Origin: Tangfeifania diversioriginum
GTDB lineage: Bacteria > Bacteroidota > Bacteroidia > Bacteroidales > Prolixibacteraceae
Length of the DNA: 64,000 bases
Direction of reading: 5' to 3'
Assembly (NCBI RefSeq): GCF_900141875.1
Contig: NZ_FQZE01000003.1
Coordinates: forward strand, 175,608 to 239,607
How positions within the stretch are numbered: the first letter of the stretch is position 1; every line of letters begins with the position of its first letter. Below the pieces are notes generated by a model. That model did no database searches. It was not told the DNA's origin and saw nothing but the letters and a program-made list of their open reading frames with translations. This document shows positions 1-64,000 of this stretch, one piece after another. The position numbers were made by a program, and so were the translations under genes.

Positions 1-1
1 C

Positions 2-949
2 GATGCAATGCCAATGAATTCGAGGCCGATGACACAGTTCAGCGCTGCAATTCTGGCCATGGCCACCGAGTCAATCTTTCAAAAAGCTTACAGGGCCGGG
101 GTAAATAAAAAATACTACTGGGATTCGACCTACGAAGATGTAATGAACCTGATTGCACGCCTGCCCCGGGTGGCGGCCTATATTTATCGCCGTAATTTTT
201 ACAACAACGAACAGATTGAACCTAATCCACGTTTAGACTGGGCCGGAAACCTGGCTCACATGATGGGATTTGATTCAGAAGATATTCGCAGACTGTTCCG
301 TCTTTACATGGTTATTCATGCCGACCACGAAGGAGGAAATGTATCGGCACACACCGCACACCTTGTAGGTTCGGCACTGAGTAATCCATATTACGCATAT
401 TCGGCAGCAATGACAGGCCTTGCAGGGCCACTCCACGGTTTTGCAAACCAGGATGTGATTCACTGGATTTCTCAGATGATTGAAGATTTGGATACCGACA
501 AGCCTACTGACGAACAGGTGGCAACCTATTGTAAAAAGACACTGGAAGAAGGCCGCGTTATTCCGGGCTACGGTCATGCAGTGCTCCGTAAAACTGACCC
601 AAGATTTACAGCACAACAAGATTTTGCAGAAAAATACATTAAGGATGACGCAATGATTGACATTGTAAATCAACTCTATAAAATTGTTCCTCCTATTTTG
701 TCGAATGTTGGTAAAATTAAAAATCCATGGCCAAATGTCGATGCATTCAGCGGCTCCCTGCTCTACCACTACGGAATAGAAGAATACACCTTCTACACCG
801 TACTGTTTGGTGTTTCCAGAGCCCTTGGGGTTTTAGCATCGTTTGTAAACGACCGTGTTTACGGAATGCCCATTGAAAGGCCAACTTCGCATCCGTTGGA
901 ATGGTTCCGCGATAAAGTGGAAGGGAAAAAGAGCAACAAGAAATGTTAA
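2..949 (+). CDS. gltA: Citrate synthase, C-terminal part (runs off left edge)
   Basis: Condenses oxaloacetate and acetyl-CoA to citrate at the entry of the TCA cycle. The frame is open to the left edge, so the N-terminus is missing. All three catalytic residues of the family are visible: His in GPLHGFANQ, His in PGYGHAVLRKTDPR and Asp in PWPNVDAFSG. These motifs resemble the mitochondrial-type enzyme rather than the short E. coli type. About 316 residues are present of the usual ~430-450. A strong hairpin terminator follows 16 bases after the stop, so it ends its own transcription unit. Identity is secure; the start is unknown. Confidence 0.95.
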   Translation, partial: DAMPMNSRPMTQFSAAILAMATESIFQKAYRAGVNKKYYWDSTYEDVMNLIARLPRVAAYIYRRNFYNNEQIEPNPRLDWAGNLAHMMGFDSEDIRRLFRLYMVIHADHEGGNVSAHTAHLVGSALSNPYYAYSAAMTGLAGPLHGFANQDVIHWISQMIEDLDTDKPTDEQVATYCKKTLEEGRVIPGYGHAVLRKTDPRFTAQQDFAEKYIKDDAMIDIVNQLYKIVPPILSNVGKIKNPWPNVDAFSGSLLYHYGIEEYTFYTVLFGVSRALGVLASFVNDRVYGMPIERPTSHPLEWFRDKVEGKKSNKKC

Positions 950-965
950 CATATTTTCTATAGAG

Positions 966-991
966 AAGCCGGCTCAAAGCCGGCTTTTTTA
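966..991 (+). terminator. Rho-independent terminator after citrate synthase
   Basis: An 8-bp GC-rich stem, AAGCCGGC with GCCGGCTT, has a short TCAAA loop and runs straight into six T residues. It lies just downstream of the citrate synthase stop and ends that transcript before the nitroreductase gene. Confidence 0.9.
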
Positions 992-1065
992 TTGATATTC
1001 CACAAAATCCGAAAAACATTTTGTCCACCAAACTGTTCAAACAATTAAACAAAAGACAATTAAAG

Positions 1066-1626
1066 ATGCAATTAAACAAAGCCATAAAAAACCGCTGGAG
1101 TCCGCGTGCATTCTCACGCCAAAAGGTTACCGACGAAATGCTTGATTTACTTTTTGAAGCGGCCCGCTGGGCCCCCTCATCAAGAAACGGGCAACCCTGG
1201 CATTATTACTATGTGAGACGTGAAGACAAGGAAACATTTCAGCAGGTTCTCGATATTTTAACGGGAATTAATCCTGGATGGGCACAACATGCACAGGTAC
1301 TCATCATTACAGTAATGAGAAGAAAACATGAATTTAACAACCTCCCAAACGGCAAGGCACTTCACGACATGGGAGCTGCCAGCGCATTAATGGGAGTGCA
1401 GGCCGCAGAAATGGGACTGCAAATTCATCAGATGGGTGGTTTCGACAAAGAAAAGGCAACAGCTTATTTGAATCTCGACACTGAAAACTTTGAGCCAGTG
1501 ACGTGCATTGCTGTTGGCGCCGAGGGGGATGCAAATCAATTGCCCGACGACCTGAAAAAACGGGAGTTGGAACCCAGGGAAAGAAAAGAAAAAAAGGAAT
1601 TTGTTATTGACCTCGGCAGGCATTAA
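1066..1626 (+). CDS. Nitroreductase family protein
   Basis: A flavin-dependent reductase of the nitroreductase superfamily; the natural substrate cannot be told from sequence. The N-terminal RWSPRAF motif followed by LLFEAARWAPSSRNGQPW is the FMN-phosphate binding signature of the family. At 186 residues it has the usual length. I chose the ATG at 1066: the frame can be extended to a TTG at 1021, but that extension is low-complexity Lys/Gln/Asn and lies before the conserved start. It ends two bases from the convergently transcribed lipid kinase gene. Probably cytoplasmic. Confidence 0.85.
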   Translation: MQLNKAIKNRWSPRAFSRQKVTDEMLDLLFEAARWAPSSRNGQPWHYYYVRREDKETFQQVLDILTGINPGWAQHAQVLIITVMRRKHEFNNLPNGKALHDMGAASALMGVQAAEMGLQIHQMGGFDKEKATAYLNLDTENFEPVTCIAVGAEGDANQLPDDLKKRELEPRERKEKKEFVIDLGRH

Positions 1627-1628
1627 AA

Positions 1629-2561
1629 TTACACACCACAAACTTTTATTGCGTGGTGCATAATTTCAATCTTCAGGGAAGTTGTTTCAGGAATAATTTC
1701 CCCATCAACCTGACACTCGTGGGAGGCTGGCAAACTAATAGTTGCTTTGTCGGTGGAATATACTTTAACATATTTCATGTGGTGTAAACTGCCTGTAAAA
1801 GCCGCAAAAATGAAGGTAAAAACAAACCACCACGGATAGGGCCTGATAATTACGATTTCAAATTTGCCGTCATCAATTTTCCCGGTTGAATTAATTATTG
1901 CCCCCGTACCAAAACTTTGTGCATTGGCAATTACCAGCATTTCAGTTTTCATTTTTTTGCGCCGCTGCCCGGGAATTTCAATATAAAAAGGGAAATAGGT
2001 TTTCCCTTCCATCAGTTCTTTAAACAATTGCTTGCCGTATCCTATAAGTCCTTTTGAACCTTCTTTCTCAAACCGCTTAACAATGCGGGCGTTAATTCCC
2101 ACATCGCTCAGGTGCAGACAATAGAACCGGTCGTTAATTTTAATAACATCCATTGGATTTGCCGGATTCTCCAGGTTGAAATTCAGAGCCCGCCGGAATT
2201 TTTCAGGGATCCCGAGGTTATAAGCCAGTCCATTTGCTGAACCTGATGGAATAATTCCCAGTTCGATATCGGTTCCCAAAAGTTCAACAGCAACCATGTT
2301 AACTGTGCCGTCGCCTCCTGCGGCAATCACTTTTTGAGGTTCAAAATCGTTAATTTGCGACCTGATTTTATTGGGATCGTCTTCGCCCGTGGTTTCAAAA
2401 ACCTTCCACTGAAAATTAAATTTTTCAGCAGTTTCTGAAATAATCGACCGGTAATCGTCTGTCAGGGCATTTCCAGACATTGGGTTAACAACAAACAGTA
2501 TTTTTAAATTTGTATGATTATTCAATTTTACTAATTTAAACGTGATTAAAAGCAGAGACAC
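1629..2561 (-). CDS. YegS/DagK-type lipid kinase
   Basis: Likely phosphorylates diacylglycerol or a related lipid using ATP. The catalytic domain shows the nucleotide-binding elements NPMSG, AAGGDGTVN and IIPSGSANGLA of the diacylglycerol/sphingosine kinase family, plus the C-terminal beta-sandwich ending in CQVDGE. Length (about 300) is normal. The start is uncertain: GTG at 2561 gives a 22-residue leader before LKILFVVNP, and a TTG at 2525 would give a more typical N-terminus. It is divergent from the App1-like phosphatidate phosphatase at 2633. One gene makes and the other would remove phosphatidic acid, which suggests linked lipid turnover (inference). Confidence 0.85.
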   Translation of the reverse strand: MSLLLITFKLVKLNNHTNLKILFVVNPMSGNALTDDYRSIISETAEKFNFQWKVFETTGEDDPNKIRSQINDFEPQKVIAAGGDGTVNMVAVELLGTDIELGIIPSGSANGLAYNLGIPEKFRRALNFNLENPANPMDVIKINDRFYCLHLSDVGINARIVKRFEKEGSKGLIGYGKQLFKELMEGKTYFPFYIEIPGQRRKKMKTEMLVIANAQSFGTGAIINSTGKIDDGKFEIVIIRPYPWWFVFTFIFAAFTGSLHHMKYVKVYSTDKATISLPASHECQVDGEIIPETTSLKIEIMHHAIKVCGV

Positions 2562-2632
2562 CCAGGTTCTGATGTCTGTTGCTCTTATTCCATAAAGTTG
2601 TAATATTATAAAAAAAACAAATAAAATTAGGG

Positions 2633-3763
2633 ATGAAATACCTTAAACCCATAATAAAAGGAGCCTACAAACCAATAAAACGGCTGAAAGTCTATTTTAA
2701 ACAAAAAGCCGGATGGTTAGATATTCCTAAAATAATGCCTTTCAAGGGATACGGAAATGAAAAAGAAATTATCATCCAGGGAATGGTGATTGAGGACAAA
2801 GGCCTCACAAAACCCCATGACAAATTAAAATTCTGGCAAAATATGCTGGCCACCATTAAAAGATTTTCGGGTGACGAAATTGCCGGGGTGAATGTAAAAG
2901 CCACCTTCCGGGAGCAAACCCAATTTGCCGAAACCGATGAACAGGGATTTTTTCTTTTCAGCTTTAAAATAGATAATAACGAAGAACAAACTGTTGGCGA
3001 CTGGCTTTCTGTGCAATTTGAACTTGTAGATGAAATTGTTGAGAACCAGCCCAAAACTACTGCAACCGGTTATATCCGATTTATTCCGCAAGGAAATGAG
3101 CACATTATTGTATCCGATGTTGATGACACGGTAATGGTTTCGCATTCAACCCAAACCCTCAAAAAACTCAGGCTCATGCTGTTTAAAAATGCCCTCACCC
3201 GTGCTCCTTTTCCAGGGATTTCTTTTTTTTACAAAGCGCTGGCAAAAGGGACAGACACTGCTGTTTCCCATCCGTTTTTCTATGTTTCAAGCAGTGAATG
3301 GAACCTTTATGATTTGCTCGATGATTTTTTCAGCTACAATCAGTTGCCCCGTGGTGTTTTTTTATTGAAAAGACTGGAGCACAGCATTCTGAAATTTTGG
3401 AAATCGGGAGGCGGAAACCATCAGCACAAATTTGATAAAATCAGGCACCTGCTGCAGTTTTATCCCAACCGCGCATTTATTTTAATTGGCGACAGCGGAC
3501 AACGCGATCCGGAAATTTACTCGCGCCTGGCGCTTGAATTTCCAGGACGTATAGAAACCATCTTCATCCGGAAAATTCGTTCACGGAGTTTTCTGAATAA
3601 AAATGAAGAGCATACAGCCAAACTGACCGAAGTACAAACCGGTTATTTCGAAGTAAAAAACAGTCACGAAGCTGCACTTATTGCATTGCGCCGCGGTTAC
3701 ATCAGTTCAAAATATTTTAGTGAGACTGAAGCAGGATTGTCAAAACAAAACGCCTCAGATTGA
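2633..3763 (+). CDS. App1/DUF2183 phosphatidate phosphatase-like protein
   Basis: A HAD-type phosphatase related to yeast App1, which dephosphorylates phosphatidic acid. The catalytic DxDxT motif is seen in IIVSDVDDTVM, about residue 160. It is followed by the family's FPG..FFYKAL and FYVSSSEWNLYDLL segments and the C-terminal FILIGDSGQRDPEIY acidic motif. An N-terminal ~150-residue beta-rich region precedes the catalytic part. No signal peptide is evident. At 376 residues it matches bacterial members. It sits divergently next to a lipid kinase, in line with a lipid role. The bacterial substrate is not proven. Confidence 0.85.
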   Translation: MKYLKPIIKGAYKPIKRLKVYFKQKAGWLDIPKIMPFKGYGNEKEIIIQGMVIEDKGLTKPHDKLKFWQNMLATIKRFSGDEIAGVNVKATFREQTQFAETDEQGFFLFSFKIDNNEEQTVGDWLSVQFELVDEIVENQPKTTATGYIRFIPQGNEHIIVSDVDDTVMVSHSTQTLKKLRLMLFKNALTRAPFPGISFFYKALAKGTDTAVSHPFFYVSSSEWNLYDLLDDFFSYNQLPRGVFLLKRLEHSILKFWKSGGGNHQHKFDKIRHLLQFYPNRAFILIGDSGQRDPEIYSRLALEFPGRIETIFIRKIRSRSFLNKNEEHTAKLTEVQTGYFEVKNSHEAALIALRRGYISSKYFSETEAGLSKQNASD

Positions 3764-3785
3764 GTTGAAAGAAATTAAATAAATG

Positions 3786-4565
3786 TTAGCCCGATACTTT
3801 TTTAATAAATTGAATGGAGCGTTCGTTAAAAACCTCGGGCTGATCGAGGTTACAAACATGCCCGCTATTTCGGATTACCTCCAGCTTCGAATTCAGGTGT
3901 TTTTTCACGAGGTTGGAAACCATGGGCAGAAACATGTGATCGCGCTCTCCCATTAAATATAAAACAGGGGCCGATGCTTCTTTGACCAAAAATTCTTTGA
4001 GATTATCCCTGATCTCGCCCGACATGCGCAGCCACTTTTTAAACTCCCTGTCTCCCAGCCTCACAGCTTCACTAATAAACAGGTTTCGCGACGCGGTATG
4101 TTTGCGCGAAGGAATTAAAATCCAGGCATTCAGCCTGTACAACCACATGTATGGCAGAATGGAATTCAACAATTTGGCCACGCTAACCAATCCATTTATC
4201 TTTTTATTAAACTGAACAACTGCACCTCCCAGAATTATTGACTCCGCTCTTCCCGGTGCCAGTTTATCCATAGCACGAATTACAATGCATCCCAGCGATA
4301 TTCCTACAAAATGTGCCTTTTCGATGTTCAGGTGGTCCATGGTGTAGATTACATCTGCTGCTATTTCATCAAATTTGTATATCTCTTCCTTAGAGTATTG
4401 TTTTTTCGATTTTCCGTGCCCCCGCAAATCGACCAGTAAAACATTAAATTGTTTTTTGAAGTCGCGCAACTGCCTGAACCAAACCACATTGCTCCCTCCT
4501 GCTCCGTGTACAAAAACCACCCAGGTTTTTGATGTTTTATGTCTGAATATTTTGTGATACAACAT
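3786..4565 (-). CDS. Alpha/beta-fold hydrolase
   Basis: A serine hydrolase of unknown substrate. Visible elements are the oxyanion HG loop (VFVHGAGGSN), the LVDLRGHGKS strand-turn, the nucleophile elbow GISLG, an acid at GERDHMF and the catalytic His in NSGHVCNLDQP. The order and the 259-residue length fit single-domain esterases, lipases and haloperoxidase-like enzymes. No signal peptide. It is convergent with the App1-like gene. About 140 bases without a recognisable gene separate it from the ThuA gene upstream. Family is certain, function is not. Confidence 0.85.
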   Translation of the reverse strand: MLYHKIFRHKTSKTWVVFVHGAGGSNVVWFRQLRDFKKQFNVLLVDLRGHGKSKKQYSKEEIYKFDEIAADVIYTMDHLNIEKAHFVGISLGCIVIRAMDKLAPGRAESIILGGAVVQFNKKINGLVSVAKLLNSILPYMWLYRLNAWILIPSRKHTASRNLFISEAVRLGDREFKKWLRMSGEIRDNLKEFLVKEASAPVLYLMGERDHMFLPMVSNLVKKHLNSKLEVIRNSGHVCNLDQPEVFNERSIQFIKKVSG

Positions 4566-4706
4566 CGCGTCAAATATATGCTTTTTTTAGCCTCGGTTAA
4601 CAACACAAAATGTATTCCGAAAAATCATTAATCCTGATCCATTCAAAATATTCTACTGTCGTGTCAACGATGAATTGTGATTGGACTGGACACTACTATA
4701 AAAAAA

Positions 4707-5525
4707 TTATTTACCCGGATAAACCGGACTCATCCACTCCTCTTTGGGTAAATATTTGCTACCGCTGGCCCATTTAATTCCTCTTTGCAAAATCTCCCAG
4801 GCCTGGGGGATATCAAAATCGGCAGGTGTATGCCCCACCGAAATATAAAATACACGGCCTTTGCCATAGGTTTTTTTCCATACCACTGGAACGACAGCTC
4901 CGTCAATCCATTCCGCATGATCGCCGTTGAATGTAGTTGTGGCAAGCACTTTTACATTCGGATCTACATGCATGTAATATTGTTCTGAATTGATCTCAAA
5001 ATTGCTGACTCCTTTTGTGAGCGGGTCGTTTTTGTCGGTAATTTCCACGGTATAATCAATAACACCACCGGGGTGGGCTACCCACTGGCCGCCAACCATA
5101 AACTGGTATTCGGTATTGTTCCTGAACGAATCGCCCAGTCCGCCATGAGTTCCTGCCAGGCCAACTCCGTTTTTCACAGCTTCAAGCAGGCCTTTTTCCT
5201 GTTCCTGCGAAATCTGGCCCATGGTCCACGACTGAAAAACCAGGTCGGTTTCTTCCATAACCTCTTTATTGGTATAAACGTCGAGCGATTCAGAAACTGT
5301 AACAATTGCCCCCTGCGTTTTCAGCCAGTTGTGTACTTTTTCAGTCAATTCTTTAGGGTAATGGCCATCCCATCCGCCCCAAACCATCAACACTTTTTTC
5401 CCTTCCAGGGAGGGCAATTCATCCGGTGCTGCGGGAGGATTTTCAGCTGAAGCAAGTGTATTTAAAATAAACAATAGCAGAAATGCAAATCCGGTAATAC
5501 GAGCAGTTTTAATTTTTGAAATCAT
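4707..5525 (-). CDS. Secreted ThuA-domain protein
   Basis: A ThuA-like protein, a class I glutamine amidotransferase-like fold found beside carbohydrate genes in Bacteroidota. The N-terminus has a Lys-rich start, a hydrophobic segment and an ASAEN cleavage region, so it is likely exported. The body begins with KKVLMVWGGWDGHYP and contains the GLAGTHGG and SEQYYMHVDPN stretches of the family. At 272 residues it is typical. It lies 71 bases downstream of the GH20-like gene on the same strand and may be co-transcribed with it. Molecular function is not established for most ThuA proteins. Confidence 0.85.
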   Translation of the reverse strand: MISKIKTARITGFAFLLLFILNTLASAENPPAAPDELPSLEGKKVLMVWGGWDGHYPKELTEKVHNWLKTQGAIVTVSESLDVYTNKEVMEETDLVFQSWTMGQISQEQEKGLLEAVKNGVGLAGTHGGLGDSFRNNTEYQFMVGGQWVAHPGGVIDYTVEITDKNDPLTKGVSNFEINSEQYYMHVDPNVKVLATTTFNGDHAEWIDGAVVPVVWKKTYGKGRVFYISVGHTPADFDIPQAWEILQRGIKWASGSKYLPKEEWMSPVYPGK

Positions 5526-5596
5526 TTTATTTTGGTTTAATTGATTTTTCCGAGCAGTAAAAATAGCAATTGTTTCGGCTAAAAAACAAAATCCTT

Positions 5597-6673
5597 TTAA
5601 TTTTTCCAGGCATCCACCAGTGCTTTAAAACAGTCGGCTGAATTGTCGTGCCGTTCATCGCTCGTTGTTCCACGGTAACTTTCCATAAAAGTACCGGCTG
5701 GTCCCCAAACCGTTTGTAACATCCCCCGATACATAGGTTTCATTTCTTCGGTAGCTCCATCAATAAACAAGCGCATCATTTTTTCCTGTTCCACAGCATT
5801 TTCTGCATTTCGCCACGGGCAGGTCAACACCTGTAACCCTTTTGCAGCAAACAAAACAGCTGTCGGGTCAGGACGTTCGTAGTGCCAGTCGCATATTACT
5901 ACATCTTTCGGAATCATATCGATTGCACGGTGGGTGTTGTTAAAACTTCCTTCCCAAAATCCAATTCCTGTTGCTTTTCCGTCAATCAGCCGGTCGCCCC
6001 AAATCCAGAGCTCTTTTCCCGATTCATTTAAATGATTTCTTATTTTTGATACTTCGCCGGCAAAAAGTTCAGCTTTGTCGCGCCCATAACAACGCGGGCA
6101 TTGCTCGTGCCCGATGTAAAACACCTCATCCATTCCGGCATGAAATGCATCGGTTTCAAAGACTTTAGTAATTTCATCTACCAACGCAAAAACCACCTCA
6201 TGCACTTCGGGATGCAACGGGCAGTAACTTTTGCAATACAAACCATCGTCGTTGGGCCATTCATAATCATCCGGAAGTTCAACTTCGGGTGTTTCATCAA
6301 ATTCGGGATACACTTCGAGCAACTTACCCGGTGTACCATGCCACGACTGATGACCCAGCAAATTAATTTGCGGAATCAGCCTGATATTATTGGCGTTACA
6401 AACTTCAACCAGTTTTTTCACATCCTCTTTTTTCAGCGGATTGTTCCCCACCAGTTCGGGGTGCGACTGGTAATCGTATTCCCAATCAACCCGTAAAATG
6501 AGCAGATTCAACTCAGTATCAGCCAATTCATTGTCAATAAATTCAACAAAGTCATCTACCAAACCAGGTGGCGGCGCAGCAATACAAAGCCCTTTTACCG
6601 GATAAGGCGGATTGGCATTTAAATGGAAAAAAGAAAGGGTTAAAACAGCAAGTAACAGCGTAACTTGTTTCAT
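5597..6673 (-). CDS. Secreted GH20-like glycoside hydrolase
   Basis: Resembles the TIM barrel of family 20 beta-N-acetylhexosaminidases. The catalytic Asp-Glu pair is visible in FHAGMDEVF. Earlier barrel strands include NLLILRVDWEYDY and IRLIPQINLLGHQSWHG, and IWGDRLIDG follows later. A clear signal peptide (KQVTLLLAVLTLSFFHLNA) indicates export. At 358 residues it lacks the usual N-terminal GH20b domain, so it may be a divergent subgroup with another substrate. It is upstream of the ThuA gene on the same strand. The promoter region shared with 6847 contains an 18-bp inverted repeat. Confidence 0.75.
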   Translation of the reverse strand: MKQVTLLLAVLTLSFFHLNANPPYPVKGLCIAAPPPGLVDDFVEFIDNELADTELNLLILRVDWEYDYQSHPELVGNNPLKKEDVKKLVEVCNANNIRLIPQINLLGHQSWHGTPGKLLEVYPEFDETPEVELPDDYEWPNDDGLYCKSYCPLHPEVHEVVFALVDEITKVFETDAFHAGMDEVFYIGHEQCPRCYGRDKAELFAGEVSKIRNHLNESGKELWIWGDRLIDGKATGIGFWEGSFNNTHRAIDMIPKDVVICDWHYERPDPTAVLFAAKGLQVLTCPWRNAENAVEQEKMMRLFIDGATEEMKPMYRGMLQTVWGPAGTFMESYRGTTSDERHDNSADCFKALVDAWKN

Positions 6674-6762
6674 TTTTTATTGATTATAGTTTATAGCGTG
6701 AATTTAATAAAAAATGAATTCCCGCATAAATTATCATTTATAGCTACACTCCCCCCACATTA

Positions 6763-6780
6763 TTTCCAAAATGTTGGAAA
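6763..6780. promoter_or_regulatory. Operator-like inverted repeat between divergent genes
   Basis: TTTCCAA and TTGGAAA arms are separated by four bases (AATG). The repeat lies in the 173-bp gap between the divergent GH20-like gene (start 6673) and the transaldolase-family gene (start 6847). Its size and placement suit a dimeric regulator binding site. No regulator gene is adjacent, so the protein that binds is unknown. Confidence 0.45.
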
Positions 6781-6846
6781 GTTTTTAAGCCTATTTTTTT
6801 ATTGCACTCAAATTTTCCGTAATTTTTAGGATTAAATAAAACAATC

Positions 6847-8070
6847 ATGGAAAAATCGCTAAAAGAAGAAATCCGCAGTTTTATAACCGAAGGAGTTCAT
6901 GAAAAACCAGTTGAAGCTAATCCCGATAAGTTCTGGGAAAACCTTATAAATACAGGCACTGAATTGTGGCTCGACACCGGCGACATGGTGGAAGCCGAAA
7001 AAAACTGGACAGCCGAAATGACCGCACTCACTACCAACAACACGCTGGTTAACAAAGAAATTCAAAAAGGTATTTACGATGAATTTATTTCCGACGCGAA
7101 AGAGATTGTAAGTTCGTTGCCGCCCAGGGAACAAATTATTGAAATTGCTTTTATTTTGAATGCCCGGCATGGTTTGCGGCTAGCCAAAAAGTTCGGTGGT
7201 TTTGTGAGTGTTGAACTTCATACCGACACCGCGCATAATATAGAAGCAACCACTGAGTATGCGAAAAGATATTTTGAAATTTGCCCTGAACAGTTCATCA
7301 TAAAAGTACCTTACACCGCTGCAGGCTTGCTGGCTGCCCGCAAACTACGCGAAATGGGTGTAAAAATTAATTTCACACTCGAGTTTTCGGCACGGCAAAA
7401 TGTGATGGTAACAGCCATTACAAAACCCAATTATCAAAATGTTTTTTTGGGAAGAATTGGTGCCTACATAAAAGACAACCACCTTGGTGACGGAACCGGT
7501 GCCGGCGAACGCACCGTGCTGGAAACGCAGAAATGGGTCACCAAAATTTCGGAAAATCATAAAGAACCTTCAAAATTAATAGCAGCCAGTTTACGAAGCT
7601 ATGAACAACTGGAGGCTCTTGCCGGATGTGATGTTTTTACCATGCCAATAAAAGTAGCTGCCGAAGGAAAAGAAAAGCTCACAGGAGATTTCAAACCGAA
7701 GTTACACGAAGTTTATCCGGTTGGACTCAACAAAAAAGCAGGGAAATATTTCCCCGGTAAACTTTGGGAAGTGACCGAACACGAACTTGAACTGGCAAAA
7801 AGCATGGATGACAACTGTCCGGCCAACGGGAATGAACTTATTGACCGTGTTCATGCAGCAGGATGCGGCGACATGTTTCCTTACCTGAGCGAAAAAGATT
7901 TGAATTACATTTCAGCTGACGGCAAAATTCCGAACCATGGGCGCTGGGCCGAACGCATTGAAAGCGGTGAACTGGCAATCGACACCTTACTGAATTTGGC
8001 CGGGCTGGCCAGTTTTGCCAACGACCAGGCACAACTCGATGCCCGCATTGAAAGAATAATCAGGCAGTAA
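6847..8070 (+). CDS. Transaldolase-family protein, long form
   Basis: Belongs to the class I aldolase/transaldolase TIM barrels. The Schiff-base lysine lies in FIIKVPYTAAGLLAARKL, followed by INFTLEFSARQ and ASLRSYEQL, which match transaldolase strands. The N-terminus has the TELWLDTGD acidic patch in place of the usual FLDTAN. At 407 residues it is much longer than the ~215-residue fructose-6-phosphate aldolase-like form, and about 130 residues follow the barrel core. It may act on a different sugar phosphate. No signal peptide; cytoplasmic. Convergent with the histidine kinase gene. Confidence 0.75.
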   Translation: MEKSLKEEIRSFITEGVHEKPVEANPDKFWENLINTGTELWLDTGDMVEAEKNWTAEMTALTTNNTLVNKEIQKGIYDEFISDAKEIVSSLPPREQIIEIAFILNARHGLRLAKKFGGFVSVELHTDTAHNIEATTEYAKRYFEICPEQFIIKVPYTAAGLLAARKLREMGVKINFTLEFSARQNVMVTAITKPNYQNVFLGRIGAYIKDNHLGDGTGAGERTVLETQKWVTKISENHKEPSKLIAASLRSYEQLEALAGCDVFTMPIKVAAEGKEKLTGDFKPKLHEVYPVGLNKKAGKYFPGKLWEVTEHELELAKSMDDNCPANGNELIDRVHAAGCGDMFPYLSEKDLNYISADGKIPNHGRWAERIESGELAIDTLLNLAGLASFANDQAQLDARIERIIRQ

Positions 8071-8075
8071 AAAAA

Positions 8076-9866
8076 TCAGTCGGTTACCCGCGGAAGAATA
8101 AAATAAAAAAGTGCGCCCTGCCCGGTTTTTCCGTTGCTTTCAACACCAAATTTGCCTCCCAGCTTGCCTACAATTCTTTTTACAATGGAAAGCCCTAATC
8201 CGTAGCCTTCAGCTTTCCCCGGATCGAGCCGTGCATATTTCCGGAAAAGTTTCGATTGCTCCTCTTTTGTCAGTCCTTTTCCATTGTCTTTAATCCAGAA
8301 TCTCACGTGGTTATTCTCCGGAAAATCGGCCCCCACCTCGATTTCAGGAGGAGTGCCACCATATTTTATGGCATTGCTAAGGTAATTGGTCCAAACCTCT
8401 TCAATCCATGGGGCATGACCCATTGCCTGAGGCCAGTTTTCGGGTTGTTTAATTTTTGAACCGCTCGCCGTTATATCTTGATGCAACCGCTTTTGAGCCT
8501 CCCTGAAAATCGATTTCATGTTCAGTGGTTTCATCTCAATTTCGGTGTGGCTTACGGTGGCCAGAATTAACAACTCCTGCGTAATGTGCATTGCTTTTTC
8601 AGCCGAACTTCTTACCAACCCAATAATCTCTTTCAGTTGTTCAGGGTCGTTTCCTTCAATGCTGTCAACTAAAATTTCGGTAGAAGAAAAAATGGAGCCG
8701 AGTGAATTCTTAAGATCATGTGCAACGGTATGCGAAAAAGCATCGAGATCCTCAATGAGTTTTCCTCGCTTTTCAATTTCTGCCCTGAGTTTTTGGTTGG
8801 TTTCTTTCAATTCAACTTCCCCCAGTTTCATAGATGTGATGTCGTGAACCTGAATGAAATGGCCCGAAATTTTGTGGTCCCGGTTAAAAACAGGAGACAC
8901 GCGAACCTGGTAATATTTGTCGGTGCCATCAAAATAAACTTCCAAATCCTTTGGTCCGGTACCTTCATTTTCAATTACAGTGACAAAATTTTTATAATCT
9001 GAAAACACTTTGGTAAAAGATTCGCGTATGATTGATTTTTGCCGGAGTTGAAAAATCGAATGAACCGCTGAATTGCAATCTTCAACAAAACCTTCTGAAT
9101 TCACAACCAAAACGCCATCATCCATGGTTTCAATGAGCTTGTTGCGGGCAAAAGGCACAAGGTCGAATATTCGATACTTAACAATACCGAATGTAATGAT
9201 CAACCCAGTAAAAACAAACAGAACAGGTGTCCAGTCAAAACCAGGTACTGGATTCAGACCTGTAATATACATCAAATTACCGGTGAGAGGAATAACAGTT
9301 GCAACAAGCAAAGTACTTACCTGCGATTTGTAATAGGCGGTAAATTTATAGATGGATTGCACAAGATTGAAAACCCCCATCAAAATTAACAGGATCGAGT
9401 AAACCCAGAAAAACCAGAACCAAACTCCGTGGTAATAGTACACCATATTAATTTCCGGGTCATACTCAATACTTATCCAAACCAAATGGTGTAAGTGATT
9501 GGTAAAAACCAGCATCAGCGTAATAAATGGAACAACCAGGAGGAGTGAAATATTTCGGGGAGTAAGTACATTTACTTTCTGACTGAAAGCCGCTGTAAAT
9601 AAATAATAACTAACCGGCAAGAATACTATTCCCACATAGGAAAATTGTGTCCAGATAATTTTTGACTGAAGTGTATAAATAGTGTATTCAATCCCGTTAC
9701 CTGTAGCCCAAACCGCAGCAAACAACTCAACAAAAATTAAATATTTAACATCGGGTGACTTGCGGTATTTCCAAAGGACAAAAATTGTAGCAACTGCAAC
9801 AAGTGCTGCAATCAATTCAATAAAATTTTCTCTGCTGAAATAATATAAAAAGCTGTTTATCATCAT
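8076..9866 (-). CDS. 7TM-PAS sensor histidine kinase
   Basis: Membrane sensor kinase of 596 residues. Residues 1-225 contain about seven hydrophobic segments, like the 7TM sensor N-terminal domain. A PAS domain follows (DGVLVVNSEGFVEDCN to GHFIQVHDIT). A short coiled coil and the phosphoacceptor H-box SHTVAHDLKNSLG come next. The ATPase domain shows N (YLSNAIKYGG), G1 (IKDNGKGL) and G2 (GYGLGLSIVKRIVG) boxes. No receiver domain and no response regulator gene lies nearby, so it is an orphan kinase in this window. The signal sensed is unknown. Confidence 0.9.
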   Translation of the reverse strand: MMINSFLYYFSRENFIELIAALVAVATIFVLWKYRKSPDVKYLIFVELFAAVWATGNGIEYTIYTLQSKIIWTQFSYVGIVFLPVSYYLFTAAFSQKVNVLTPRNISLLLVVPFITLMLVFTNHLHHLVWISIEYDPEINMVYYYHGVWFWFFWVYSILLILMGVFNLVQSIYKFTAYYKSQVSTLLVATVIPLTGNLMYITGLNPVPGFDWTPVLFVFTGLIITFGIVKYRIFDLVPFARNKLIETMDDGVLVVNSEGFVEDCNSAVHSIFQLRQKSIIRESFTKVFSDYKNFVTVIENEGTGPKDLEVYFDGTDKYYQVRVSPVFNRDHKISGHFIQVHDITSMKLGEVELKETNQKLRAEIEKRGKLIEDLDAFSHTVAHDLKNSLGSIFSSTEILVDSIEGNDPEQLKEIIGLVRSSAEKAMHITQELLILATVSHTEIEMKPLNMKSIFREAQKRLHQDITASGSKIKQPENWPQAMGHAPWIEEVWTNYLSNAIKYGGTPPEIEVGADFPENNHVRFWIKDNGKGLTKEEQSKLFRKYARLDPGKAEGYGLGLSIVKRIVGKLGGKFGVESNGKTGQGALFYFILPRVTD

Positions 9867-9921
9867 AAATCCTTAGGGATTCGTGACCCAAAATTAATTA
9901 ATTTTTTAAAATGATTACCTT

Positions 9922-9929
9922 TATTTTTG
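9922..9929 (+). promoter_or_regulatory. Likely -7 box upstream of kdsA
   Basis: TATTTTTG matches the Bacteroidota -7 consensus TAnnTTTG exactly and lies 63 bases before the kdsA start, in the gap between divergent genes. The -33 element is only a T-rich stretch, so support is moderate. Confidence 0.4.
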
Positions 9930-9991
9930 CAGATGATATTGCCATTTGACCAACTACTTCCTACATTTGCTCAGAGATTAAAATAATTAAA

Positions 9992-10810
9992 ATGCTTCCC
10001 ACAATAGAAAAATTAAAATACACTGATCAGAATAATTTTTTTCTGATGGCCGGCCCGTGCGCAATTGAAGGCGAAAAAATGGCGATGGAAATTGCTGAAC
10101 AAATTGTAGAAATTTCCAACCGGCTTAAAATTCCTTTTATTTTTAAAGGCTCGTACCGAAAAGCCAACCGCTCACGGCTCGATTCTTTTACCGGAATTGG
10201 CGATGAAAAAGCGCTGAAAATTCTGCGAAAGATAAATGAAACGTTTGCTATTCCAACTGTTACTGATATTCATTCAGCCGCAGAAGCACCAATGGCAGCT
10301 GAATATGTTGACGTGCTGCAAATTCCGGCCTTTCTTTGCCGCCAGACCGACATCCTGGTAACAGCTGCCCAAACAGGAAAAGTGGTAAATATTAAAAAAG
10401 GCCAGTTTCTGTCTGCCGCGGCCATGCAGTTTGCTGTAAACAAAGTAAAAGAAAGTGGAAACGATAATGTGATTCTTACCGAACGGGGAACCACTTTTGG
10501 TTACCAGGATTTGGTGGTGGATTACCGCGGAATTCCCGAAATGCAAAAAATGGAAGTTCCGGTTGTACTCGACATCACCCACTCGCTGCAGCAACCCAAC
10601 CAGGTTAGCGGTGTAACAGGCGGCCAGCCCGAACTGATTGAAACCATAGCCCGCGCCGGAATTGCAGTGGGTGCCGACGGTATTTTTATTGAAACACATC
10701 CCAATCCGGCAGAAGCAAAGTCGGACGGCGCAAATATGCTGAAGCTTGACCAGCTGGAACCGCTGTTGGAGAATCTGTCTGAATTGTATAAATTTGCACA
10801 AAAGCTTTAG
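9992..10810 (+). CDS. kdsA: 3-deoxy-8-phosphooctulonate (KDO-8-P) synthase
   Basis: Condenses phosphoenolpyruvate with arabinose 5-phosphate to make KDO 8-phosphate for lipopolysaccharide core synthesis. The sequence has the family motifs MAGPCAIEG, FKGSYRKANRSR, DVLQIPAFLCRQTD, NIKKGQF, TERGTTFGY and FIETHPNPAEAKSDG. At 272 residues it is full length. A toxin-antitoxin-like pair starts only two bases after its stop, which is unusual company for an essential biosynthetic gene. The enzyme is cytoplasmic and the assignment is secure. Confidence 0.95.
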   Translation: MLPTIEKLKYTDQNNFFLMAGPCAIEGEKMAMEIAEQIVEISNRLKIPFIFKGSYRKANRSRLDSFTGIGDEKALKILRKINETFAIPTVTDIHSAAEAPMAAEYVDVLQIPAFLCRQTDILVTAAQTGKVVNIKKGQFLSAAAMQFAVNKVKESGNDNVILTERGTTFGYQDLVVDYRGIPEMQKMEVPVVLDITHSLQQPNQVSGVTGGQPELIETIARAGIAVGADGIFIETHPNPAEAKSDGANMLKLDQLEPLLENLSELYKFAQKL

Positions 10811-10812
10811 CA

Positions 10813-11025
10813 ATGAAAACAATAGAATTAAAGGTAAAAGATAAAGTTGCAGAAAAATTTTCCAGAATGGATGCTGTTGAACGTAAACAATTATTAAAAA
10901 AAGTTGAAGAGTTTGTAACAAAAGAATCCAAATTCATGCAAACTGTCAGAGAAATGCAACGTGAAGCGAAAGATAACGGCTTGACACAGGAAATCCTGGA
11001 TGAAATCCTTAACGAAAACAAGTGA
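10813..11025 (+). CDS. Antitoxin-like partner of a PIN toxin
   Basis: A 70-residue, charged, mostly helical protein that starts two bases after kdsA and overlaps the PIN-domain gene by four bases (GTGA). This arrangement is typical of VapB-like antitoxins. I see no AbrB or ribbon-helix-helix signature by eye. The function is inferred from size, charge and the coupled neighbour. It would bind and neutralise the PIN ribonuclease. Confidence 0.6.
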   Translation: MKTIELKVKDKVAEKFSRMDAVERKQLLKKVEEFVTKESKFMQTVREMQREAKDNGLTQEILDEILNENK

Positions 11026-11423
11026 AGATTGTCCTCGATACAAATGTATTAATCAGTTCGATACTAATTGAAGGAAGTATTACAGATATAGCTTTGACGA
11101 AAGCCGAAAAATATCACGATATTTTATGTTCAGACAAAATTTATGGTGAACTTGTCAAAGCATTAATGCTTCCAAAATTTGACAAGTATATTAGTCGCTA
11201 TCGACGCAAGAAATTTATGGAATCGTTTGAGAACAGGGCTACTTTCGTTAAAGTTGAAGAAGTTATAAATGCCTGCCGCGATCCAAAAGACAACATGTTT
11301 CTGGAATTGGCTGTATCTGCAAAAGCTGATCTTATTATTACCGGTGATAAAGATTTACTTGAATTGAATCCTTTCCGGGGCACTCAAATTATTTCACCAA
11401 AAGAATTTATTGAGCAAATATAA
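11022..11423 (+). CDS. PIN-domain ribonuclease, toxin component
   Basis: A PIN-domain RNase of the COG1569 type (putative toxin-antitoxin toxins). The four acidic active-site positions are seen: LDTNV, the Glu in YGELVKAL, RDPKDNMFLELA and ITGDKDLL. A GTG start at 11022 overlaps the antitoxin stop, implying translational coupling, and gives 133 residues. RNA target unknown. It is downstream of kdsA and probably co-transcribed with it. Confidence 0.8.
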   Translation: MKIVLDTNVLISSILIEGSITDIALTKAEKYHDILCSDKIYGELVKALMLPKFDKYISRYRRKKFMESFENRATFVKVEEVINACRDPKDNMFLELAVSAKADLIITGDKDLLELNPFRGTQIISPKEFIEQI

Positions 11424-11429
11424 AATACG

Positions 11430-11843
11430 ATGAAAAACAGACGAACATTCCTGAAAAAACTTGCGGCCGGAACAGTTGCGGCCGGTTTCCTGTCTTTTAC
11501 AAAAAAAGCCTCAGCCGGCGAAGTACAACTCAAAGGCGCATTAATTCACCATGTATTTTTCTGGCTAAAAGAGCCGGGTAATAAAGCGCACAGAAAACAG
11601 TTTGAAAAAGCACTGGAAGATTTAATAAAAGTGGATACCATAAAAGTGAGTCACATTGGAGTTCCGGCTGAAACTGAAGAGCGCGGAGTAGTTGAAAACT
11701 CCTACACCTATTCCTACATGGTAATGTTCGACAGTTTGAAAGATCAAAACATTTATCAGAAACATCCGCTGCACCTGAAATTTATTGAAGAGAACGAACA
11801 TCTGTGGGGAAAAGTAGTGGTTTACGATTCGGTGGATGCTTAA
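11430..11843 (+). CDS. Exported Dabb-family (stress-responsive A/B barrel) protein
   Basis: A small dimeric alpha/beta barrel protein. The Dabb signature is seen at LIHHVFFWLKEPG and later SYMVMFDSLKDQNIYQKHPLH. An N-terminal RRTFLKKLAAGTVAAGF segment looks like a Tat or Sec signal, so the protein is exported. At 137 residues it is one barrel domain plus signal. It begins seven bases after the PIN gene. Function of exported Dabb proteins is not known. Confidence 0.8.
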   Translation: MKNRRTFLKKLAAGTVAAGFLSFTKKASAGEVQLKGALIHHVFFWLKEPGNKAHRKQFEKALEDLIKVDTIKVSHIGVPAETEERGVVENSYTYSYMVMFDSLKDQNIYQKHPLHLKFIEENEHLWGKVVVYDSVDA

Positions 11844-11922
11844 CCAGGGAAGACGGACTTTTCCCGAAGGAATCCCTGTAAAACAATTCCGACATTTCGA
11901 GTTAGAAAACTCAAATTCCCGG

Positions 11923-13155
11923 TCAATGAAAAAACAGATACGCCATTAAAATCGCGGCAATAATTCCGGTAAAATCGGCGATTAAACCACAAACCACTGC
12001 GTAGCGGGTATTTTTAATTCCCACCGCCCCAAAGTACACCGCCAGAATGTAAAATGTGGTATCGGTGGCTCCCTGCACTGTACTTGCCACACGCCCGATA
12101 AACGAATCGGCACCATGCGTGTTCATGGCATCCACCATCATTCCACGGGCGCCGCTGCCGCTGAGTGGTTTCATCAGTGCAGTTGGCAAAGCCGGTGTAA
12201 AATCGGTATTGATGCCCACCAGCTCAAAAACCCAGGTAAAACCAGAAATGAGCCATTCCATTGCCCCGGAAGCCCGGAAAACCCCGATGGCAACCAAAAT
12301 GGCCACGAGGTAGGGAATAATTTTCACGGCCGTTTTAAAGCCATCTTTGGCCCCGTCGATAAAAGCCTCATATACATTCACTTTTCGGATTAACGCCATC
12401 AGTATAAAGGCAATAATCACCGAAAACAAAATAAAATTACTCGCCTGTCTTGAAACCTGGGTAACGGCTTCCTGATCCAATGTTGAAAAGTACCAGATTA
12501 TCCCAAGGATAACGGCTGTTAATCCGCCTAAATAGGAAAGCACCACTTTATCGAGCAGGTTAATTTTCTGATAGAATGAAACGGCAATTAAACCGGCCAG
12601 GGTTGAAAAATAGGTGGCCAGCAAAATGGGAATAAATATATCGGACGGATTTACAGCCCCCATCTGAGCGCGATAAACCATAATACTGATGGGCAGCAAC
12701 GTTAACCCCGAAGTATTCAGCACGAGAAACATAATTTGCGCATTGGAAGCAGTTTTTTTATCGGGGTTGGTTTGCTGCATTTCTTTCATGGCCTGCAAAC
12801 CGGTGGGCGTTGCGGCATTGTCGAGGTTGAGCATGTTGGCCGCAATGTTCATCATAATGGAACCGTACGCAGGGTGCGATTTCCCAAGCTCTGGAAAAAG
12901 CTTGTTAAAAAACGGCCCGATGAGCCGGGAAAACACATTCACGATTCCGCCCTTTTCGCCAATCCGCATAATCCCCATCCAGAGTGTGAGCACCCCGGTG
13001 AGGCCAAGCGAAATTTCGAAACCGGTTTTGGCCATGTCGAAAGTGGAATTTACCATATTGGGAAACACTTCCAAATCGCCAAAAAACAGGAGGCGGATGA
13101 GCCCGATTACAAACGCGGCCAAAAAGAAAAATATCCAGATATAGTTTAAAGCCAT
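11923..13155 (-). CDS. Fused SpmA-SpmB-like membrane protein (nucleoside-recognition domains)
   Basis: A 410-residue integral membrane protein with two Gate/nucleoside-recognition domains. The N-terminal half resembles SpmA (GVLTLWMGIMRIGEKGG, NMLNLDNAATPTGLQAMKEM). The C-terminal half resembles SpmB (TAVKIIPYLVAILVAIGVFRASGA, KPLSGSGARGMM, GATDTTFYILAVYFGAVG). In spore formers these are two separate genes, while Bacteroidota carry a fusion and do not sporulate. The transport or gating role is unknown. Monocistronic by position. Confidence 0.85.
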   Translation of the reverse strand: MALNYIWIFFFLAAFVIGLIRLLFFGDLEVFPNMVNSTFDMAKTGFEISLGLTGVLTLWMGIMRIGEKGGIVNVFSRLIGPFFNKLFPELGKSHPAYGSIMMNIAANMLNLDNAATPTGLQAMKEMQQTNPDKKTASNAQIMFLVLNTSGLTLLPISIMVYRAQMGAVNPSDIFIPILLATYFSTLAGLIAVSFYQKINLLDKVVLSYLGGLTAVILGIIWYFSTLDQEAVTQVSRQASNFILFSVIIAFILMALIRKVNVYEAFIDGAKDGFKTAVKIIPYLVAILVAIGVFRASGAMEWLISGFTWVFELVGINTDFTPALPTALMKPLSGSGARGMMVDAMNTHGADSFIGRVASTVQGATDTTFYILAVYFGAVGIKNTRYAVVCGLIADFTGIIAAILMAYLFFH

Positions 13156-13408
13156 AATTCAAGGTATAATTCCAGACAAATGTAAAAAGTTGAATGGTTA
13201 AAACAGCAGCAAACTACCACAATTTAATTTTGAATTCATTTATAATCTCAAAAATTATTTAAACACAAAATGTCGCCAATATGCCAAAAAAGGAGGAATA
13301 ATGGGAATTAAATAAGCAAAGTTTAGCATTTCAAATGCAATAAGATTTCTGCTATTTTTTGTAGTTTTACAATTTATTGAAAACAAACATTTATGTAAAT
13401 TTTTAAAC

Positions 13409-14977
13409 ATGCCAACTCAAAAAAGATTTCTGTTTTTTTTGAATATCTTATTGATTACATTTATTACTGGATGTAAATCTCCCCAAATAGGTGAAGTTCA
13501 AAAAGCTAATCAATTACCCAAAATTTTTCCCAATTATATCAATGTAACCATCCCAGTAAATATTGCACCAATGAATTTTTCTATTAAAGAAGAAGGTGAT
13601 CTTTTTTGGGCAAAAATTTCGTCAGGAAATGAAGAATTACTCATTAGATCTAAAAATGGTGTTATAAAATTCCAGGAAAAACGATGGAAAAAACTAATAA
13701 AAAACAATCAGGAGGGGCAATTAAAAATCAAGATATTTGTAAAAAAAGAAGAAAATGAAATCACCCGTGAATTCGAACCGTTTCATATGTATATTGCCAA
13801 AGAAAAGATTGATCCCTTTTTAGTTTACAGATTAATTCATCCGGGATATTACAACTGGTCATCTATTAAAATTGAACAACGTTCAGTTGAAAGCTTCAAC
13901 CAAGCATCAATAGTTGAAAATGAGCTGATTGAAAAAAACTGTGTAAATTGTCATGCGTTTAACCAAAACAATCCTGAAAGATTCTTAATTCATATTCGGG
14001 GCTCAAAAGGTGGAACCTACTTTACTGATGACCAACAAATTTTGAAAACAGATTTAAAAATTGAAAGTATGCCAGGAGGAGCTACGTACCCTTCGTGGCA
14101 TCCTGGGGGTAGATTTGTAGCCTTTTCATCAAATCAGGTTAGGCAAAATTTTTATGCACATCAGGAAAAAAGTATCGAGGTTTTCGATTTGGTTTCGTCT
14201 CTTATATTATATGACACTCAAACAAATGAAATATTAAACATTACAGAAAAAGATTCAATCAACCCGCTGCAAACTTTTCCTTCATGGTCACCCGATGGAA
14301 AATATTTATATTTCTGCAGTGCCGGTTGCAGGAAAGCCGGTTCAAATTTATCACTGGACGATATTAAGAATATACATTACAATTTGGTTCGAAAATCATT
14401 CGATCCGATTTCACGCACATTTGGAAAAGATGAACTTGTTTTTGATGCATCAAAAATGAAAAAAAGTGCTTCATTTCCCAGAATTTCTCCGGATGGAAAA
14501 TTCATCGTATTTACCATGGCCGATTATGGAACTTTTCCAATATGGCACGAAGAGGCTGACCTGTATTTGCTAAATCTACAAAGCGGAAAGTTTAAAAAAA
14601 TGGAACTAAACAGTAACAAAACTGAGAGTTACCACACCTGGTCATCGAATGGCAAATGGCTTGTTTTTAGTAGCAAAAGAATAGATGGAAGAAGTGCAAG
14701 ACCCCACTTTGCCTATATTAATTCCGGGGATAGTATCGGAAAACCTTTTGTGCTTCCACAACAAAACCCGAACTTTTACAATAAAATACTGGAATCCTAT
14801 AATATCCCTGAGTTTGTAACAAGTAAAGTGAAATTTAATCCAACGGATTTTGAATCAGCTGCAAATAAAAAACCATTAATATCCAGTCCCGGGAATCCGA
14901 ATGATACTACACCCCGATGGATTAAATTGGAAAATGAGAAAGAACGTGCTAAGATTGAAAAGGGAGTACATGAATAG
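13409..14977 (+). CDS. Lipoprotein with CxxCH motif and PD40/TolB-like propeller repeats
   Basis: A 522-residue putative lipoprotein with lipobox ITGC after an N-terminal hydrophobic stretch. One c-type heme attachment motif, CVNCH, lies near residue 178. It is followed by several WD40-like/PD40 blades (ATYPSWHPGGRFVAFSS, QTFPSWSPDGKYLYF, FPRISPDGKFIVFT, SYHTWSSNGKWLVFSS). This combination suggests a periplasmic or surface propeller with one heme. It overlaps the next gene by eight bases, so the two are likely made together. No precise function is known to me. Confidence 0.75.
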   Translation: MPTQKRFLFFLNILLITFITGCKSPQIGEVQKANQLPKIFPNYINVTIPVNIAPMNFSIKEEGDLFWAKISSGNEELLIRSKNGVIKFQEKRWKKLIKNNQEGQLKIKIFVKKEENEITREFEPFHMYIAKEKIDPFLVYRLIHPGYYNWSSIKIEQRSVESFNQASIVENELIEKNCVNCHAFNQNNPERFLIHIRGSKGGTYFTDDQQILKTDLKIESMPGGATYPSWHPGGRFVAFSSNQVRQNFYAHQEKSIEVFDLVSSLILYDTQTNEILNITEKDSINPLQTFPSWSPDGKYLYFCSAGCRKAGSNLSLDDIKNIHYNLVRKSFDPISRTFGKDELVFDASKMKKSASFPRISPDGKFIVFTMADYGTFPIWHEEADLYLLNLQSGKFKKMELNSNKTESYHTWSSNGKWLVFSSKRIDGRSARPHFAYINSGDSIGKPFVLPQQNPNFYNKILESYNIPEFVTSKVKFNPTDFESAANKKPLISSPGNPNDTTPRWIKLENEKERAKIEKGVHE

Positions 14978-16733
14978 AACATTAAAAAATCCAGGTTTTT
15001 ATATTATTAATTTGCTGTTTTTTGCAACTGCATTTAGTTACTTTTTTGGGATTGCTAACCACATTTTATTCTTTCAGGAAAACAATCATCTATTCATTTT
15101 TTCAAAATTTTACTTAGATGATTATTTCACACAACCTGGCGGTCTTTTGGTGCTGACAGGTAAATTTTTTACTCAGTTTTATTTCCATGCAATAATTGGG
15201 GTTATAATTCTTGCAACTACCCTAACCTTACCTGCAATTCTGATTTATCACATCAACAAGCACCTTCTTCCTCATTCTCAATTATCATTACCGTTGATGA
15301 TAATTCCTCCCTTTTTGTTACTGTTGATGCAGACTCATTATTACCACATGCTTGAATTCAACTTTGGATTTCTTCTGATTCTGTTTTTTTTCTACATTTA
15401 TTTGACATTTCTCAAAAATAAAACCTCTTATGTTCCACTAATTCTGTTTCCGTTAGTTTACTACTTCATAGGTGTTTATGCCTGGATTTTAATTATGATG
15501 CTTATCCTTCTTAATCTTTTTTATAAAAAGGGTAATGAACGATTCATCAATTCTTCTATACTATTGGGGGTTGCTGTCATTACGGTAATTTTCAGCAAAA
15601 AAGTTCTTTTCTTTCAACCTTTTGAACAATTAATTACCTATCCTTTTCCTTCAGTAGAAAATAAAAACCATCACCTTTTTCTTTATATAACCACTGGCTT
15701 TATTGCAGTTTATCCATTAATTACCAAAGCCTTAACCACCTTTAGAACAAAACTCCATCAATCGAAATTTATTGGCACAGCAGCCGTGGTTGTTATTTTT
15801 GGTTTTTCAATTTTTTCGCTGTTCAATTCTTATAACAATCAAACTTCAAGAGTGATTCAATTAGAAAAGATGGTGCTTGATGAGGAATACAACCAGGCAA
15901 TTAATTTTCACGAAAAATATCCTTCTCAAAATTTGATAGCACAATATTTTTACAATATTGCACTTTCGGAAACAGACCAGTTGGCAAGCAGATTATTTTA
16001 CGGGCGGCAGGATTTTAATGTAAATGCACTAATCCTCCCCTGGAACGAAGAGCATTTAAACTGGGGAGCGCATTTTTTTTATACAGTAGGTTTAATCAAC
16101 GAAGCACACCGTTGGGCCTACGAAGAAATGATTGTTTACGGTTATCGTCCACAAAATATTTCACTGTTGGCAAAAACCAATATTATTAACGGGAACTATA
16201 AGCGTGCGTATAAATATGTGGATATTTTAAAAAATACAGCTTTTTACCGCGATCGAGGAAATGAATATGAAGAATTACTTGCAGACACTACACTAATTGC
16301 AGTACATCCGGAATTTGGCTTAAAACGAAATATTATGCCCCAAGATGATTTTTTCACAGAAATAGTTTCACCACAGAACAACATTCCCAAACTACTTCAA
16401 TCAAATCCTGAAAACCAAAAAGCCTTCGAATACATGATGGCCTGGTTTCTTTTATCTAAAAATGTAGAAGGCATAATAAATAATTTACCAAAGCTCAATA
16501 ATCTGAATTACAACAAAATTCCCCGCCATATCGAGGAAGCAACCCTTGCTTACACCAACAGCACGGGCGAAAATCCTGATTTAGGCGGCCTTACAATTAG
16601 CAACGAAACTATATTACGTTTTAACCAGTATATTTCTGATTTTAAACAAACACGTCAGAACCCTTCAACCCAAAAAAATATAATGCAAAACAAGTATCAA
16701 AATACTTTCTGGTTTTATTTTCATTTCAAATAA
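14970..16733 (+). CDS. DUF6057-family membrane protein
   Basis: Starts inside the end of the propeller lipoprotein gene (8-bp overlap). The internal ATG at 14970 is preferred to an earlier in-frame start at 14901 because it removes a charged leader. About 587 residues: ten or so hydrophobic segments in the first ~300, then a soluble, helical C-terminal half. I recognise the Bacteroidota-specific family DUF6057, commonly paired with a heme-motif PD40 protein as here. Function unknown; the pairing suggests one complex at the inner membrane. Confidence 0.7.
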   Translation: MNRTLKNPGFYIINLLFFATAFSYFFGIANHILFFQENNHLFIFSKFYLDDYFTQPGGLLVLTGKFFTQFYFHAIIGVIILATTLTLPAILIYHINKHLLPHSQLSLPLMIIPPFLLLLMQTHYYHMLEFNFGFLLILFFFYIYLTFLKNKTSYVPLILFPLVYYFIGVYAWILIMMLILLNLFYKKGNERFINSSILLGVAVITVIFSKKVLFFQPFEQLITYPFPSVENKNHHLFLYITTGFIAVYPLITKALTTFRTKLHQSKFIGTAAVVVIFGFSIFSLFNSYNNQTSRVIQLEKMVLDEEYNQAINFHEKYPSQNLIAQYFYNIALSETDQLASRLFYGRQDFNVNALILPWNEEHLNWGAHFFYTVGLINEAHRWAYEEMIVYGYRPQNISLLAKTNIINGNYKRAYKYVDILKNTAFYRDRGNEYEELLADTTLIAVHPEFGLKRNIMPQDDFFTEIVSPQNNIPKLLQSNPENQKAFEYMMAWFLLSKNVEGIINNLPKLNNLNYNKIPRHIEEATLAYTNSTGENPDLGGLTISNETILRFNQYISDFKQTRQNPSTQKNIMQNKYQNTFWFYFHFK

Positions 16734-16797
16734 AAAAAGGGAAATAAAAGGAAAAAATTTTAACCCCTTACCTCCCTTTTTAGGATAATATGTTGTT

Positions 16798-17739
16798 TTA
16801 ACGAACAAACGGTGCGTTATTCAGGTAATCAAAACAACGTTTCACGCCCTCAAACTGGGTAATATTTTCCCTGATATTTTCCAGTTCAACGTAGAATTCA
16901 TCCAAACCATTTTCATACGCTTTATTGAAAATGTTTTTAAAATTCATCATTCCCGATTCTCCTAAAATTGAACGGTCTTTAATGTGCAAAATTGGAAAAC
17001 GGTCGGCATGTTTTTCAAAATATTCCAGTGGATCGTTTTGTCCCATTACAGTCCAGTACACATCCATTTCGAAAAATACCAGCTTTGGATCAGTTCCTTC
17101 AAGCATTAAATCGTAAATAACATCGCCCACAGGATTTCTTCGGTTGGTTTCTTTCCCTTTATCTTCCTCTTTTACCACACGCCTGAATTCTCCGCTGTGG
17201 TTGTGGTAGCCCCACAGTATCCCGGCATCTTTAGCAATTTCGCCTGCTTTGTTAAAAACCTCACAAACTAAGGCCGCATCATCATGATTCTCAATGGTCG
17301 GCATTCCAGGCTGCACCAACGAAGTAACGCCCAATTTTGCATGATCTTCAACAGTTGCTTTCCAGAAATCAGCAATTTCGCCGGCATTGCTTTTTGTATA
17401 TTTACGAACAGGAGGGTTCACGTGTGAACCGGTTACCTTCAATCCTGCATTATCAGCCAATTTCCGAAATTCAGTCATATCATAACCATATATTTTCCGT
17501 TCGCGATACCCGGCTGCCTCGGCTGATGCATAACCAATTTCAGCTACTTTCTTCAATCCATTTGGCACATCTTCAGAAAATTCTCTTCCCAAAGAATAAA
17601 GCTGTAAACCTATACTTTTTTGTGATGGGAAAAGGGTACTCTGTGATGATGAAGCCTGGGCTGTTTTTAATGACCCTCCAACCAAACCACCTACAGTAAG
17701 CAGCCCCAGTTTTTTCAAAAATTCTCTTTTGGTTTCCAT
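16798..17739 (-). CDS. Exported sugar phosphate isomerase/epimerase-like TIM barrel
   Basis: A xylose-isomerase-like TIM barrel protein with a Tat/Sec-type leader (KREFLKKLGLLTVGGLVGG). Barrel motifs include IGLQLYSLGREF, LWGYHNHSGEF, VFFEMDVYWTVMG and PILHIKDRS, where the Glu, Asp and His usually bind metal. At 313 residues it is full length. It follows the susCD genes on the same strand, but a strong terminator (17779-17811) separates them, so it probably has its own promoter. Substrate unknown. Confidence 0.8.
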   Translation of the reverse strand: METKREFLKKLGLLTVGGLVGGSLKTAQASSSQSTLFPSQKSIGLQLYSLGREFSEDVPNGLKKVAEIGYASAEAAGYRERKIYGYDMTEFRKLADNAGLKVTGSHVNPPVRKYTKSNAGEIADFWKATVEDHAKLGVTSLVQPGMPTIENHDDAALVCEVFNKAGEIAKDAGILWGYHNHSGEFRRVVKEEDKGKETNRRNPVGDVIYDLMLEGTDPKLVFFEMDVYWTVMGQNDPLEYFEKHADRFPILHIKDRSILGESGMMNFKNIFNKAYENGLDEFYVELENIRENITQFEGVKRCFDYLNNAPFVR

Positions 17740-17778
17740 ATTTTATATTTACTAACAATATTATAAACATATTTATGA

Positions 17779-17811
17779 AAAAATAGGCTGTGAAATTCAC
17801 AGCCTATTTTG
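17779..17811 (-). terminator. Terminator of the susCD operon
   Basis: A long inverted repeat, AAATAGGCTGTGA with TCACAGCCTATTT, lies immediately after the susD stop. Read on the minus strand it ends in a run of T. It separates susCD from the downstream isomerase gene. Confidence 0.85.
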
Positions 17812-17814
17812 ATA

Positions 17815-19584
17815 TTATTCATAGTCAGGATCTTGCTGAAGCACATCCTGAAGATCTAACTGGCTTTCAGGCAGCGGCCAATAATCAGCTCTATCGGGAT
17901 TATAGGAAGCTCCTTTAAGAAAGTCTCTAAACTTGGTATCTTGCTCAATAAAGGCATTTAAAACTTCATCATCAATACCCCACCGGCGAAGATCAAAAAA
18001 CCGCATACCTTCAGTAGCAAATTCAAGTCGTTGCTCCAATCGAACCGCTTTTCTTGCATTTTCCTGAGAAGAAAAAGCTTCTGCTCCTACAGGGTAAGGC
18101 TCGATTAAATAGTTTGCGGCTGGTTGATCCCAATCAACAACTATAGGGCTACCATCAAATTTTGTATTGGAAACCTTTCCCATCACAACATCACTACCTT
18201 TCGCGCGTTCTCGAATCATATTTACCAACTCGCGTGCATAATTTAAATCATTATCTTCAATCGCAATTTCAGCTCTCCACAAAAGGACATGACCATAACG
18301 GTAAGCCCGAAAATTTTGCCCATTTCTAAAGCCACTCCCATTCACATTGAGACTTTGATTTTTAAATGCATGCATGAATTTTTTGGTCATAAAAGGACCA
18401 CCATTCGGTTGTTCTCTTATCCATGACTGACCTTCCATGATTCCCCAGCCCAGAAAATCAACTCCACGACGAGCAACAGTCCAGTCTAAACGCGGATCAA
18501 GAGGTTTATCGGTTGGCTGGAATTCATCACTACTTGGTATTCCCATATCGATAGCAAGATGAACACGATCTTCAACATCAAGTACTGGTAATCCATCTTC
18601 AGTTACCTGAAAAGCATCATATAAGTTTTGGGAAGGTTGATAAAAACCCCAGCCAATACCAGCTGGACCAGCTTGCGGCATACAAGGGCCAGCCATCAAA
18701 AGGGCAGTTTGGCTACTTCCACTGGAAGATGCCTGTATTTCAAAAATGGATTCTTCATTATTTTCTGTAGACTGATCGTAATTATCATAGTAATTATCAA
18801 CAAGATCATATTTTCCACTATTAATAATTGCATCTAATAGTGGTTTTGCCAGGTCTAATTCATTTTGATACAAGTGAGCATGTGCTTTAACAGCCATTGC
18901 TGCATACTTTGTGGACCTACCTGGTTCTCCCAGAGGACTGGTTTCTGGCAAATTATCAATTGCAAACTGTAAATCTGCTTCAATTTCATCCCAACCTTCT
19001 GTATCATTCGGTACTTCTTCCGGCAATATTTCACCCAATTCACTCTGCGTTTTGATATAAGGTATTTTCCAGAATACACGAGTTGCTTTAAAATGATACC
19101 AGGCTCTTAGAAATTTAGCTTCAGCTTCAATTACTGTCGCACGGTTTGCTTCAATTGGATTTTCACCTTCTTGGGTAGCCCAAAGAAAATCCATTACTTG
19201 GTTGGATCTGGAAACACCATCAAAACAGTCTCTCCACCTAACCTCCATGTACAAATTTGATGGTAAAGCAGAATACCTTTCAACATAATTAAAATCATTC
19301 TGGTCACCGGAAGAGGTTCCTTTATAACAATCATCTGACGCTCCACTACCATAAGTCCAATCTGTAGCCATTGCTCCGCCAAAATCGGAACGATTAGCAT
19401 CAGTACCATTTAAATTACTGTATGCTCCTATCAAAAGAGCTTCAACTCCCTCTGGCGATTCCATTACAGAACCGGCAGCAGCTCCGGGGGGTTCTTTTTC
19501 AAGAAAATCTTCACTACAGGAAAATGTAACAAGTAAGCATCCTGTTAAAGTTCCTAATAATAATATATTCAATATTTTCTTCAT
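17815..19584 (-). CDS. SusD/RagB-family nutrient-binding lipoprotein
   Basis: Surface glycan-binding lipoprotein that caps a SusC channel. The leader KKILNILLLGTLTGCLLVTFSC ends in a lipobox Cys followed by SEDFLEKEPPG, typical of SusD. The N-terminal TPR-like region (AEAKFLRAWYHFKATRVFWKIP) and the C-terminal LEQRLEFATEGMRFFDLRRWG are family hallmarks. At 589 residues it is full length. It follows susC by 33 bases and is ended by a hairpin terminator. No hydrolase gene is fused to the operon, so the glycan is unknown. Confidence 0.95.
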   Translation of the reverse strand: MKKILNILLLGTLTGCLLVTFSCSEDFLEKEPPGAAAGSVMESPEGVEALLIGAYSNLNGTDANRSDFGGAMATDWTYGSGASDDCYKGTSSGDQNDFNYVERYSALPSNLYMEVRWRDCFDGVSRSNQVMDFLWATQEGENPIEANRATVIEAEAKFLRAWYHFKATRVFWKIPYIKTQSELGEILPEEVPNDTEGWDEIEADLQFAIDNLPETSPLGEPGRSTKYAAMAVKAHAHLYQNELDLAKPLLDAIINSGKYDLVDNYYDNYDQSTENNEESIFEIQASSSGSSQTALLMAGPCMPQAGPAGIGWGFYQPSQNLYDAFQVTEDGLPVLDVEDRVHLAIDMGIPSSDEFQPTDKPLDPRLDWTVARRGVDFLGWGIMEGQSWIREQPNGGPFMTKKFMHAFKNQSLNVNGSGFRNGQNFRAYRYGHVLLWRAEIAIEDNDLNYARELVNMIRERAKGSDVVMGKVSNTKFDGSPIVVDWDQPAANYLIEPYPVGAEAFSSQENARKAVRLEQRLEFATEGMRFFDLRRWGIDDEVLNAFIEQDTKFRDFLKGASYNPDRADYWPLPESQLDLQDVLQQDPDYE

Positions 19585-19617
19585 AGTTTTAAAATTTATA
19601 CTGATTAATAAAAATGG

Positions 19618-22600
19618 TTAAAGACCAATATTGATTCCAAACATTATTTGTTTTGGTGTTGGCCATGCACCTGAATCAACTCCTAAATTTCTTCCTCCGC
19701 TATTAACTTCAGGATCTAATCCTGAATATTTGGTGATTGTAAATACATTAGACATTTGGCCATAAACCTGTAAATTTCTAAAATAATCACCGTGTAAAAC
19801 TCTGTTTAAATCATAACTAATCCGCAAATTTTCTAAACGCAGATAGGAAGCATCTTCAACAAAAGCAGTTGAAGGTAATTGACTTTCATTGTCATTTGAT
19901 TCTGCTTTGGGTAATTTTGCATTTTCATTGTTGTCTAAATATGGACTTCCCCATGAACTATAAAGACGGTCTTTGCTTCTGCCACCTTGAAATTGTCTAA
20001 AATCAATAAATCGTCTCACATAATTAACCATTTCATTTCCATAACTTGAATAAAAGTGGGCAACTACACCAAACCCTTTATAGTTTACATGAAAATTTAA
20101 AGCAGCTGTAAAATCAGGATGCGGCGAGCCTATGTAAGTGCGATCATCGGAATTAATTACACCATCTTCAGTAACATCTTTAATTTTATAATGTCCTGGT
20201 TCATTATAAGTGCCATCTTCTCCAAAAGCGGTTGGCCAGGCATCAGCTTCAGCCTGATCCTGGAAAATACCTTCCACTACATAACCGTAAAATTCGGGAA
20301 AAGCAGTACCTATTTGACTCCTGGTATATACCATTTCTCTAAATGCATCGCCACCTAAAAATTCATCTTCATTATCAGATAATTTTACAATTTCATTTTT
20401 ATAATGTGAGATATTAAAATTTACATCATAAGTTAAATCACCATTTAATGCATTCCCCAAATAACCAAGCTCAATATCAAATCCCCGGTTTTTCATTTCA
20501 CCAACATTTATTGAAGGAGCGGATGCTCTTCCAAGAACCATTGGTATTTGCTTTGGATAAAGCATATCCGATGTTACCCTTTGCCAAAGGTCTAACGAAA
20601 CAGTTAAATTATTATTGAATGCTCCATCAATACCCAGGTTTGTAGTTTTAGTAGTTTCCCATTTCACATCCGGGTTTCCAAAAGTAGATTGGTAAAACCC
20701 AGTAGTTCCAGTTGTTACATTAGCTCCATCAATAGCATAAAATGAATCAACATAATCAATTGCAAAATTCGTATAACTATTATAGTTTCCAACTCTGTCG
20801 TTTCCAGTTGTCCCGTAACCTGCTCTAATTTTGAGGTCATCAAGCCAGCTGGATGTAGAAGCCATAAAATTCTCGTTAGAAATCCTCCAGGCAGCAGAAA
20901 ACGCCGGAAAAACACCATACCTGTTATCACCGCCAAAACGAGAAGAGCCATCACGCCTAACAACCGCTTCGAGCATGTATTTATTTTGATAGTTGTAATT
21001 TAAACGACCAAACATAGAGAACAATGCCCATGAACTATTATTACCATCGTTATTAATACCCTGTAATCCAGTTGCTAATTGCATGTAGTTAATTTCCTTT
21101 GAGAAAAATTCAGATCTTGATGCATTAATAAAATTGTATGAATAATCGATTGCTTCTGTACCAAGTAGAACAGTTAAATCATGCTCATCAGCAATTAATT
21201 TTGAATATTGCAAGGTATTGGTCCAGTTCCATTGCATATTAAAACTGGTTTCTTCACTTAACGATGCATATTTACCTCGTTCTGCATGGGCCTTTTCAAC
21301 AAAATTTGGATTACGGTAATGCCGTGCTGTATAATCAATTCCAAAAAGGGTTTGAATAGATAATCCATCAATTGGCATTAATTTAATATATGTATTGCCA
21401 CTTACATTCATTCGTTTTGTCTTATCATCTTTATTTGAATCCAGCAGGAATATTGGATTTTGAGAATTACCAGTGCCTTCTGCTCTGGTACCTGCATAAT
21501 TACCGGCAATATCATACACAGGAATTATTGGTTGCATACGATAAGCCCATGACACGATTGATGCTTCAGTATTATTTTCTTGATGTCCGTAGTCCTGGCT
21601 ATAAGTAACACCAAGTCTTTCTCCAATTTCTATCCAATCTACGGGGCTGGTAGTAACATTTGACCGGAGATTATACCGATCAAAACCAGTATGTTTCAAA
21701 ATTCCTTCTTCAAGCATGTAACCAAGTTGGAATGCATAAGATGTATTTTGGCTTCCGCCACTCAAATCGACAGAAATATCCCTAAATTGTGCATTGCGAT
21801 CAGCTTCCTTTAGCCATTCTGTTCCTTCTTGGTTTGCTTTCGTAATAAGATAGGTATCATCCCCATCTTCGTGAATCATTTTATTATCATACAAGCTATG
21901 ATCAACATTTTCAGCTCTCGCCGGTCTTATATACTCAGGAATATCCGGTTCAGAACCAGAACCATACAAAGCATGATTCGGAGAAACACCATCATTAGCC
22001 GCTTCCAACCAAAGCATTTCTCCATACTCCCGTGTATTAAGGAGGTCATAATAATTTGAATTTTTTGATACCCCTGTTTTAACATTCACATTAACCTGTG
22101 CTTTTTGATTACGCCTTCCCGTTTTTGTTGTAACTAAAACCACCCCATTTGCTGCCCTGGCACCATAAATAGCCTGCGCGGCAGCATCTTTCAGAATAGT
22201 AATAGATTCAATATTGTTGGGTGTAACACTTCCTCCCGGTACACCATCAACAACCCAAAGCGGATCGTTATCATTAATGGTACCCAAACCACGAACACGA
22301 ATAGAAGCCCCTTCGCCTGGAGTATTTGATTTTAACACAGTAACACCAGATGCAGTTCTCAATGCTTCAGAAGCATCGACAACTGTCATTTCTTCAATAT
22401 CAGCAGCTTGTACAGATGAAACCGATCCTGTTACTTCACCGGCCTTTCTTGTAGCGTACCCCACTGCCACAACCTCCTCAATACCAATAACGTCTGGTTG
22501 AAGTTCTACATTAATTGATGTGCGATTGCTAATCTCAACCTCCTGGGATGTCATTCCAATGTAGGAAAATACAAGAACGTTAGCATCAACAGGTACATCA

Positions 22601-22803
22601 AGAGTATAATTACCATCAACACCGGTAATTGTTCCCTGCGTAGTACCTTTAACTACCACAGTTACACCAGGCAACGGAGCACCGGTTTCATCGGTAACGT
22701 TTCCCTGGATTGTTTTTTGCTGTGCATTTACACCCATTGTAAAGGCCATAAATACAACAAGTAAAAGATAGGGCAAAAACCCCCTTACATGTCTTTTTTT
22801 CAT
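19618..22803 (-). CDS. SusC/RagA-family TonB-dependent outer membrane receptor
   Basis: TonB-dependent transporter of 1061 residues that takes up glycan fragments with its SusD partner. A signal peptide is followed by a carboxypeptidase-regulatory-like domain (IQGNVTDETGAPLPGVTVVVKG). The SusC plug then follows (EEVVAVGYATRKAGEVTGSVSSV, LWVVDGVPGG, ILKDAAAQAIYGARAANGVVLVTTK) and a long beta-barrel region. No N-terminal FecR-interacting signalling domain is present, and no sigma/anti-sigma pair lies nearby. Regulation may therefore come from elsewhere, or from the 5' region at 22804-23176. Confidence 0.95.
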   Translation of the reverse strand: MKKRHVRGFLPYLLLVVFMAFTMGVNAQQKTIQGNVTDETGAPLPGVTVVVKGTTQGTITGVDGNYTLDVPVDANVLVFSYIGMTSQEVEISNRTSINVELQPDVIGIEEVVAVGYATRKAGEVTGSVSSVQAADIEEMTVVDASEALRTASGVTVLKSNTPGEGASIRVRGLGTINDNDPLWVVDGVPGGSVTPNNIESITILKDAAAQAIYGARAANGVVLVTTKTGRRNQKAQVNVNVKTGVSKNSNYYDLLNTREYGEMLWLEAANDGVSPNHALYGSGSEPDIPEYIRPARAENVDHSLYDNKMIHEDGDDTYLITKANQEGTEWLKEADRNAQFRDISVDLSGGSQNTSYAFQLGYMLEEGILKHTGFDRYNLRSNVTTSPVDWIEIGERLGVTYSQDYGHQENNTEASIVSWAYRMQPIIPVYDIAGNYAGTRAEGTGNSQNPIFLLDSNKDDKTKRMNVSGNTYIKLMPIDGLSIQTLFGIDYTARHYRNPNFVEKAHAERGKYASLSEETSFNMQWNWTNTLQYSKLIADEHDLTVLLGTEAIDYSYNFINASRSEFFSKEINYMQLATGLQGINNDGNNSSWALFSMFGRLNYNYQNKYMLEAVVRRDGSSRFGGDNRYGVFPAFSAAWRISNENFMASTSSWLDDLKIRAGYGTTGNDRVGNYNSYTNFAIDYVDSFYAIDGANVTTGTTGFYQSTFGNPDVKWETTKTTNLGIDGAFNNNLTVSLDLWQRVTSDMLYPKQIPMVLGRASAPSINVGEMKNRGFDIELGYLGNALNGDLTYDVNFNISHYKNEIVKLSDNEDEFLGGDAFREMVYTRSQIGTAFPEFYGYVVEGIFQDQAEADAWPTAFGEDGTYNEPGHYKIKDVTEDGVINSDDRTYIGSPHPDFTAALNFHVNYKGFGVVAHFYSSYGNEMVNYVRRFIDFRQFQGGRSKDRLYSSWGSPYLDNNENAKLPKAESNDNESQLPSTAFVEDASYLRLENLRISYDLNRVLHGDYFRNLQVYGQMSNVFTITKYSGLDPEVNSGGRNLGVDSGAWPTPKQIMFGINIGL

Positions 22804-23176
22804 AGATTTTAAGTTTTGTAAGTGATTAAATATTAGATAAAATAATACGACAGTGAAATTTGAAGTCTTGAAAGGATTTTCATTTCATAGGCAATATTGG
22901 TTTTAATTAGTTTTAGTACCATCAAACTTATAATAAAATAATTTGAATAAAAAAAAATGATCAAAATAATTTGAACATTTACTATATTGCAAAACACTCA
23001 AAGAACATAAACATACATATATGTGCCTGTAAACTAAAAACATAATCTTTCATTTAAAAATTATTAAATGTAATTTTTACATTTATCGAATAATACTCAT
23101 TATTGGTAATTTTAATATCACATTCGTAAAAAAAAGCTTACAATTGTATCTGATAAATTTAAAACTGAAAGAAATT
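22804..23176. other. AT-rich intergenic region upstream of susC
   Basis: 373 bases without a gene, between divergent susC and a membrane protein gene. The sequence is very AT-rich. On the minus strand, 22923-22930 reads TAAGTTTG, matching the TAnnTTTG -7 box, but no well-spaced -33 element is seen. A short AATAATTTGAA motif occurs twice (about 22938 and 22966). I see no hairpin or RNA gene. Confidence 0.3.
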
Positions 23177-24007
23177 ATGAAACTCATATTATACTGGACA
23201 TTGGCACTAATTATCACATTTACTGCCATTATTTATCAGCGTACAACCGGCCCGACATACGATAAAAAAACTGAAATCACCATCGACAATCAGCGCTACA
23301 ATTTTAAACTGGTGAGAAGCCATGGGGGTGAGACCGATTGTCCGGTGGTGCTGCAGGTGGCTGATAAAAACATCTCCGGTGAAATTCATTACCGGAAATT
23401 CCCTACAAACGATGAATGGATCATAACAGAAATGGTGCGTACAGGCGACATCCTCTCGGCTGACCTCCCACATTTACCACCAGCAGGGAAATACGAATAC
23501 AAAGTTGTTTTAGAAAAAGAGGGTGCAATATTTCCATTAAACAATAATAAACCGGTTATTATAAGATTTAAGGGTGATGTGCCCGCTACAATATTGGTAC
23601 CCCACATCATTTTAATGTTTGTGGCCATGTTCCTGAGCAATCTTGCAGGTATTATGGCTTTATTCAAGCATGCACGATACAGGTTATTTACCCGGATTAC
23701 ATTTTGGGCACTCCTTGCCGGTGGGCTAATTTTTGGCCCGTGGGTGCAGTGGCACGCATTCGGAGAAGCATGGGCAGGCATCCCTTTTGCCTGGGATTTA
23801 ACCGATAACAAAACCCTCATCGCGTTTATTTTCTGGCTTTTGGCCCTACTTATGAACCGTAAGAAAGAACGACCAGCATATACCATTGCCGCTTCAGTGG
23901 TTATGCTCATAATTTATTCTATTCCACACAGCATGTACGGGTCGCAACTCGATCCGGAAACCGGTGAAATTATTCAGGGATGGATTACTCTTTTTTTACT
24001 GAATTGA
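23177..24007 (+). CDS. Membrane protein of unknown function
   Basis: About 276 residues from the ATG at 23177; an earlier TTG at 23144 is possible but less likely. An N-terminal hydrophobic anchor (LILYWTLALIITFTAIIY) is followed by a ~120-residue beta-rich extracytoplasmic region. Four transmembrane segments lie in the C-terminal half (PHIILMFVAMFLSNLAGI, FWALLAGGLIFGPW, IAFIFWLLALLM, SVVMLIIYSIPHSMYG). It precedes the ilv leader but is separated from it by a likely promoter. I do not recognise the family. Confidence 0.65.
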   Translation: MKLILYWTLALIITFTAIIYQRTTGPTYDKKTEITIDNQRYNFKLVRSHGGETDCPVVLQVADKNISGEIHYRKFPTNDEWIITEMVRTGDILSADLPHLPPAGKYEYKVVLEKEGAIFPLNNNKPVIIRFKGDVPATILVPHIILMFVAMFLSNLAGIMALFKHARYRLFTRITFWALLAGGLIFGPWVQWHAFGEAWAGIPFAWDLTDNKTLIAFIFWLLALLMNRKKERPAYTIAASVVMLIIYSIPHSMYGSQLDPETGEIIQGWITLFLLN

Positions 24008-24091
24008 ATTAAAAACAAGGAATAAAATTTAACTTTCGTATAAAAAAAGCACAAATACTTTCAAATCGTTTTTCAGTTTCGATATAATTTT

Positions 24092-24099
24092 TACATTTG
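24092..24099 (+). promoter_or_regulatory. Likely -7 box of the ilv operon
   Basis: TACATTTG fits the Bacteroidota -7 consensus TAnnTTTG and lies 28 bases before the leader peptide start. A T-rich segment around 24070-24076 sits where a -33 element is expected but is not a good match. Confidence 0.45.
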
Positions 24100-24127
24100 C
24101 TCCATCAAAATTACAGAAAAGTAAACA

Positions 24128-24196
24128 ATGAAATTATTTGCTGCATATATTCTAGTCATTCTCGTAGTCATTCCAGGATTCACCGGGGAGGGTTAA
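24128..24196 (+). CDS. ilv operon leader peptide
   Basis: A 22-codon open frame reads MKLFAAYILVILVVIPGFTGEG. Residues 8-15 are eight consecutive branched-chain codons (Ile-Leu-Val-Ile-Leu-Val-Val-Ile, 24149-24172). It is followed by a terminator hairpin and then ilvD. This is the classic composition of an attenuator peptide whose translation reports charged tRNA-Ile, tRNA-Leu and tRNA-Val levels. The peptide itself is not expected to have another role. Confidence 0.9.
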   Translation: MKLFAAYILVILVVIPGFTGEG

Positions 24197-24256
24197 TAGT
24201 ATATGTAATTGTAAAATATTGACAAGCCTTTCCCGGAAAACGGGGAAGGCTTTTTT
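24183..24256 (+). promoter_or_regulatory. Transcription attenuator (antiterminator/terminator) of ilvDBNC
   Basis: The terminator is a 12-bp stem, 24224-24235 with 24241-24252 (one G-U), loop GAAAA, followed by T residues. Bases 24183-24194, the last codons of the leader peptide, can pair over 12 positions (three G-U) with 24225-24236, the left arm of the terminator. A ribosome stalled on the Ile/Leu/Val codons would leave 24183-24194 free and prevent termination. A ribosome reaching the stop would cover it and allow termination. Seen in sequence; the mechanism follows established attenuation logic. Confidence 0.88.
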
Positions 24257-24288
24257 AATTGAAAATTTAAAATAAAAGACAAAGAAGT

Positions 24289-26121
24289 ATGCAAATTCCA
24301 TTGCGAAGCAACACCACAACCCAGGGCCGGAGAATGGCCGGAGCACGCAGTCTTTGGCGTGCCAATGGCATGAAAGAAGAACATTTTGGGAAACCCGTAA
24401 TTGCCATTGTAAATTCCTTTACCCAGTTTGTACCCGGCCACGCTCACCTGCACGATATTGGTCAATACCTGAAAGGGTTGGTTGAAAAGCATGGCTTTTT
24501 TGCCGCAGAATTCAACACCATTGCCATCGACGACGGAATTGCCATGGGCCACGACGGAATGCTTTACTCCCTTCCCTCGCGCGATGTGATTGCCGACAGT
24601 GTGGAGTACATGTGCAACGGCCACAAAGTGGATGCAATGATTTGCATTTCAAACTGCGATAAAATTACACCGGGAATGCTCATGGGGGCCATGCGAATGA
24701 ATATTCCAGCCATGTTTGTTTCGGGAGGCCCAATGGAAGCCGGAGAAATCGGCGGAAAACATTTCGACCTGGTTGATGCAATGGTAATGGCGGCCGACCA
24801 GTCGGTTTCCGACCAGGAACTTTCGGTTATCGAACAAAACGCCTGCCCCACATGCGGATCGTGTTCCGGAATGTTCACCGCCAATTCCATGAACTGCCTG
24901 GCCGAGGCAATCGGGCTGGCACTGCCCGGAAACGGGACGATTGTTGCAACGCACACCAACCGTAAAAAGCTGTTTGAAGAGGCAGTGGAAAAAATTGTGG
25001 CGGCCACAAAAAAATACTATTTCGAAGGCGATGATTCAGTATTGCCACGTAAAATTGCCAACCGCCATGCTTTCCTGAATGCCATGAAACTCGATATTGC
25101 CATGGGCGGCTCCACCAACACGGTTTTACATTTGCTGGCCATTGCCCACGAAGCCGGTGTTGATTTTACGATGGAAGATATCGACAAACTCTCACGAGAA
25201 ACGCCCAACCTCTGCAAAGTTGCACCCAGTTCACATTATCATGTTCAGGATGTAAACCGGGCCGGTGGAATTCTTTCTATCATGGGAGAACTCAACCGGG
25301 CAGGACTGATAGATACTTCCGTGAGCCGGATTGACGGAAGAACCCTGAAACAAGCCATTTCAGAATACGACATCACACTCGACTCGGCAACCAGCGATGC
25401 TAAAACAAGGTTCCTCTCCTCGCCGGGCGACGGAACCCGCAACCTGAAACTCGGCTCCCAGGAAAATTATTACACCGAACTGGATACCGACCGCGAAAAC
25501 GGCTGCATCCGGAATTTGGAAAATGCATATAACAAAGACGGCGGACTGGCCGTGCTTTATGGAAATATTGCAGAAGCCGGATGTATTGTAAAAACAGCGG
25601 GAGTGGATCCCTCCATTTTTAAATTTACCGGAACAGCAAAAGTTTTTAACTCGCAGGATGAAGCCGTAAACGGCATTTTGGGCGACACCGTTCAAAAAAG
25701 CGATGTGGTGGTTATCCGTTACGAAGGCCCCAAAGGAGGACCGGGAATGCAGGAGATGCTCTACCCTACTTCGTACCTGAAATCGATGCAACTCGATAAA
25801 GAGTGCGCTTTAATTACCGATGGACGATTCTCAGGAGGAACATCAGGTCTTTCAATTGGACATGTTTCGCCCGAAGCAGGTGCCGGCGGTGCCATTGGAC
25901 TGATTGAAAACAACGATAAAATTGAAATCGATATTATTAACCGCTCCATCAACCTGTTGGTTTCAAAAGAAGAACTTCAAACCCGCCGGAAAAAAGAAGA
26001 AGCCAAAGGCAAAAAAGCTTTTACCCCGGATGGACGGGAAAGAAATGTATCGAAAGCACTGAAAGCCTATGCCAGCATCGTTTCTTCTGCCGACCGCGGA
26101 GCAGTAAGATTGATAGATTAA
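24289..26121 (+). CDS. ilvD: Dihydroxy-acid dehydratase
   Basis: Dehydrates 2,3-dihydroxy-isovalerate and -methylvalerate to 2-keto acids for valine, isoleucine and leucine synthesis. Iron-sulfur ligands are seen in [11 protein letters not shown] and [21 protein letters not shown]. The C-terminal [16 protein letters not shown] and [16 protein letters not shown] are family signatures. 610 residues, full length. First structural gene after the attenuator; ilvB follows after 32 bases. Confidence 0.97.
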
Positions 26122-26153
26122 AAAAAAGATATAAACAGTTAAAAATTCAGAAT

Positions 26154-27851
26154 ATGACAACAAAAAAAGTTACCGGTTCACAAGCCGTAATCCTTTCGTT
26201 ACTGGAAGAAGAGGTTGATACCATTTTTGGTTATCCGGGCGGCGCCATTATGCCCATTTATGATGCCTTGTATGATCACAACGACCATGTGAAACACATT
26301 TTGACACGCCACGAGCAGGGAGCCATTCATGCTGCCGAAGGATATGCACGGGTAACCGGAAAACCAGGAGTTTGTTTCGCCACTTCAGGCCCGGGAGCCA
26401 CTAATCTTATTACCGGCATTGCCGATGCCATGCTCGACTCCGTTCCGCTGGTTTGTATTATTGGCCAGGTGGCCTCGCCGCTGCTGGGAACCGACGCATT
26501 TCAGGAATCGGATGTGGTAGGTATTTCAATGCCGGTTACCAAATGGAATTACCAGATTACAACTCCCGAAGAAATTCCGGAAACCATTGCAAAAGCATTT
26601 TACATTGCCAACTCCGGAAGACCGGGACCGGTACTCATCGACATAACCAAAGATGCCCAGTTTGGCGAATTTGATTTTGAATATAAAAAATGCACTAAAA
26701 TCAGAAGCTATTTGCCTGAACAGCCCATCAATAAGTTCAAAATCAAGGAAGCTGCCGACATAATCGACAATGCTGAACGCCCGCTACTTCTGTTCGGGCA
26801 GGGCGTAATAATTGGCCGGGCAGAAGAGGAACTGAAAGCTTTTGTGGAGAAAACAGGAATTCCTGCCGCATGGACCCTCCTTGGCCTGTCGGCATTGCCC
26901 ACCGACCATCCGCTGAATGTGGGAATGCTGGGAATGCATGGAAATTACGGTCCCAACCAACTGACCAACCATGCCGATGTAATCATTTCTGTGGGAATGC
27001 GTTTCGATGACAGGGTAACCGGAAAAGTCAGTTCGTATGCTACCGAAGCCAAAATTATTCACCTTGAAATTGATCCGGCAGAAATTCATAAAATAATCAG
27101 GGCCGATGTGCCGATTTTAGGCAACTCGAAAAAATCGTTGAAACTCCTTACCGACCAGGTAAAAGAAAACAGGCACGATGAATGGCTCGCCCGTTTCAGG
27201 GAGAGCGACAAAACCGAACAGGAAAAAATTATTCAGAAAGAGTTATTCCCCGAAAAACCAGGCCTCACAATGGGCGAGGTAGTCCGCATTGCAGGAGACA
27301 AAACAAATCATGAAGCAGTGTTGGTCACCGACGTTGGTCAGCACCAGATGGTTGCATCGCGCTATTTCAAATTCAGGCATCCCCGCAGCAATGTCACTTC
27401 CGGCGGACTGGGAACCATGGGATTTGGCTTACCCGCAGCAATGGGGGCTCAAATTGGCGCACCCGACCGAAAAGTCATTGCATTTATCGGCGACGGCGGT
27501 TTTCAAATGACCATCCAGGAACTGGGAACCATTGCCCAGAATAAACTACCGGTAAAAATTGTGGTGCTGAACAATAATTTCCTGGGCATGGTACGCCAGT
27601 GGCAACAACTATTTTTCGAAAAAAGGTACTCATTCACCGAGCTGCAAAACCCTGATTTTATTGCCATTGCAAAAGGTTTTGGCATTGATGCCCATAAGGT
27701 GGAAGTGAGGGACGACCTTGAAAGCAGCATCCAAACAATGATTGACCACCCGGGGCCTTACATGCTCGAAGTGGTAATTGAAAAAGAAGACAATGTATTT
27801 CCGATGGTTCCATCCGGCGCATCAGTATCCGACATAATGCTCGAACTGTAG
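26154..27851 (+). CDS. ilvB: Acetolactate synthase, large subunit
   Basis: Thiamine diphosphate enzyme that condenses pyruvate to acetolactate or acetohydroxybutyrate. The catalytic Glu lies in LTRHEQGAIHAAEGYAR. The thiamine-binding GDGGFQMTIQELGTI...NNNFLGMVRQWQ motif is present, and the central FAD-binding domain is intact. 565 residues is normal. It lies between ilvD and the regulatory subunit gene, in the same attenuated operon. Confidence 0.96.
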   Translation: MTTKKVTGSQAVILSLLEEEVDTIFGYPGGAIMPIYDALYDHNDHVKHILTRHEQGAIHAAEGYARVTGKPGVCFATSGPGATNLITGIADAMLDSVPLVCIIGQVASPLLGTDAFQESDVVGISMPVTKWNYQITTPEEIPETIAKAFYIANSGRPGPVLIDITKDAQFGEFDFEYKKCTKIRSYLPEQPINKFKIKEAADIIDNAERPLLLFGQGVIIGRAEEELKAFVEKTGIPAAWTLLGLSALPTDHPLNVGMLGMHGNYGPNQLTNHADVIISVGMRFDDRVTGKVSSYATEAKIIHLEIDPAEIHKIIRADVPILGNSKKSLKLLTDQVKENRHDEWLARFRESDKTEQEKIIQKELFPEKPGLTMGEVVRIAGDKTNHEAVLVTDVGQHQMVASRYFKFRHPRSNVTSGGLGTMGFGLPAAMGAQIGAPDRKVIAFIGDGGFQMTIQELGTIAQNKLPVKIVVLNNNFLGMVRQWQQLFFEKRYSFTELQNPDFIAIAKGFGIDAHKVEVRDDLESSIQTMIDHPGPYMLEVVIEKEDNVFPMVPSGASVSDIMLEL

Positions 27852-27897
27852 TAAAATAACAAGACAAAGGATTTAAATCAATAAAAAAAGAAATAAA

Positions 27898-28440
27898 ATG
27901 AAACAGGAATATATAATAACGGTTTATTCTGAAAACCACATTGGAATGCTCTCGCGGATTACTTTGGTTTTCACACGCCGAAAAATCAACATCGATAGTC
28001 TTACAGTTTCAGAATCAGCAATCGAAGGAATTTTCAAATTCACCATTGTTATTAAATCTACTCCTGATTTAATTGTGAAAGTGGTTGGACAGATTGAAAA
28101 ACAGATTGATGTACTGAAAGCATTTTATCATACCAACGATGAAATGATTTACCAGGAAATTGCGCTCTACAAAGTAGCAACCGAGGCACTTTATGAAAAC
28201 GACACCATTGAAAAAATTGTGCGAAATGCCGGGGCCCGCATTCTCGAAATTACCCGGGAATACACGGTGATTGAAAAAACAGGACACAAAACCGAAACGC
28301 AGGAATTGTTCTTTGAGCTGAACAAATTTAAAGTGATGCAGTTTATTCGTTCGGGAAGAGTGGCACTAACACGCGACCCCATCGAGCGCTTATCCGAATT
28401 CCTGAAAGAACGAGATGCGGTGCTCGAGCAAATAGATTAA
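27898..28440 (+). CDS. ilvN: Acetolactate synthase, small regulatory subunit
   Basis: Regulatory partner of IlvB that mediates valine feedback. The N-terminal ACT domain is seen (EYIITVYSENHIGMLSRITLVFTRRKINIDSLTVS). A second ALS small-subunit domain follows. 180 residues fits the family (also called ilvH). It is 46 bases after ilvB and 115 bases before ilvC. Confidence 0.93.
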   Translation: MKQEYIITVYSENHIGMLSRITLVFTRRKINIDSLTVSESAIEGIFKFTIVIKSTPDLIVKVVGQIEKQIDVLKAFYHTNDEMIYQEIALYKVATEALYENDTIEKIVRNAGARILEITREYTVIEKTGHKTETQELFFELNKFKVMQFIRSGRVALTRDPIERLSEFLKERDAVLEQID

Positions 28441-28555
28441 CTTCTTATTAACAACATCATTGAATATCAATTCAACACAAAAACTGATTAAAAATTAATA
28501 AATTTGCATCAACTGCATTCAAAAAGAATAAAATTAAAACAATAATAAAAAAGTT

Positions 28556-29599
28556 ATGGCAAAAATAAATTTTGGCGGAGTTGAAGAAGAAGTAGTAACC
28601 CGACAGGAATTTCCAATTGAAAAAGCGCGTGAAGTACTCAAAGATGAAACCATTGCGGTATTGGGCTACGGCGTTCAGGGCCCCGGACAGGCACTAAACC
28701 TGAAAGACAACGGATTTAACGTAATTGTTGGCCAGCGCAAAAATTCAACTACCTGGGACAAAGCCGTGAAAGACGGCTGGGTTCCCGGCGAAACACTGTT
28801 TGAAATCGAGGAAGCGGCTCAAAAAGGAACCATTATCCAGTTTCTGCTTTCCGATGCCGGGCAAATCGCAATCTGGCCCACGGTTAAAAAAGCACTGAAC
28901 CCCGGCGATGCGCTCTATTTTTCGCACGGATTTGGAATAACTTATAAAGAACGCACCGGAATTATCCCACCTGAAAATGTGGATGTCATTCTGGTAGCAC
29001 CAAAAGGTTCCGGCACCTCGTTGCGCAGAATGTTTTTGGAAGGCCGCGGACTGAATTCCAGCTTTGCCGTGTTCCAGGATGCCACAGAAAAAGCCAAAGA
29101 CCGTGTAATTGCTTTGGGTATTGGCGTTGGCTCCGGTTATTTATTTCCCACCGATTTCAGAAAAGAAGTTTACAGCGATTTAACCGGCGAGCGCGGAACG
29201 CTGATGGGAGCCATTCAGGGCATTTTTGCCGCCCAGTATGAAACGCTGCGTGAAAATGGCCACTCCCCTTCCGAAGCTTTTAATGAAACCGTGGAAGAGC
29301 TCACCCAGTCGCTGATGCCGCTGGTAGCCGAAAACGGAATGGACTGGATGTATGCCAACTGCTCGACCACCGCACAGCGCGGGGCACTCGACTGGTGGAA
29401 AAAATTCAGGGATGCCACCAAGCCGGTTTTTGAAAATCTTTACGAAGAAGTGGCCGCCGGCCGCGAAGCTCAACGTTCCATTGATTCCAACAGTCAACCC
29501 GACTACCGTCCGAAACTGGAAGCTGAGTTAAAAGAACTGCGTGAATCAGAAATGTGGAAAGCAGGTGCTGAAGTCCGGAAACTTCGCCCGGAAAAATAG
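28556..29599 (+). CDS. ilvC: Ketol-acid reductoisomerase
   Basis: Converts acetolactate to dihydroxy-isovalerate using NAD(P)H. The nucleotide-binding motif is AVLGYGVQGPGQALNLKDNG. The beta2-alphaB loop GQRKNSTTW decides cofactor use, and its Arg-Lys-Ser character suggests NADPH (inference). Class I, 347 residues. Last gene of the ilv operon; a bidirectional hairpin terminator follows. Confidence 0.95.
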   Translation: MAKINFGGVEEEVVTRQEFPIEKAREVLKDETIAVLGYGVQGPGQALNLKDNGFNVIVGQRKNSTTWDKAVKDGWVPGETLFEIEEAAQKGTIIQFLLSDAGQIAIWPTVKKALNPGDALYFSHGFGITYKERTGIIPPENVDVILVAPKGSGTSLRRMFLEGRGLNSSFAVFQDATEKAKDRVIALGIGVGSGYLFPTDFRKEVYSDLTGERGTLMGAIQGIFAAQYETLRENGHSPSEAFNETVEELTQSLMPLVAENGMDWMYANCSTTAQRGALDWWKKFRDATKPVFENLYEEVAAGREAQRSIDSNSQPDYRPKLEAELKELRESEMWKAGAEVRKLRPEK

Positions 29600-29620
29600 C
29601 ATTGCAAAATCAACTAAAAA

Positions 29621-29657
29621 AAATGAGGCTGCCTTTAAAAGACAGCCTCATTTTTAT
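29621..29657. terminator. Bidirectional terminator between ilvC and pntB
   Basis: AAATGAGGCTG and CAGCCTCATTT arms (11 bp, perfect) flank an 11-base loop, with T-rich sequence on the right and A-rich sequence on the left. It can end both the ilv transcript and the convergent pnt transcript. Confidence 0.85.
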
Positions 29658-29675
29658 TTTGCATTTTTTCAACTT

Positions 29676-31115
29676 TTACATGTTTTTTATTTCGTTTACC
29701 AGTTTGGTTATTGAATTTTTGGCATCGCCAAACAGCATGCGGGTTTTATCATTGAAGAACAATTCGTTCTCGATTCCGGCATATCCTTTACCCATTCCGC
29801 GTTTCATAATGATGATGTTTTTGGCTTCGTGGGCGTTTATAATTGGCATTCCGTAAATCGGGCTCGACGGATCGTCGTATGCCGCGGGGTTCACCACATC
29901 GTTGGCTCCTACCACAATGGCCACATCCACGTTGGGCATATCCGGGTTGATGTCGTCCATTTCAACCAGCTTTTCGTAAGGCACATCCGCTTCGGCCAGC
30001 AACACGTTCATGTGCCCTGGCATTCTTCCTGCAACCGGGTGAATGGCATATTTCACCTCCACGCCTTTTCCTTCGAGCAGGTTGTCCAGTTCGTGCGCAA
30101 TGTGCTGCGCCTGGGCAACTGCCAGTCCGTAACCGGGAATCACCACAATTTTTCGTGAATAGCTCATCAGCACCGCAGCATCACTCAGGCTAATTTCTTT
30201 AATATTTCCCTGCTCGCGGTCGGCAGCAGCAGCACCACCACCACCAAAAGCACCAATGATTACATTTATCAGTGAGCGATTCATTGCTTTACACATCAGA
30301 ATGGTAAGAATCATACCGGCTGCACCTACAAAAATACCACCCAGAATCATTGCCTGGTTTCCGTAAATAAAACCGGCCATGGCGGCTGCAATACCTGTAA
30401 ATGAGTTCAGCAGTGATATTACCACCGGCATATCGGCTCCGCCAATGGGCATTACAAACATCACACCGTAAACAAGCGAGATTGCCGTTAATGCATAAAT
30501 AGCCCAAAGCATTTCAGTTGGCGGGTTGGGCGAAACGATGATGAAAATACCCAGTGCAATCGTTGCAACCAATAAAACCAGGTTCAGATAAGTCATGAAT
30601 GGTTTCATGATATCACCAACTCGACCATCCAGTTTTCCGAAAGCGATTAAACTTCCGCTAAAAGCGATGGCACCGATAATTAACCCTAAAACGGTTACCA
30701 GTATGGAGCCGACATCACCTGCCGCTGCGGCCGGATACTCCAGCAGTGCAACCAGCATGGAGGCACCACCACCGGTAGCATTATAAATTGATACCAGCTG
30801 AGGCATCGCAGTCATTTTTACTTTGCGGGCAACCATCCATCCAATAGCGGCACCCACTCCAATTGCTGCCAGAATTATCCAGATGTTGGTTAATGAAATT
30901 CCTTCGCCGTTGGCTTTATGGAGCAATAATGTGGTAATCATTGCCAGTCCCATACCGCCGGCAGCCCAAAGATTTCCGCGCCGGGCTGTTTCGGGATGCG
31001 ACAATAATTTCAGCCCGTAAACAAAAAGCAGGGCTGCAATTAAATAACTTAATTCGAGTATTGATTCTCCTACGGTATATGGCATTCCGTTGAATGTTCC
31101 TAAAACTTTATCCAT
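29676..31115 (-). CDS. pntB: Proton-translocating NAD(P) transhydrogenase, beta subunit
   Basis: Carries the C-terminal membrane domain and the NADP(H)-binding domain III. The first ~280 residues are hydrophobic with about nine helices. Domain III shows VVIPGYGLAVAQAQHIAHEL, IHPVAGRMPGHMNVLLAEA and IVVGANDVVNPAA. 479 residues, full length. Last gene of a three-gene pnt operon. It couples the proton gradient to NADPH formation. Confidence 0.96.
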   Translation of the reverse strand: MDKVLGTFNGMPYTVGESILELSYLIAALLFVYGLKLLSHPETARRGNLWAAGGMGLAMITTLLLHKANGEGISLTNIWIILAAIGVGAAIGWMVARKVKMTAMPQLVSIYNATGGGASMLVALLEYPAAAAGDVGSILVTVLGLIIGAIAFSGSLIAFGKLDGRVGDIMKPFMTYLNLVLLVATIALGIFIIVSPNPPTEMLWAIYALTAISLVYGVMFVMPIGGADMPVVISLLNSFTGIAAAMAGFIYGNQAMILGGIFVGAAGMILTILMCKAMNRSLINVIIGAFGGGGAAAADREQGNIKEISLSDAAVLMSYSRKIVVIPGYGLAVAQAQHIAHELDNLLEGKGVEVKYAIHPVAGRMPGHMNVLLAEADVPYEKLVEMDDINPDMPNVDVAIVVGANDVVNPAAYDDPSSPIYGMPIINAHEAKNIIIMKRGMGKGYAGIENELFFNDKTRMLFGDAKNSITKLVNEIKNM

Positions 31116-31121
31116 GATTCC

Positions 31122-31436
31122 CTACTTTTTTTTCTTTTTAAACATTTCGAGCATTCTGTCGGTGACGGCAAAGCCACCCACCACGTTTAATGTACCAAAT
31201 ATCAGTGCCAGAATCCCAAGAACGAGATCCACCGAAAAACGGGAAAGATCGGCATGACCGACTAAAATTATTCCCCCGATGATAATTACACCACTGATGG
31301 CATTTGCGCCTGACATAAGCGGGGTGTGCAATACCGCGGGCACATTGGAAATCACTTCAATACCCAGAAAGATGGATAATGCGATTATAAAAATGGCTTC
31401 TTTGTATTCAAAGAAAAATTGTAATACTTGTTCCAT
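31122..31436 (-). CDS. pntAB: Transhydrogenase alpha subunit, membrane part
   Basis: 104 residues with three to four transmembrane helices (IFIIALSIFLGIEVISNVPAV, MSGANAISGVIIIGGIILVG, LGILALIFGTLNVVGGFAVT). It forms part of the proton channel. In many bacteria PntA is split into a soluble and a membrane polypeptide, as here. Lies 6 bases before pntB and 11 bases after pntAA. Confidence 0.93.
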   Translation of the reverse strand: MEQVLQFFFEYKEAIFIIALSIFLGIEVISNVPAVLHTPLMSGANAISGVIIIGGIILVGHADLSRFSVDLVLGILALIFGTLNVVGGFAVTDRMLEMFKKKKK

Positions 31437-31447
31437 ATCTGGTTTTT

Positions 31448-32578
31448 TTATTTGTTTTCGATTACAGATTTTACACGCTCGTTGTAAATTTCTCCTTTAT
31501 TCGTAATACAGGTTCCTTTTACAATATCGTCTTCAAAATTGAGGTTTAAAGCGCCTTCTTCTCCGATAATAAGTTTCAGAAAATTGAGTACGTTTTTACC
31601 AAACATGCGGCTGGCATCTACCGGCATTTGCGACGGGTAGTTCGACTCGCCTACAATCGTCACACCTTTGTGCTCAATCGTTTTGTCATTTTCGGTGAGT
31701 TCGCAGTTGCCACCTGTTGAAGCAGCAAGGTCGATAATCACCGAGCCCGGTTTCATGGTTTCAACGGTTTCTTTTGAAATGAGCACCGGTGCTTTTTTGC
31801 CGGGGATTTGTGCGGTACAAATAATGACATTTGCTTTGGCAGCATGGTCATTAACAGCCTGCTGCTGTTTCTTTTTGTATTCCTCGGTTTGCTCCACAGC
31901 GTAACCTCCGGCTTCTTTGTCTTCGGTTGCGCCTTCTACTTCTACAAATTTTCCTCCGAGGCTCATCACCTCTTCCTTCACCGCCGAGCGCACATCGAAT
32001 ACCTGCACCTGGGCACCAAGTTTTCGAGCTGTGGCTATGCCCTGCAATCCTGCAACACCGGCACCCAAAATCAGCACGTTGGCGGGGCGAATGGTTCCGG
32101 CAGCTGTCATAAACATCGGGAAAAATGTGGGAAGTTTTATAGCCGCTTCGAGCACTGCTTTGTAACCGGCCACGGTTGCCATCGACGACAGAATGTCCAT
32201 GGCTTGGGCACGTGTGGTGCGCGGAATGGAATCGAGGCTGAAAGTGGTAATTCCTTTTTCAAGAAAAGTTTTAACCAGTTCCGTGTCCCAGAGCGGGTTA
32301 AAAGCACTAATCCACACCTGATTTTTCGCGATTTTTTTGATATCCTCAGCAACCGGTGACTGAATCTGTAAAAGCACATCCGATTTTTCGAAAACCTCTT
32401 TCCGCGAAACTACTTTTGCGCCGGCGTTCTCGTAATCGGCATCGGTAGCCAGGGCATTTGCACCCGCATCCTGCTCTACCCAAACCTCCACTTTCAGATC
32501 GGAAAGGCTCTGAACAATTTCAGGGAGCAAAGCTACGCGGTTTTCATTGCTTTGTTCTTTTAATAATCCAAGAATCAT
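31448..32578 (-). CDS. pntAA: Transhydrogenase alpha subunit, NAD-binding part
   Basis: Soluble NAD(H)-binding domain I, 376 residues. The alanine dehydrogenase/PNT fold shows LKEQSNENRVALLPEIV near the N-terminus, ANVLILGAGVAGLQGIATARKLGAQVQVFDVR for NAD binding and SVIIDLAASTGGNCELT. First gene of the pnt operon. A palindrome and a -7 box lie just upstream (32608-32645). Confidence 0.95.
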   Translation of the reverse strand: MILGLLKEQSNENRVALLPEIVQSLSDLKVEVWVEQDAGANALATDADYENAGAKVVSRKEVFEKSDVLLQIQSPVAEDIKKIAKNQVWISAFNPLWDTELVKTFLEKGITTFSLDSIPRTTRAQAMDILSSMATVAGYKAVLEAAIKLPTFFPMFMTAAGTIRPANVLILGAGVAGLQGIATARKLGAQVQVFDVRSAVKEEVMSLGGKFVEVEGATEDKEAGGYAVEQTEEYKKKQQQAVNDHAAKANVIICTAQIPGKKAPVLISKETVETMKPGSVIIDLAASTGGNCELTENDKTIEHKGVTIVGESNYPSQMPVDASRMFGKNVLNFLKLIIGEEGALNLNFEDDIVKGTCITNKGEIYNERVKSVIENK

Positions 32579-32607
32579 ATTTTGTTTGATTTAGATGAAT
32601 TTACCCG

Positions 32608-32645
32608 CAAATCTAATAATTATTATTTACCGTTAACGTTAACGG
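32608..32645 (-). promoter_or_regulatory. pnt promoter with operator-like palindrome
   Basis: On the minus strand 32615-32608 reads TAGATTTG, a TAnnTTTG -7 box. About 15-30 bases further upstream a perfect 16-base palindrome, CCGTTAACGTTAACGG (32630-32645), occupies the -33 region. The central CG with TTAACGTTAA symmetry resembles LacI-family operators. A regulator bound there would control transhydrogenase expression (inference). The rest of this 170-bp gap shows nothing else. Confidence 0.5.
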
Positions 32646-32748
32646 AAGTGTTTTTTATTCAGAAATTACTTTATTTATCAACAATAAGTATTTGATTGAT
32701 TAACAACTGCAAGCTACACTTTGGGGTATGCAAAAATCATTCAAATTT

Positions 32749-32973
32749 TCAGGCTTCTGATTTTCGAATGGTTTCGAGATAAAGTTCTTCAACTTTTTGG
32801 CGTGCCCACGGCGTGCGGCGTAAAAACTTCAGGCTCGATTTAATGCTTGGATCAATCCGGAAACAGTTAATGCGAATACGGTTGCCCAACTCTTCCCAGC
32901 CATAAAAACTGACCAGGTAAACAACAATGGCCTCGAGTGTTTTTCCGTGAAGCGGATTATTTGGCTGTGACAT
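32749..32973 (-). CDS. VF530-family (DUF2132) small protein
   Basis: A 74-residue protein that fits the VF530 DNA-binding family: [51 protein letters not shown] and EELYL near the end. The family fold is known, but its cellular role is not. It lies alone between the pnt promoter and the M20 peptidase gene on the same strand. Confidence 0.85.
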
Positions 32974-33055
32974 ATTGAAAAATTGTTAAATTGTAGAACT
33001 GTGAAATTGATTTTTTTTTGCCAACTGTTTCTTTGCCTACTGCCTGTTATCCATT

Positions 33056-34108
33056 TCAAACCTTAAGTCCTTCAATCAGTTTGATGTACAAATCAATTCC
33101 GGCCAGTATTTCACTTTTATATATAAATTCGTCAGCCGAATGCGAACGCGCCGAATCGCCCGGTCCCATTTTCACCGAGGGAAAAGGAATAATTGCCTGA
33201 TCTGAAGTGGTAGGTGAACCGTAAACCTTAATGCCCAATTTTTCGGCTTTGCGGGCAAACGGATGACTTAAACTCACGCCCGAAGAATTGAGCCGGAAAG
33301 AGCGGGGTTTTACTTCAGAACTGATCAAATCTTTAATAATTTTTGCTGCTTTTTTGTTCGGGTAATGCTCGTTGGTGCGCACATCCACCACAAAATGGCA
33401 AACATCGGGCACCACGTTATGCTGGGTACCTGCCTCAATTTGGGTGACACTCATCTTAACTTCTCCCAGCACTTCCGATATTTTTTCAAATTTAAAATCC
33501 CTTATTTTCTGAATATCATCCAGCGCCTTGTAAAGTGCGTTTTCGCCCTCTTCGCGGGCAGCATGCCCCGATTTTCCATAAGCATAGCAATCGAGTACCA
33601 GCAAACCTTTTTCAGCAATGGCCAGTTCCATGCGGGTAGGTTCACCCACAATGGCAAAGCTGACGGGTGCAATTTCAGGTAATGTTATTTCCAGCCCGTG
33701 CCTGCCCGAAATTTCTTCCTCGGCAGTGGCGGCAAAAACCAGGTTGTAAGGCAAATCCGCGCGTTCATAAAAATGAATAAAAACAGCCAGCAGTGCAACC
33801 AACGGGCCGCCGGCATCGTTGCTTCCAAGCCCGTAAAGTTTGTCACCCTCATCAATTGCCTTAAACGGATTAAGTTCATATCCTTTTGCCGGCCGCACCG
33901 TATCGATATGCGAATTCAGCATAATTACGGGTTTACCGGGTTTGTTATGCTTATTAAAAGCCCAGGTATTGTTTTGCCGGGTTTTATAAGGAATATTTTC
34001 TTTATCCAAAAAATTCCGGATTAGCGCAGCAGCTTTCGCTTCGTCTTTACTGAACGACGGGGTTGCGATAAGGTTTCTGAGCAGTTCAATATATTTTTCC
34101 ATTACCAT
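33056..34108 (-). CDS. M20-family deacylase, ArgE/DapE-like
   Basis: Zinc-dependent amidohydrolase of the M20 family. Metal ligands and catalytic residues are seen in LNSHIDTVRP, GLGSNDAGGP, ATAEEEISG and VGEPTRME; the C-terminal HSADEF supplies the last His. The dimerisation lid lies between. In Bacteroidota close relatives act on N-succinyl- or N-acetyl-citrulline in arginine synthesis. I consider that likely but unproven, as no arg gene is adjacent. 350 residues; ATG at 34108 or at 34102 are both possible. Confidence 0.8.
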   Translation of the reverse strand: MVMEKYIELLRNLIATPSFSKDEAKAAALIRNFLDKENIPYKTRQNNTWAFNKHNKPGKPVIMLNSHIDTVRPAKGYELNPFKAIDEGDKLYGLGSNDAGGPLVALLAVFIHFYERADLPYNLVFAATAEEEISGRHGLEITLPEIAPVSFAIVGEPTRMELAIAEKGLLVLDCYAYGKSGHAAREEGENALYKALDDIQKIRDFKFEKISEVLGEVKMSVTQIEAGTQHNVVPDVCHFVVDVRTNEHYPNKKAAKIIKDLISSEVKPRSFRLNSSGVSLSHPFARKAEKLGIKVYGSPTTSDQAIIPFPSVKMGPGDSARSHSADEFIYKSEILAGIDLYIKLIEGLKV

Positions 34109-34170
34109 TAAAAAATTCGAAGGTGCAAAAGTGGCAAAAAAACCGGAATTAACTCAAAAGTAATTTGTGT

Positions 34171-34178
34171 TATATTTG
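34171..34178 (+). promoter_or_regulatory. -7 box and possible operator of an ArsR-type gene
   Basis: TATATTTG matches TAnnTTTG, 25 bases before the ATG at 34196. It sits between AATTTG (34162-34167) and CAAATT (34184-34189), an inverted repeat that could be an autoregulatory operator. Confidence 0.4.
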
Positions 34179-34195
34179 TTGTCAAATTTAAAAGC

Positions 34196-34492
34196 ATGCT
34201 ATCAGAATTTTTTTCAAGTGAACAAAAACAGCTGGCCAGGTTTGCAAGAGCACTGGGGCACCCGGTCCGGATTTATATTATGGAACTGCTGTCGAAACAG
34301 TCGTGCTGCTACAGTGGCGATCTTTCCGAAGATCTGCCCATTGCCAAATCCACACTTTCGCAACATTTAAAAGAGCTGAAAGAAGCAGGTTTAATCCAGG
34401 GCGAAATTGAAGCACCAAAAATTAAATACTGCGTGAACACGGAGAACTGGGAAAAAGCCAGGAGTCTTTTTAAAATTCTGTTGAAAATCTGA
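34196..34492 (+). CDS. ArsR/SmtB-family transcription regulator
   Basis: 98-residue winged-helix repressor. The sequence shows RFARALGHPVRIYIMELLSKQ and the recognition helix SEDLPIAKSTLSQHLKELKEAGLI. A Cys pair (SCCYSGDL) near helix 3 could be the metal or metalloid sensing site. It is ~2.9 kb upstream of the arsenic island but separated from it by the DUF362/ferredoxin genes. Whether it regulates those or itself is open. About 190 bases after it hold no recognisable feature. Confidence 0.8.
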   Translation: MLSEFFSSEQKQLARFARALGHPVRIYIMELLSKQSCCYSGDLSEDLPIAKSTLSQHLKELKEAGLIQGEIEAPKIKYCVNTENWEKARSLFKILLKI

Positions 34493-34687
34493 AGAACTCA
34501 CGGCAGAGATGCAAATTATCTGGCGGATAGTACCAAAATAAAGCACCTGCCTAAATCACAATTCAGGATAATGGCAAACCAATAACACAAAAATAACTAC
34601 CAAATATCCCACATTTTTCTTAATTTTGAATAAATTCATTACGAACATTGGCTCGTTCTGAATAAAAACAATAAAAAACCGATTATC

Positions 34688-35605
34688 ATGAAAAGAAGGG
34701 ATTTTCTTGTTACAGGAACTGTACTGGGAGTAGGCGGAACATTGCTGCCCAATTTTGGAGGACTTAATGCCATAGGGTTACCGGCCAATAATGGAGAATA
34801 CGATTTGGCTGCCGTAAGGGGTGGTGAAGTTACTGCCATGTATGACAAGGCATTGGAAGCACTTGGAGGGATTGAAAGTTTTGTGAAAACGGGGCAAAAA
34901 GTGTTGGTAAAACCAAACATTGGCTGGGACGCACCTCCCGAAAGGGCAGCCAATACCAACCCGCAGCTGGTGGCACATATCATAAAAGACTGTTTGAGAG
35001 CCGGTGCTTCCGAGGTGGTGGTATTCGATCATACCTGCGACCAGGGTGACAGGTGTTACCAAAACAGCGGAATAGAGAAAGCTGCACGCGATGCCGGTGC
35101 AAAGGTGGTTACCGGAAGCAATGAATCATTTTTTCAGGAAGTTTCAGTACCGGGTGGAAGAAGCTTAAAAACGACAAAAATACATCAGGATTTGGCCAGC
35201 GCCGATGTTTTTATTAATGTGCCCATACTCAAACATCATAGCTCGACCACAGTAACTCTCTCCATGAAAAACCTGATGGGAGTGGTTTGGGACCGCAGGT
35301 ATTATCATGCCAACGACCTCAGCCAATGCATTGCCGATTTTCTCACCTATCGCAAACCCGACCTCAACATTGTGGATGGTTACCGCATGCTGACACGCAA
35401 TGGCCCCAAAGGAGTTTCTGAAGATGATGTTGCTGATTTGAAGGCTCTGATTGCCGGGAAGGACATTGTAGCTGTTGATTCTGCTGCTACCCTGATGTTT
35501 GGAAGCAAACCGAACGACATTAACCATATCCGGATAGCCAATGAAATGGGCATAGGAACTACCGATCTCGATAATCTGGCAATCAAGAGAATTAAAATGG
35601 GCTAA
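34688..35605 (+). CDS. Exported DUF362 protein
   Basis: 305 residues with a Tat-like leader (KRRDFLVTGTVLGVGGTLLP). The DUF362 domain shows VLVKPNIGWDAPPERAANTNP, EVVVFDHTCDQ, DVFINVPILKHHS and VTLSMKNLMGVVWDR. The family often associates with iron-sulfur proteins; here it is followed after 25 bases by a multi-cluster ferredoxin gene. The pair is probably one redox unit at the membrane. Biochemical role unknown. Confidence 0.85.
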   Translation: MKRRDFLVTGTVLGVGGTLLPNFGGLNAIGLPANNGEYDLAAVRGGEVTAMYDKALEALGGIESFVKTGQKVLVKPNIGWDAPPERAANTNPQLVAHIIKDCLRAGASEVVVFDHTCDQGDRCYQNSGIEKAARDAGAKVVTGSNESFFQEVSVPGGRSLKTTKIHQDLASADVFINVPILKHHSSTTVTLSMKNLMGVVWDRRYYHANDLSQCIADFLTYRKPDLNIVDGYRMLTRNGPKGVSEDDVADLKALIAGKDIVAVDSAATLMFGSKPNDINHIRIANEMGIGTTDLDNLAIKRIKMG

Positions 35606-35630
35606 ACCCTTTTAGATCAGAAATTCATTT

Positions 35631-37238
35631 ATGAAGGTGTATAAATTTCTCAGAAGAGGAAGAATAATTATTGCAGCAGCAATGCTGGCAATGACGTTTA
35701 TTTTATTTGCCGATATCTACGAATGGTTTCCTGAAAAATGGTTCGACAGCGTAATTTATCTCCAGTTTGTGCCTTCAGTGTTACACTTCATTGCCGTATT
35801 TTCTCTTTTAACAGCAGGAGGATTTGTTGCAGTGCTATTGCTGACTTTGCTTACAGGCCGCATATATTGTTCGGTAATTTGCCCTTTGGGAATTTTGCAG
35901 GATGTGGTGAACCGGATTTCCAGGTGGAGATCGCGCAAAAAACGTTTTTTCAAATTTAAAAAAGCACATCCTGTTTTGCGGTATATTTTTCTGGGAATTA
36001 TGGTGGTGGCCATTATTTTTGGGGCAGGCTTTATTGTCACATGGCTCGACCCGTACAGCATTGCCGGAAGGACATTCACCTATTTATTCAAACCTGCGAC
36101 AGTGTGGCTAAACAATACCGTAACACCCATTTTAAACAATGCGGGTTTGTATTCAGCTTCTCATAAAAATCTGATGCAACCTTCTGTTCTGCCATTCATT
36201 TTATCTTTTGCAGTGATAGTTGCAATTGGCTATCTTGCCTGGAAAAGAGGAAGACTTTTCTGTAACACTATATGCCCGGTAGGAACCTTGCTTGGCGAAG
36301 TTTCCAGGTTTTCACTGTTTAAAGTCAGGTTCAATTACAGCACCTGCACACGTTGCGGAAAGTGTGCAGCGGTTTGCAAAAGCGAATGCATCGATACAAA
36401 AAACCAAAAAGTAGACTACACACGCTGTGTTGCCTGCTTCAACTGCCTCGATGTGTGTCCTGAATCAGCACTTTCATTCAGTCCGGTAAAACTAAAACAA
36501 CCCCTTAAAAGCACACCGGAACCTGCTCCGGGATACGCAGTTTCAACGCACCGGCACGACAAAAACCGGAGGAAAATTCTGGTAACCCTCCTGGCTCTGC
36601 TGGCAGGAAAACGTATTTACGCCCTCAAAAAAAATAAAATGCCCGATCAGCAAAAAAATTTACTGCTAAATGAGAAGGACCATCCTGTAGCCCCGCCCGG
36701 CGCCAAAAGCATTGACCGTTTCAATGCCATTTGTACCGGCTGTTCGCTTTGTGTAACCGCCTGCCCCACTGACGTTTTACAACCCGCACTCACCGAATAC
36801 GGCTTACGTGGATTTATGCAACCACACATGGATTACATCACCAATTTCTGCAATTTCGATTGTGTGAAATGCGGCGAAGTTTGCCCAACCGGTGCAATAT
36901 TGCCGCTGACAAAGGAAGAAAAACATTTAACCCAATTGGGAAAAGCGGTTTTTGTGGAACAAAATTGTGTGGTTTATACCGACGGGACCGATTGCGGCGC
37001 CTGTTCGGAACATTGCCCTACAAAAGCAGTGAATATGGTTCCCTATAAAAACGGATTGCTAATTCCTAAAGTGGACGATTCAATTTGTATTGGCTGCGGT
37101 GCCTGCGAACACGCCTGTCCGGTTGACGCGCCGTTCAAAGCTATCTACGTAAACGGAAATGCTGTGCATCAATTGGCCGAAAAGCCTGATTTTGGAGAGA
37201 AAAAAGTAATTAATGATGATGCAGATTTCCCTTTCTGA
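35631..37238 (+). CDS. NapH/CcoG-like membrane polyferredoxin
   Basis: 535-residue iron-sulfur protein. The first ~210 residues hold about five transmembrane helices with two CxxxCP motifs (RIYCSVICPLGI, RLFCNTICPVGT). Next come at least five Cys-rich cluster sites: CTRCGKCAAVC, CVACFNCLDVCP, CTGCSLCVTACP, CVKCGEVCPTG and CGACSEHCP, with CIGCGACEHACP last. Such proteins move electrons across or along the membrane to a periplasmic or membrane reductase. It follows the DUF362 gene and ends 120 bases before arsE. Partner enzyme unknown. Confidence 0.85.
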   Translation: MKVYKFLRRGRIIIAAAMLAMTFILFADIYEWFPEKWFDSVIYLQFVPSVLHFIAVFSLLTAGGFVAVLLLTLLTGRIYCSVICPLGILQDVVNRISRWRSRKKRFFKFKKAHPVLRYIFLGIMVVAIIFGAGFIVTWLDPYSIAGRTFTYLFKPATVWLNNTVTPILNNAGLYSASHKNLMQPSVLPFILSFAVIVAIGYLAWKRGRLFCNTICPVGTLLGEVSRFSLFKVRFNYSTCTRCGKCAAVCKSECIDTKNQKVDYTRCVACFNCLDVCPESALSFSPVKLKQPLKSTPEPAPGYAVSTHRHDKNRRKILVTLLALLAGKRIYALKKNKMPDQQKNLLLNEKDHPVAPPGAKSIDRFNAICTGCSLCVTACPTDVLQPALTEYGLRGFMQPHMDYITNFCNFDCVKCGEVCPTGAILPLTKEEKHLTQLGKAVFVEQNCVVYTDGTDCGACSEHCPTKAVNMVPYKNGLLIPKVDDSICIGCGACEHACPVDAPFKAIYVNGNAVHQLAEKPDFGEKKVINDDADFPF

Positions 37239-37300
37239 TTGATTTTTTTCGATTCTCCCCATCATTTTTTTAAGAAATTCAAAAAATATTTGCACTTCTA

Positions 37301-37336
37301 TTGTTGGTTAAAAATATGTTCGTATTTTTGCGAACA
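37301..37336 (+). promoter_or_regulatory. ars promoter with overlapping ArsR-type operator
   Basis: TATTTTTG (37323-37330) matches the Bacteroidota -7 consensus and TTG (37301) sits 19 bases before it as a -33 element. An inverted repeat, TGTTCG (37317-37322) and CGAACA (37331-37336), flanks the -7 box exactly, so a bound repressor would block the promoter. The ArsR gene at 38760, inside the operon, is the likely binder (inference). Confidence 0.65.
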
Positions 37337-37358
37337 ACGAACTATTAATTTAAAAAAA

Positions 37359-37592
37359 ATGGACATAAAAGTTTTAGGAACAGGCTGCCCCAAATGCAAG
37401 GCATTGGAGAAAGCGGCCAACGATGCGGTTACTGCTGCCGGTGTGGATGCCACCGTATCGAAAGTGGAAGATATTATGCAAATCATGCAGTTTGGTGTGA
37501 TGACTACACCTGCCCTGGTAGTTGACGGGAAAGTTGTGGTAAAAGGCCGCGTTCCGGGTATTGACGAAATCAAGAATTTTATAACCAAATAA
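37359..37592 (+). CDS. arsE: ArsE-like small thioredoxin (redox-active disulfide protein)
   Basis: 77-residue thioredoxin-fold protein. The active site is CPKC in LGTGCPKCKALEK, followed by MQFGVMTTPALVVDGKVV with the cis-Pro. I chose the ATG at 37359, since the upstream extension is AT-rich non-coding promoter. It matches ArsE of the Bacteroides arsEFG set. First gene of the arsenic operon, 14 bases before arsF. Probably supplies reducing power; exact substrate not certain. Confidence 0.8.
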   Translation: MDIKVLGTGCPKCKALEKAANDAVTAAGVDATVSKVEDIMQIMQFGVMTTPALVVDGKVVVKGRVPGIDEIKNFITK

Positions 37593-37605
37593 AAAAATCA
37601 AAACC

Positions 37606-38043
37606 ATGAAAAAAGCATATGCACTAATCAGCTTAATTTTTGCCATTGGCATTTTTACATCGAATGCCCAGTGCTGCAACAAAACCGCTCAAGCCGATAA
37701 TTCAGCCGAGGCGCTGGCATTAGCCGAAGAGGAAAATGAATCGGCAGTAAAAGCCTACTATTTTCATACTTCGCGGCGGTGTATGACCTGTAAAACCGTT
37801 GAAAAAGTTTCGGCTGAATCGCTTAAGGAATTGTACGGTGATAAAATACAGTTAAAATCGGTAAATCTCGACAACAAAGAGAACGAAGAACTGGCTGAAA
37901 GCCTCGAAGTAGGCGGACAGTCGCTTTTGTTTGTAAACGGAAATAAAAAAATCGATATCACTACCGACGGTTTTATGAATGCGGTGAGAAACCCGGAGAA
38001 ACTCAAAGCAAAAATTAAGGAAACCGTTGAATCGCTGAAGTAA
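37606..38043 (+). CDS. arsF: ArsF-like exported thioredoxin-fold protein
   Basis: 145 residues with a signal peptide ending near SNAQCC. A thioredoxin-like domain has CMTC in TSRRCMTCKTVEK and a central VGGQSLLFVNGNKKID segment. It fits the ArsF family, annotated as a subunit of nitrophenyl-arsenical reduction in Bacteroides arsEFG. Lies between arsE and arsG. The family name is from memory; the enzymology is not visible here. Confidence 0.75.
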   Translation: MKKAYALISLIFAIGIFTSNAQCCNKTAQADNSAEALALAEEENESAVKAYYFHTSRRCMTCKTVEKVSAESLKELYGDKIQLKSVNLDNKENEELAESLEVGGQSLLFVNGNKKIDITTDGFMNAVRNPEKLKAKIKETVESLK

Positions 38044-38052
38044 AATGCTGTA

Positions 38053-38751
38053 ATGGAAGTACTGCACAATTTTCTTGAAAATACGCAACTGCCGCTGTTC
38101 TCGGCATTTATTCTGGGGCTTATGACAGCCATAAGCCCCTGCCCTTTGGCAACCAACATTACCGCCATCGGGTACATCAGCAAAGATATTCAAAGTCAGC
38201 GTCGTGTTTTTTACAACGGGTTGATTTATACCCTGGGTCGTGGTATTTCTTATACAGTCATCGGATTAATTTTCTTTTTCAGCGCCAGCCAGTTTCAGTT
38301 ATCCGGATTTTTCCAGATTTGGGGCGAAAAAATCATTGGCCCGCTGCTCATTATCATCGGACTTTTTATGCTGGGTGTTATCAAACTAAAAATCCCGGGA
38401 ATTGGTTCGTTAACCGAAAAAATGGAGAACAATTCCAAAGGAGGTTTTTGGGGAGTGTTCCTTTTGGGAATTGTTTTTGCCCTGGCCTTTTGCCCATACA
38501 GCGGAGTGCTCTATTTCGGGATGCTCATTCCCATGACTATCAGCAGTGCAGGGGGACTTTACCTGCCTGTTGTGTTTGCGCTGGCCACCGGAATTCCGGT
38601 CATCATTTTTGCCTGGCTGATTGCATTCAGTGTAGGTAAAATCGGCCAACTCTATAATCGGATGAAAACATTTGAAAAATGGTTCCGGCGTGTAATTGCG
38701 GTGTTGTTTATCGGTGTTGGAATTTATTATGTGGTCACCATATTTTTTTAA
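38053..38751 (+). CDS. arsG: ArsG-like DsbD/CcdA-type membrane protein
   Basis: 232 residues with six transmembrane helices. Two Cys-Pro pairs, ISPCPLA and FCPYSG, are arranged as in the CcdA/DsbD electron-transfer family. In the Bacteroides arsEFG cluster this is annotated as an organoarsenical efflux permease. From sequence alone, electron transfer to exported ArsF is at least as plausible. It starts 9 bases after arsF. Confidence 0.75.
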   Translation: MEVLHNFLENTQLPLFSAFILGLMTAISPCPLATNITAIGYISKDIQSQRRVFYNGLIYTLGRGISYTVIGLIFFFSASQFQLSGFFQIWGEKIIGPLLIIIGLFMLGVIKLKIPGIGSLTEKMENNSKGGFWGVFLLGIVFALAFCPYSGVLYFGMLIPMTISSAGGLYLPVVFALATGIPVIIFAWLIAFSVGKIGQLYNRMKTFEKWFRRVIAVLFIGVGIYYVVTIFF

Positions 38752-38759
38752 AATTGCAA

Positions 38760-39149
38760 ATGAACACATCAGAAAAATACAACGAATCATTTATTGAACT
38801 GGCTGCTGCTTTGCAGGCGCTGGCTCACCCGGCGCGGCTGCAAATTGTGGAGCATCTCGCCAAATACCACGAATGCCCGGCCGGGGCAATCAGTAGCGAA
38901 CTGCCGTTAAGTAAATCAACCGTGTCGCAGCACATGGCCAAACTGCGCGAAGCCGGACTCATTTCGTGCAGTCCTGCTGGTATTTGCCAGAATTACAAGC
39001 TGAATGAAAACCGGCTGAACGAAGTAATTCAGCAAATGGAATCGTTTGGCGATGCGGTAAATTTACTTGCGAAAGAAAAAATCAGGTGTAAAAATTCGAT
39101 AAACAAAGCTCAACTCGAAACTGTGAAAAGTTTTCAACTGACAGAATAA
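38760..39149 (+). CDS. arsR: ArsR-family repressor of the arsenic operon
   Basis: 129-residue winged-helix protein: ALQALAHPARLQIVEHLAKY, then PAGAISSELPLSKSTVSQHMAKLREAGLI. The ATG at 38760 is chosen because the longer frame overlaps arsG. Cys residues at ECPAG, SCSPAGICQ and RCKNS could bind arsenite. Being inside the operon, it is the best candidate for the operator at 37317-37336. Confidence 0.85.
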   Translation: MNTSEKYNESFIELAAALQALAHPARLQIVEHLAKYHECPAGAISSELPLSKSTVSQHMAKLREAGLISCSPAGICQNYKLNENRLNEVIQQMESFGDAVNLLAKEKIRCKNSINKAQLETVKSFQLTE

Positions 39150-39161
39150 AATGAAGAAGAT

Positions 39162-39452
39162 TTGGAAAAGGGAATAAAAATATTTTGTCCGAAAAAGAAA
39201 TGCGGAAAATGCACGCGACTTTTTGTCCGGGTGGAGGAGGCCATAAAAATTTCAGGTCAGTCGTGGAAAATTGAAAAAATAGATTCGATGGACGAAATGA
39301 TAAAATACCCCACCTGGATTTTGCCCACACTGGTAATAAACGGGAAAGTGGCAGCCCGCGGATATGTTCCATCTGTGAAAATGATCGCAAAACAGTTAAA
39401 AACAACTAATATTTCACGCAAAGACGCGGAGACGCAAAGTTCTGATAATTAA
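39162..39452 (+). CDS. Small thioredoxin-like protein (CGKC)
   Basis: About 96 residues with a TTG start at 39162; no in-frame ATG precedes it. The active site is CGKC in CPKKKCGKCTRLF. PTWILPTLVINGKVAARGYVPS carries the cis-Pro loop seen also in arsE. The last dozen codons (SRKDAETQSSDN) fall in a GC-rich intergenic repeat, so the original C-terminus was probably near NIS. Likely a redox partner in the arsenic operon. Confidence 0.65.
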   Translation: MEKGIKIFCPKKKCGKCTRLFVRVEEAIKISGQSWKIEKIDSMDEMIKYPTWILPTLVINGKVAARGYVPSVKMIAKQLKTTNISRKDAETQSSDN

Positions 39453-39544
39453 TCAGATTAAAAGTTGTAAAAGGATTAATAATGATTTTCTTAACAGTTT
39501 TAACTTATTGGAATATTCTTGGCGCCTTAGCGCCTTTGCGAGAG
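39415..39544. repeat. Inverted GC-rich repeat (CGCAAAGACGC type)
   Basis: CACGCAAAGACGCGGAG (39415 onwards) and its imperfect reverse complement, GGCGCCTTAGCGCCTTTGCG (39521-39540), flank about 80 bases with no gene. Such CGCAAAG repeats occur widely between genes in Bacteroidota, as far as I recall. The left arm is translated as the tail of the preceding gene. Confidence 0.6.
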
Positions 39545-39579
39545 CTTTTAAATATTAACCCAATAAAAAATCAATAGAT

Positions 39580-40350
39580 ATGAAGACAACAATAGGATTT
39601 ATCGGCGGAGGAAGAATTACAAAAATTTTCCTCGAAGGTTTTAAAAACAAGAATGTTGAATTTGAATCGGTAAAGGTTTACGACCCCAACAACGAAACAC
39701 TCGATGCGCTGGCGAGTGACTTTCCGGCAGTAAAAAAAGCCGGAACACCCGAAGAGGCAGCGCAGGCAAAAGTAGTGGTAATTGCTGTTCACCCGCCGGT
39801 GGTTATGGAAACGCTCGAAAAAATTGCAGGGGTGGTAAACGACGAAACGTTTGTGGTTTCGCTCGCGCCCAAAATCACCATCGAAAAAATAGCTTCGAAA
39901 GTAAAAACTGCCAACATTGTGCGGATGATTCCAAACGCAACTTCATACATCAACGAAGGCTACAATCCGCTGGCGTTTCACCCGGCCATGCTGAAAAAAG
40001 AGAAAAAGCAGATAAAAAAACTATTTAAACCGCTGGGTAAAACCTTCGAAACCGAAGAGCACAAACTGGAAGGTTATGCCATTATTTCAGGAATGTTGCC
40101 CACGTATTTCTGGTTTCAGTGGCAGGAGTTGGAGACAATCGGAGAAAAAACCGGTCTCTCAAAAGAAGAAGCTGCGAAAATCATCAGGACAACGTTGAAA
40201 AATGCCATCAAATTGTATTACAAATCAGGCTTGACACCAGAAGAAGTAATGGATTTAATCCCGGTAAAACCCATCGGCGAAAACGAAGAAGAAATTAAAA
40301 ACACATTAAATTCCAAATTGCTGGGATTATTTGAGAAGATTAAACCCTGA
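39580..40350 (+). CDS. NAD(P)-binding ProC-like reductase
   Basis: 256 residues. The Rossmann motif TTIGFIGGGRITKIFLEGF and the VVIAVHPPVVMETL and VRMIPNATSYINEG strands are those of pyrroline-5-carboxylate reductase-type and F420-dependent oxidoreductase-like proteins. The C-terminal helical dimer domain is present (EAAKIIRTTLKNAIKLYYKSGL). Its place in the arsenic operon suggests a role other than proline synthesis, but none is known to me. Confidence 0.75.
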   Translation: MKTTIGFIGGGRITKIFLEGFKNKNVEFESVKVYDPNNETLDALASDFPAVKKAGTPEEAAQAKVVVIAVHPPVVMETLEKIAGVVNDETFVVSLAPKITIEKIASKVKTANIVRMIPNATSYINEGYNPLAFHPAMLKKEKKQIKKLFKPLGKTFETEEHKLEGYAIISGMLPTYFWFQWQELETIGEKTGLSKEEAAKIIRTTLKNAIKLYYKSGLTPEEVMDLIPVKPIGENEEEIKNTLNSKLLGLFEKIKP

Positions 40351-40358
40351 AACAGATT

Positions 40359-41678
40359 ATGGACTGGAAAAAAGAATTTAAAATTCTGGGGTGGATTGTT
40401 GCCGTTTTTGTATTTGCTTTTTTTATGCCCCTCGAAAGCGCGCGATTCACTGAAGCTATTATGGCCATGTTCGATTTGGCCAAATGGTATGCACAGGAAC
40501 ATGTTATTTTGTGCCTGCTGCCTGCCTTTTTTATAGCTGGTGTAATTGCCGTTTTTGTGAGCCAGGGCGCCGTAATGAAATACTTTGGCGCCAAGGCAAA
40601 AAAATGGGTTGCCTACTCAGTGGCATCCGTTTCGGGAACAATCCTGGCAGTGTGCAGTTGCACCATTTTGCCGCTGTTTTCGAGCATTCACAAACGCGGT
40701 GCAGGCCTCGGACCGGCCATTGCCTTTTTGTACAGCGGACCGGCTATCAATATTCTGGCTATAATTCTCACCGCACGCATTCTGGGTTTTGAGATGGGCG
40801 TTGCACGTGTAATTGGTGCCGTGGTTTTTGCCGTGGTCATTGGCTCCGTTATGTCGCTCATTTACCGAAAAGAGGAAAAAGCAAAAAATGAAGAGCAACT
40901 GAGTTTCCCTGATGTTCCGGAAAAGCGCCCCATGTGGCAAACATCGCTTCACTTTTTCACGCTGGTGCTGATTCTGGTTTTTGCTAACTGGGGAAAACCG
41001 GGCGATGGTGTAACTGATGGCGCCTGGTACTGGATTTGGGCCAACAAATGGTACTTTACATCGGCATTCGGGCTGGTACTTGTTTATTCCTTAATTGCCA
41101 TTCTGAAAATCAAATGGCAGCATGTGCTGCTTGCAGCAGTTGCCACTGCAGCTTCTGCCTTTATAAGTTCATCTCCTCAAATACCTATGGTGGTTGCCAT
41201 TGCAGGGCTAAGCGTGATTACATTAATCGATAAACGGGACCAGGATAATAAAGAGTGGACCATTTCGGCATGGGATTTCACCAAGCAAATTATGCCGCTG
41301 CTGGCCATTGGTGTGCTTGCCGCCGGTTTTCTGCTCGGTTCAACCCACGGCGACACAGCGATGGCAGGCATTATCCCCAACGAATGGGTGGCCAACCTGG
41401 TAGGCGGAAATTCGGTTTTTTCCAATTTCTTCGCCTCCATTGTAGGTGCATTCATGTATTTTGCCACGCTGACTGAAGTGCCCATTTTGCAGGGATTGAT
41501 TGCCGCCGGAATGGGAAAAGGCCCGGCCCTGGCACTGTTACTCGCAGGTCCGTCACTGTCATTGCCAAACATGCTTGTAATCCGTGGTGTTATAGGCACA
41601 CAAAAAACATTGATTTATATTTTGCTGGTGGTTGTAATGGCTACCATTTCAGGATTAATATATGGAACATTCTTTTAA
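40359..41678 (+). CDS. COG0701 permease (ArsP-like superfamily)
   Basis: 439 residues, about ten transmembrane helices. A conserved core, AVCSCTILPLFSSI followed by GAGLGPAIAFLYSGPAINIL, repeats in the second half as GPALALLLAGPSLSLPNML. The superfamily includes ArsP, which exports trivalent organoarsenicals. This protein is the longer, two-domain SO_0444-like type. The Cys pair could bind arsenic. Substrate is inferred from the neighbours arsM and arsC. Confidence 0.75.
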   Translation: MDWKKEFKILGWIVAVFVFAFFMPLESARFTEAIMAMFDLAKWYAQEHVILCLLPAFFIAGVIAVFVSQGAVMKYFGAKAKKWVAYSVASVSGTILAVCSCTILPLFSSIHKRGAGLGPAIAFLYSGPAINILAIILTARILGFEMGVARVIGAVVFAVVIGSVMSLIYRKEEKAKNEEQLSFPDVPEKRPMWQTSLHFFTLVLILVFANWGKPGDGVTDGAWYWIWANKWYFTSAFGLVLVYSLIAILKIKWQHVLLAAVATAASAFISSSPQIPMVVAIAGLSVITLIDKRDQDNKEWTISAWDFTKQIMPLLAIGVLAAGFLLGSTHGDTAMAGIIPNEWVANLVGGNSVFSNFFASIVGAFMYFATLTEVPILQGLIAAGMGKGPALALLLAGPSLSLPNMLVIRGVIGTQKTLIYILLVVVMATISGLIYGTFF

Positions 41679-41708
41679 AAACTTGAAGAATACAAAAAAT
41701 AACATTAA

Positions 41709-42539
41709 ATGAACAGAAGAAATGCAATGAAAATAGCTGCCGGTGCTATTGCTGCAGGAGGAGCCGGTCTGGCTACACTTACCACTGCTTTTAAACCGGA
41801 AAAACAATTGGTTCCGGAAGCTCAGAACCTGGAGTACAATCCAACAGAAACCAATTGGGAATATTTCCATCTGGCCCCTGACGAGACAGCGCAACTGGCC
41901 TACGATAAATACAGCGAAGGAAGTTGTATGTATGCCACGGTAAGCAGTGTGGTGTTACAACTGGCTGAAAAGTTTGGAGAGCCGTTTACGTCATTTCCCC
42001 TTCACATGTTCAAATACGGACATGGCGGGATTGGAGGCTATGGTACGATTTGCGGAACACTGAACGGCGCAGCAGCGCTTATAGGCTTGCTTATTACCGA
42101 CAAAAGTGTGCAGGATAAAATGATTGCCGATATTTTTCAGTGGTATGAAAGCGAATCCATGCCGGCTTTCAAACCAAAAAATGCAGTGGAAGATTTTACG
42201 CCTGAGAAAAGCGTTTCCAATTCGGTGTTGTGCCATGCGTCAAACACCAACTGGTGCAAAGCATCAGGATTCAGTGTTGGCAGTGCAGAGCGAAAAGAAC
42301 GATGCCGCAGGTTAACCGCCGACGTGGCGCAAAAAGTCTCAAATTCGCTTAACGAAATTTTCACCCACGCTTATGTAACAAATACGCACAGCAACGAAGC
42401 GGCAAACACCTGTGTGGCCTGCCACGGAAATGAGGGAAAAATCAAAAACACCTCGGTTAAAATGAGCTGCACATCCTGCCATACAGAATCGGTTGCACAC
42501 AAAGCGTTTGCAGATGTACATTATAAATTCATGAAATAA
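41709..42539 (+). CDS. Split-Soret-type diheme cytochrome c (C-GCAxxG-C-C family)
   Basis: 276 residues with a Tat-like leader (RRNAMKIAAGAIAAGGAGLA). The middle carries the C-GCAxxG-C-C pattern in degenerate form (GSCMYATVSS, GYGTICGTLNGAAALIG, LCHASNTNWC). Two heme motifs close to the C-terminus (CVACH, CTSCH) match the layout of split-Soret cytochromes from sulfate reducers. Periplasmic. In this arsenic island it may donate or accept electrons for an arsenic redox step (inference). Confidence 0.75.
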   Translation: MNRRNAMKIAAGAIAAGGAGLATLTTAFKPEKQLVPEAQNLEYNPTETNWEYFHLAPDETAQLAYDKYSEGSCMYATVSSVVLQLAEKFGEPFTSFPLHMFKYGHGGIGGYGTICGTLNGAAALIGLLITDKSVQDKMIADIFQWYESESMPAFKPKNAVEDFTPEKSVSNSVLCHASNTNWCKASGFSVGSAERKERCRRLTADVAQKVSNSLNEIFTHAYVTNTHSNEAANTCVACHGNEGKIKNTSVKMSCTSCHTESVAHKAFADVHYKFMK

Positions 42540-42637
42540 AAAATGATTGCGTAATTGGGATGAGACATTAATTTTTGAAACGAGCAGAAATAGAAAAATC
42601 CAACACTTTTGCAATTTAACAGCTTAATAATTTCACC

Positions 42638-43066
42638 ATGAAAATTTTAATTCTTTGCACCGGCAACAGTTGCCGCAGCCAGATGGCACACGGTTTTTTA
42701 AAGTCGTTCGACAATCGTTTGGAAGTTGAATCCGCCGGAACGGAAGCTTCGGGAAAGCTGAATCACAAAGCCGTAGAAGTGATGAAAGAAATTGACATCG
42801 ACATCAGTCACCACACTTCGGATTCAGTTGATTTATACCTCGACAAAGAATGGGACTATGTGATTACCGTTTGCGGCGGTGCCAATGAAAACTGCCCGGC
42901 TTTTTTGGGTAAAGTAAAACACCGGCTGCACATCGGATTCGACGACCCGTCGTTTGCCACCGGAACCCCGGAATTTATTCAAACTGAATATTACCGGGTG
43001 CGCGACGAAATTAAAGAGGCTTTTTGGAAATTATACATCGAAAAAATTAAACCACAATTACAATGA
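42638..43066 (+). CDS. arsC: Arsenate reductase, thioredoxin-coupled
   Basis: 142 residues, low-molecular-weight phosphatase fold. The P-loop CTGNSCRS supplies the nucleophile. Two further Cys in VCGGANENCPAF match the resolving pair of the thioredoxin-dependent ArsC family. Reduces arsenate to arsenite, which ArsM and Acr3 then handle. Overlaps arsM by four bases. Confidence 0.93.
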   Translation: MKILILCTGNSCRSQMAHGFLKSFDNRLEVESAGTEASGKLNHKAVEVMKEIDIDISHHTSDSVDLYLDKEWDYVITVCGGANENCPAFLGKVKHRLHIGFDDPSFATGTPEFIQTEYYRVRDEIKEAFWKLYIEKIKPQLQ

Positions 43067-43869
43067 AAGCAGATGATTTAAAATTGGTAGTAAAAGAAAA
43101 GTACGGTTCCATTGCCGGCCAGAGCAACTTACTGGAACAACAACAGGGATGCTGCGGTTCGTCGGGTTGTTGCGGTGAATTGGAGTTCAGCATGATTGGC
43201 GACGAATATACCAGTGTGCCAGGCTACAACCCGGATGCAGATTTGGGTTTGGGCTGCGGCTTGCCCACCGAATTTGCCGGGATAAAACCAGGCGACAGCG
43301 TACTCGATTTAGGCTCCGGAGCCGGAAATGATTGCTTTGTGACCCGCTCTCTCGTGGGTGAAACGGGAAAAGTGACCGGTCTCGATTTTACCGAAGAAAT
43401 GGTTCAGAAAGCCCGAAAAAACTTAGCCAAAACCGGTTTCAAAAACATCGAATTCATTCAGGGCGATATTGAAAAAATGCCCCTGCCCGACTCCACTTTC
43501 GATGTGATACTCAGCAACTGCGTACTCAACCTGGTTCCTGATAAGCAAAAGGCTTTTTCAGAAATTTACCGGGTGCTGAAACCGGGTGGCCATTTTTGCA
43601 TTTCGGATGTGGTAACCAGCGGTGAATTACCGGAGGGACTGAAGGAAGCTGCGGAAATGTACGCCGGCTGCGTATCGGGTGCAACCGAAAAGCAGAAATA
43701 CCTGAAAATTATAGAAAAACAGGGATTTTCCCAGGTTGAAATTCAAAAAGAAAAACCAATTGTAATTCCAGACTCCATTCTTGACAAGTATTTAGGGGAA
43801 AAAGATGCTGAACAATTCAAACATTCCGGCACCGGAGTATTCAGTATTACCGTAACTGCAAACAAATAA
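43063..43869 (+). CDS. arsM: Arsenite S-adenosylmethionine methyltransferase
   Basis: 268 residues. Methylates arsenite using S-adenosylmethionine. The N-terminal CCGSSGCCG, the [11 protein letters not shown] motif I, and Cys residues in LSNCVLNL and MYAGCVSGA give the conserved arsenic-binding cysteines. [16 protein letters not shown] is motif II. Translationally coupled to arsC (ATGA overlap). Confidence 0.93.
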
Positions 43870-43874
43870 CCGGT

Positions 43875-44906
43875 ATGGAAAAGCAAAAAAGGAGCATCGG
43901 GTTCTTCGAAAAATATTTGACTATCTGGGTGGCGCTCGGAATCCTTGGTGGAATCGGCCTTGGCTATCTGTTTGGCGATGGAATTGAATTTATCAGCAGC
44001 CTTGAAGTTGCCCGTGTAAACATTCCGGTTGCCATTTTAATCTGGCTGATGATTTACCCGATGATGCTCCAGGTAGATTTCAGCAGTATTAAACAGGTAG
44101 GTAAAAAACCGCGCGGAGTTGTCTGGACGCTGATAATCAACTGGGCCATCAAACCCTTTTCCATGGCCTTTTTCGCCTGGGTGTTTTTCTCAAAAATCTA
44201 CGCCGCCTGGATTGACCCGGCACTGGCCGGCGAATACATTGCAGGGGCTATTATTTTGGGGGCGGCACCCTGTACGGCCATGGTTTTTGTGTGGAGTTAC
44301 CTCACCGATGGCGACCCCAATTATACGCTGGTACAGGTTTCGGTCAACGACTTGATTATTTTGGTAGCATTTGTGCCAATTGTTGGTTTATTGCTCGGAA
44401 TTACCAATATTACCATTCCTTATGAAACACTGGTAGCCAGCGTAATTATTTTTGTGGTGGTTCCGCTGGTTGCTGGAGTCATTACACAGCGAATTTTGAT
44501 AAAACACCGTGGAGAAGAATGGTTCAAAAAAGAATTTTTACCCAAACTGAAACCGGTAAGCATTGTGGCGCTTTTGGTTACACTGGTGTTGCTTTTCGCC
44601 TTCCAGGGACAAAATATCCTGAATAACCCGCTCATTATTTTACTTGCTGCCGTGCCGCTGGTCATTCAAACGTACTTCATCTTTTTCCTGGCATGGTTTG
44701 GTGGAAAAAAGCTGAAACTTCCGCACCAAACTTGTGCTCCTGCAGCCATGATTGGCGCCAGCAACTTTTTCGAACTGGCCGTGGCCGTGGCCATTGCCCT
44801 TTTCGGATTAAACTCACCGGCGGCATTGGTAACGGTAGTGGGCGTTTTAGTTGAAGTCCCGGTGATGTTGTCGCTGGTGGCTTTGGCCAACCGGTGGAAG
44901 TACTAA
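43875..44906 (+). CDS. acr3: Acr3-type arsenite efflux transporter
   Basis: 343 residues, ten transmembrane helices. The conserved Cys in [16 protein letters not shown] and the acidic VEVPVML in the last helix are those needed for arsenite export. Called arsB in some genomes, but this is the Acr3 (BASS-like) family. Last gene of the island. 145 bases without a clear terminator separate it from the recombinase gene. Confidence 0.93.
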
Positions 44907-45051
44907 GAACAGCAGTTCCATTAATTACCTGTTTGGTTCCCTCAATGTGAAAATGACCTGGTGCCGGATATTTCCGAAAAAACCCGCCCGCAGGCATTGT
45001 TTTTTAGCAAATGATTAGTAGTTTTAAAAGCCGAAAACCAAAAAACTGCAA

Positions 45052-46173
45052 TTGAACGAAAAACCGAAAATAACACTCAGCACTGCAACACACCACCAGC
45101 AAACGGTAATTACAGTCGAATTTTCTTACAACCGCGAACTGATTGACGCATTGAAAACCCGCACCAACGCTCGTTGGAGCGCCACCATGAACTGCTGGTA
45201 CATACCGAAAGACAACTTTGTATTGGGCGAATTTTTTAACGCCATGAAACCGCTGGCGTGGATTGATTATTCGGCGGTAAAAATTGTTGACGAGCCGGAA
45301 ATTCCCAAACCAAAAAAGCGCGATTATACTTACCGCCGTAATATTGAACTGCCGAAAGGATATTTAGAATTGCTTCATCAGAAACGATATAGCAACAGCA
45401 CAATAAAAACATACTCGGCTTATTTTAAGGATTTTATTCATTATTTCAGCGAATCGAATCTTGAAAAGATTACGAGTGAAGAAATAAACGACTACCTTTT
45501 AAATTTAATCAGGAAATGGGACATATCAATCAGCGAACAAAATCAACGAATAAATGCCATTAAGTTTTACTTCGAAAAAGTACTGCGAAAAGAAAAACAT
45601 GTTTATGAAATTGAAAGGCCCCGTAAAGAAAAATTGTTACCTGGAATATTAAGCAAAGAAGAGGTAGGAAAAATTTTAAATGCTACCAATAACCTGAAAC
45701 ACAAAACTATAATTTCTGTTATTTATTCGTGTGGATTACGGAGAAGTGAAGCCATAAATATTAAGATAACTGATGTGGATTCGAAACGGATGATGATAAA
45801 AATAAATGGTGCAAAAGGTAAAAAAGACCGTTATGTACAGTTATCAGAAGGATTATTAAACCTATTGCGTCAGTACTATAGTGAACATAAGCCAAAAATT
45901 TGGTTATTTGAAGGGCAGAAAGGAGGAAAATATGGAACAGAAAGTATATCGAAGTTGCTGAAGGCTGCAGCCTATAAAGCCGGAATTAAAAGGCGTGTTT
46001 ATCCGCACATGCTGAGGCACAGCTTTGCCACTCATCAGTTGGAACAGGGTGTGGATATAAGGTATATTCAGGCATGGCTCGGGCATGAGAGTTTGAAAAC
46101 GACTCAACGCTACACACATGTTTCAGAACATAATTTTAAAAACTTTAAAAATCCACTGGATGAACTACTTTAG
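45052..46173 (+). CDS. Tyrosine recombinase, presumed cassette integrase
   Basis: 373 residues from a TTG start; no in-frame ATG is near. Catalytic residues fit the family: R230 (CGLRRSEA), H319 and R322 (HMLRH), H345 (WLGHES) and nucleophile Y354 (RYTHVS). The C-terminus NPLDELL resembles the end of integron integrases (SPLDAL in IntI1). Residues 1-95 form an extra domain with the pattern RWSATMNCWYIP; then comes a SAM-like DNA-binding domain. The ~20-residue IntI-specific insert before the HxxR box is not evident. It points toward the cassettes, with attI-like DNA after its stop. Likely the enzyme that moves the cassettes downstream; a XerC-like housekeeping role is the alternative. Confidence 0.85.
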   Translation: MNEKPKITLSTATHHQQTVITVEFSYNRELIDALKTRTNARWSATMNCWYIPKDNFVLGEFFNAMKPLAWIDYSAVKIVDEPEIPKPKKRDYTYRRNIELPKGYLELLHQKRYSNSTIKTYSAYFKDFIHYFSESNLEKITSEEINDYLLNLIRKWDISISEQNQRINAIKFYFEKVLRKEKHVYEIERPRKEKLLPGILSKEEVGKILNATNNLKHKTIISVIYSCGLRRSEAINIKITDVDSKRMMIKINGAKGKKDRYVQLSEGLLNLLRQYYSEHKPKIWLFEGQKGGKYGTESISKLLKAAAYKAGIKRRVYPHMLRHSFATHQLEQGVDIRYIQAWLGHESLKTTQRYTHVSEHNFKNFKNPLDELL

Positions 46174-46260
46174 CAAGAAAGTTGGGTTACACACCCTAAA
46201 AAGCATTGTATCCCAACCAAACAATAGAGAAATAACCCAACTTGTTGGGTTGCACATACG
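46174..46260 (+). repeat. attI-like recombination region
   Basis: 87 bases between the recombinase stop and the first cassette. GTTGGGTT occurs at 46181-46188 and 46244-46251, with the inverse AACCCAAC at 46234-46241, forming a perfect hairpin with the second copy. CCCAACC also appears at 46212-46218. The region ends at ACATACG, where the cassette begins with TTAGCGCC. Repeats beside a GTT junction resemble integron attI sites with strong and weak integrase-binding repeats. No T-run follows, so it is not a typical terminator. Confidence 0.6.
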
Positions 46261-46293
46261 TTAGCGCCAAGCTAAAAATACATCCTGCATAAA

Positions 46294-47481
46294 ATGAACA
46301 TTGATAAAATCAAATATTACATTGACCAATATAAATTGAACTTCAAAACAGTTCATCGACAGGAGATTTATAAATGGCAAGCTGTAAAATGTTTTCAGGA
46401 GAACTGGGACATAAATGCTATTGATTTTACAGCAATGATTGATAAATCCTTATTGCAGACCAAAAACTTACTTGATTCGGGTAATTATTTCCCCAAAAGG
46501 ATGATAATCAATAATTCAAAAATTAACCCTGAATTAATTAAGCCCTTATTTATTGACTTATTTGATGAACAAAAAGATTTAATTGAAAGGATTAGACAAT
46601 TTCAAACCGACTTTTCAAAAATAAACAGTAAAAATTTTGCAGGTCGACTTGATTATCAAGACCCCAGAGCAATAATCGTTTATTTAGTACTTAGATATCC
46701 TGAAAGATATTTTTTATACAAATTCACGATGTTTAAGAATTTTGCAGAAAAGATTGATTATGACTACATTCCTGTTAAAGGTCGATTTGAAAACATTGGT
46801 CAATATCAAAAATTGTGTGTACATATCAAACATGAACTGATAAAAGACCAAGAAATTTTAAAACTTCATAAAGACCGTCTTACAAATGATTGTTTCTATG
46901 ATGAAAATTTAAATATACTGACACAAGACTTTATTTACGCCGTGGATAGATATTTAGATGTTGATGAACAAATCCCACGAACAAGATTTCGTATTATTGG
47001 AGAGGGTAGAATCTTAAGTCCTGAAAATTCTTCGCATGGGATAAATTTTAAAGGACGTATTGTTAATTATGAGCAGATAGAAAAAGAAAATAAACGAATT
47101 GGTGATTTAGGAGAAAAATGGGTGATTCAAAGAGAACGAAACAAATTAATTAATGCGGGATTACAGAACAAGATTGATAAAATAAAACATATCTCAGTAG
47201 AGGAAGGTGACGGGACAGGATTTGATATAAAATCTTTTGATGAAAAAGGGAATGAAATTTTTATTGAGGTAAAAACGACCACTGGAAATTTTAATCAAGC
47301 CTTTTATATTTCGAGAAATGAACTTGAGAGAAGTAAAAGTGATGGTGCTAAATACTATCTTTATAGAGTTTACGAGTTTAACGAGAAAGATAATACGGCA
47401 AGTTTGAAAATATTACAAGGTAATTTGGAGAACCTTTGTGATTTTCCAACACAATTTAAAGTAAAGATTAATGAAAAATAG
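46294..47481 (+). CDS. DUF3883 nuclease-like protein (cassette 1)
   Basis: 395 residues. The C-terminal ~110 residues match DUF3883: EGDGTGFDIKSFDEKGNEIFIEVKTT, where D, E and xK resemble a PD-(D/E)xK nuclease core. The N-terminal ~270 residues are helical and charged, with no family I recognise. Sole gene of cassette 1, starting 33 bases inside the cassette. DUF3883 proteins often occur with restriction or defence genes, so a DNA-targeting role is possible but not shown. Confidence 0.75.
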   Translation: MNIDKIKYYIDQYKLNFKTVHRQEIYKWQAVKCFQENWDINAIDFTAMIDKSLLQTKNLLDSGNYFPKRMIINNSKINPELIKPLFIDLFDEQKDLIERIRQFQTDFSKINSKNFAGRLDYQDPRAIIVYLVLRYPERYFLYKFTMFKNFAEKIDYDYIPVKGRFENIGQYQKLCVHIKHELIKDQEILKLHKDRLTNDCFYDENLNILTQDFIYAVDRYLDVDEQIPRTRFRIIGEGRILSPENSSHGINFKGRIVNYEQIEKENKRIGDLGEKWVIQRERNKLINAGLQNKIDKIKHISVEEGDGTGFDIKSFDEKGNEIFIEVKTTTGNFNQAFYISRNELERSKSDGAKYYLYRVYEFNEKDNTASLKILQGNLENLCDFPTQFKVKINEK

Positions 47482-47484
47482 CCA

Positions 47485-47621
47485 GGCGCTAACAATGTGT
47501 AAAATTAATCGCGGGTGAAGTGCGTAATTTCAGCCTCCTGCCCCGCTTCAACCCCGGTGTGTATGCGGACTGGAACGATGCCCGAAAACCGCGCCTAATC
47601 TTACACTTGAACGTTGTGTGG
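47485..47621 (+). repeat. attC-like site 1 (end of cassette 1)
   Basis: GGCGCTAAC (47485-47493) is the exact reverse complement of this cassette's start, GTTAGCGCC (46260-46268). Stem arms are GTGTAA-A-ATTA-AT-CGCGG and its partner ending in CTTACAC. Mismatched A at 47503 and 47508 face C on the right arm. The site ends at GTTGTGTGG (47613), the start of cassette 2. Nearly identical to attC-like site 7. Confidence 0.85.
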
Positions 47622-47659
47622 CATTTTAAAAAAGAGCTAAAAACTTAAATTTTTACATC

Positions 47660-47938
47660 ATGATAATAAAAACATTCGTTCATATTTTGCCCGACGGCAC
47701 AAAAGGAAAATTTACAATAAGAGAAAAAGAAATAAATGGAGAGCTGTTCTATTTTGCAAATGCAATTGACATTGAGAGTGAGTTTTATATAAAAAAAACT
47801 CCTAAAGAACGCAACAAATATCTTGGTGTTGAAATAACTAATGGAAATCAAAAAACAATTTATTATAGGAGTGCCGAGCGATTAGAAAATGACATAATCA
47901 ATAGGTATGGGAATGAAGACCTTGAAACTGAAATTTAA
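47660..47938 (+). CDS. Small protein of unknown function (cassette 2, gene 1)
   Basis: 92 residues, mixed alpha/beta by composition, no signal peptide or membrane segment. It begins IIKTFVHILPDGTKGKFTIREKEI and ends in an acidic tail. No family recognised. First of three genes in cassette 2, ten bases before a lipoprotein gene. Coding status is supported by clean spacing and an ATG about 45 bases inside the cassette, as in neighbours. Confidence 0.65.
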   Translation: MIIKTFVHILPDGTKGKFTIREKEINGELFYFANAIDIESEFYIKKTPKERNKYLGVEITNGNQKTIYYRSAERLENDIINRYGNEDLETEI

Positions 47939-47947
47939 AAAACAACT

Positions 47948-48760
47948 ATGAAAAATATAGCTATTTACTTCCTCATAATTCTAATATTTCAGGGTTGCAA
48001 TTATTCAGAATCGAATTCAAGAAAAAATTCAAATCAAGTTATTAATAATACAGATGACCTTATTAATAAAAATAAGAACAAGATTTTATTCCTTAATTTT
48101 TGGTCTGGCATAAACGAAAATGAATTTGAATCAATAAAAGATTTAGAAACAAAAAATGGAAATTTAAAGAACGGTGATTTTATTCTTATGCTCCCAGAAG
48201 GAAATTCTTCATTTAAGGAAGTTCCTTTTGCCGTTATCAGAAAAGACAAATCAATTTTGCTTCAATACAATGACGACCATTGGGTTAATCGAAAAGACAT
48301 AGACATACTGGAAACAGAAGACTATGTTTGGGGAAGTCAAGCTAAAACTCAAGGTCGTTTTTATGAGGAAATTGAAAATTACCTTATAAATACCTTTGAT
48401 GAAAAATATGAACGAATTGAACATGAATCAAACGTATGGAAAACAAAAATCAATGACGAAAATTATAAAACAATAACATTGGAAGTTAAGTATTGGTATT
48501 ATGCTAATAATGCCAAGACAAGAGAACCCTATGGAGAACATATTTTTGCGAATGGTGGAAAATTAAGATTTGAACCAGATGACAGAAAAAAAAGAGATAA
48601 AGTTGCATCAGGTGAATTTCAAATAATATATGAAATGCTTGATACATATTTAGATAGAGAGAGATTACGAGAAAAGAACGCAGAACAATATAAGCAAGAG
48701 AAAATTAAACAAGAAAATGAAACAAAAGATAAAATAAATGAAAATAAGAGTAAGTTATAA
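47948..48760 (+). CDS. Putative lipoprotein (cassette 2, gene 2)
   Basis: 270 residues with a lipobox: IAIYFLIILIFQGCNYSES. The body contains LEVKYWYYANNAKTREPYGEHIF and a long charged, probably coiled-coil C-terminus rich in Lys and Glu. I do not recognise the family. It lies between two small genes of the same cassette. Exported and membrane-anchored by prediction. Confidence 0.65.
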   Translation: MKNIAIYFLIILIFQGCNYSESNSRKNSNQVINNTDDLINKNKNKILFLNFWSGINENEFESIKDLETKNGNLKNGDFILMLPEGNSSFKEVPFAVIRKDKSILLQYNDDHWVNRKDIDILETEDYVWGSQAKTQGRFYEEIENYLINTFDEKYERIEHESNVWKTKINDENYKTITLEVKYWYYANNAKTREPYGEHIFANGGKLRFEPDDRKKRDKVASGEFQIIYEMLDTYLDRERLREKNAEQYKQEKIKQENETKDKINENKSKL

Positions 48761-48776
48761 TTTAAAATAGAATATT

Positions 48777-48959
48777 ATGAAAAAACGTGGTTTCATAATT
48801 CATAACTCCAAAAGATATGAATACGAGATTGATGAACAAGGATTCGTTTGGTTATTAATAGAACCTGGCAAAACAAATATTGGACAAATAAAACCTGTTA
48901 ATTCCCACAGCGACATTGAAAAAATATTGCATGAAATGTTAGATGGCGGCGGATATTAA
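48777..48959 (+). CDS. Small protein of unknown function (cassette 2, gene 3)
   Basis: 60 residues: basic N-terminus (KKRGFIIHNSKRYEYEIDE), a hydrophobic FVWLLIEPG core and an acidic end. It starts 16 bases after the lipoprotein gene and stops seven bases before the attC-like box. No family recognised. Confidence 0.55.
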   Translation: MKKRGFIIHNSKRYEYEIDEQGFVWLLIEPGKTNIGQIKPVNSHSDIEKILHEMLDGGGY

Positions 48960-48966
48960 AAAACGA

Positions 48967-49103
48967 CCACACAACAAAGTACATATTGCAGGGCGGGGTT
49001 CGGTGGTACGCCAACTGCGGATTCTCGTTTCGCAGTTCCGTGTCCTTCGGACAGGAACGCTCTTCGAAATCCGCCCCGACAACATGTACCAACCGTTACC
49101 TGC
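48967..49103 (+). repeat. attC-like site 2 (end of cassette 2)
   Basis: CCACACAAC (48967-48975) is the exact reverse complement of the cassette 2 start GTTGTGTGG. The arms GTACAT-A-TTG...GGGCGG and CCGCCCC...CAACATGTAC pair with the conserved A-C mismatch. An internal perfect hairpin loop sequence (GTCCTTCGGAC) lies in the middle. Ends at GTTACCTGC, the start of cassette 3. Confidence 0.83.
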
Positions 49104-49151
49104 TATTTTAAATGACAAACTATAAATCTATAATAAACAATAAATATTGAT

Positions 49152-49943
49152 ATGAAAACTACACTGTTTTTAACCCTTTTGTTTTTATCGACCGCAATAT
49201 TATACGGACAAGACATTAAAATTGGATTTAAAGATTCGATTCAATCAAAGGCACTAAATGAGACCAGAAAGTTTATCGTAAAGCTTCCAAGAGATTATAA
49301 TAACTCTGAAAAAACCTATCCTGTTCTTTATCGACTAGACGGAGATTTAGACATGTACACTGAAACCGTAGGAACAATCAATCGCTTGGTCTATTTGGAT
49401 GAATCAACACCAGACATGATAGTGGTTATGATTGAAAATACAAACAGGAATCGTGACATGATGCCTACAACAACAAGCTTTTTCGCATCAGTTCCTGGTG
49501 CTGACAATTTTAAAAATTTCATAGAAAATGAATTAGTTTCACATATAAATAGTACTTATAGGACAACAAATGAGAAACTCCTATGTGGACAATCTTTAAG
49601 TGCAATATTTACAATATATTATTTTTTGACAAGTCCGAACTCATTTGATTCATATATTGCTTGTAGTGGAGGATTTCCTGAATGTGAAGAATATTTCATT
49701 GACCTAACAAATGATTTTCTAAAAGGTGAGCAAATCAAGCCAACAAATATTTTTTTGACACACGGTATGACTGATTTTTTAGACCCAGAAGGAGTAATAA
49801 AGAAACAACTTATAGATTTTAGTCAACGGATTAAATCAAAAGAAAATATAGTTTGCAAATTAAAAATCTATGAGGACGAGGGACATGTTCCTTTTCAGAG
49901 TTTATATCACGGATTGAGATTTATATATGCATCGAAAAAATAG
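49152..49943 (+). CDS. Secreted esterase of the IroE/esterase-D-like alpha/beta fold (cassette 3)
   Basis: 263 residues with a signal peptide (KTTLFLTLLFLSTAILYGQ). The fold resembles siderophore and S-formylglutathione esterases: KLPRDYNNSEKTYPVLYRLDGD, the nucleophile elbow LLCGQSLSAIFTIY, and a catalytic His in EDEGHVPFQSLYHGLRF. Sole gene of cassette 3. Substrate unknown; secreted or periplasmic. Starts 56 bases inside the cassette. Confidence 0.8.
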   Translation: MKTTLFLTLLFLSTAILYGQDIKIGFKDSIQSKALNETRKFIVKLPRDYNNSEKTYPVLYRLDGDLDMYTETVGTINRLVYLDESTPDMIVVMIENTNRNRDMMPTTTSFFASVPGADNFKNFIENELVSHINSTYRTTNEKLLCGQSLSAIFTIYYFLTSPNSFDSYIACSGGFPECEEYFIDLTNDFLKGEQIKPTNIFLTHGMTDFLDPEGVIKKQLIDFSQRIKSKENIVCKLKIYEDEGHVPFQSLYHGLRFIYASKK

Positions 49944-49950
49944 AAAAACA

Positions 49951-50084
49951 GCAGGTAACAATGTATAAAAATAATAGCCGAGATAGTAGTAAATTCAAGG
50001 GTTGTAGCCCGCTTCAACTTCCATGTAATTTGACAGAAAAGTGCCACGCAGTCGGCTACTATTCTTATACTAACCGTTGGCGGT
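49951..50084 (+). repeat. attC-like site 3 (end of cassette 3)
   Basis: GCAGGTAAC (49951-49959) exactly complements the cassette 3 start GTTACCTGC. The arms GTATAA-A-AATA-A-TAGCCG and CGGCTACTATTCTTATAC pair throughout except at the two conserved A-C positions. A GCCCGCTTCAA motif lies in the loop region, shared with sites 1, 4 and 7. Ends at GTTGGCGGT. Confidence 0.87.
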
Positions 50085-50137
50085 AATTGTAAGAGACGAC
50101 ACGGCATATAGATAAAATTGAATAGATAAAACAATCA

Positions 50138-50845
50138 ATGAAAACACCAATAATCATAAGAGACAAGATTTTTAAATATAAAAAGGATGCTCTTTTTTAT
50201 TTTAAGTCGATACTTAACTCATATGAATTCGGAGAAACTTTGAATGCAGAAGATACTGCAGATGTAACAGCATTGCTACTTGAAAATGAAACAAGAAGAG
50301 ATAAAATTGGTTGCGGAATAAAGGAAATTCGGATTGGTAAAGTGCAATTTGGAACGAAATGCTTCCAAATTATAAGGTATGATTTAACAATAGAAAATTT
50401 TTCATATGTATATTGCATAAATGGAGACCTTAAACCTTTTACAAAATTTAGCAATGCTTGCAGAAATGCGATACATAAAGATTTACATGATGTAAAACAA
50501 AAATATTTTGACCAGAATTCTGTTAAAGGAAAAGTAAAATGTCAGGAGACTGGTATATTAAGTTCGTGGACAGAATTGAATGTTGACCATAGACAACCAA
50601 ATACCTTATCAATAATTATTGACAGGTTCATTGAACTTCATAAAGTTGATTTAAAAAACATTGAGTATGAAACGGACAAAGACAATAAATCATTATTAGC
50701 CGATAAAGACTTGGAAAGCAAATTCAGAGATTACCATATGGAAAAAGCTAACCTGAGAATTGTGAGAAAGGAGAATAATAAAGGGCGTTCTTATCAAGGG
50801 AGGGTGAAAAATCAAAAAAAAGATTTACGAATTGATAGGACATAA
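50138..50845 (+). CDS. DUF3223 (DCL-family) protein, HNH-like (cassette 4)
   Basis: 235 residues. The central part carries a Cys-rich, His-containing pattern typical of the DCL/DUF3223 family: VKCQETGILSSWTELNVDHRQP, then a phenylalanine-rich helix and FRDYHMEKANLRIVRKENN. The spacing resembles an HNH nuclease finger (C, DH, N), so nuclease activity is possible. Sole gene of cassette 4. The N-terminal ~100 residues (FYFKSILNSYEFGETL) belong to the same family. Confidence 0.7.
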   Translation: MKTPIIIRDKIFKYKKDALFYFKSILNSYEFGETLNAEDTADVTALLLENETRRDKIGCGIKEIRIGKVQFGTKCFQIIRYDLTIENFSYVYCINGDLKPFTKFSNACRNAIHKDLHDVKQKYFDQNSVKGKVKCQETGILSSWTELNVDHRQPNTLSIIIDRFIELHKVDLKNIEYETDKDNKSLLADKDLESKFRDYHMEKANLRIVRKENNKGRSYQGRVKNQKKDLRIDRT

Positions 50846-50853
50846 AAACAACA

Positions 50854-50993
50854 TACCGCCAACATTTTATAAATTTAACTGTGGGGTCAGTGCTTAATTT
50901 CAGCCTTTCAGCCCGCTTCAATTTTGTACGTATGCGGACTGGAAACTGCCACGCAAACCACAGTATAAACTTATAAGTGAAACGTTATGTGGC
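50854..50993 (+). repeat. attC-like site 4 (end of cassette 4)
   Basis: TACCGCCAAC (50854-50863) is the exact reverse complement of the cassette 4 start GTTGGCGGTA (10 of 10). Arms TTATAA-A-TTTA...CTGTGG and CCACAG...TAAACTTATAA pair with the conserved A-C mismatch. Ends at GTTATGTGGC, the start of cassette 5. Confidence 0.86.
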
Positions 50994-51021
50994 ATTTTAA
51001 AAGACAACAATCTGACACGGT

Positions 51022-51660
51022 ATGAGAATAATAAAAAACACGATTACAATTCTTGCTGAAATAATAGTCTTGATTCTTTCGACATTATGGTATATTAAGA
51101 CTTATGAATACGAACCATTAATTGCAATGATTATTAGTGGTGTTGGACTGTTAACGAGTTTGATTTCTAAATGGTTTGTAAGACCCAAAATAGTATTACA
51201 TCATAAAAAAACTGATTGGGGTAGACTTACCAAAGGTTATACTTCAAATAATCCTCAAATAATAAGACTTGGCGTTGACATACCAAATCAATATTGGGAA
51301 CTTTTCTGGAATCATATTTTGGAAATAAGGAATAATTCATCACAGACTGCTTATTCTATTGATATAAAATACATAAATACACCTCCCAAAACTTATATAA
51401 ATGGAGAAATTGGAAAAATAGAACCTTTATTACCAAACGAAAGGAGAGATTTTAAAATTAAAATTGTTCAAAATACGACAGGAACTCATTTAGAAGCAGA
51501 CGACTACCTAAAAACAAATATTAAGACTTTAATGGAGGATGCCAAAATTATAGTAAAATATGAAGATGAAAGCGGAACGAAATTTTATACTGAATACAAT
51601 TGGCTTACAGACACGAACAAATTTAAACTATTCAATAATTTTAAAAACAAAACAACATGA
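51022..51660 (+). CDS. Membrane-anchored protein of unknown function (cassette 5, gene 1)
   Basis: 212 residues. Two N-terminal transmembrane segments (ITILAEIIVLILSTLWYI and PLIAMIISGVGLLTSLIS) are followed by a soluble beta-rich domain. That domain includes LEIRNNSSQTAYSIDIKYI and NERRDFKIKIV, which suggest an Ig-like sandwich. No family recognised. It overlaps the next gene by four bases, first of a translationally coupled chain in one cassette. Confidence 0.65.
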   Translation: MRIIKNTITILAEIIVLILSTLWYIKTYEYEPLIAMIISGVGLLTSLISKWFVRPKIVLHHKKTDWGRLTKGYTSNNPQIIRLGVDIPNQYWELFWNHILEIRNNSSQTAYSIDIKYINTPPKTYINGEIGKIEPLLPNERRDFKIKIVQNTTGTHLEADDYLKTNIKTLMEDAKIIVKYEDESGTKFYTEYNWLTDTNKFKLFNNFKNKTT

Positions 51661-51890
51661 ATAAAGGTGGAAAAATTGCGGTTACAATTCTGTTAATTGT
51701 AGGATTTTTTATTATCGGAATATTATTATCGGCAGCAGGTGCAAGTAAAACATTTACAGGCTTATTAGCATTAGGATTATTCTTCGGAATACGAGAAATG
51801 TGGAAGAAACCGAAAATTGATGAATCGACTGAAATTAAACTTGACAAAACCCAAAATAATGATAGTGAAAACAACATAACAAAACAATGA
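51657..51890 (+). CDS. Small membrane protein (cassette 5, gene 2)
   Basis: 77 residues with two hydrophobic helices ([34 protein letters not shown]) and a charged C-terminal tail. ATGA overlaps join it to the genes before and after, so it is almost certainly translated. No family recognised. Confidence 0.65.
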
Positions 51891-52486
51891 TTCCTAACCT
51901 TTATAATATTTTGCAAGTTGACCGATATGCTTCTAAAGAAGAAATAAAGAAAGCATATAGGAAACTTGCTTTACAATGGCATCCTGATAAGAATAAAAGT
52001 CCAAAAGCTCATGATAAATTCATTGAAATAAACGAGGCTTATCTAATTTTATCAGATGACGAAGTAAGAAATAAATACAACATTGAATATGATTTATATT
52101 TTGCTGCAAAAACAGAAATAAAAGAAGAACAAATTTTTGGTGAATATCAATCCACTAACAGTAATGGTTCATACAAACAAAAAGCAAGTTACAAAGACCC
52201 TGATTTAAATAATTGGACTTCAACAGCAAATAAACAAGCAGAAAAATATGCGTCAATGTCATTTTCTGATTTTACTAAACTAATTGGCGAAATCATAGTT
52301 GAAACAGGTAAACAAGGAGGCACGGCAGTTATATACGCAATTTCAGGAGTAGTTGGAGCTTCGGCAATTTTTTCTTTTATTTCAGGTATCAACTACGGAG
52401 ATATTCCTCAAATAGTTTTGTCACTAATTTTTTTAGGGCTTTCAATATTGGGTTTTAGTTTCACTTCTAAACGTTATAAATCATGA
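51887..52486 (+). CDS. Membrane DnaJ-domain protein (cassette 5, gene 3)
   Basis: 199 residues. An N-terminal J domain has the HPD motif ([16 protein letters not shown]) and would stimulate a DnaK ATPase. The C-terminus has two transmembrane helices ([34 protein letters not shown]). No G/F region or zinc fingers, so it is a class III J protein, probably recruiting Hsp70 to the membrane partners encoded in the same cassette (inference). ATGA overlaps on both sides. Confidence 0.85.
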
Positions 52487-53508
52487 AATCAAATTATCTT
52501 TTAATAATGCTTGCCTTTATTCTGGGAAGCTGTGCAAATCAAGTAAAAAACGAAGATAGATTAGAACAGGAGTATAAATTTGGCTCTGTAATGTATATAG
52601 AATACAAAAAGAGTGAAGATTCAGGAAATAAAGATGTATTTGGCAAAATAATTTTCAATAAAAACTCAATAAAAGTTGAAATGAATATTGACGGACAGGT
52701 TGAAAATGAAGATTTTACAATAAGAACAGTTACATTTGATAAATCTCCTAATGAACTTAAGTATAGAACTTATAAAGGTGATTTTTCTGTTAAATTGCGA
52801 AATGACACAATAATTGATGTTACTCTTTATACAGGTTCTTTCTTGACAACTTTTAATAAAACAAAGGAAATTGCTCTAATAAAGAATAAATTACCAATTT
52901 CTATTGGAATGCCATTAAAAGATTGGAAGCGGATAGAAATCAGTGATATTGGAACTATTGACCTTTCTCCAAAACTTGAAATTCAATCTGGAAAATACAA
53001 AGAAATGAAACTTCAAATAAAGGATAAAGCTCAAGAAATTTGGGGTCTTAAATTTGATGAACCAAAATTAGTTATTCAACCAAAAGGGATAAATCAATTT
53101 GACGAAACATCACTAAGTAAATATTGTAGAGTAATTATTGAGACAATCCCAGGAAATCCTGATGAATTTCAACGTCTTAATGAAAAAATTGACATAACAT
53201 CTTCTGAATTATCAGAACTTAATATTGAATTTAAAAACCAAGTTCAACAAGGATTTTATAATACACCTTTAAAACTTATTGAATGGTATCCATTAAGAAT
53301 TAATGAAATAAACGGAATGCCTTGTATTCATGCAAGTTATAAACGACAATTTAAAGACCAACCTTTCGTAATTGTTGACTTGTATAGGTTTTTGAATTAT
53401 GATAGGATTATATCGTTAACAATTTCATACCGTATTTCGGAAAAAGAATATTGGTCTTCGATTTTGAATAATACTTTAAAATCTTTCAGAATTACAAACA
53501 TAAAATAA
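52483..53508 (+). CDS. Putative lipoprotein (cassette 5, gene 4)
   Basis: 341 residues with lipobox [14 protein letters not shown]. The rest is beta-rich with a [24 protein letters not shown] stretch and a C-terminal [22 protein letters not shown] segment resembling stress or cell-envelope proteins. No confident family. Starts inside the stop of the DnaJ gene. Confidence 0.65.
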
Positions 53509-53514
53509 AGAATC

Positions 53515-53652
53515 ATGGAAACAATTGTAACTCAACAAGCTGGTTTAGGTTTAATCGGTTGGATTATTGTATTTTTAATTATTGGAGCAATTCCAATGAT
53601 TTTTAAAAAAGATAAAGATAAAAAAGATGACCAAAATACTGATAATCAATAA
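53515..53652 (+). CDS. Very small membrane protein (cassette 5, gene 5)
   Basis: A 45-codon frame: a short N-terminus, one hydrophobic helix (LIGWIIVFLIIGAIPMIF) and a highly charged KKDKDKKDD tail, the typical make-up of small single-pass proteins. It starts six bases after the lipoprotein gene and ends five bases before the attC-like box. Too short for many gene finders. Confidence 0.55.
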   Translation: METIVTQQAGLGLIGWIIVFLIIGAIPMIFKKDKDKKDDQNTDNQ

Positions 53653-53657
53653 AAAAC

Positions 53658-53792
53658 GCCACATAACACGCGGTATAGTTAATTGCCGGTGCAGTGGGTA
53701 TTCGAGCGGCACAGCTCGAATCAAAGTTCGTGGTAACTTGACAGGAAAGTGCTTCGAAATCGGCAACTAACCATACCGCCACCGTTGGCGTT
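53658..53792 (+). repeat. attC-like site 5 (end of cassette 5)
   Basis: GCCACATAAC (53658-53667) is the exact reverse complement of the cassette 5 start GTTATGTGGC. Arms GCGGTAT-A-GTTA-A-TTGCCG and CGGCAACTAACCATACCGC pair at 17 of 19 positions; both exceptions are the conserved A-C. Ends at GTTGGCGTT, the start of cassette 6. Confidence 0.88.
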
Positions 53793-53936
53793 CATTGTGA
53801 AAGACTCAGCAATACAATATTATTTTGAAACAAAACTTACAAAAAATAGTAATAAATAAACAAGTTCAGACCCACTATAAGTGAGGTTTAATTATATGAT
53901 TTAAATTATCTTTTAAAAACCAAAAACTCAAACAAA

Positions 53937-56900
53937 ATGAAAACTTGTTATGACCCAACTAAATCTGACTTTAAAAAGCTTTTTATCTTAGTCTTTTGCA
54001 TTTCATTTTTTACATTTTATACCTCTGCAAAAGAAAAAACATTTAGTGTTCATTCTGACACTTATGTTGCATCTGATACTCCGGGAACTAATTATTGCAA
54101 TGAACAATCTGTAGCTATTGGCACTCATCAGGACATTATTGGATTAATTTATTTTTTTATTGGAATTGATGATATTCCTTCTGGTTCAACTATAGATAAT
54201 GCAACATTAAAATTATATTGTACTACGATAACAGAAAATAGTAATGTAGCAATTAGTAGAATTTCAGAAGGATGGGGCGAGTGCAGTGTAAACTGGAATA
54301 ATAGACCGGGTTCAGATTCTCCGGTTAAATTATCTAAACCCCAATCAACGAATCAGTGGTGGGAGATAGATGTTACAGATATTGTAAAGGAGTGGGTAAC
54401 TTTTGGAGAATCAAACAATGGATTTTATTTAGAGAAAAGTAACTCAGGGATTATAATGTTTAATTCTAGTGAAAATTCTTCTAACAAGCCACGTTTAGAA
54501 ATAAATTACACAGAAGGTACATTTTCTGCCAATGGAAATGTTACTTCAACAACGGATGGTTACGGAGTTCAATCGGTGAGAATGGATTTTAGCAGAGTAA
54601 GTGGGTCAGGAAGTATTCCAAATTCAGTTTATACAAGTGCAACAGGTGATTGGGAACAAGATGGATTCGATGTAAACACAACATACAGAGTAACTCCAGT
54701 TCTTGAGAACCATAATTTTTCTCCAACTTATAAAAATTTCTCAAGTAGCGGTGATAATGTTTCAAATCTAAATTTCACAACTGCAACAAGTTATTCCGTT
54801 ACTATCAATTCAAACCCTAGTGGGGCAGAAATTCATCTTTCAAGCCCAGAAGGTACAATTATTGGGACAACACCTAGTACAATAGATAATATAGAAGGTA
54901 ATATTTCTATTTATCTTACAAAAGATGGTTATGAACCTTTAGAATATTCGCTCACTTCAGAAGATGCAAATCAAACAATTACAATTGAACTTACTGAAAT
55001 TACCTCCTTAGTATTTACTCCTCCATTTCAAAATGCAATAACAGACCATGAAGTTAATGAACTTTCGCATTGGGGTCTGAGATTACTTTTAACAGCACCT
55101 TCTAATTTTGATGCATCAACGGGAAAAATAAATCATAGCTCACTTCTCGAAATGTTTTTAGTTGGCGAAAGTGCATTTTATACAAAAAACTCAATTATTT
55201 GGAGTTTCCAAGTGCCAGAAACGGGAACATATAGGGTTCAATTTGATGGAAGTTTAAATGGAGGTATTTATGGTGGTGGATTTGGTGGTCTAAATACTTA
55301 TAAACATTGGTTATATCTTTCATCAAAAATTACTACCGATATTTATGATGATTCATATATTGGTAGAAGTTATTCAGACTTATTAAATACTTTAGATGAA
55401 GAATTACCAAGTGGATTCAATTGGGTTTCATATAATTCATTTTTAGAAATTGGGGAAGCAATTGCTAAAATATACAAAGTTGGTTGGATAGTTAAACTTG
55501 TTAAAGCAGCGGATTTGGCCGATTTAATTAATTCAGTTAAAGAACTTATCAGCCCAGAGATTCATTTCAATAATGAAAGTTTTAATGGCGATAAACTTGA
55601 ATATGAAGTTACATTACAAGCAAATAAAGATTATTATTTCGAGTTTGGTGTTAATGGATATACTTTGGCTGGAATAAGTAGTTATGACGGAGGTTTTGTT
55701 GGTGCAGAAGAAATTACAGCATCACTCAACAAAGTAACGATAACAAAAATTAATGAATTAGAAACACCCCAAATACAAATTTCACCTAAAAGTTTTATTG
55801 AACTTTCCAATGTTGAAAAAGGCAACTATTCTGACAACCCAAATATTTTCAAAATTACAAACGTTGGTGGAGGTCAGTTGAACGGCGAAGCAAATGTTGA
55901 ATATGGTCCTTTTAGTATTATAGGAAGTGCAAACTATTCTCTTAACAGTAACGAATCAAAATATGTATCATTAAGATTTTCGCCTTCTGAAGTTGGTAAA
56001 TATACGGGTAAAATAGTATTTACAGGAGGAAAGCAAAAGGAGAGATATATTTATGCAAGCTGCATTGCGACTAATCCTGACTTAGTAGTTACTCCAATAG
56101 AAGATTACAATTTTGGAAATGTAACAGTAGGGGACAAAAAAATTTCAGAAACATTCACGGTAATTAATTCAGGAAGCGGAAATTTAATTGGTGAGGCAAT
56201 AGTAGACGAACCTTTTTATATTACTGATGGTAGTTATAATCTTGGTCATGGCGAATCAAAAATAATTTCAGTCAAATTCGAGCCAAATCAGGAAGGAACA
56301 GTTTCAAAAACAATTACATTTAGTGGTCAAGGAACAATTGAACGAAAAATAAATGGTACAGGCATTTATGAAACAGGGTCTTTAAAAGTAAACATTTCCC
56401 CGAACGAGGTTGTAAGTGTCGGCGCACAATGGAATGTCGATGGTGGTGCTTGGAAAAATAGCGGAGCTACTGTAAGCGGATTAAGTGTTGGAAACCATAC
56501 TGTTTCTTTCAAAGACATTTCGGGGTGGTCAACTCCTTCAAATAAAACGGTTTCAATCAGCTCTAACCAGACCACATCTACTACGGCAACATACACACAG
56601 CAGACAGGCTCACTATCTGTAACTATCTCGCCAAATGATGCAATAAATGCAGGTGCACAATGGAATGTCGATGATGGAGCTTGGAAAAATAGCGGAGCTA
56701 CTGTAAGCGGATTAAGTGTTGGAAACCATACTGTTTCTTTCAAAGACATTTCGGGGTGGTCAACTCCTTCAAATAAAACGGTTTCAATCAGCTCTAACCA
56801 GACCGCATCTACTACGGCAACATACACACAGCAGACAGGCTCACTATCTGTAACTATCTCGCCAAATGATGCAATAAATGCAGGTGCACAATGGAATGTC

Positions 56901-57935
56901 GATGATGGAGCTTGGAAAAATAGCGGAGCTACAGTAAACGGATTAGGTGTTGGTAACCACATCGTTTCGTTCAAAAGTATTTCTGGCTGGAACACTCCTT
57001 CTAACAAAACTGTTACAATCAATTCCAATCAAACCACATCTACAACTGGAACTTATACTGAGAATAATTCTGAGAATGAGCTTATTTGGGAAGACGAATT
57101 TGAAAATTATACTTCAGGAACATTCCCCAGTAATTGGGTGGCAGACGCAAATGCGACAAATACATCTAAAAACTATACTGATAATAGTATCCAAAAAGAA
57201 GGAGCAAATTCATTAAAATTATTTGGAACTCTAGGCGGTTGTTGGGGAGCATTAGCATATCATAGCTTATCAGTTTCCCCACCTTACTATATTTCAATTG
57301 ATGTAAAAAATGGAACAGAGCAGCTATCCGGCTGTCACCCAGACCGAGCAAGCATTGCCTTAAGAAAAGGCACGTCTTGGTCAAACCCTGCTAGGTCTTT
57401 AGTTGATTTTAAGGGTGATGGCAAAATATACGCGAATGGCAGTGATTTGCTTGAATCTTATTCCACAAATACATGGATTAACGTAATAGTAAAATATGAA
57501 TTACCTACAAGTAATCAAGCAAAAACAACATTCTGGGTAAACAATAACCTCCTAGGTGAATATTTTTCATCGACAATAGCTGAAGAGAATGAATTAGATA
57601 ATTTACAATTAGCTGTTCAGGAAGGTACAGCGTGGTTTGATAATGTTAAAATCTATAAGTCACTTTCTATTCCTACTGCCGTCAATAGTATTGTCTATGA
57701 GAGTAAAATAAGAATTTACCCAAATCCAATCAAAGACCAAGTTACAATATCAATTGACGACCCGAATTTAATTAATTCTGTTGTTAAAATTATTAATTCT
57801 TTGGGGAGCATTATTAGTGTTCATAAACTTGACTCTTATGAAACAACAATTAATACTTCAAGTTTATTGTCAGGGTTTTACATTATCCAAATCCAAAATA
57901 GCAGCTTCATTTATAATGAAAAAATAACAAAATGA
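53937..57935 (+). CDS. Large secreted multidomain protein with T9SS sorting domain (cassette 6)
   Basis: 1332 residues. A signal peptide is followed by a DNRLRE domain (residues ~35-200: DTYVASDTPGTNY, WWEIDVTDIVKEWV). A PEGA domain follows (~285-350: VTINSNPSGAEIHLSS), then a carbohydrate-binding-like region and two HYDIN/ASPM-like Ig domains (NFGNVTVGDKKISETFTVINSG). Three nearly identical 77-residue repeats lie at 813-1043, then a jelly-roll region. The C-terminal T9SS type A signal begins IRIYPNPIKDQVTISI. Likely surface-displayed; ligand unknown. The ~140 bases before its start belong to the cassette and show no gene. Confidence 0.8.
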   Translation: MKTCYDPTKSDFKKLFILVFCISFFTFYTSAKEKTFSVHSDTYVASDTPGTNYCNEQSVAIGTHQDIIGLIYFFIGIDDIPSGSTIDNATLKLYCTTITENSNVAISRISEGWGECSVNWNNRPGSDSPVKLSKPQSTNQWWEIDVTDIVKEWVTFGESNNGFYLEKSNSGIIMFNSSENSSNKPRLEINYTEGTFSANGNVTSTTDGYGVQSVRMDFSRVSGSGSIPNSVYTSATGDWEQDGFDVNTTYRVTPVLENHNFSPTYKNFSSSGDNVSNLNFTTATSYSVTINSNPSGAEIHLSSPEGTIIGTTPSTIDNIEGNISIYLTKDGYEPLEYSLTSEDANQTITIELTEITSLVFTPPFQNAITDHEVNELSHWGLRLLLTAPSNFDASTGKINHSSLLEMFLVGESAFYTKNSIIWSFQVPETGTYRVQFDGSLNGGIYGGGFGGLNTYKHWLYLSSKITTDIYDDSYIGRSYSDLLNTLDEELPSGFNWVSYNSFLEIGEAIAKIYKVGWIVKLVKAADLADLINSVKELISPEIHFNNESFNGDKLEYEVTLQANKDYYFEFGVNGYTLAGISSYDGGFVGAEEITASLNKVTITKINELETPQIQISPKSFIELSNVEKGNYSDNPNIFKITNVGGGQLNGEANVEYGPFSIIGSANYSLNSNESKYVSLRFSPSEVGKYTGKIVFTGGKQKERYIYASCIATNPDLVVTPIEDYNFGNVTVGDKKISETFTVINSGSGNLIGEAIVDEPFYITDGSYNLGHGESKIISVKFEPNQEGTVSKTITFSGQGTIERKINGTGIYETGSLKVNISPNEVVSVGAQWNVDGGAWKNSGATVSGLSVGNHTVSFKDISGWSTPSNKTVSISSNQTTSTTATYTQQTGSLSVTISPNDAINAGAQWNVDDGAWKNSGATVSGLSVGNHTVSFKDISGWSTPSNKTVSISSNQTASTTATYTQQTGSLSVTISPNDAINAGAQWNVDDGAWKNSGATVNGLGVGNHIVSFKSISGWNTPSNKTVTINSNQTTSTTGTYTENNSENELIWEDEFENYTSGTFPSNWVADANATNTSKNYTDNSIQKEGANSLKLFGTLGGCWGALAYHSLSVSPPYYISIDVKNGTEQLSGCHPDRASIALRKGTSWSNPARSLVDFKGDGKIYANGSDLLESYSTNTWINVIVKYELPTSNQAKTTFWVNNNLLGEYFSSTIAEENELDNLQLAVQEGTAWFDNVKIYKSLSIPTAVNSIVYESKIRIYPNPIKDQVTISIDDPNLINSVVKIINSLGSIISVHKLDSYETTINTSSLLSGFYIIQIQNSSFIYNEKITK
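56373..57065 (+). repeat. Three tandem 231-bp repeats inside the cassette 6 gene
   Basis: Copies start at 56373, 56604 and 56835. Copies 1 and 2 are almost identical over their second half, and copies 2 and 3 over their first half. Each encodes a 77-residue PEGA-like module (GAQWNVDGGAWKNSGATVSGL). Unit number can change by recombination, which would vary surface-protein length. Confidence 0.9.
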
Positions 57936-58006
57936 CCAATTCTAATTTAGAGCAGTAATTTTGAATAAATGTATTGGTAATTAATGACAAATAAAGAAAA
58001 CAACGA

Positions 58007-58141
58007 AACGCCAACATTGTGCAAATTTCATCCCGGCTATGGCGGTAAATTAATGTATTTCATAACGTTAAATATTTTGTGCTATGTTGAAAATAAATCA
58101 AACGCATCCGGGCCGAAAACTTGCACCAACCGTTACCAACC
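58007..58141 (+). repeat. attC-like site 6 (end of cassette 6)
   Basis: AACGCCAAC (58007-58015) exactly complements the cassette 6 start GTTGGCGTT. Arms GTGCAA-A-TTT...CCCGG and CCGGG...AAACTTGCAC pair with the conserved A-C mismatch. The central loop differs in sequence from the other sites and is AT-rich. Ends at GTTACCAACC. Confidence 0.83.
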
Positions 58142-58236
58142 ATAGAAATAAAGATACTCACGAAGACAAAAAATAAGATTGCAGTTCCATGTATTGTGAA
58201 ACTTTTATTTATATTTGTCGTTGTAAAATATAAGAT

Positions 58237-58575
58237 TTGGAATTACTAAGAAAACATAAGCTGATTAAGCTCAAACAAAAGAATCGTGGGAACAAGAAAT
58301 TGACTTCTGCGATTGACATGTTGATTTCAGATATTGAAAGTGCCCAATGGACTAAAAAAACAGAAATTATAGAAACACGACCTGATGCAGATTGTGTACA
58401 CAGCGATGGTTTTTACTTTTTTGATATAAACATTCATCGTACAATGATTTTGATAGTCTTTGAAGATAATGAAGCAACAGTCGTCTGGACTGGTTCGCAT
58501 GATGAGTATGACAAGACTTTTAAAGGAAATAAAAGCACGATAAAAAAATGGTTACGTAAACAAAATTTGATTTAA
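58237..58575 (+). CDS. higB: HigB-type toxin (cassette 7)
   Basis: 112 residues from a TTG start. HigB-family RelE-fold mRNA interferase features: YFFDINIHRTMILIVFEDNEATVVW, then GSHDEYDKTFKGNKSTIKKWLR. Cleaves mRNA on the ribosome in known members. The toxin gene comes first, one base before the antitoxin gene's start, as in higBA operons. About 100 bases from the cassette start, leaving room for a promoter. Confidence 0.85.
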   Translation: MELLRKHKLIKLKQKNRGNKKLTSAIDMLISDIESAQWTKKTEIIETRPDADCVHSDGFYFFDINIHRTMILIVFEDNEATVVWTGSHDEYDKTFKGNKSTIKKWLRKQNLI

Positions 58576-58576
58576 A

Positions 58577-59137
58577 ATGGATAGATTTTCAATACAAAAC
58601 ATACAGAGATTAAATTCATTAGAGAGTGAATTGGATTTCGAAAAAGCATCATCACTGTTTCTAAAATTACGTGTGCTTGAAAAAGAGGATGAATCATATA
58701 AACCAATCCGCAAACACCTTCGCAACCTTATAAAAGATTATGAAGAAAAAAATTGGGGTGATGAAAATTCCATAACAGATAATCAAATTAAAGACAGCGA
58801 TTTAGCTGAAACATTAGTGCAAGCTGAAAATGACTTCTACGAAAAGAGAAAAAAACGAATTAAAGCAAAATTGAAAGAGGCAGGGTTAACCCAAAATGAT
58901 TTAGCAAAGATTTTAGGTCATCGGAAAAGCTATATGTCGGAATTGATTAATGGATTACGCCCTTTTTCAAAAGAGGATTTAATCGTTATAAACAGACTAT
59001 TTAAAATAAAATTGGAGGATTTAATTCCAACGTTTATAAAGCAAGACAGAGCAACACATATCAAAAGGACTTTAGAATCATTGTCTCATAATAAGATAAG
59101 ACTAACTAAAAAAGATTTTGATTTACAAATGGTTTGA
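58577..59137 (+). CDS. higA: HigA-type antitoxin (cassette 7)
   Basis: 186 residues. The C-terminal half has an XRE helix-turn-helix: RIKAKLKEAGLTQNDLAKILGHRKSYMSELINGLRPFSKEDL. The N-terminal ~95 residues are helical and acidic and would bind HigB. Such antitoxins repress their own promoter. Directly follows the toxin gene. Confidence 0.85.
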   Translation: MDRFSIQNIQRLNSLESELDFEKASSLFLKLRVLEKEDESYKPIRKHLRNLIKDYEEKNWGDENSITDNQIKDSDLAETLVQAENDFYEKRKKRIKAKLKEAGLTQNDLAKILGHRKSYMSELINGLRPFSKEDLIVINRLFKIKLEDLIPTFIKQDRATHIKRTLESLSHNKIRLTKKDFDLQMV

Positions 59138-59156
59138 TGATGAAAATTCTAACTAC

Positions 59157-59294
59157 GGTTGGTAACAATGTGTAAAATTAATCGCGGGTAAAGTGCTAAT
59201 TTTCAACTCCCTGCCCCGCTTCAACTTCGGTGTGTATGCGGACTGGAACAATGCACGAAAACCGCGCCTAATCTTACACGTAAACGTTAGGGGC
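59157..59294 (+). repeat. attC-like site 7 (end of cassette 7)
   Basis: GGTTGGTAAC (59157-59166) is the exact reverse complement of the cassette 7 start GTTACCAACC. The arms are the same as in site 1 (GTGTAA-A-ATTA-AT-CGCGG). The middle shares the CCCCGCTTCAAC and GTATGCGGACTGGAAC segments with site 1. Ends at GTTAGGGGC. Confidence 0.88.
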
Positions 59295-59332
59295 AAGCAA
59301 AAAGAGCATCCTGCAACAATGATAAAATCCAA

Positions 59333-60850
59333 ATGATGAAAACAATTTTAGAATTATCAAATACAGAAGCGAAAGAGTATTTTCTTAAGCAAGAAAGCTA
59401 TTGCAATATTGACTTGCCAAAATATTTTGAGTTTCAACCATTGTTGAATGCTCTTGCCCAAAATGCGAATATTGGAAATATAGCTTTAGGTAATGCTAAA
59501 AAGTTTGACAATATCAACTATAAATTTCTGACAAACAAAGACGGGAAGTTTGCTTGGCGACCATTGCAATTAATACATCCTGCAATCTACGTGAATCTTG
59601 TCAATAAAATTACAAAGGAATATAATTGGAATATTATTGTTGAGCGTTTTAGAAAATTTCAGAGTAATGAAAATATAAAATGTTATAGTATTCCTATTGC
59701 ATCTTCAGGAGATAATAAATCTCAAAAAGGGAAAAGTATTTTTAACTGGTGGCAACAAATAGAACAACAATCTTTAGAATTAGCATTGGATTATGACTGT
59801 TTTATGAATACAGATATAGCTGATTGTTATTCTTCAATTTATACTCACTCTATACCTTGGGCTTTACACGGAGAAAAAGTAATAAAAACTGATTTTCTAT
59901 TTCCAAGTACACCACGAAAAAAGTTTTTAGGCAATGATATTGATACGACGATTCAGAGTATGCAATATTCCCAAACCAACGGAATACCTCAAGGAAGTGT
60001 ATTAATGGACTTTATTGCAGAAATGATTTTAGGGTATGCAGATGCTAAGCTGACTTATAAAATTAAAAATTATAACAGGAAAGAAGTTAAATATAAGATT
60101 AGCGACTATACAATTCTAAGATACCGTGATGATTATAGAATATTTGCCACGAATCAAGAAACATTAGTAAAAATTGCAAAATTGCTTACGGAAACTTTAT
60201 TTGAGTTAAACTTAAAACTTAACTCTCAAAAGACTTTTATCTCAGATAATATTGTTAGGGATGTTATAAAGCCCGATAAATCATATTGGAATGAGGCAAA
60301 ACAAGGTGAGAAAACATTGCAAAAACACTTGTTTTTAATTCACTCTTTAGCTGAAAAGCATCCCAATTCTGGGAGTTTAGCAACTGCATTGACAAAGTTT
60401 CTTGAAGAAAGAGTTTATCCATTAAAGCTGTTTAAGGAAGAGAATTCTAAAGTGATAGTAAGTATCTTGGTAGATATCGCATATAAAAATCCAAGAACTT
60501 ATCCTGTTGTAACAGCTATTTTGAGTACAATTTTATCGCTGGAAATAAATAGTAAAACTGTGGTTGAGATATTTAACTCTATCGAAAAAAGATTTGATAA
60601 GATACCAAATGTTGGACATCTTCAAGTTTGGTTACAGCGATTAACTATTAAAGCAGACAGGGATAAAGATTATCCTGAGACTCTTTGTCAAAAAGTAATA
60701 AATACTGATACAGCAATTTGGAATATAGATTGGCTGAATCATCAAAACATTAAAGATTTATTCATAAATACATCAATAATCAATGACACTGAAATTGACG
60801 AAATGCAACAAATTATCGAGCCAAATGAGATTAGTGTATTTGGATATTAA
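59333..60850 (+). CDS. Reverse transcriptase of the defence/unknown-group type (cassette 8)
   Basis: 505 residues. RT motifs: a first catalytic Asp in MNTDIADCYSSIYTHSIPWALHG (D161), GIPQGSVLMDFIAEM, and YRDD (Y264-D267) in LRYRDDYRIFA instead of the YADD of group II introns. LNLKLNSQKTF follows. About 200 residues after the RT domain are helical with no maturase or endonuclease signature. This fits stand-alone antiviral RTs (DRT/UG groups); the exact group cannot be assigned by eye. No retron ncRNA was recognised in the short upstream region. Sole gene of cassette 8. Confidence 0.8.
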   Translation: MMKTILELSNTEAKEYFLKQESYCNIDLPKYFEFQPLLNALAQNANIGNIALGNAKKFDNINYKFLTNKDGKFAWRPLQLIHPAIYVNLVNKITKEYNWNIIVERFRKFQSNENIKCYSIPIASSGDNKSQKGKSIFNWWQQIEQQSLELALDYDCFMNTDIADCYSSIYTHSIPWALHGEKVIKTDFLFPSTPRKKFLGNDIDTTIQSMQYSQTNGIPQGSVLMDFIAEMILGYADAKLTYKIKNYNRKEVKYKISDYTILRYRDDYRIFATNQETLVKIAKLLTETLFELNLKLNSQKTFISDNIVRDVIKPDKSYWNEAKQGEKTLQKHLFLIHSLAEKHPNSGSLATALTKFLEERVYPLKLFKEENSKVIVSILVDIAYKNPRTYPVVTAILSTILSLEINSKTVVEIFNSIEKRFDKIPNVGHLQVWLQRLTIKADRDKDYPETLCQKVINTDTAIWNIDWLNHQNIKDLFINTSIINDTEIDEMQQIIEPNEISVFGY

Positions 60851-60860
60851 GAGAATGCCA

Positions 60861-60996
60861 GCCCCTAACATTTTGTATAAGTAATGGCAGGCAAAGTGCT
60901 AAATATCAAGGTTTGTAGCCCGCTCAAACTACATAGCGTTTTGACAGGAAAGTACCACGCAATCTGCCACTACTCATACAATTTACCGTTAGCCTT
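60861..60996 (+). repeat. attC-like site 8 (end of cassette 8)
   Basis: GCCCCTAAC (60861-60869) exactly complements the cassette 8 start GTTAGGGGC. Arms TTGTAT-A-AGTA-A-TGGCAG and CTGCCACTACTCATACAA pair except at the two conserved A-C positions. The loop shares TTGTAGCCCGCT and TTGACAGGAAAGT segments with site 3. Ends at GTTAGCCTT. Confidence 0.87.
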
Positions 60997-61054
60997 AATT
61001 TTGAAATTTCGCAAATATGTTACAACTTTGTAATTACATTTTAAAAAATTAGTT

Positions 61055-61300
61055 ATGGAAATTTCAGTTATAAAAATCGGAAATTCAAAAGGGATTAGGT
61101 TGAGTAAAACTCTACTTGACAGATACAATATCAAAGACACCGTTGATTTAATAATGGATAAAGGGCAGATTATTTTAAAACCAATTGCGAAACCAAGAAA
61201 AGGATGGGAAAAGGCATTTGAAAAAATGGCTAAAAGTGGAGATGACAATTTATTATTTGACGATGTATTTGACGATGAAAATCTTGAAGAATGGAAATAA
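61055..61300 (+). CDS. mazE: MazE-like AbrB-fold antitoxin (cassette 9)
   Basis: 81 residues. The AbrB/MazE swapped-hairpin start is clear: EISVIKIGNSKGIRLSKTLLDRYNI, followed by VDLIMDKGQIILKP and an acidic C-terminus (DDNLLFDDVFDDENLEEW) that binds the toxin. Overlaps the MazF frame by ten bases. Confidence 0.9.
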   Translation: MEISVIKIGNSKGIRLSKTLLDRYNIKDTVDLIMDKGQIILKPIAKPRKGWEKAFEKMAKSGDDNLLFDDVFDDENLEEWK

Positions 61301-61613
61301 AACAATATCAAATCATTTTGGTTAATCTCAACCCGACCATTGGAAGCGAAAAAAAAAAACCAGACCTTGTGTTGTTATTTCGCCTGATGAAATGAATAAA
61401 TATTTGCGGACTGTTGTAATTACACCAATGACAACAAGTTCAAAAAAATATCCAACAAGAGTAAAAATTAGACATGACAATAAAATAGGCTGGATTGTTT
61501 TAGACCAAATCAGGACAATTGACAAACAAAGAATAATCAGGCTTTTTGGAGAATTACAAGATTCTGAAATCCAAGAATTAGAATCGGTTTTGAAGGAAAC
61601 TTATATTGACTAA
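61291..61613 (+). pseudogene. MazF/PemK-type toxin with frameshift in an A11 tract (cassette 9)
   Basis: The start reads MEIKQYQIILVNLNPTIGSE and the rest TRPCVVISPDEMNKYLRTVVITPM...RVKIRHDNKIGWIVLDQIRTIDKQR, a full MazF-fold RNase. The two parts are in different frames, split by eleven A residues at 61349-61359. Twelve (or nine) would restore the frame. Either the toxin is inactive, a base is missing in the assembly, or polymerase slippage on the A-run makes some functional toxin. The MazE partner is intact. Confidence 0.8.
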
Positions 61614-61626
61614 AAAGAAAAAAACT

Positions 61627-61731
61627 AAGGCTAATAAATAGGACTCTGAGCGGCGCGTAGCGCCCAGCGATGAGTCCATGTTGAACCCGCCTGAGTGACA
61701 TAGTCGGGCAGGCTACAACCCGGTTTATTTT
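61627..61731 (+). repeat. Broken attC-like end of cassette 9 and hairpin DNA
   Basis: AAGGCTAAT (61627-61635) complements the cassette 9 start GTTAGCCTT at eight of nine bases (last C changed to T). What follows does not form the usual arms. Instead there is a strong hairpin, GGACTC...GGCGC with GCGCC...GAGTCC (61641-61677), and a second imperfect one around 61687-61719. The array seems to be cut here by another sequence. Confidence 0.6.
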
Positions 61732-61980
61732 GCAGGATTTTTTTCTATGTCCTTAACGACGGTTTTAGGTTTGGTTATTGTTGAAATTCAGGTGATTATT
61801 GAATTATTGAAATACTCTGCAAGAAGTCGTAAACGATACAAAAATAAAAATTTTACTTGTTATATATCTAAAATTTTGGGGGCGATAGAAAATTGAAACA
61901 ATTGAATTAAGATGAAATCCATTTTCAACGGAATAAATGAGTACTTTGTGAGTGCTTTTAATTCAGCTATCCCGCAGGGA
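61732..61980. other. AT-rich stretch without a gene
   Basis: About 250 bases between the broken cassette end and the maturase fragment. No open frame, hairpin with a T-run or known repeat is visible. Probably leftover flank of a degraded mobile element. Confidence 0.4.
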
Positions 61981-61983
61981 TTT

Positions 61984-62202
61984 AGTTCAGCAGTGGTCAA
62001 CTTCATCGAAGAAGGTTTTCAAATCAATATCGACGATATGCTGAAACCCTTCGTTGATGTATCTCTGTGCTTTCAATACTGCCTGCACCACGTTTCGGTT
62101 TGGACGGAAACCAAAACTGGAATCCGAAAACTCAAACCCGAACCGGGCATTGATTACCTGCAAAACCGCCTGTTGAAGCAATTGGTCGGTTACGGTGGGA
62201 AC
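61984..62202 (-). pseudogene. Group II intron maturase fragment, antisense to the array
   Basis: On the minus strand about 73 codons read GVPTVTDQLLQQAVLQVINARFG, then SDSSFGFRPNRNVVQAVLKAQ and HIVDIDLKTFFDEVDH. These are RT motifs 1-3 of LtrA-type maturases. A stop follows directly after DEVDHC and another lies just upstream, so only the early RT core survives. It is a remnant, not a working gene. Introns of this type are known to enter integron attC sites in antisense, which fits its place here (inference). Confidence 0.85.
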
Positions 62203-62224
62203 ACCATGACTTTACGGTCAAAGG

Positions 62225-62485
62225 AAGGTTTGACCGTTATGCTTAAAGGGGAACTGTTTTTTTGAAGCCGGAGAGTCAGGTGTTCATCAGTTTTACAACC
62301 ATAGTATGGAACCATGCATATATTTGGATTTGAGGACGACTACGGGAATTGATATCGTTGAATATCCTGATTCGGGGAAAATTAACATTCTTCCCTACAA
62401 AATGGTATTCGAAAAAAACAGGCAGACAGATTATAACCAGGGGGAAGAAAATGTGAGAGAGGTGTGGAGGAAAATCAAAAAATAA
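62225..62485 (+). pseudogene. C-terminal fragment of an unrecognised protein
   Basis: An open frame ends at 62483-62485 and reads EAGESGVHQFYNHSMEPCIYL, then LRTTTGIDIVEYPDSGKINILPY and a charged C-terminus. An ATG at 62306 gives 59 residues, but the frame is open further left to a stop near 62225. It looks like the tail of a larger gene. No family recognised. The next ~215 bases hold nothing I can name, apart from ATGCCGCCAAA just before cassette 10. Confidence 0.4.
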
Positions 62486-62705
62486 ACTGAGCAATAAAAC
62501 AAACATCCAAAAGATCCTCGCTTACACGAGTTTCAAGCTCCGGGAAAAACAAAGTTAATGGATTGTTGTTTTTATAAGAGATTGATAATACGTGCAGTGC
62601 AGCCAGCGATGGATTGATTTCTTCCATGGTTTTTGCCCCGGATCAACTTTTTTTGCGGGTGAAAATGATGTAGTCAGCAAATTTGTAAAGGCCATGCCGC
62701 CAAAG

Positions 62706-63714
62706 TTGTATGCCGTGTAAACTCAAAAGAAATTCTTATGAGATACTTACTTCAACTTATCTTCGGATTTTGCATTCTAAGTACTCCGGTGTATGGACAA
62801 ATAATTGACATGCATATGCATGGTTATACTACCAATGAATATTATGGAGGCAATCCAAATCCGGCCAACGGAATAGCTTCACCTGCAACTGTGGAAGAGC
62901 ATCAGCAAAGTATAATCGCGTTAATGGATCAGCATAAGATTCAATATGCTGTGATGAGCGCTTCGTTGGAGGCACTTGAAAATTATACCGCATTGGATAA
63001 GCGGTTTATCACTGCCCACCAGGATCAGGAAGACGGGCTCCTTGAAATATCAAATTTTGAAAAACTTATTCAAGAGGGAAAAATCAAAATTTTTGGGGAA
63101 ATAATGGCCGTTTACAAGGGATTGTCCTTATCTGACTCCATTTATGCGCCTTATTTAAAGATTTGTGAAAAATATGATATCCCTGTGGCTGTGCATACCG
63201 GAACATCACATCCACGATTAGCAAATACCTGCTGTCCAAACTATAGAATTGAGACTGGCAACCCTTTAAATGTGGAAGATGTATTGATTCGCCACCCAAA
63301 TTTGAGGGTTTACCTTATGCATGCAGGCACTGAACATTATCAGAAAACCATAGCCCTGATGTATCAATTTCCAGAGTTGTATGTTGATGTAGGGGCACTT
63401 TTATGGATTGATGATTTTACCAAATATTTTGGCGTTGAATTTTTGAAAGCTGCAAAAGCCACCGGGATGATTGACAGGGTGATGTTTGGGAGCGATCCAA
63501 TGGTTTGGCCGGGAGCAATTACAGCATCGATTAAATTTTTAGAGTCCCTGGATTTCTTAACTGAAGATGACAAACAGAAGATATTTTATTCTAACGCTAA
63601 AACTTTTTTAAATATTCAAGATTAAATACGGCATACAGGCGGTTTGACAAATTGCCGGAACTGTGGGTTATTCAAGTCCCGCAGGTTCTCCAAAACATCT
63701 CATGCCGCCAAACG
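62706..63714 (+). mobile_element. Tenth cassette, beyond the break
   Basis: Starts at GTTGTATGCCGT (62705-62716). The bases ACGGCATACA at 63628-63637 are the exact reverse complement of TGTATGCCGT (62707-62716), the same end rule as in the main array. Downstream DNA resembles site 5 (GCGGT, AATTGCCGG, GTGGGT, ATTC). The left junction lacks a full attC arm, so it was moved here or its neighbour was lost. Confidence 0.65.
62738..63625 (+). CDS. Secreted amidohydrolase-family metal-dependent hydrolase (cassette 10)
   Basis: 295 residues with a signal peptide (RYLLQLIFGFCILSTPVYGQ). The TIM-barrel amidohydrolase-2 fold is shown by IIDMHMHGY near the start (metal-binding HxH), GEIMAVYKGLSL, IPVAVHTGTSHP, LRVYLMHAGTEHY and the C-terminal MFGSDPMVWPG with the last Asp. 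Reaction unknown; decarboxylases and lactonases share the fold. Sole gene of cassette 10. Confidence 0.8.
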   Translation: MRYLLQLIFGFCILSTPVYGQIIDMHMHGYTTNEYYGGNPNPANGIASPATVEEHQQSIIALMDQHKIQYAVMSASLEALENYTALDKRFITAHQDQEDGLLEISNFEKLIQEGKIKIFGEIMAVYKGLSLSDSIYAPYLKICEKYDIPVAVHTGTSHPRLANTCCPNYRIETGNPLNVEDVLIRHPNLRVYLMHAGTEHYQKTIALMYQFPELYVDVGALLWIDDFTKYFGVEFLKAAKATGMIDRVMFGSDPMVWPGAITASIKFLESLDFLTEDDKQKIFYSNAKTFLNIQD

Positions 63715-63722
63715 TTTTCGAA
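63628..63722 (+). repeat. attC-like site at the end of cassette 10
   Basis: Starts with ACGGCATACA, which complements the cassette 10 start over ten bases, and ends at ATGCCGCCAAACGTTTTCGAAC. The left part resembles site 5. The arms pair only weakly (GGCGG with CCGCC), and the AAC of the left box is replaced by AGG, so it is a degenerate or divergent member. About 95 bases long, shorter than the rest. Confidence 0.5.
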
Positions 63723-63740
63723 CAGTAAAAGAGACATAAA

Positions 63741-63905
63741 ATGAGAATTAAACCCATTGAAAAACCAAAAGCAATTTTTTTAAAGCTTGTATATTGGATA
63801 ACGAAAAAGCAATATGGCAAGGTAATTTCACCAATTAAAACAATTTATTCCAGAAGCAGACCCTTGCTGTTCTTTGGAAAAAAAATTATTGACACAGAGA
63901 AAAAA
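63741..63905 (+). pseudogene. Carboxymuconolactone decarboxylase-family gene, interrupted (cassette 11)
   Basis: The first ~55 codons, MRIKPIEKPKAIFLKLVYWI followed by KKQYGKVISPIKTIYSRSRP and GKKIIDTEKK, resemble the N-terminus of CMD-family (AhpD-like) proteins. After that the frame stays open but its translation is unlike the family and is rich in Trp, Lys and Pro. The catalytic CxxC region is not in the window. The gene seems to be cut near 63905 by inserted DNA. Confidence 0.55.
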
Positions 63906-63909
63906 GTAA

Positions 63910-64000
63910 AAAACCACGCCCAGAGGACGTGGCTTTGGGATAACCCCTGGAAGGGGATGAAAATACCTTTACCCTCAGAGAAGGTAAAAGCTTGTTATTT
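63910..64000. other. Hairpin-rich sequence at right edge, possible end of a mobile element
   Basis: Three hairpins in a row: CCACG/CGTGG (63914-63932), CCCC/GGGG (63944-63956) and TACCTT/AAGGTA (63964-63986). Such stacked hairpins occur at ends of IS200/IS605-type elements and in group II introns. The window stops before any transposase or maturase, so the type cannot be named. Confidence 0.4.

Follow-up and report, generated by a model that had tools for sequence, protein, structure and literature searches.

The genome of Tangfeifania diversioriginum contains a tyrosine recombinase gene followed by nine tandem gene units separated by imperfect palindromes, and the question raised by this locus is whether such an array may work as an integron when its recombinase is not a canonical integron integrase. 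In PMC7790495, the I2 domain specific to IntI is held necessary for cassette capture, and is said not to occur in any other protein, with intermediates lacking; such a requirement counts against an I2-less cassette system. According to PMC9024848, IntI-based searches in Bacteroidetes at first found integrases without cassettes only; the single complete integron reported afterwards was that of Salinibacter. No published description of an I2-less cassette array was found in the open-licence literature. In a cassette system without I2, nature itself would show whether recombination of folded single strands is possible in the absence of this domain, and by what means.

Results

Organization of the array

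Between positions 45052 and 61634 of the window (the whole stretch of 64,000 nt that was analysed), all the elements named in the original prediction are present, namely a recombinase gene, an attI-like site and nine tandem units (Table 1). Also as predicted, the sites are related imperfect palindromes running from AAC to GTT, eight in number; the predicted length of 130-140 bp has to be corrected to 122-126 bp. None of the Rfam families matched the window.

Table 1. Features of the array and their positions in the window
Feature	Position	Strand	Description
Tyrosine recombinase	45052..46173	+	373 aa, TTG start
attI-like site	46174..46262	+	GTTGGGTT/AACCCAAC boxes; ends ...CACATAC|GTT
attC-like site s2	47491..47615	+	AAC to GTT
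attC-like site s3	48973..49097	+	AAC to GTT
attC-like site s4	49957..50078	+	AAC to GTT
attC-like site s5	50861..50986	+	AAC to GTT
attC-like site s6	53665..53786	+	AAC to GTT
attC-like site s7	58013..58134	+	AAC to GTT
attC-like site s8	59164..59288	+	AAC to GTT
attC-like site s9	60867..60990	+	AAC to GTT
Unit 1	46261..47613	+	NOV_C-domain protein (46294-47481)
Unit 2	47614..49095	+	Small proteins, no family match above cut-off
Unit 3	49096..50076	+	Putative esterase (49152-49943)
Unit 4	50077..50984	+	DUF3223 protein (50138-50845); PADLOC HamC2 match, 2e-39
Unit 5	50985..53784	+	Several genes, one with DnaJ domain (51887-52486)
Unit 6	53785..58132	+	1332-aa protein (53937-57935) with CBM96 and, at the C-terminus, a secretion sorting domain
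Unit 7	58133..59286	+	HigB-like toxin and HTH antitoxin
Unit 8	59287..60988	+	Defence reverse transcriptase of the AbiP2 type (59333-60850; E 7e-193)
Unit 9	60989..61634	+	PemK/MazF-like toxin with an antitoxin-like protein that matches MazE weakly; arm at the 3' end terminates in AAGGCTAAT

The inner stem of the eight sites covaries (18 pairs, 12 of them changed on both sides), with 97.2% of cells paired, a value that none of 500 shuffles reached. In the wider collection of such sites, both boxes are present in 151 of 156. The units are thus arranged like integron cassettes, in tandem and ending in AAC/GTT imperfect palindromes. The tenth site is only an arm, at about 61627-61634, unit 9 having lost its site core. 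An attI-like site adjoins the recombinase gene, as attI does in integrons; the GTT of this half-site lies at 46260, 87 nt past the stop codon, and in 16 of 18 loci the corresponding GTT, located 48-127 nt past the stop codon, matches the far arm of the first unit.

The R boxes of integrons have seven bases, with the consensus RYYYAAC/GTTRRRY. The boundaries seen here differ from it: the arms exceed seven bases and GTTRRRY fits just 16 of 169 units, with A or G after GTT in 168 of the 169.

Pairing arms and predicted folding

The start of each unit finds its pairing partner at the end of the same unit, and not inside a site, which is a signature of cassette circles. In the seven site-to-site units the ends match over 6-7 bp beyond AAC/GTT, and in unit 1 over 6 bp counted from the GTT of the attI-like site; the ends of unit 9 match by eye, its AAC being altered to AAT. 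Same-unit arms of at least 5 bp were found in 163 of 237 site-to-site intervals from 22 genomes or loci, as opposed to 8/299 pairings within sites and 875/55,932 other pairings. Outside the organism's order the corresponding values were 31/40 intervals, 3/54 within sites and 2.5% of other pairings. Missed sites, decay and insertions, in uncounted shares, are likely behind the 74 of 237 intervals that have no matching arms. These counts suggest that the two ends of a cassette would pair in the circle, as expected for an integron.

In predicted folding of the circle form, the bottom strand was the more stable one in 154 of 157 sites, compared with 43 of 169 control body pieces, so the model favours the bottom strand, as in integrons. 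As to the extrahelical bases that characterise the folded bottom strand in integrons, 61 of the 157 predicted folds bulge a T, which is base 17 or 18.

Distribution of the sites and movement of units

When the eight sites were turned into a search model, it gave 22 matches genome-wide: these eight and 14 elsewhere. Sites were found in 49 of 61 genomes (this one and 60 relatives); a sample of 296 genomes from all over the phylum Bacteroidota contained 123 with sites. All sites lay on one strand in 65 of 66 loci, a count that leaves out one weak opposite-strand match overlapping a stronger one (L072).

The original prediction would have failed had the palindromes proved to be scattered without cassette-precise gain or loss. 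Instead, whole units occur in different neighbourhoods of one genome with unlike flanks and with 100% identity over their full length, a unit body of 1,768 bp is identical between two Draconibacterium species, and the unit copies end precisely at G|TT. Genome comparison by itself thus indicates that single cassettes move precisely. The same-unit arms, the spread through the phylum and the relation to rAID discussed below had no place in the original prediction.

The recombinase and its association with the sites

The recombinase is composed of an additional N-terminal domain of about 95 residues, a SAM-like domain and a catalytic domain. The expectation that it would differ from canonical IntI proved correct: its score with the IntI family model TIGR02249 (202 bits) falls under the cut-off of 265, and the IntI-specific I2 insertion of about 43 residues is absent, leaving a 43-residue jump in the alignment to IntI4. 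By the definition requiring an IntI with the I2 domain, the protein does not count as an integron integrase. Motif spacing was 92-93 residues in 19 of the 21 recombinases measured and 134-136 in 7 of 9 IntI proteins, and the recombinase branches separately from IntI. With NF040815 (XerA/integron integrase) it scored 231.3 bits, above the curated cut-off of 220.

Relatives of the recombinase that possess the N-terminal domain were followed by same-strand sites in 19 of 22 loci having at least 1 kb of room; the remaining three, without a downstream site, were L155 (8.8 kb), L079 (1.1 kb) and the viral contig L092 (10 kb). Outside the order this arrangement was seen in all 11 loci examined. Four further loci matched the catalytic part only: L150 and L163 have a same-strand downstream site, L159 has none, and in L162 sites are on the opposite strand only. 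At E<=1e-40, 27 of the 49 site-bearing genomes had a recombinase match, as opposed to 0 of the 12 that lack sites (Fisher p 5.8e-4); it was missing from the other 22 of the 49, and also from 6 of the 20 genomes in which 10 sites or more were counted. The second outcome that would have spoken against the original prediction, palindromes never near this recombinase, was not seen either, as relatives of the enzyme are encoded directly ahead of arrays and in the same orientation; its integron-like reading was supported on both points.

Discussion

Taken together, we estimate a probability of roughly 80% that the locus is an integron-like cassette array, in which nine units with matching arms stand behind a tyrosine recombinase devoid of I2 and its attI-like site, and in which this enzyme likely inserts and excises the units as circles. 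At the level of sequence, we regard five points as established: the array itself, the pairing arms at the ends of each unit, the base-precise reappearance of units at other locations, the link between sites and recombinase, and the lack of I2. Recombination by the system, and its activity in this strain today, are what we infer from comparing these sequences.

One plausible mechanism would begin with a circle, which would join both arms (GTT and 6-7 variable bases, extended by some 4 further pairs) with the palindromic core, so that arms and core form one long bottom-strand hairpin. The recombinase would cut this hairpin at G|TT and join it either to a second site of the array type or to attI. 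Choice of the strand might result from A.C mismatches of the top strand, which would turn into T.G pairs on the bottom strand. Speculatively, the additional N-terminal domain could take over the shape-reading role that I2 has in IntI.

A different explanation, compatible with this one as far as the family is concerned, is that the array was made by such a system and is now an inert fossil in this strain. Loss of the core of the last site would fit this view, as would the fact that no near-identical copies of units 1-9 occur in the arrays examined, the nearest being a relative of unit 9 at 76%. Nevertheless, the reading frame of the recombinase is intact, and unit 1 still matches the attI-like site by 6 bp; we consider a fossil unlikely.

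It is still less probable that a canonical IntI encoded elsewhere moves the units in trans, the neighbouring recombinase being a bystander. Such a role could be sought for a protein of this genome above the IntI family cut-off (contig C42, 357 bits), and in genome G065 an intact canonical IntI (L191) is encoded some 4 kb away from four strong R2-type sites. However, IntI above the cut-off occurs in just 4 of the 61 genomes, no site was found in any of the four IntI regions examined (L168-L171, 11-20 kb), and three genomes with 41-58 sites each (G029, G020, G031) have no IntI above the cut-off, yet possess the recombinase. A broken canonical IntI was also noticed near a site in L204.

An origin of the palindromes as common dispersed repeats, such as terminators or mobile palindromes, brought together by chance is very improbable, for while some copies elsewhere in this genome do stand single or paired, ends match within the same unit and not in other pairings, orientation is almost uniformly one-stranded, and copies end exactly at G|TT.

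Returning to the integron-like cassette array, its resemblance to integrons extends to the cargo, as defence and toxin-antitoxin genes are carried by integrons as well, including large sedentary chromosomal arrays. Unlike in integrons, the recombinase has an additional N-terminal domain and lacks I2, and its gene is upstream of the units and co-oriented with them. By sequence family (NF040815) and fold the enzyme resembles Xer and archaeal XerA proteins; Xer recombinases, in contrast, act on the dif site and are not known to have cassettes. Strand-biased circularising integrative (SE) elements likewise employ tyrosine recombinases and one-strand circles, whereas PMC9345347 found no attC/attI-like inverted repeats at their target, and no cassette arrays are described there.

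Among described systems, recombinase-associated acquired interbacterial defence (rAID) of gut Bacteroidales comes nearest to the array. The array bears on two gaps stated in the literature, integrons of Bacteroidetes (PMC9024848) and the origin of rAID arrays, on which research is said to be active (PMC12247911). As in rAID, the recombinase gene is upstream of co-oriented short genes, save one cargo gene for 1332 aa. The full-length recombinase is related to those of two rAID-like arrays (45% and 47% identity), and same-unit pairing arms are shared by the rAID-like arrays. Conserved intergenic motifs, a trait of rAID, are present in the array described here, and the R2 site search gave no match in the rAID comparison loci (L205-L207). 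In contrast, rAID sites are about 50 bp long (by eye) and end in CATTA, as opposed to 122-126 bp and GTT here, and rAID genes are mostly immunity genes, whereas the cargo described here is mixed: it does not consist of predicted orphan immunity genes, no immunity families are among its family matches, and several of its proteins have no match at all.

A bolder proposal, which we put at somewhat below even odds, is that of a second, independently evolved integron, spread throughout Bacteroidota, whose I2-less Y-recombinases would read folded single-stranded hairpins via an N-terminal XPB/HARP-like structure-sensing domain. The second strand exchange would be kept, leading to hairpin tips being swapped between cassettes, and the immunity arrays of gut rAID could be a specialised branch.

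Array structure and pairing of unit ends

The window is part of contig C52 in a genome of 4.78 Mb. Its + strand carries the recombinase gene and, after it, nine units and eight palindromes that are related to one another. Covariation supports the inner stem of these palindromes, with two-sided changes in 12 of 18 pairs and observed values reached by none of 500 shuffles; no Rfam family was matched in the window. Outer arms within one site show no mutual pairing beyond AAC/GTT. In an arm-by-arm matrix of the window, the arm opening a unit pairs with the arm closing that same unit, which is what circles bearing one intact site would leave.

Arm matches of at least 5 bp were found in 163 of 237 intervals between neighbouring sites (22 genomes or loci), as against 8 of 299 within sites and 875 of 55,932 among other pairings; 21 of these 22 genomes or loci hold at least one arm-matched unit. 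The match, 6 or 7 bp long in the first set of units, is followed by a mismatch; top-strand A opposite C, which becomes T opposite G on the bottom strand, is common there. Beyond the mismatch, at least three of the next four positions pair in 165 of 169 units, an uncontrolled count taking the best of four alignments. Outside the order, the arm test was positive for 31 of 40 intervals versus 3 of 54 within sites.

Features of the window and its genome (window positions unless a contig is named)
Feature	Position	Strand	Remarks
Arsenic-type genes (reductase-like, methyltransferase, Acr3-like transporter)	42638-44906		Directly 5' of the recombinase gene; roles assigned by eye, methyltransferase domain confirmed by a check
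Tyrosine recombinase, 373 aa	45052-46173	+	Stands 3' of the arsenic-type gene group
Three 231-bp direct repeats (100, 90, 76%)	56373-57065		Within the secreted protein (1332 aa) encoded by unit 6
Short frame resembling a group II intron reverse transcriptase fragment (by eye)	61987-62181	-	Just beyond the decayed array end
Site-like inverted repeat	63635-63720		Past the array; unmatched by both site models; perhaps a relic
IntI-like protein with the IntI-specific domain	G000:C42:69596-70534 (L168:9596-10534)	-	Elsewhere in the window's own genome

Linkage of the recombinase to the arrays

Among 22 loci with an N-terminal-domain recombinase followed by 1 kb of contig or more, 19 have same-strand sites downstream and none upstream within the DNA fetched (the window, L069, L076, L080-L082, L084-L087, L109, L144, L145, L147, L149, L153, L156, L158 with L122, and L161, whose recombinase gene has one stop inside). 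Downstream sites are absent at L079 (1.1 kb), L155 (8.8 kb; nearest further site 12.5 kb away) and the viral contig L092. A further seven loci, whose contig ends at most 0.6 kb downstream, are uninformative (L146, L148, L151, L152, L154, L157, L160). Where only the catalytic part matched, a site lies downstream in L150 and L163, none in L159, and on the opposite strand only in L162.

In 16 of 18 loci an attI-like GTT matching the far arm of the first cassette stands 48-127 nt past the recombinase stop codon, the exceptions being L076 (379) and L086 (5166); in L147 a second GTT matches the first cassette equally well. The DNA 5' of this GTT contains inverted and direct boxes (GTTGGGTT/AACCCAAC in the window, ATAACAACA elsewhere). 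In five loci (the window, L080, L081, L082 and L084) its last letters are similar, CACATAC, CACGTAC or CATGTAC, and equally far from the stop codon, and the likeness stops at GTT.

Over 61 genomes (the window's own and 60 relatives), sites occur in 49 and a recombinase match in 27, all of them within the 49 (Fisher p 5.8e-4). The median number of sites per genome is 11.5 with an N-terminal-domain recombinase versus 1.5 without a recombinase match.

Of 296 genomes in a phylum-wide sample, 123 contain matches to a second site model, built from 150 sites, with 12 candidates scored per genome only. Throughout the analysis each species is represented by one genome, many of them drafts, and arrays break assemblies. 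Thirty-six genomes of that sample, chosen for many sites, gave 18 matches of this recombinase kind. Eleven of these loci, picked with the site list in view, were fetched; all have same-strand sites downstream and none upstream. Their recombinases show 36-61% identity, in two cases over a match that begins only near residue 100. In seven of the loci the stop codon is followed, after 34-112 nt, by a GTT that matches the first site found. Full-length relatives are also encoded on plasmids of Bacteroides, Parabacteroides, Phocaeicola and Chryseobacterium, the last with one site.

Relation to canonical integron integrases

Named relatives of the recombinase come from Mariniphaga, Maribellus and Draconibacterium. 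The protein scores 231 bits for the mixed family NF040815, above its cut-off of 220, and 202 for the integron integrase family TIGR02249, below the cut-off of 265. Aligned with IntI4, it skips 43 residues at the place of the IntI extra domain. The distance from the first catalytic motif to HxLRH is 92-93 residues in 19 of 21 rows (the recombinase and its kin) and 134-136 in seven of nine IntI of the same phylum; in the remaining rows the pattern caught another place, and L191 gave 150. A 42-row tree separated 22 recombinases from 11 IntI (100/100), with nine rows of neither group that may fall inside; as its deep forks are unsettled and its root is a midpoint, it is silent on whether recombinases or IntI came first.

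The predicted structure (pLDDT 82.5, pTM 0.54) is closest in the PDB to IntI4 and XerA. The N-terminal 80 or so residues are modelled as a small mixed domain (pLDDT 84, pTM 0.68); its best fold matches, both weak, are to SMARCAL1 HARP and the XPB N-terminal domain. Both of these read distorted or forked DNA, and the modelled resemblance may reflect just a common arrangement.

Canonical IntI exceeded the cut-off in four of the 61 genomes and seven of the 36 site-rich ones. At these 11 loci, strong sites lie near one (L191), a single weak match at another (L187) and none at the other nine. In L191 four strong sites stand about 4 kb from an intact IntI; this genome (G065) also encodes, at another locus (L192), a recombinase of the new type. 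One alternative is that IntI of the window's own genome may help to move the units in trans, for which the IntI-like protein encoded on another contig would be the candidate; no sites of the window's kind lie within the 20 kb fetched around its gene.

Movement of units and a proposed mechanism

Among 125 verified units, 15 pairs are near-alike (at least 90% of both covered). In genome G020 a 605-bp unit occurs at three places, 100% identical from base 1 to base 605, with flanks 25-50% alike; its 486-bp body has relatives in G029, G026 and G008, the nearest 98% identical. A 1,768-bp cassette body is base-identical in Draconibacterium orientale and D. aestuarii (L084:11210-13098, L087:16460-18345), standing attI-first in one species and after the first site found in the other. 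The site cores behind it are only 58% identical, so core and body can separate. Bodies of G020 and G026 are 84% alike with cores 52-55%, and those of G020 and G008 80% with cores 82-94%; unlike bodies precede 90 of the 96 core pairs that are alike at 97% or more. Exchange of the hairpin tip by a second strand exchange would explain such mismatches, judging from a few cases.

With DNA parameters, the bottom strand was more stable in 154 of 157 circle-form sites (mean -34.4 vs -29.6) and in 145 of 157 folded in their array form, whereas control fragments from cassette bodies showed the opposite tendency (bottom lower in 43 of 169). Bottom-strand hairpins average 4.5 G.T pairs, top-strand ones 0.94.

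One likely mode of working, proposed from sequence, is circle-based in the integron fashion. A cassette circle would bear one site, whose bottom strand would fold; the recombinase would cleave it at G|TT and join it either to another site or to the attI-like one, after which replication would complete the insertion. In integrons, replication finishes cassette recombination (PMC8946536).

Relatives of the recombinase on plasmids of B. ovatus (L205) and P. distasonis (L206) head immunity-gene arrays of the described rAID kind (recombinase-associated acquired interbacterial defence). Their sites are about 50 bp, and the site model is blind to them. The two ends of a unit match over 7 bases or more in 9 of 14 intervals of one array and 4 of 8 of the other, some non-matching intervals being false site calls; for other pairings the counts are 6 of 182 and 3 of 56. 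The original prediction of an integron-like platform holds for the way of working; the defining IntI domain was looked for and is absent, and the array is therefore not classed as an integron. Because its cargo is different, it is not classed as rAID either, and the best description of it is a sister platform spanning both.

In L073, L074, L077 and L122-L124, mobile elements abut sites precisely at the AAC edge and seem to target that end. In G026 these elements, each of about 2.5 kb and partly in tandem, encode a different tyrosine recombinase; a single copy of the elements' end motif is present in L102 and another in L112.
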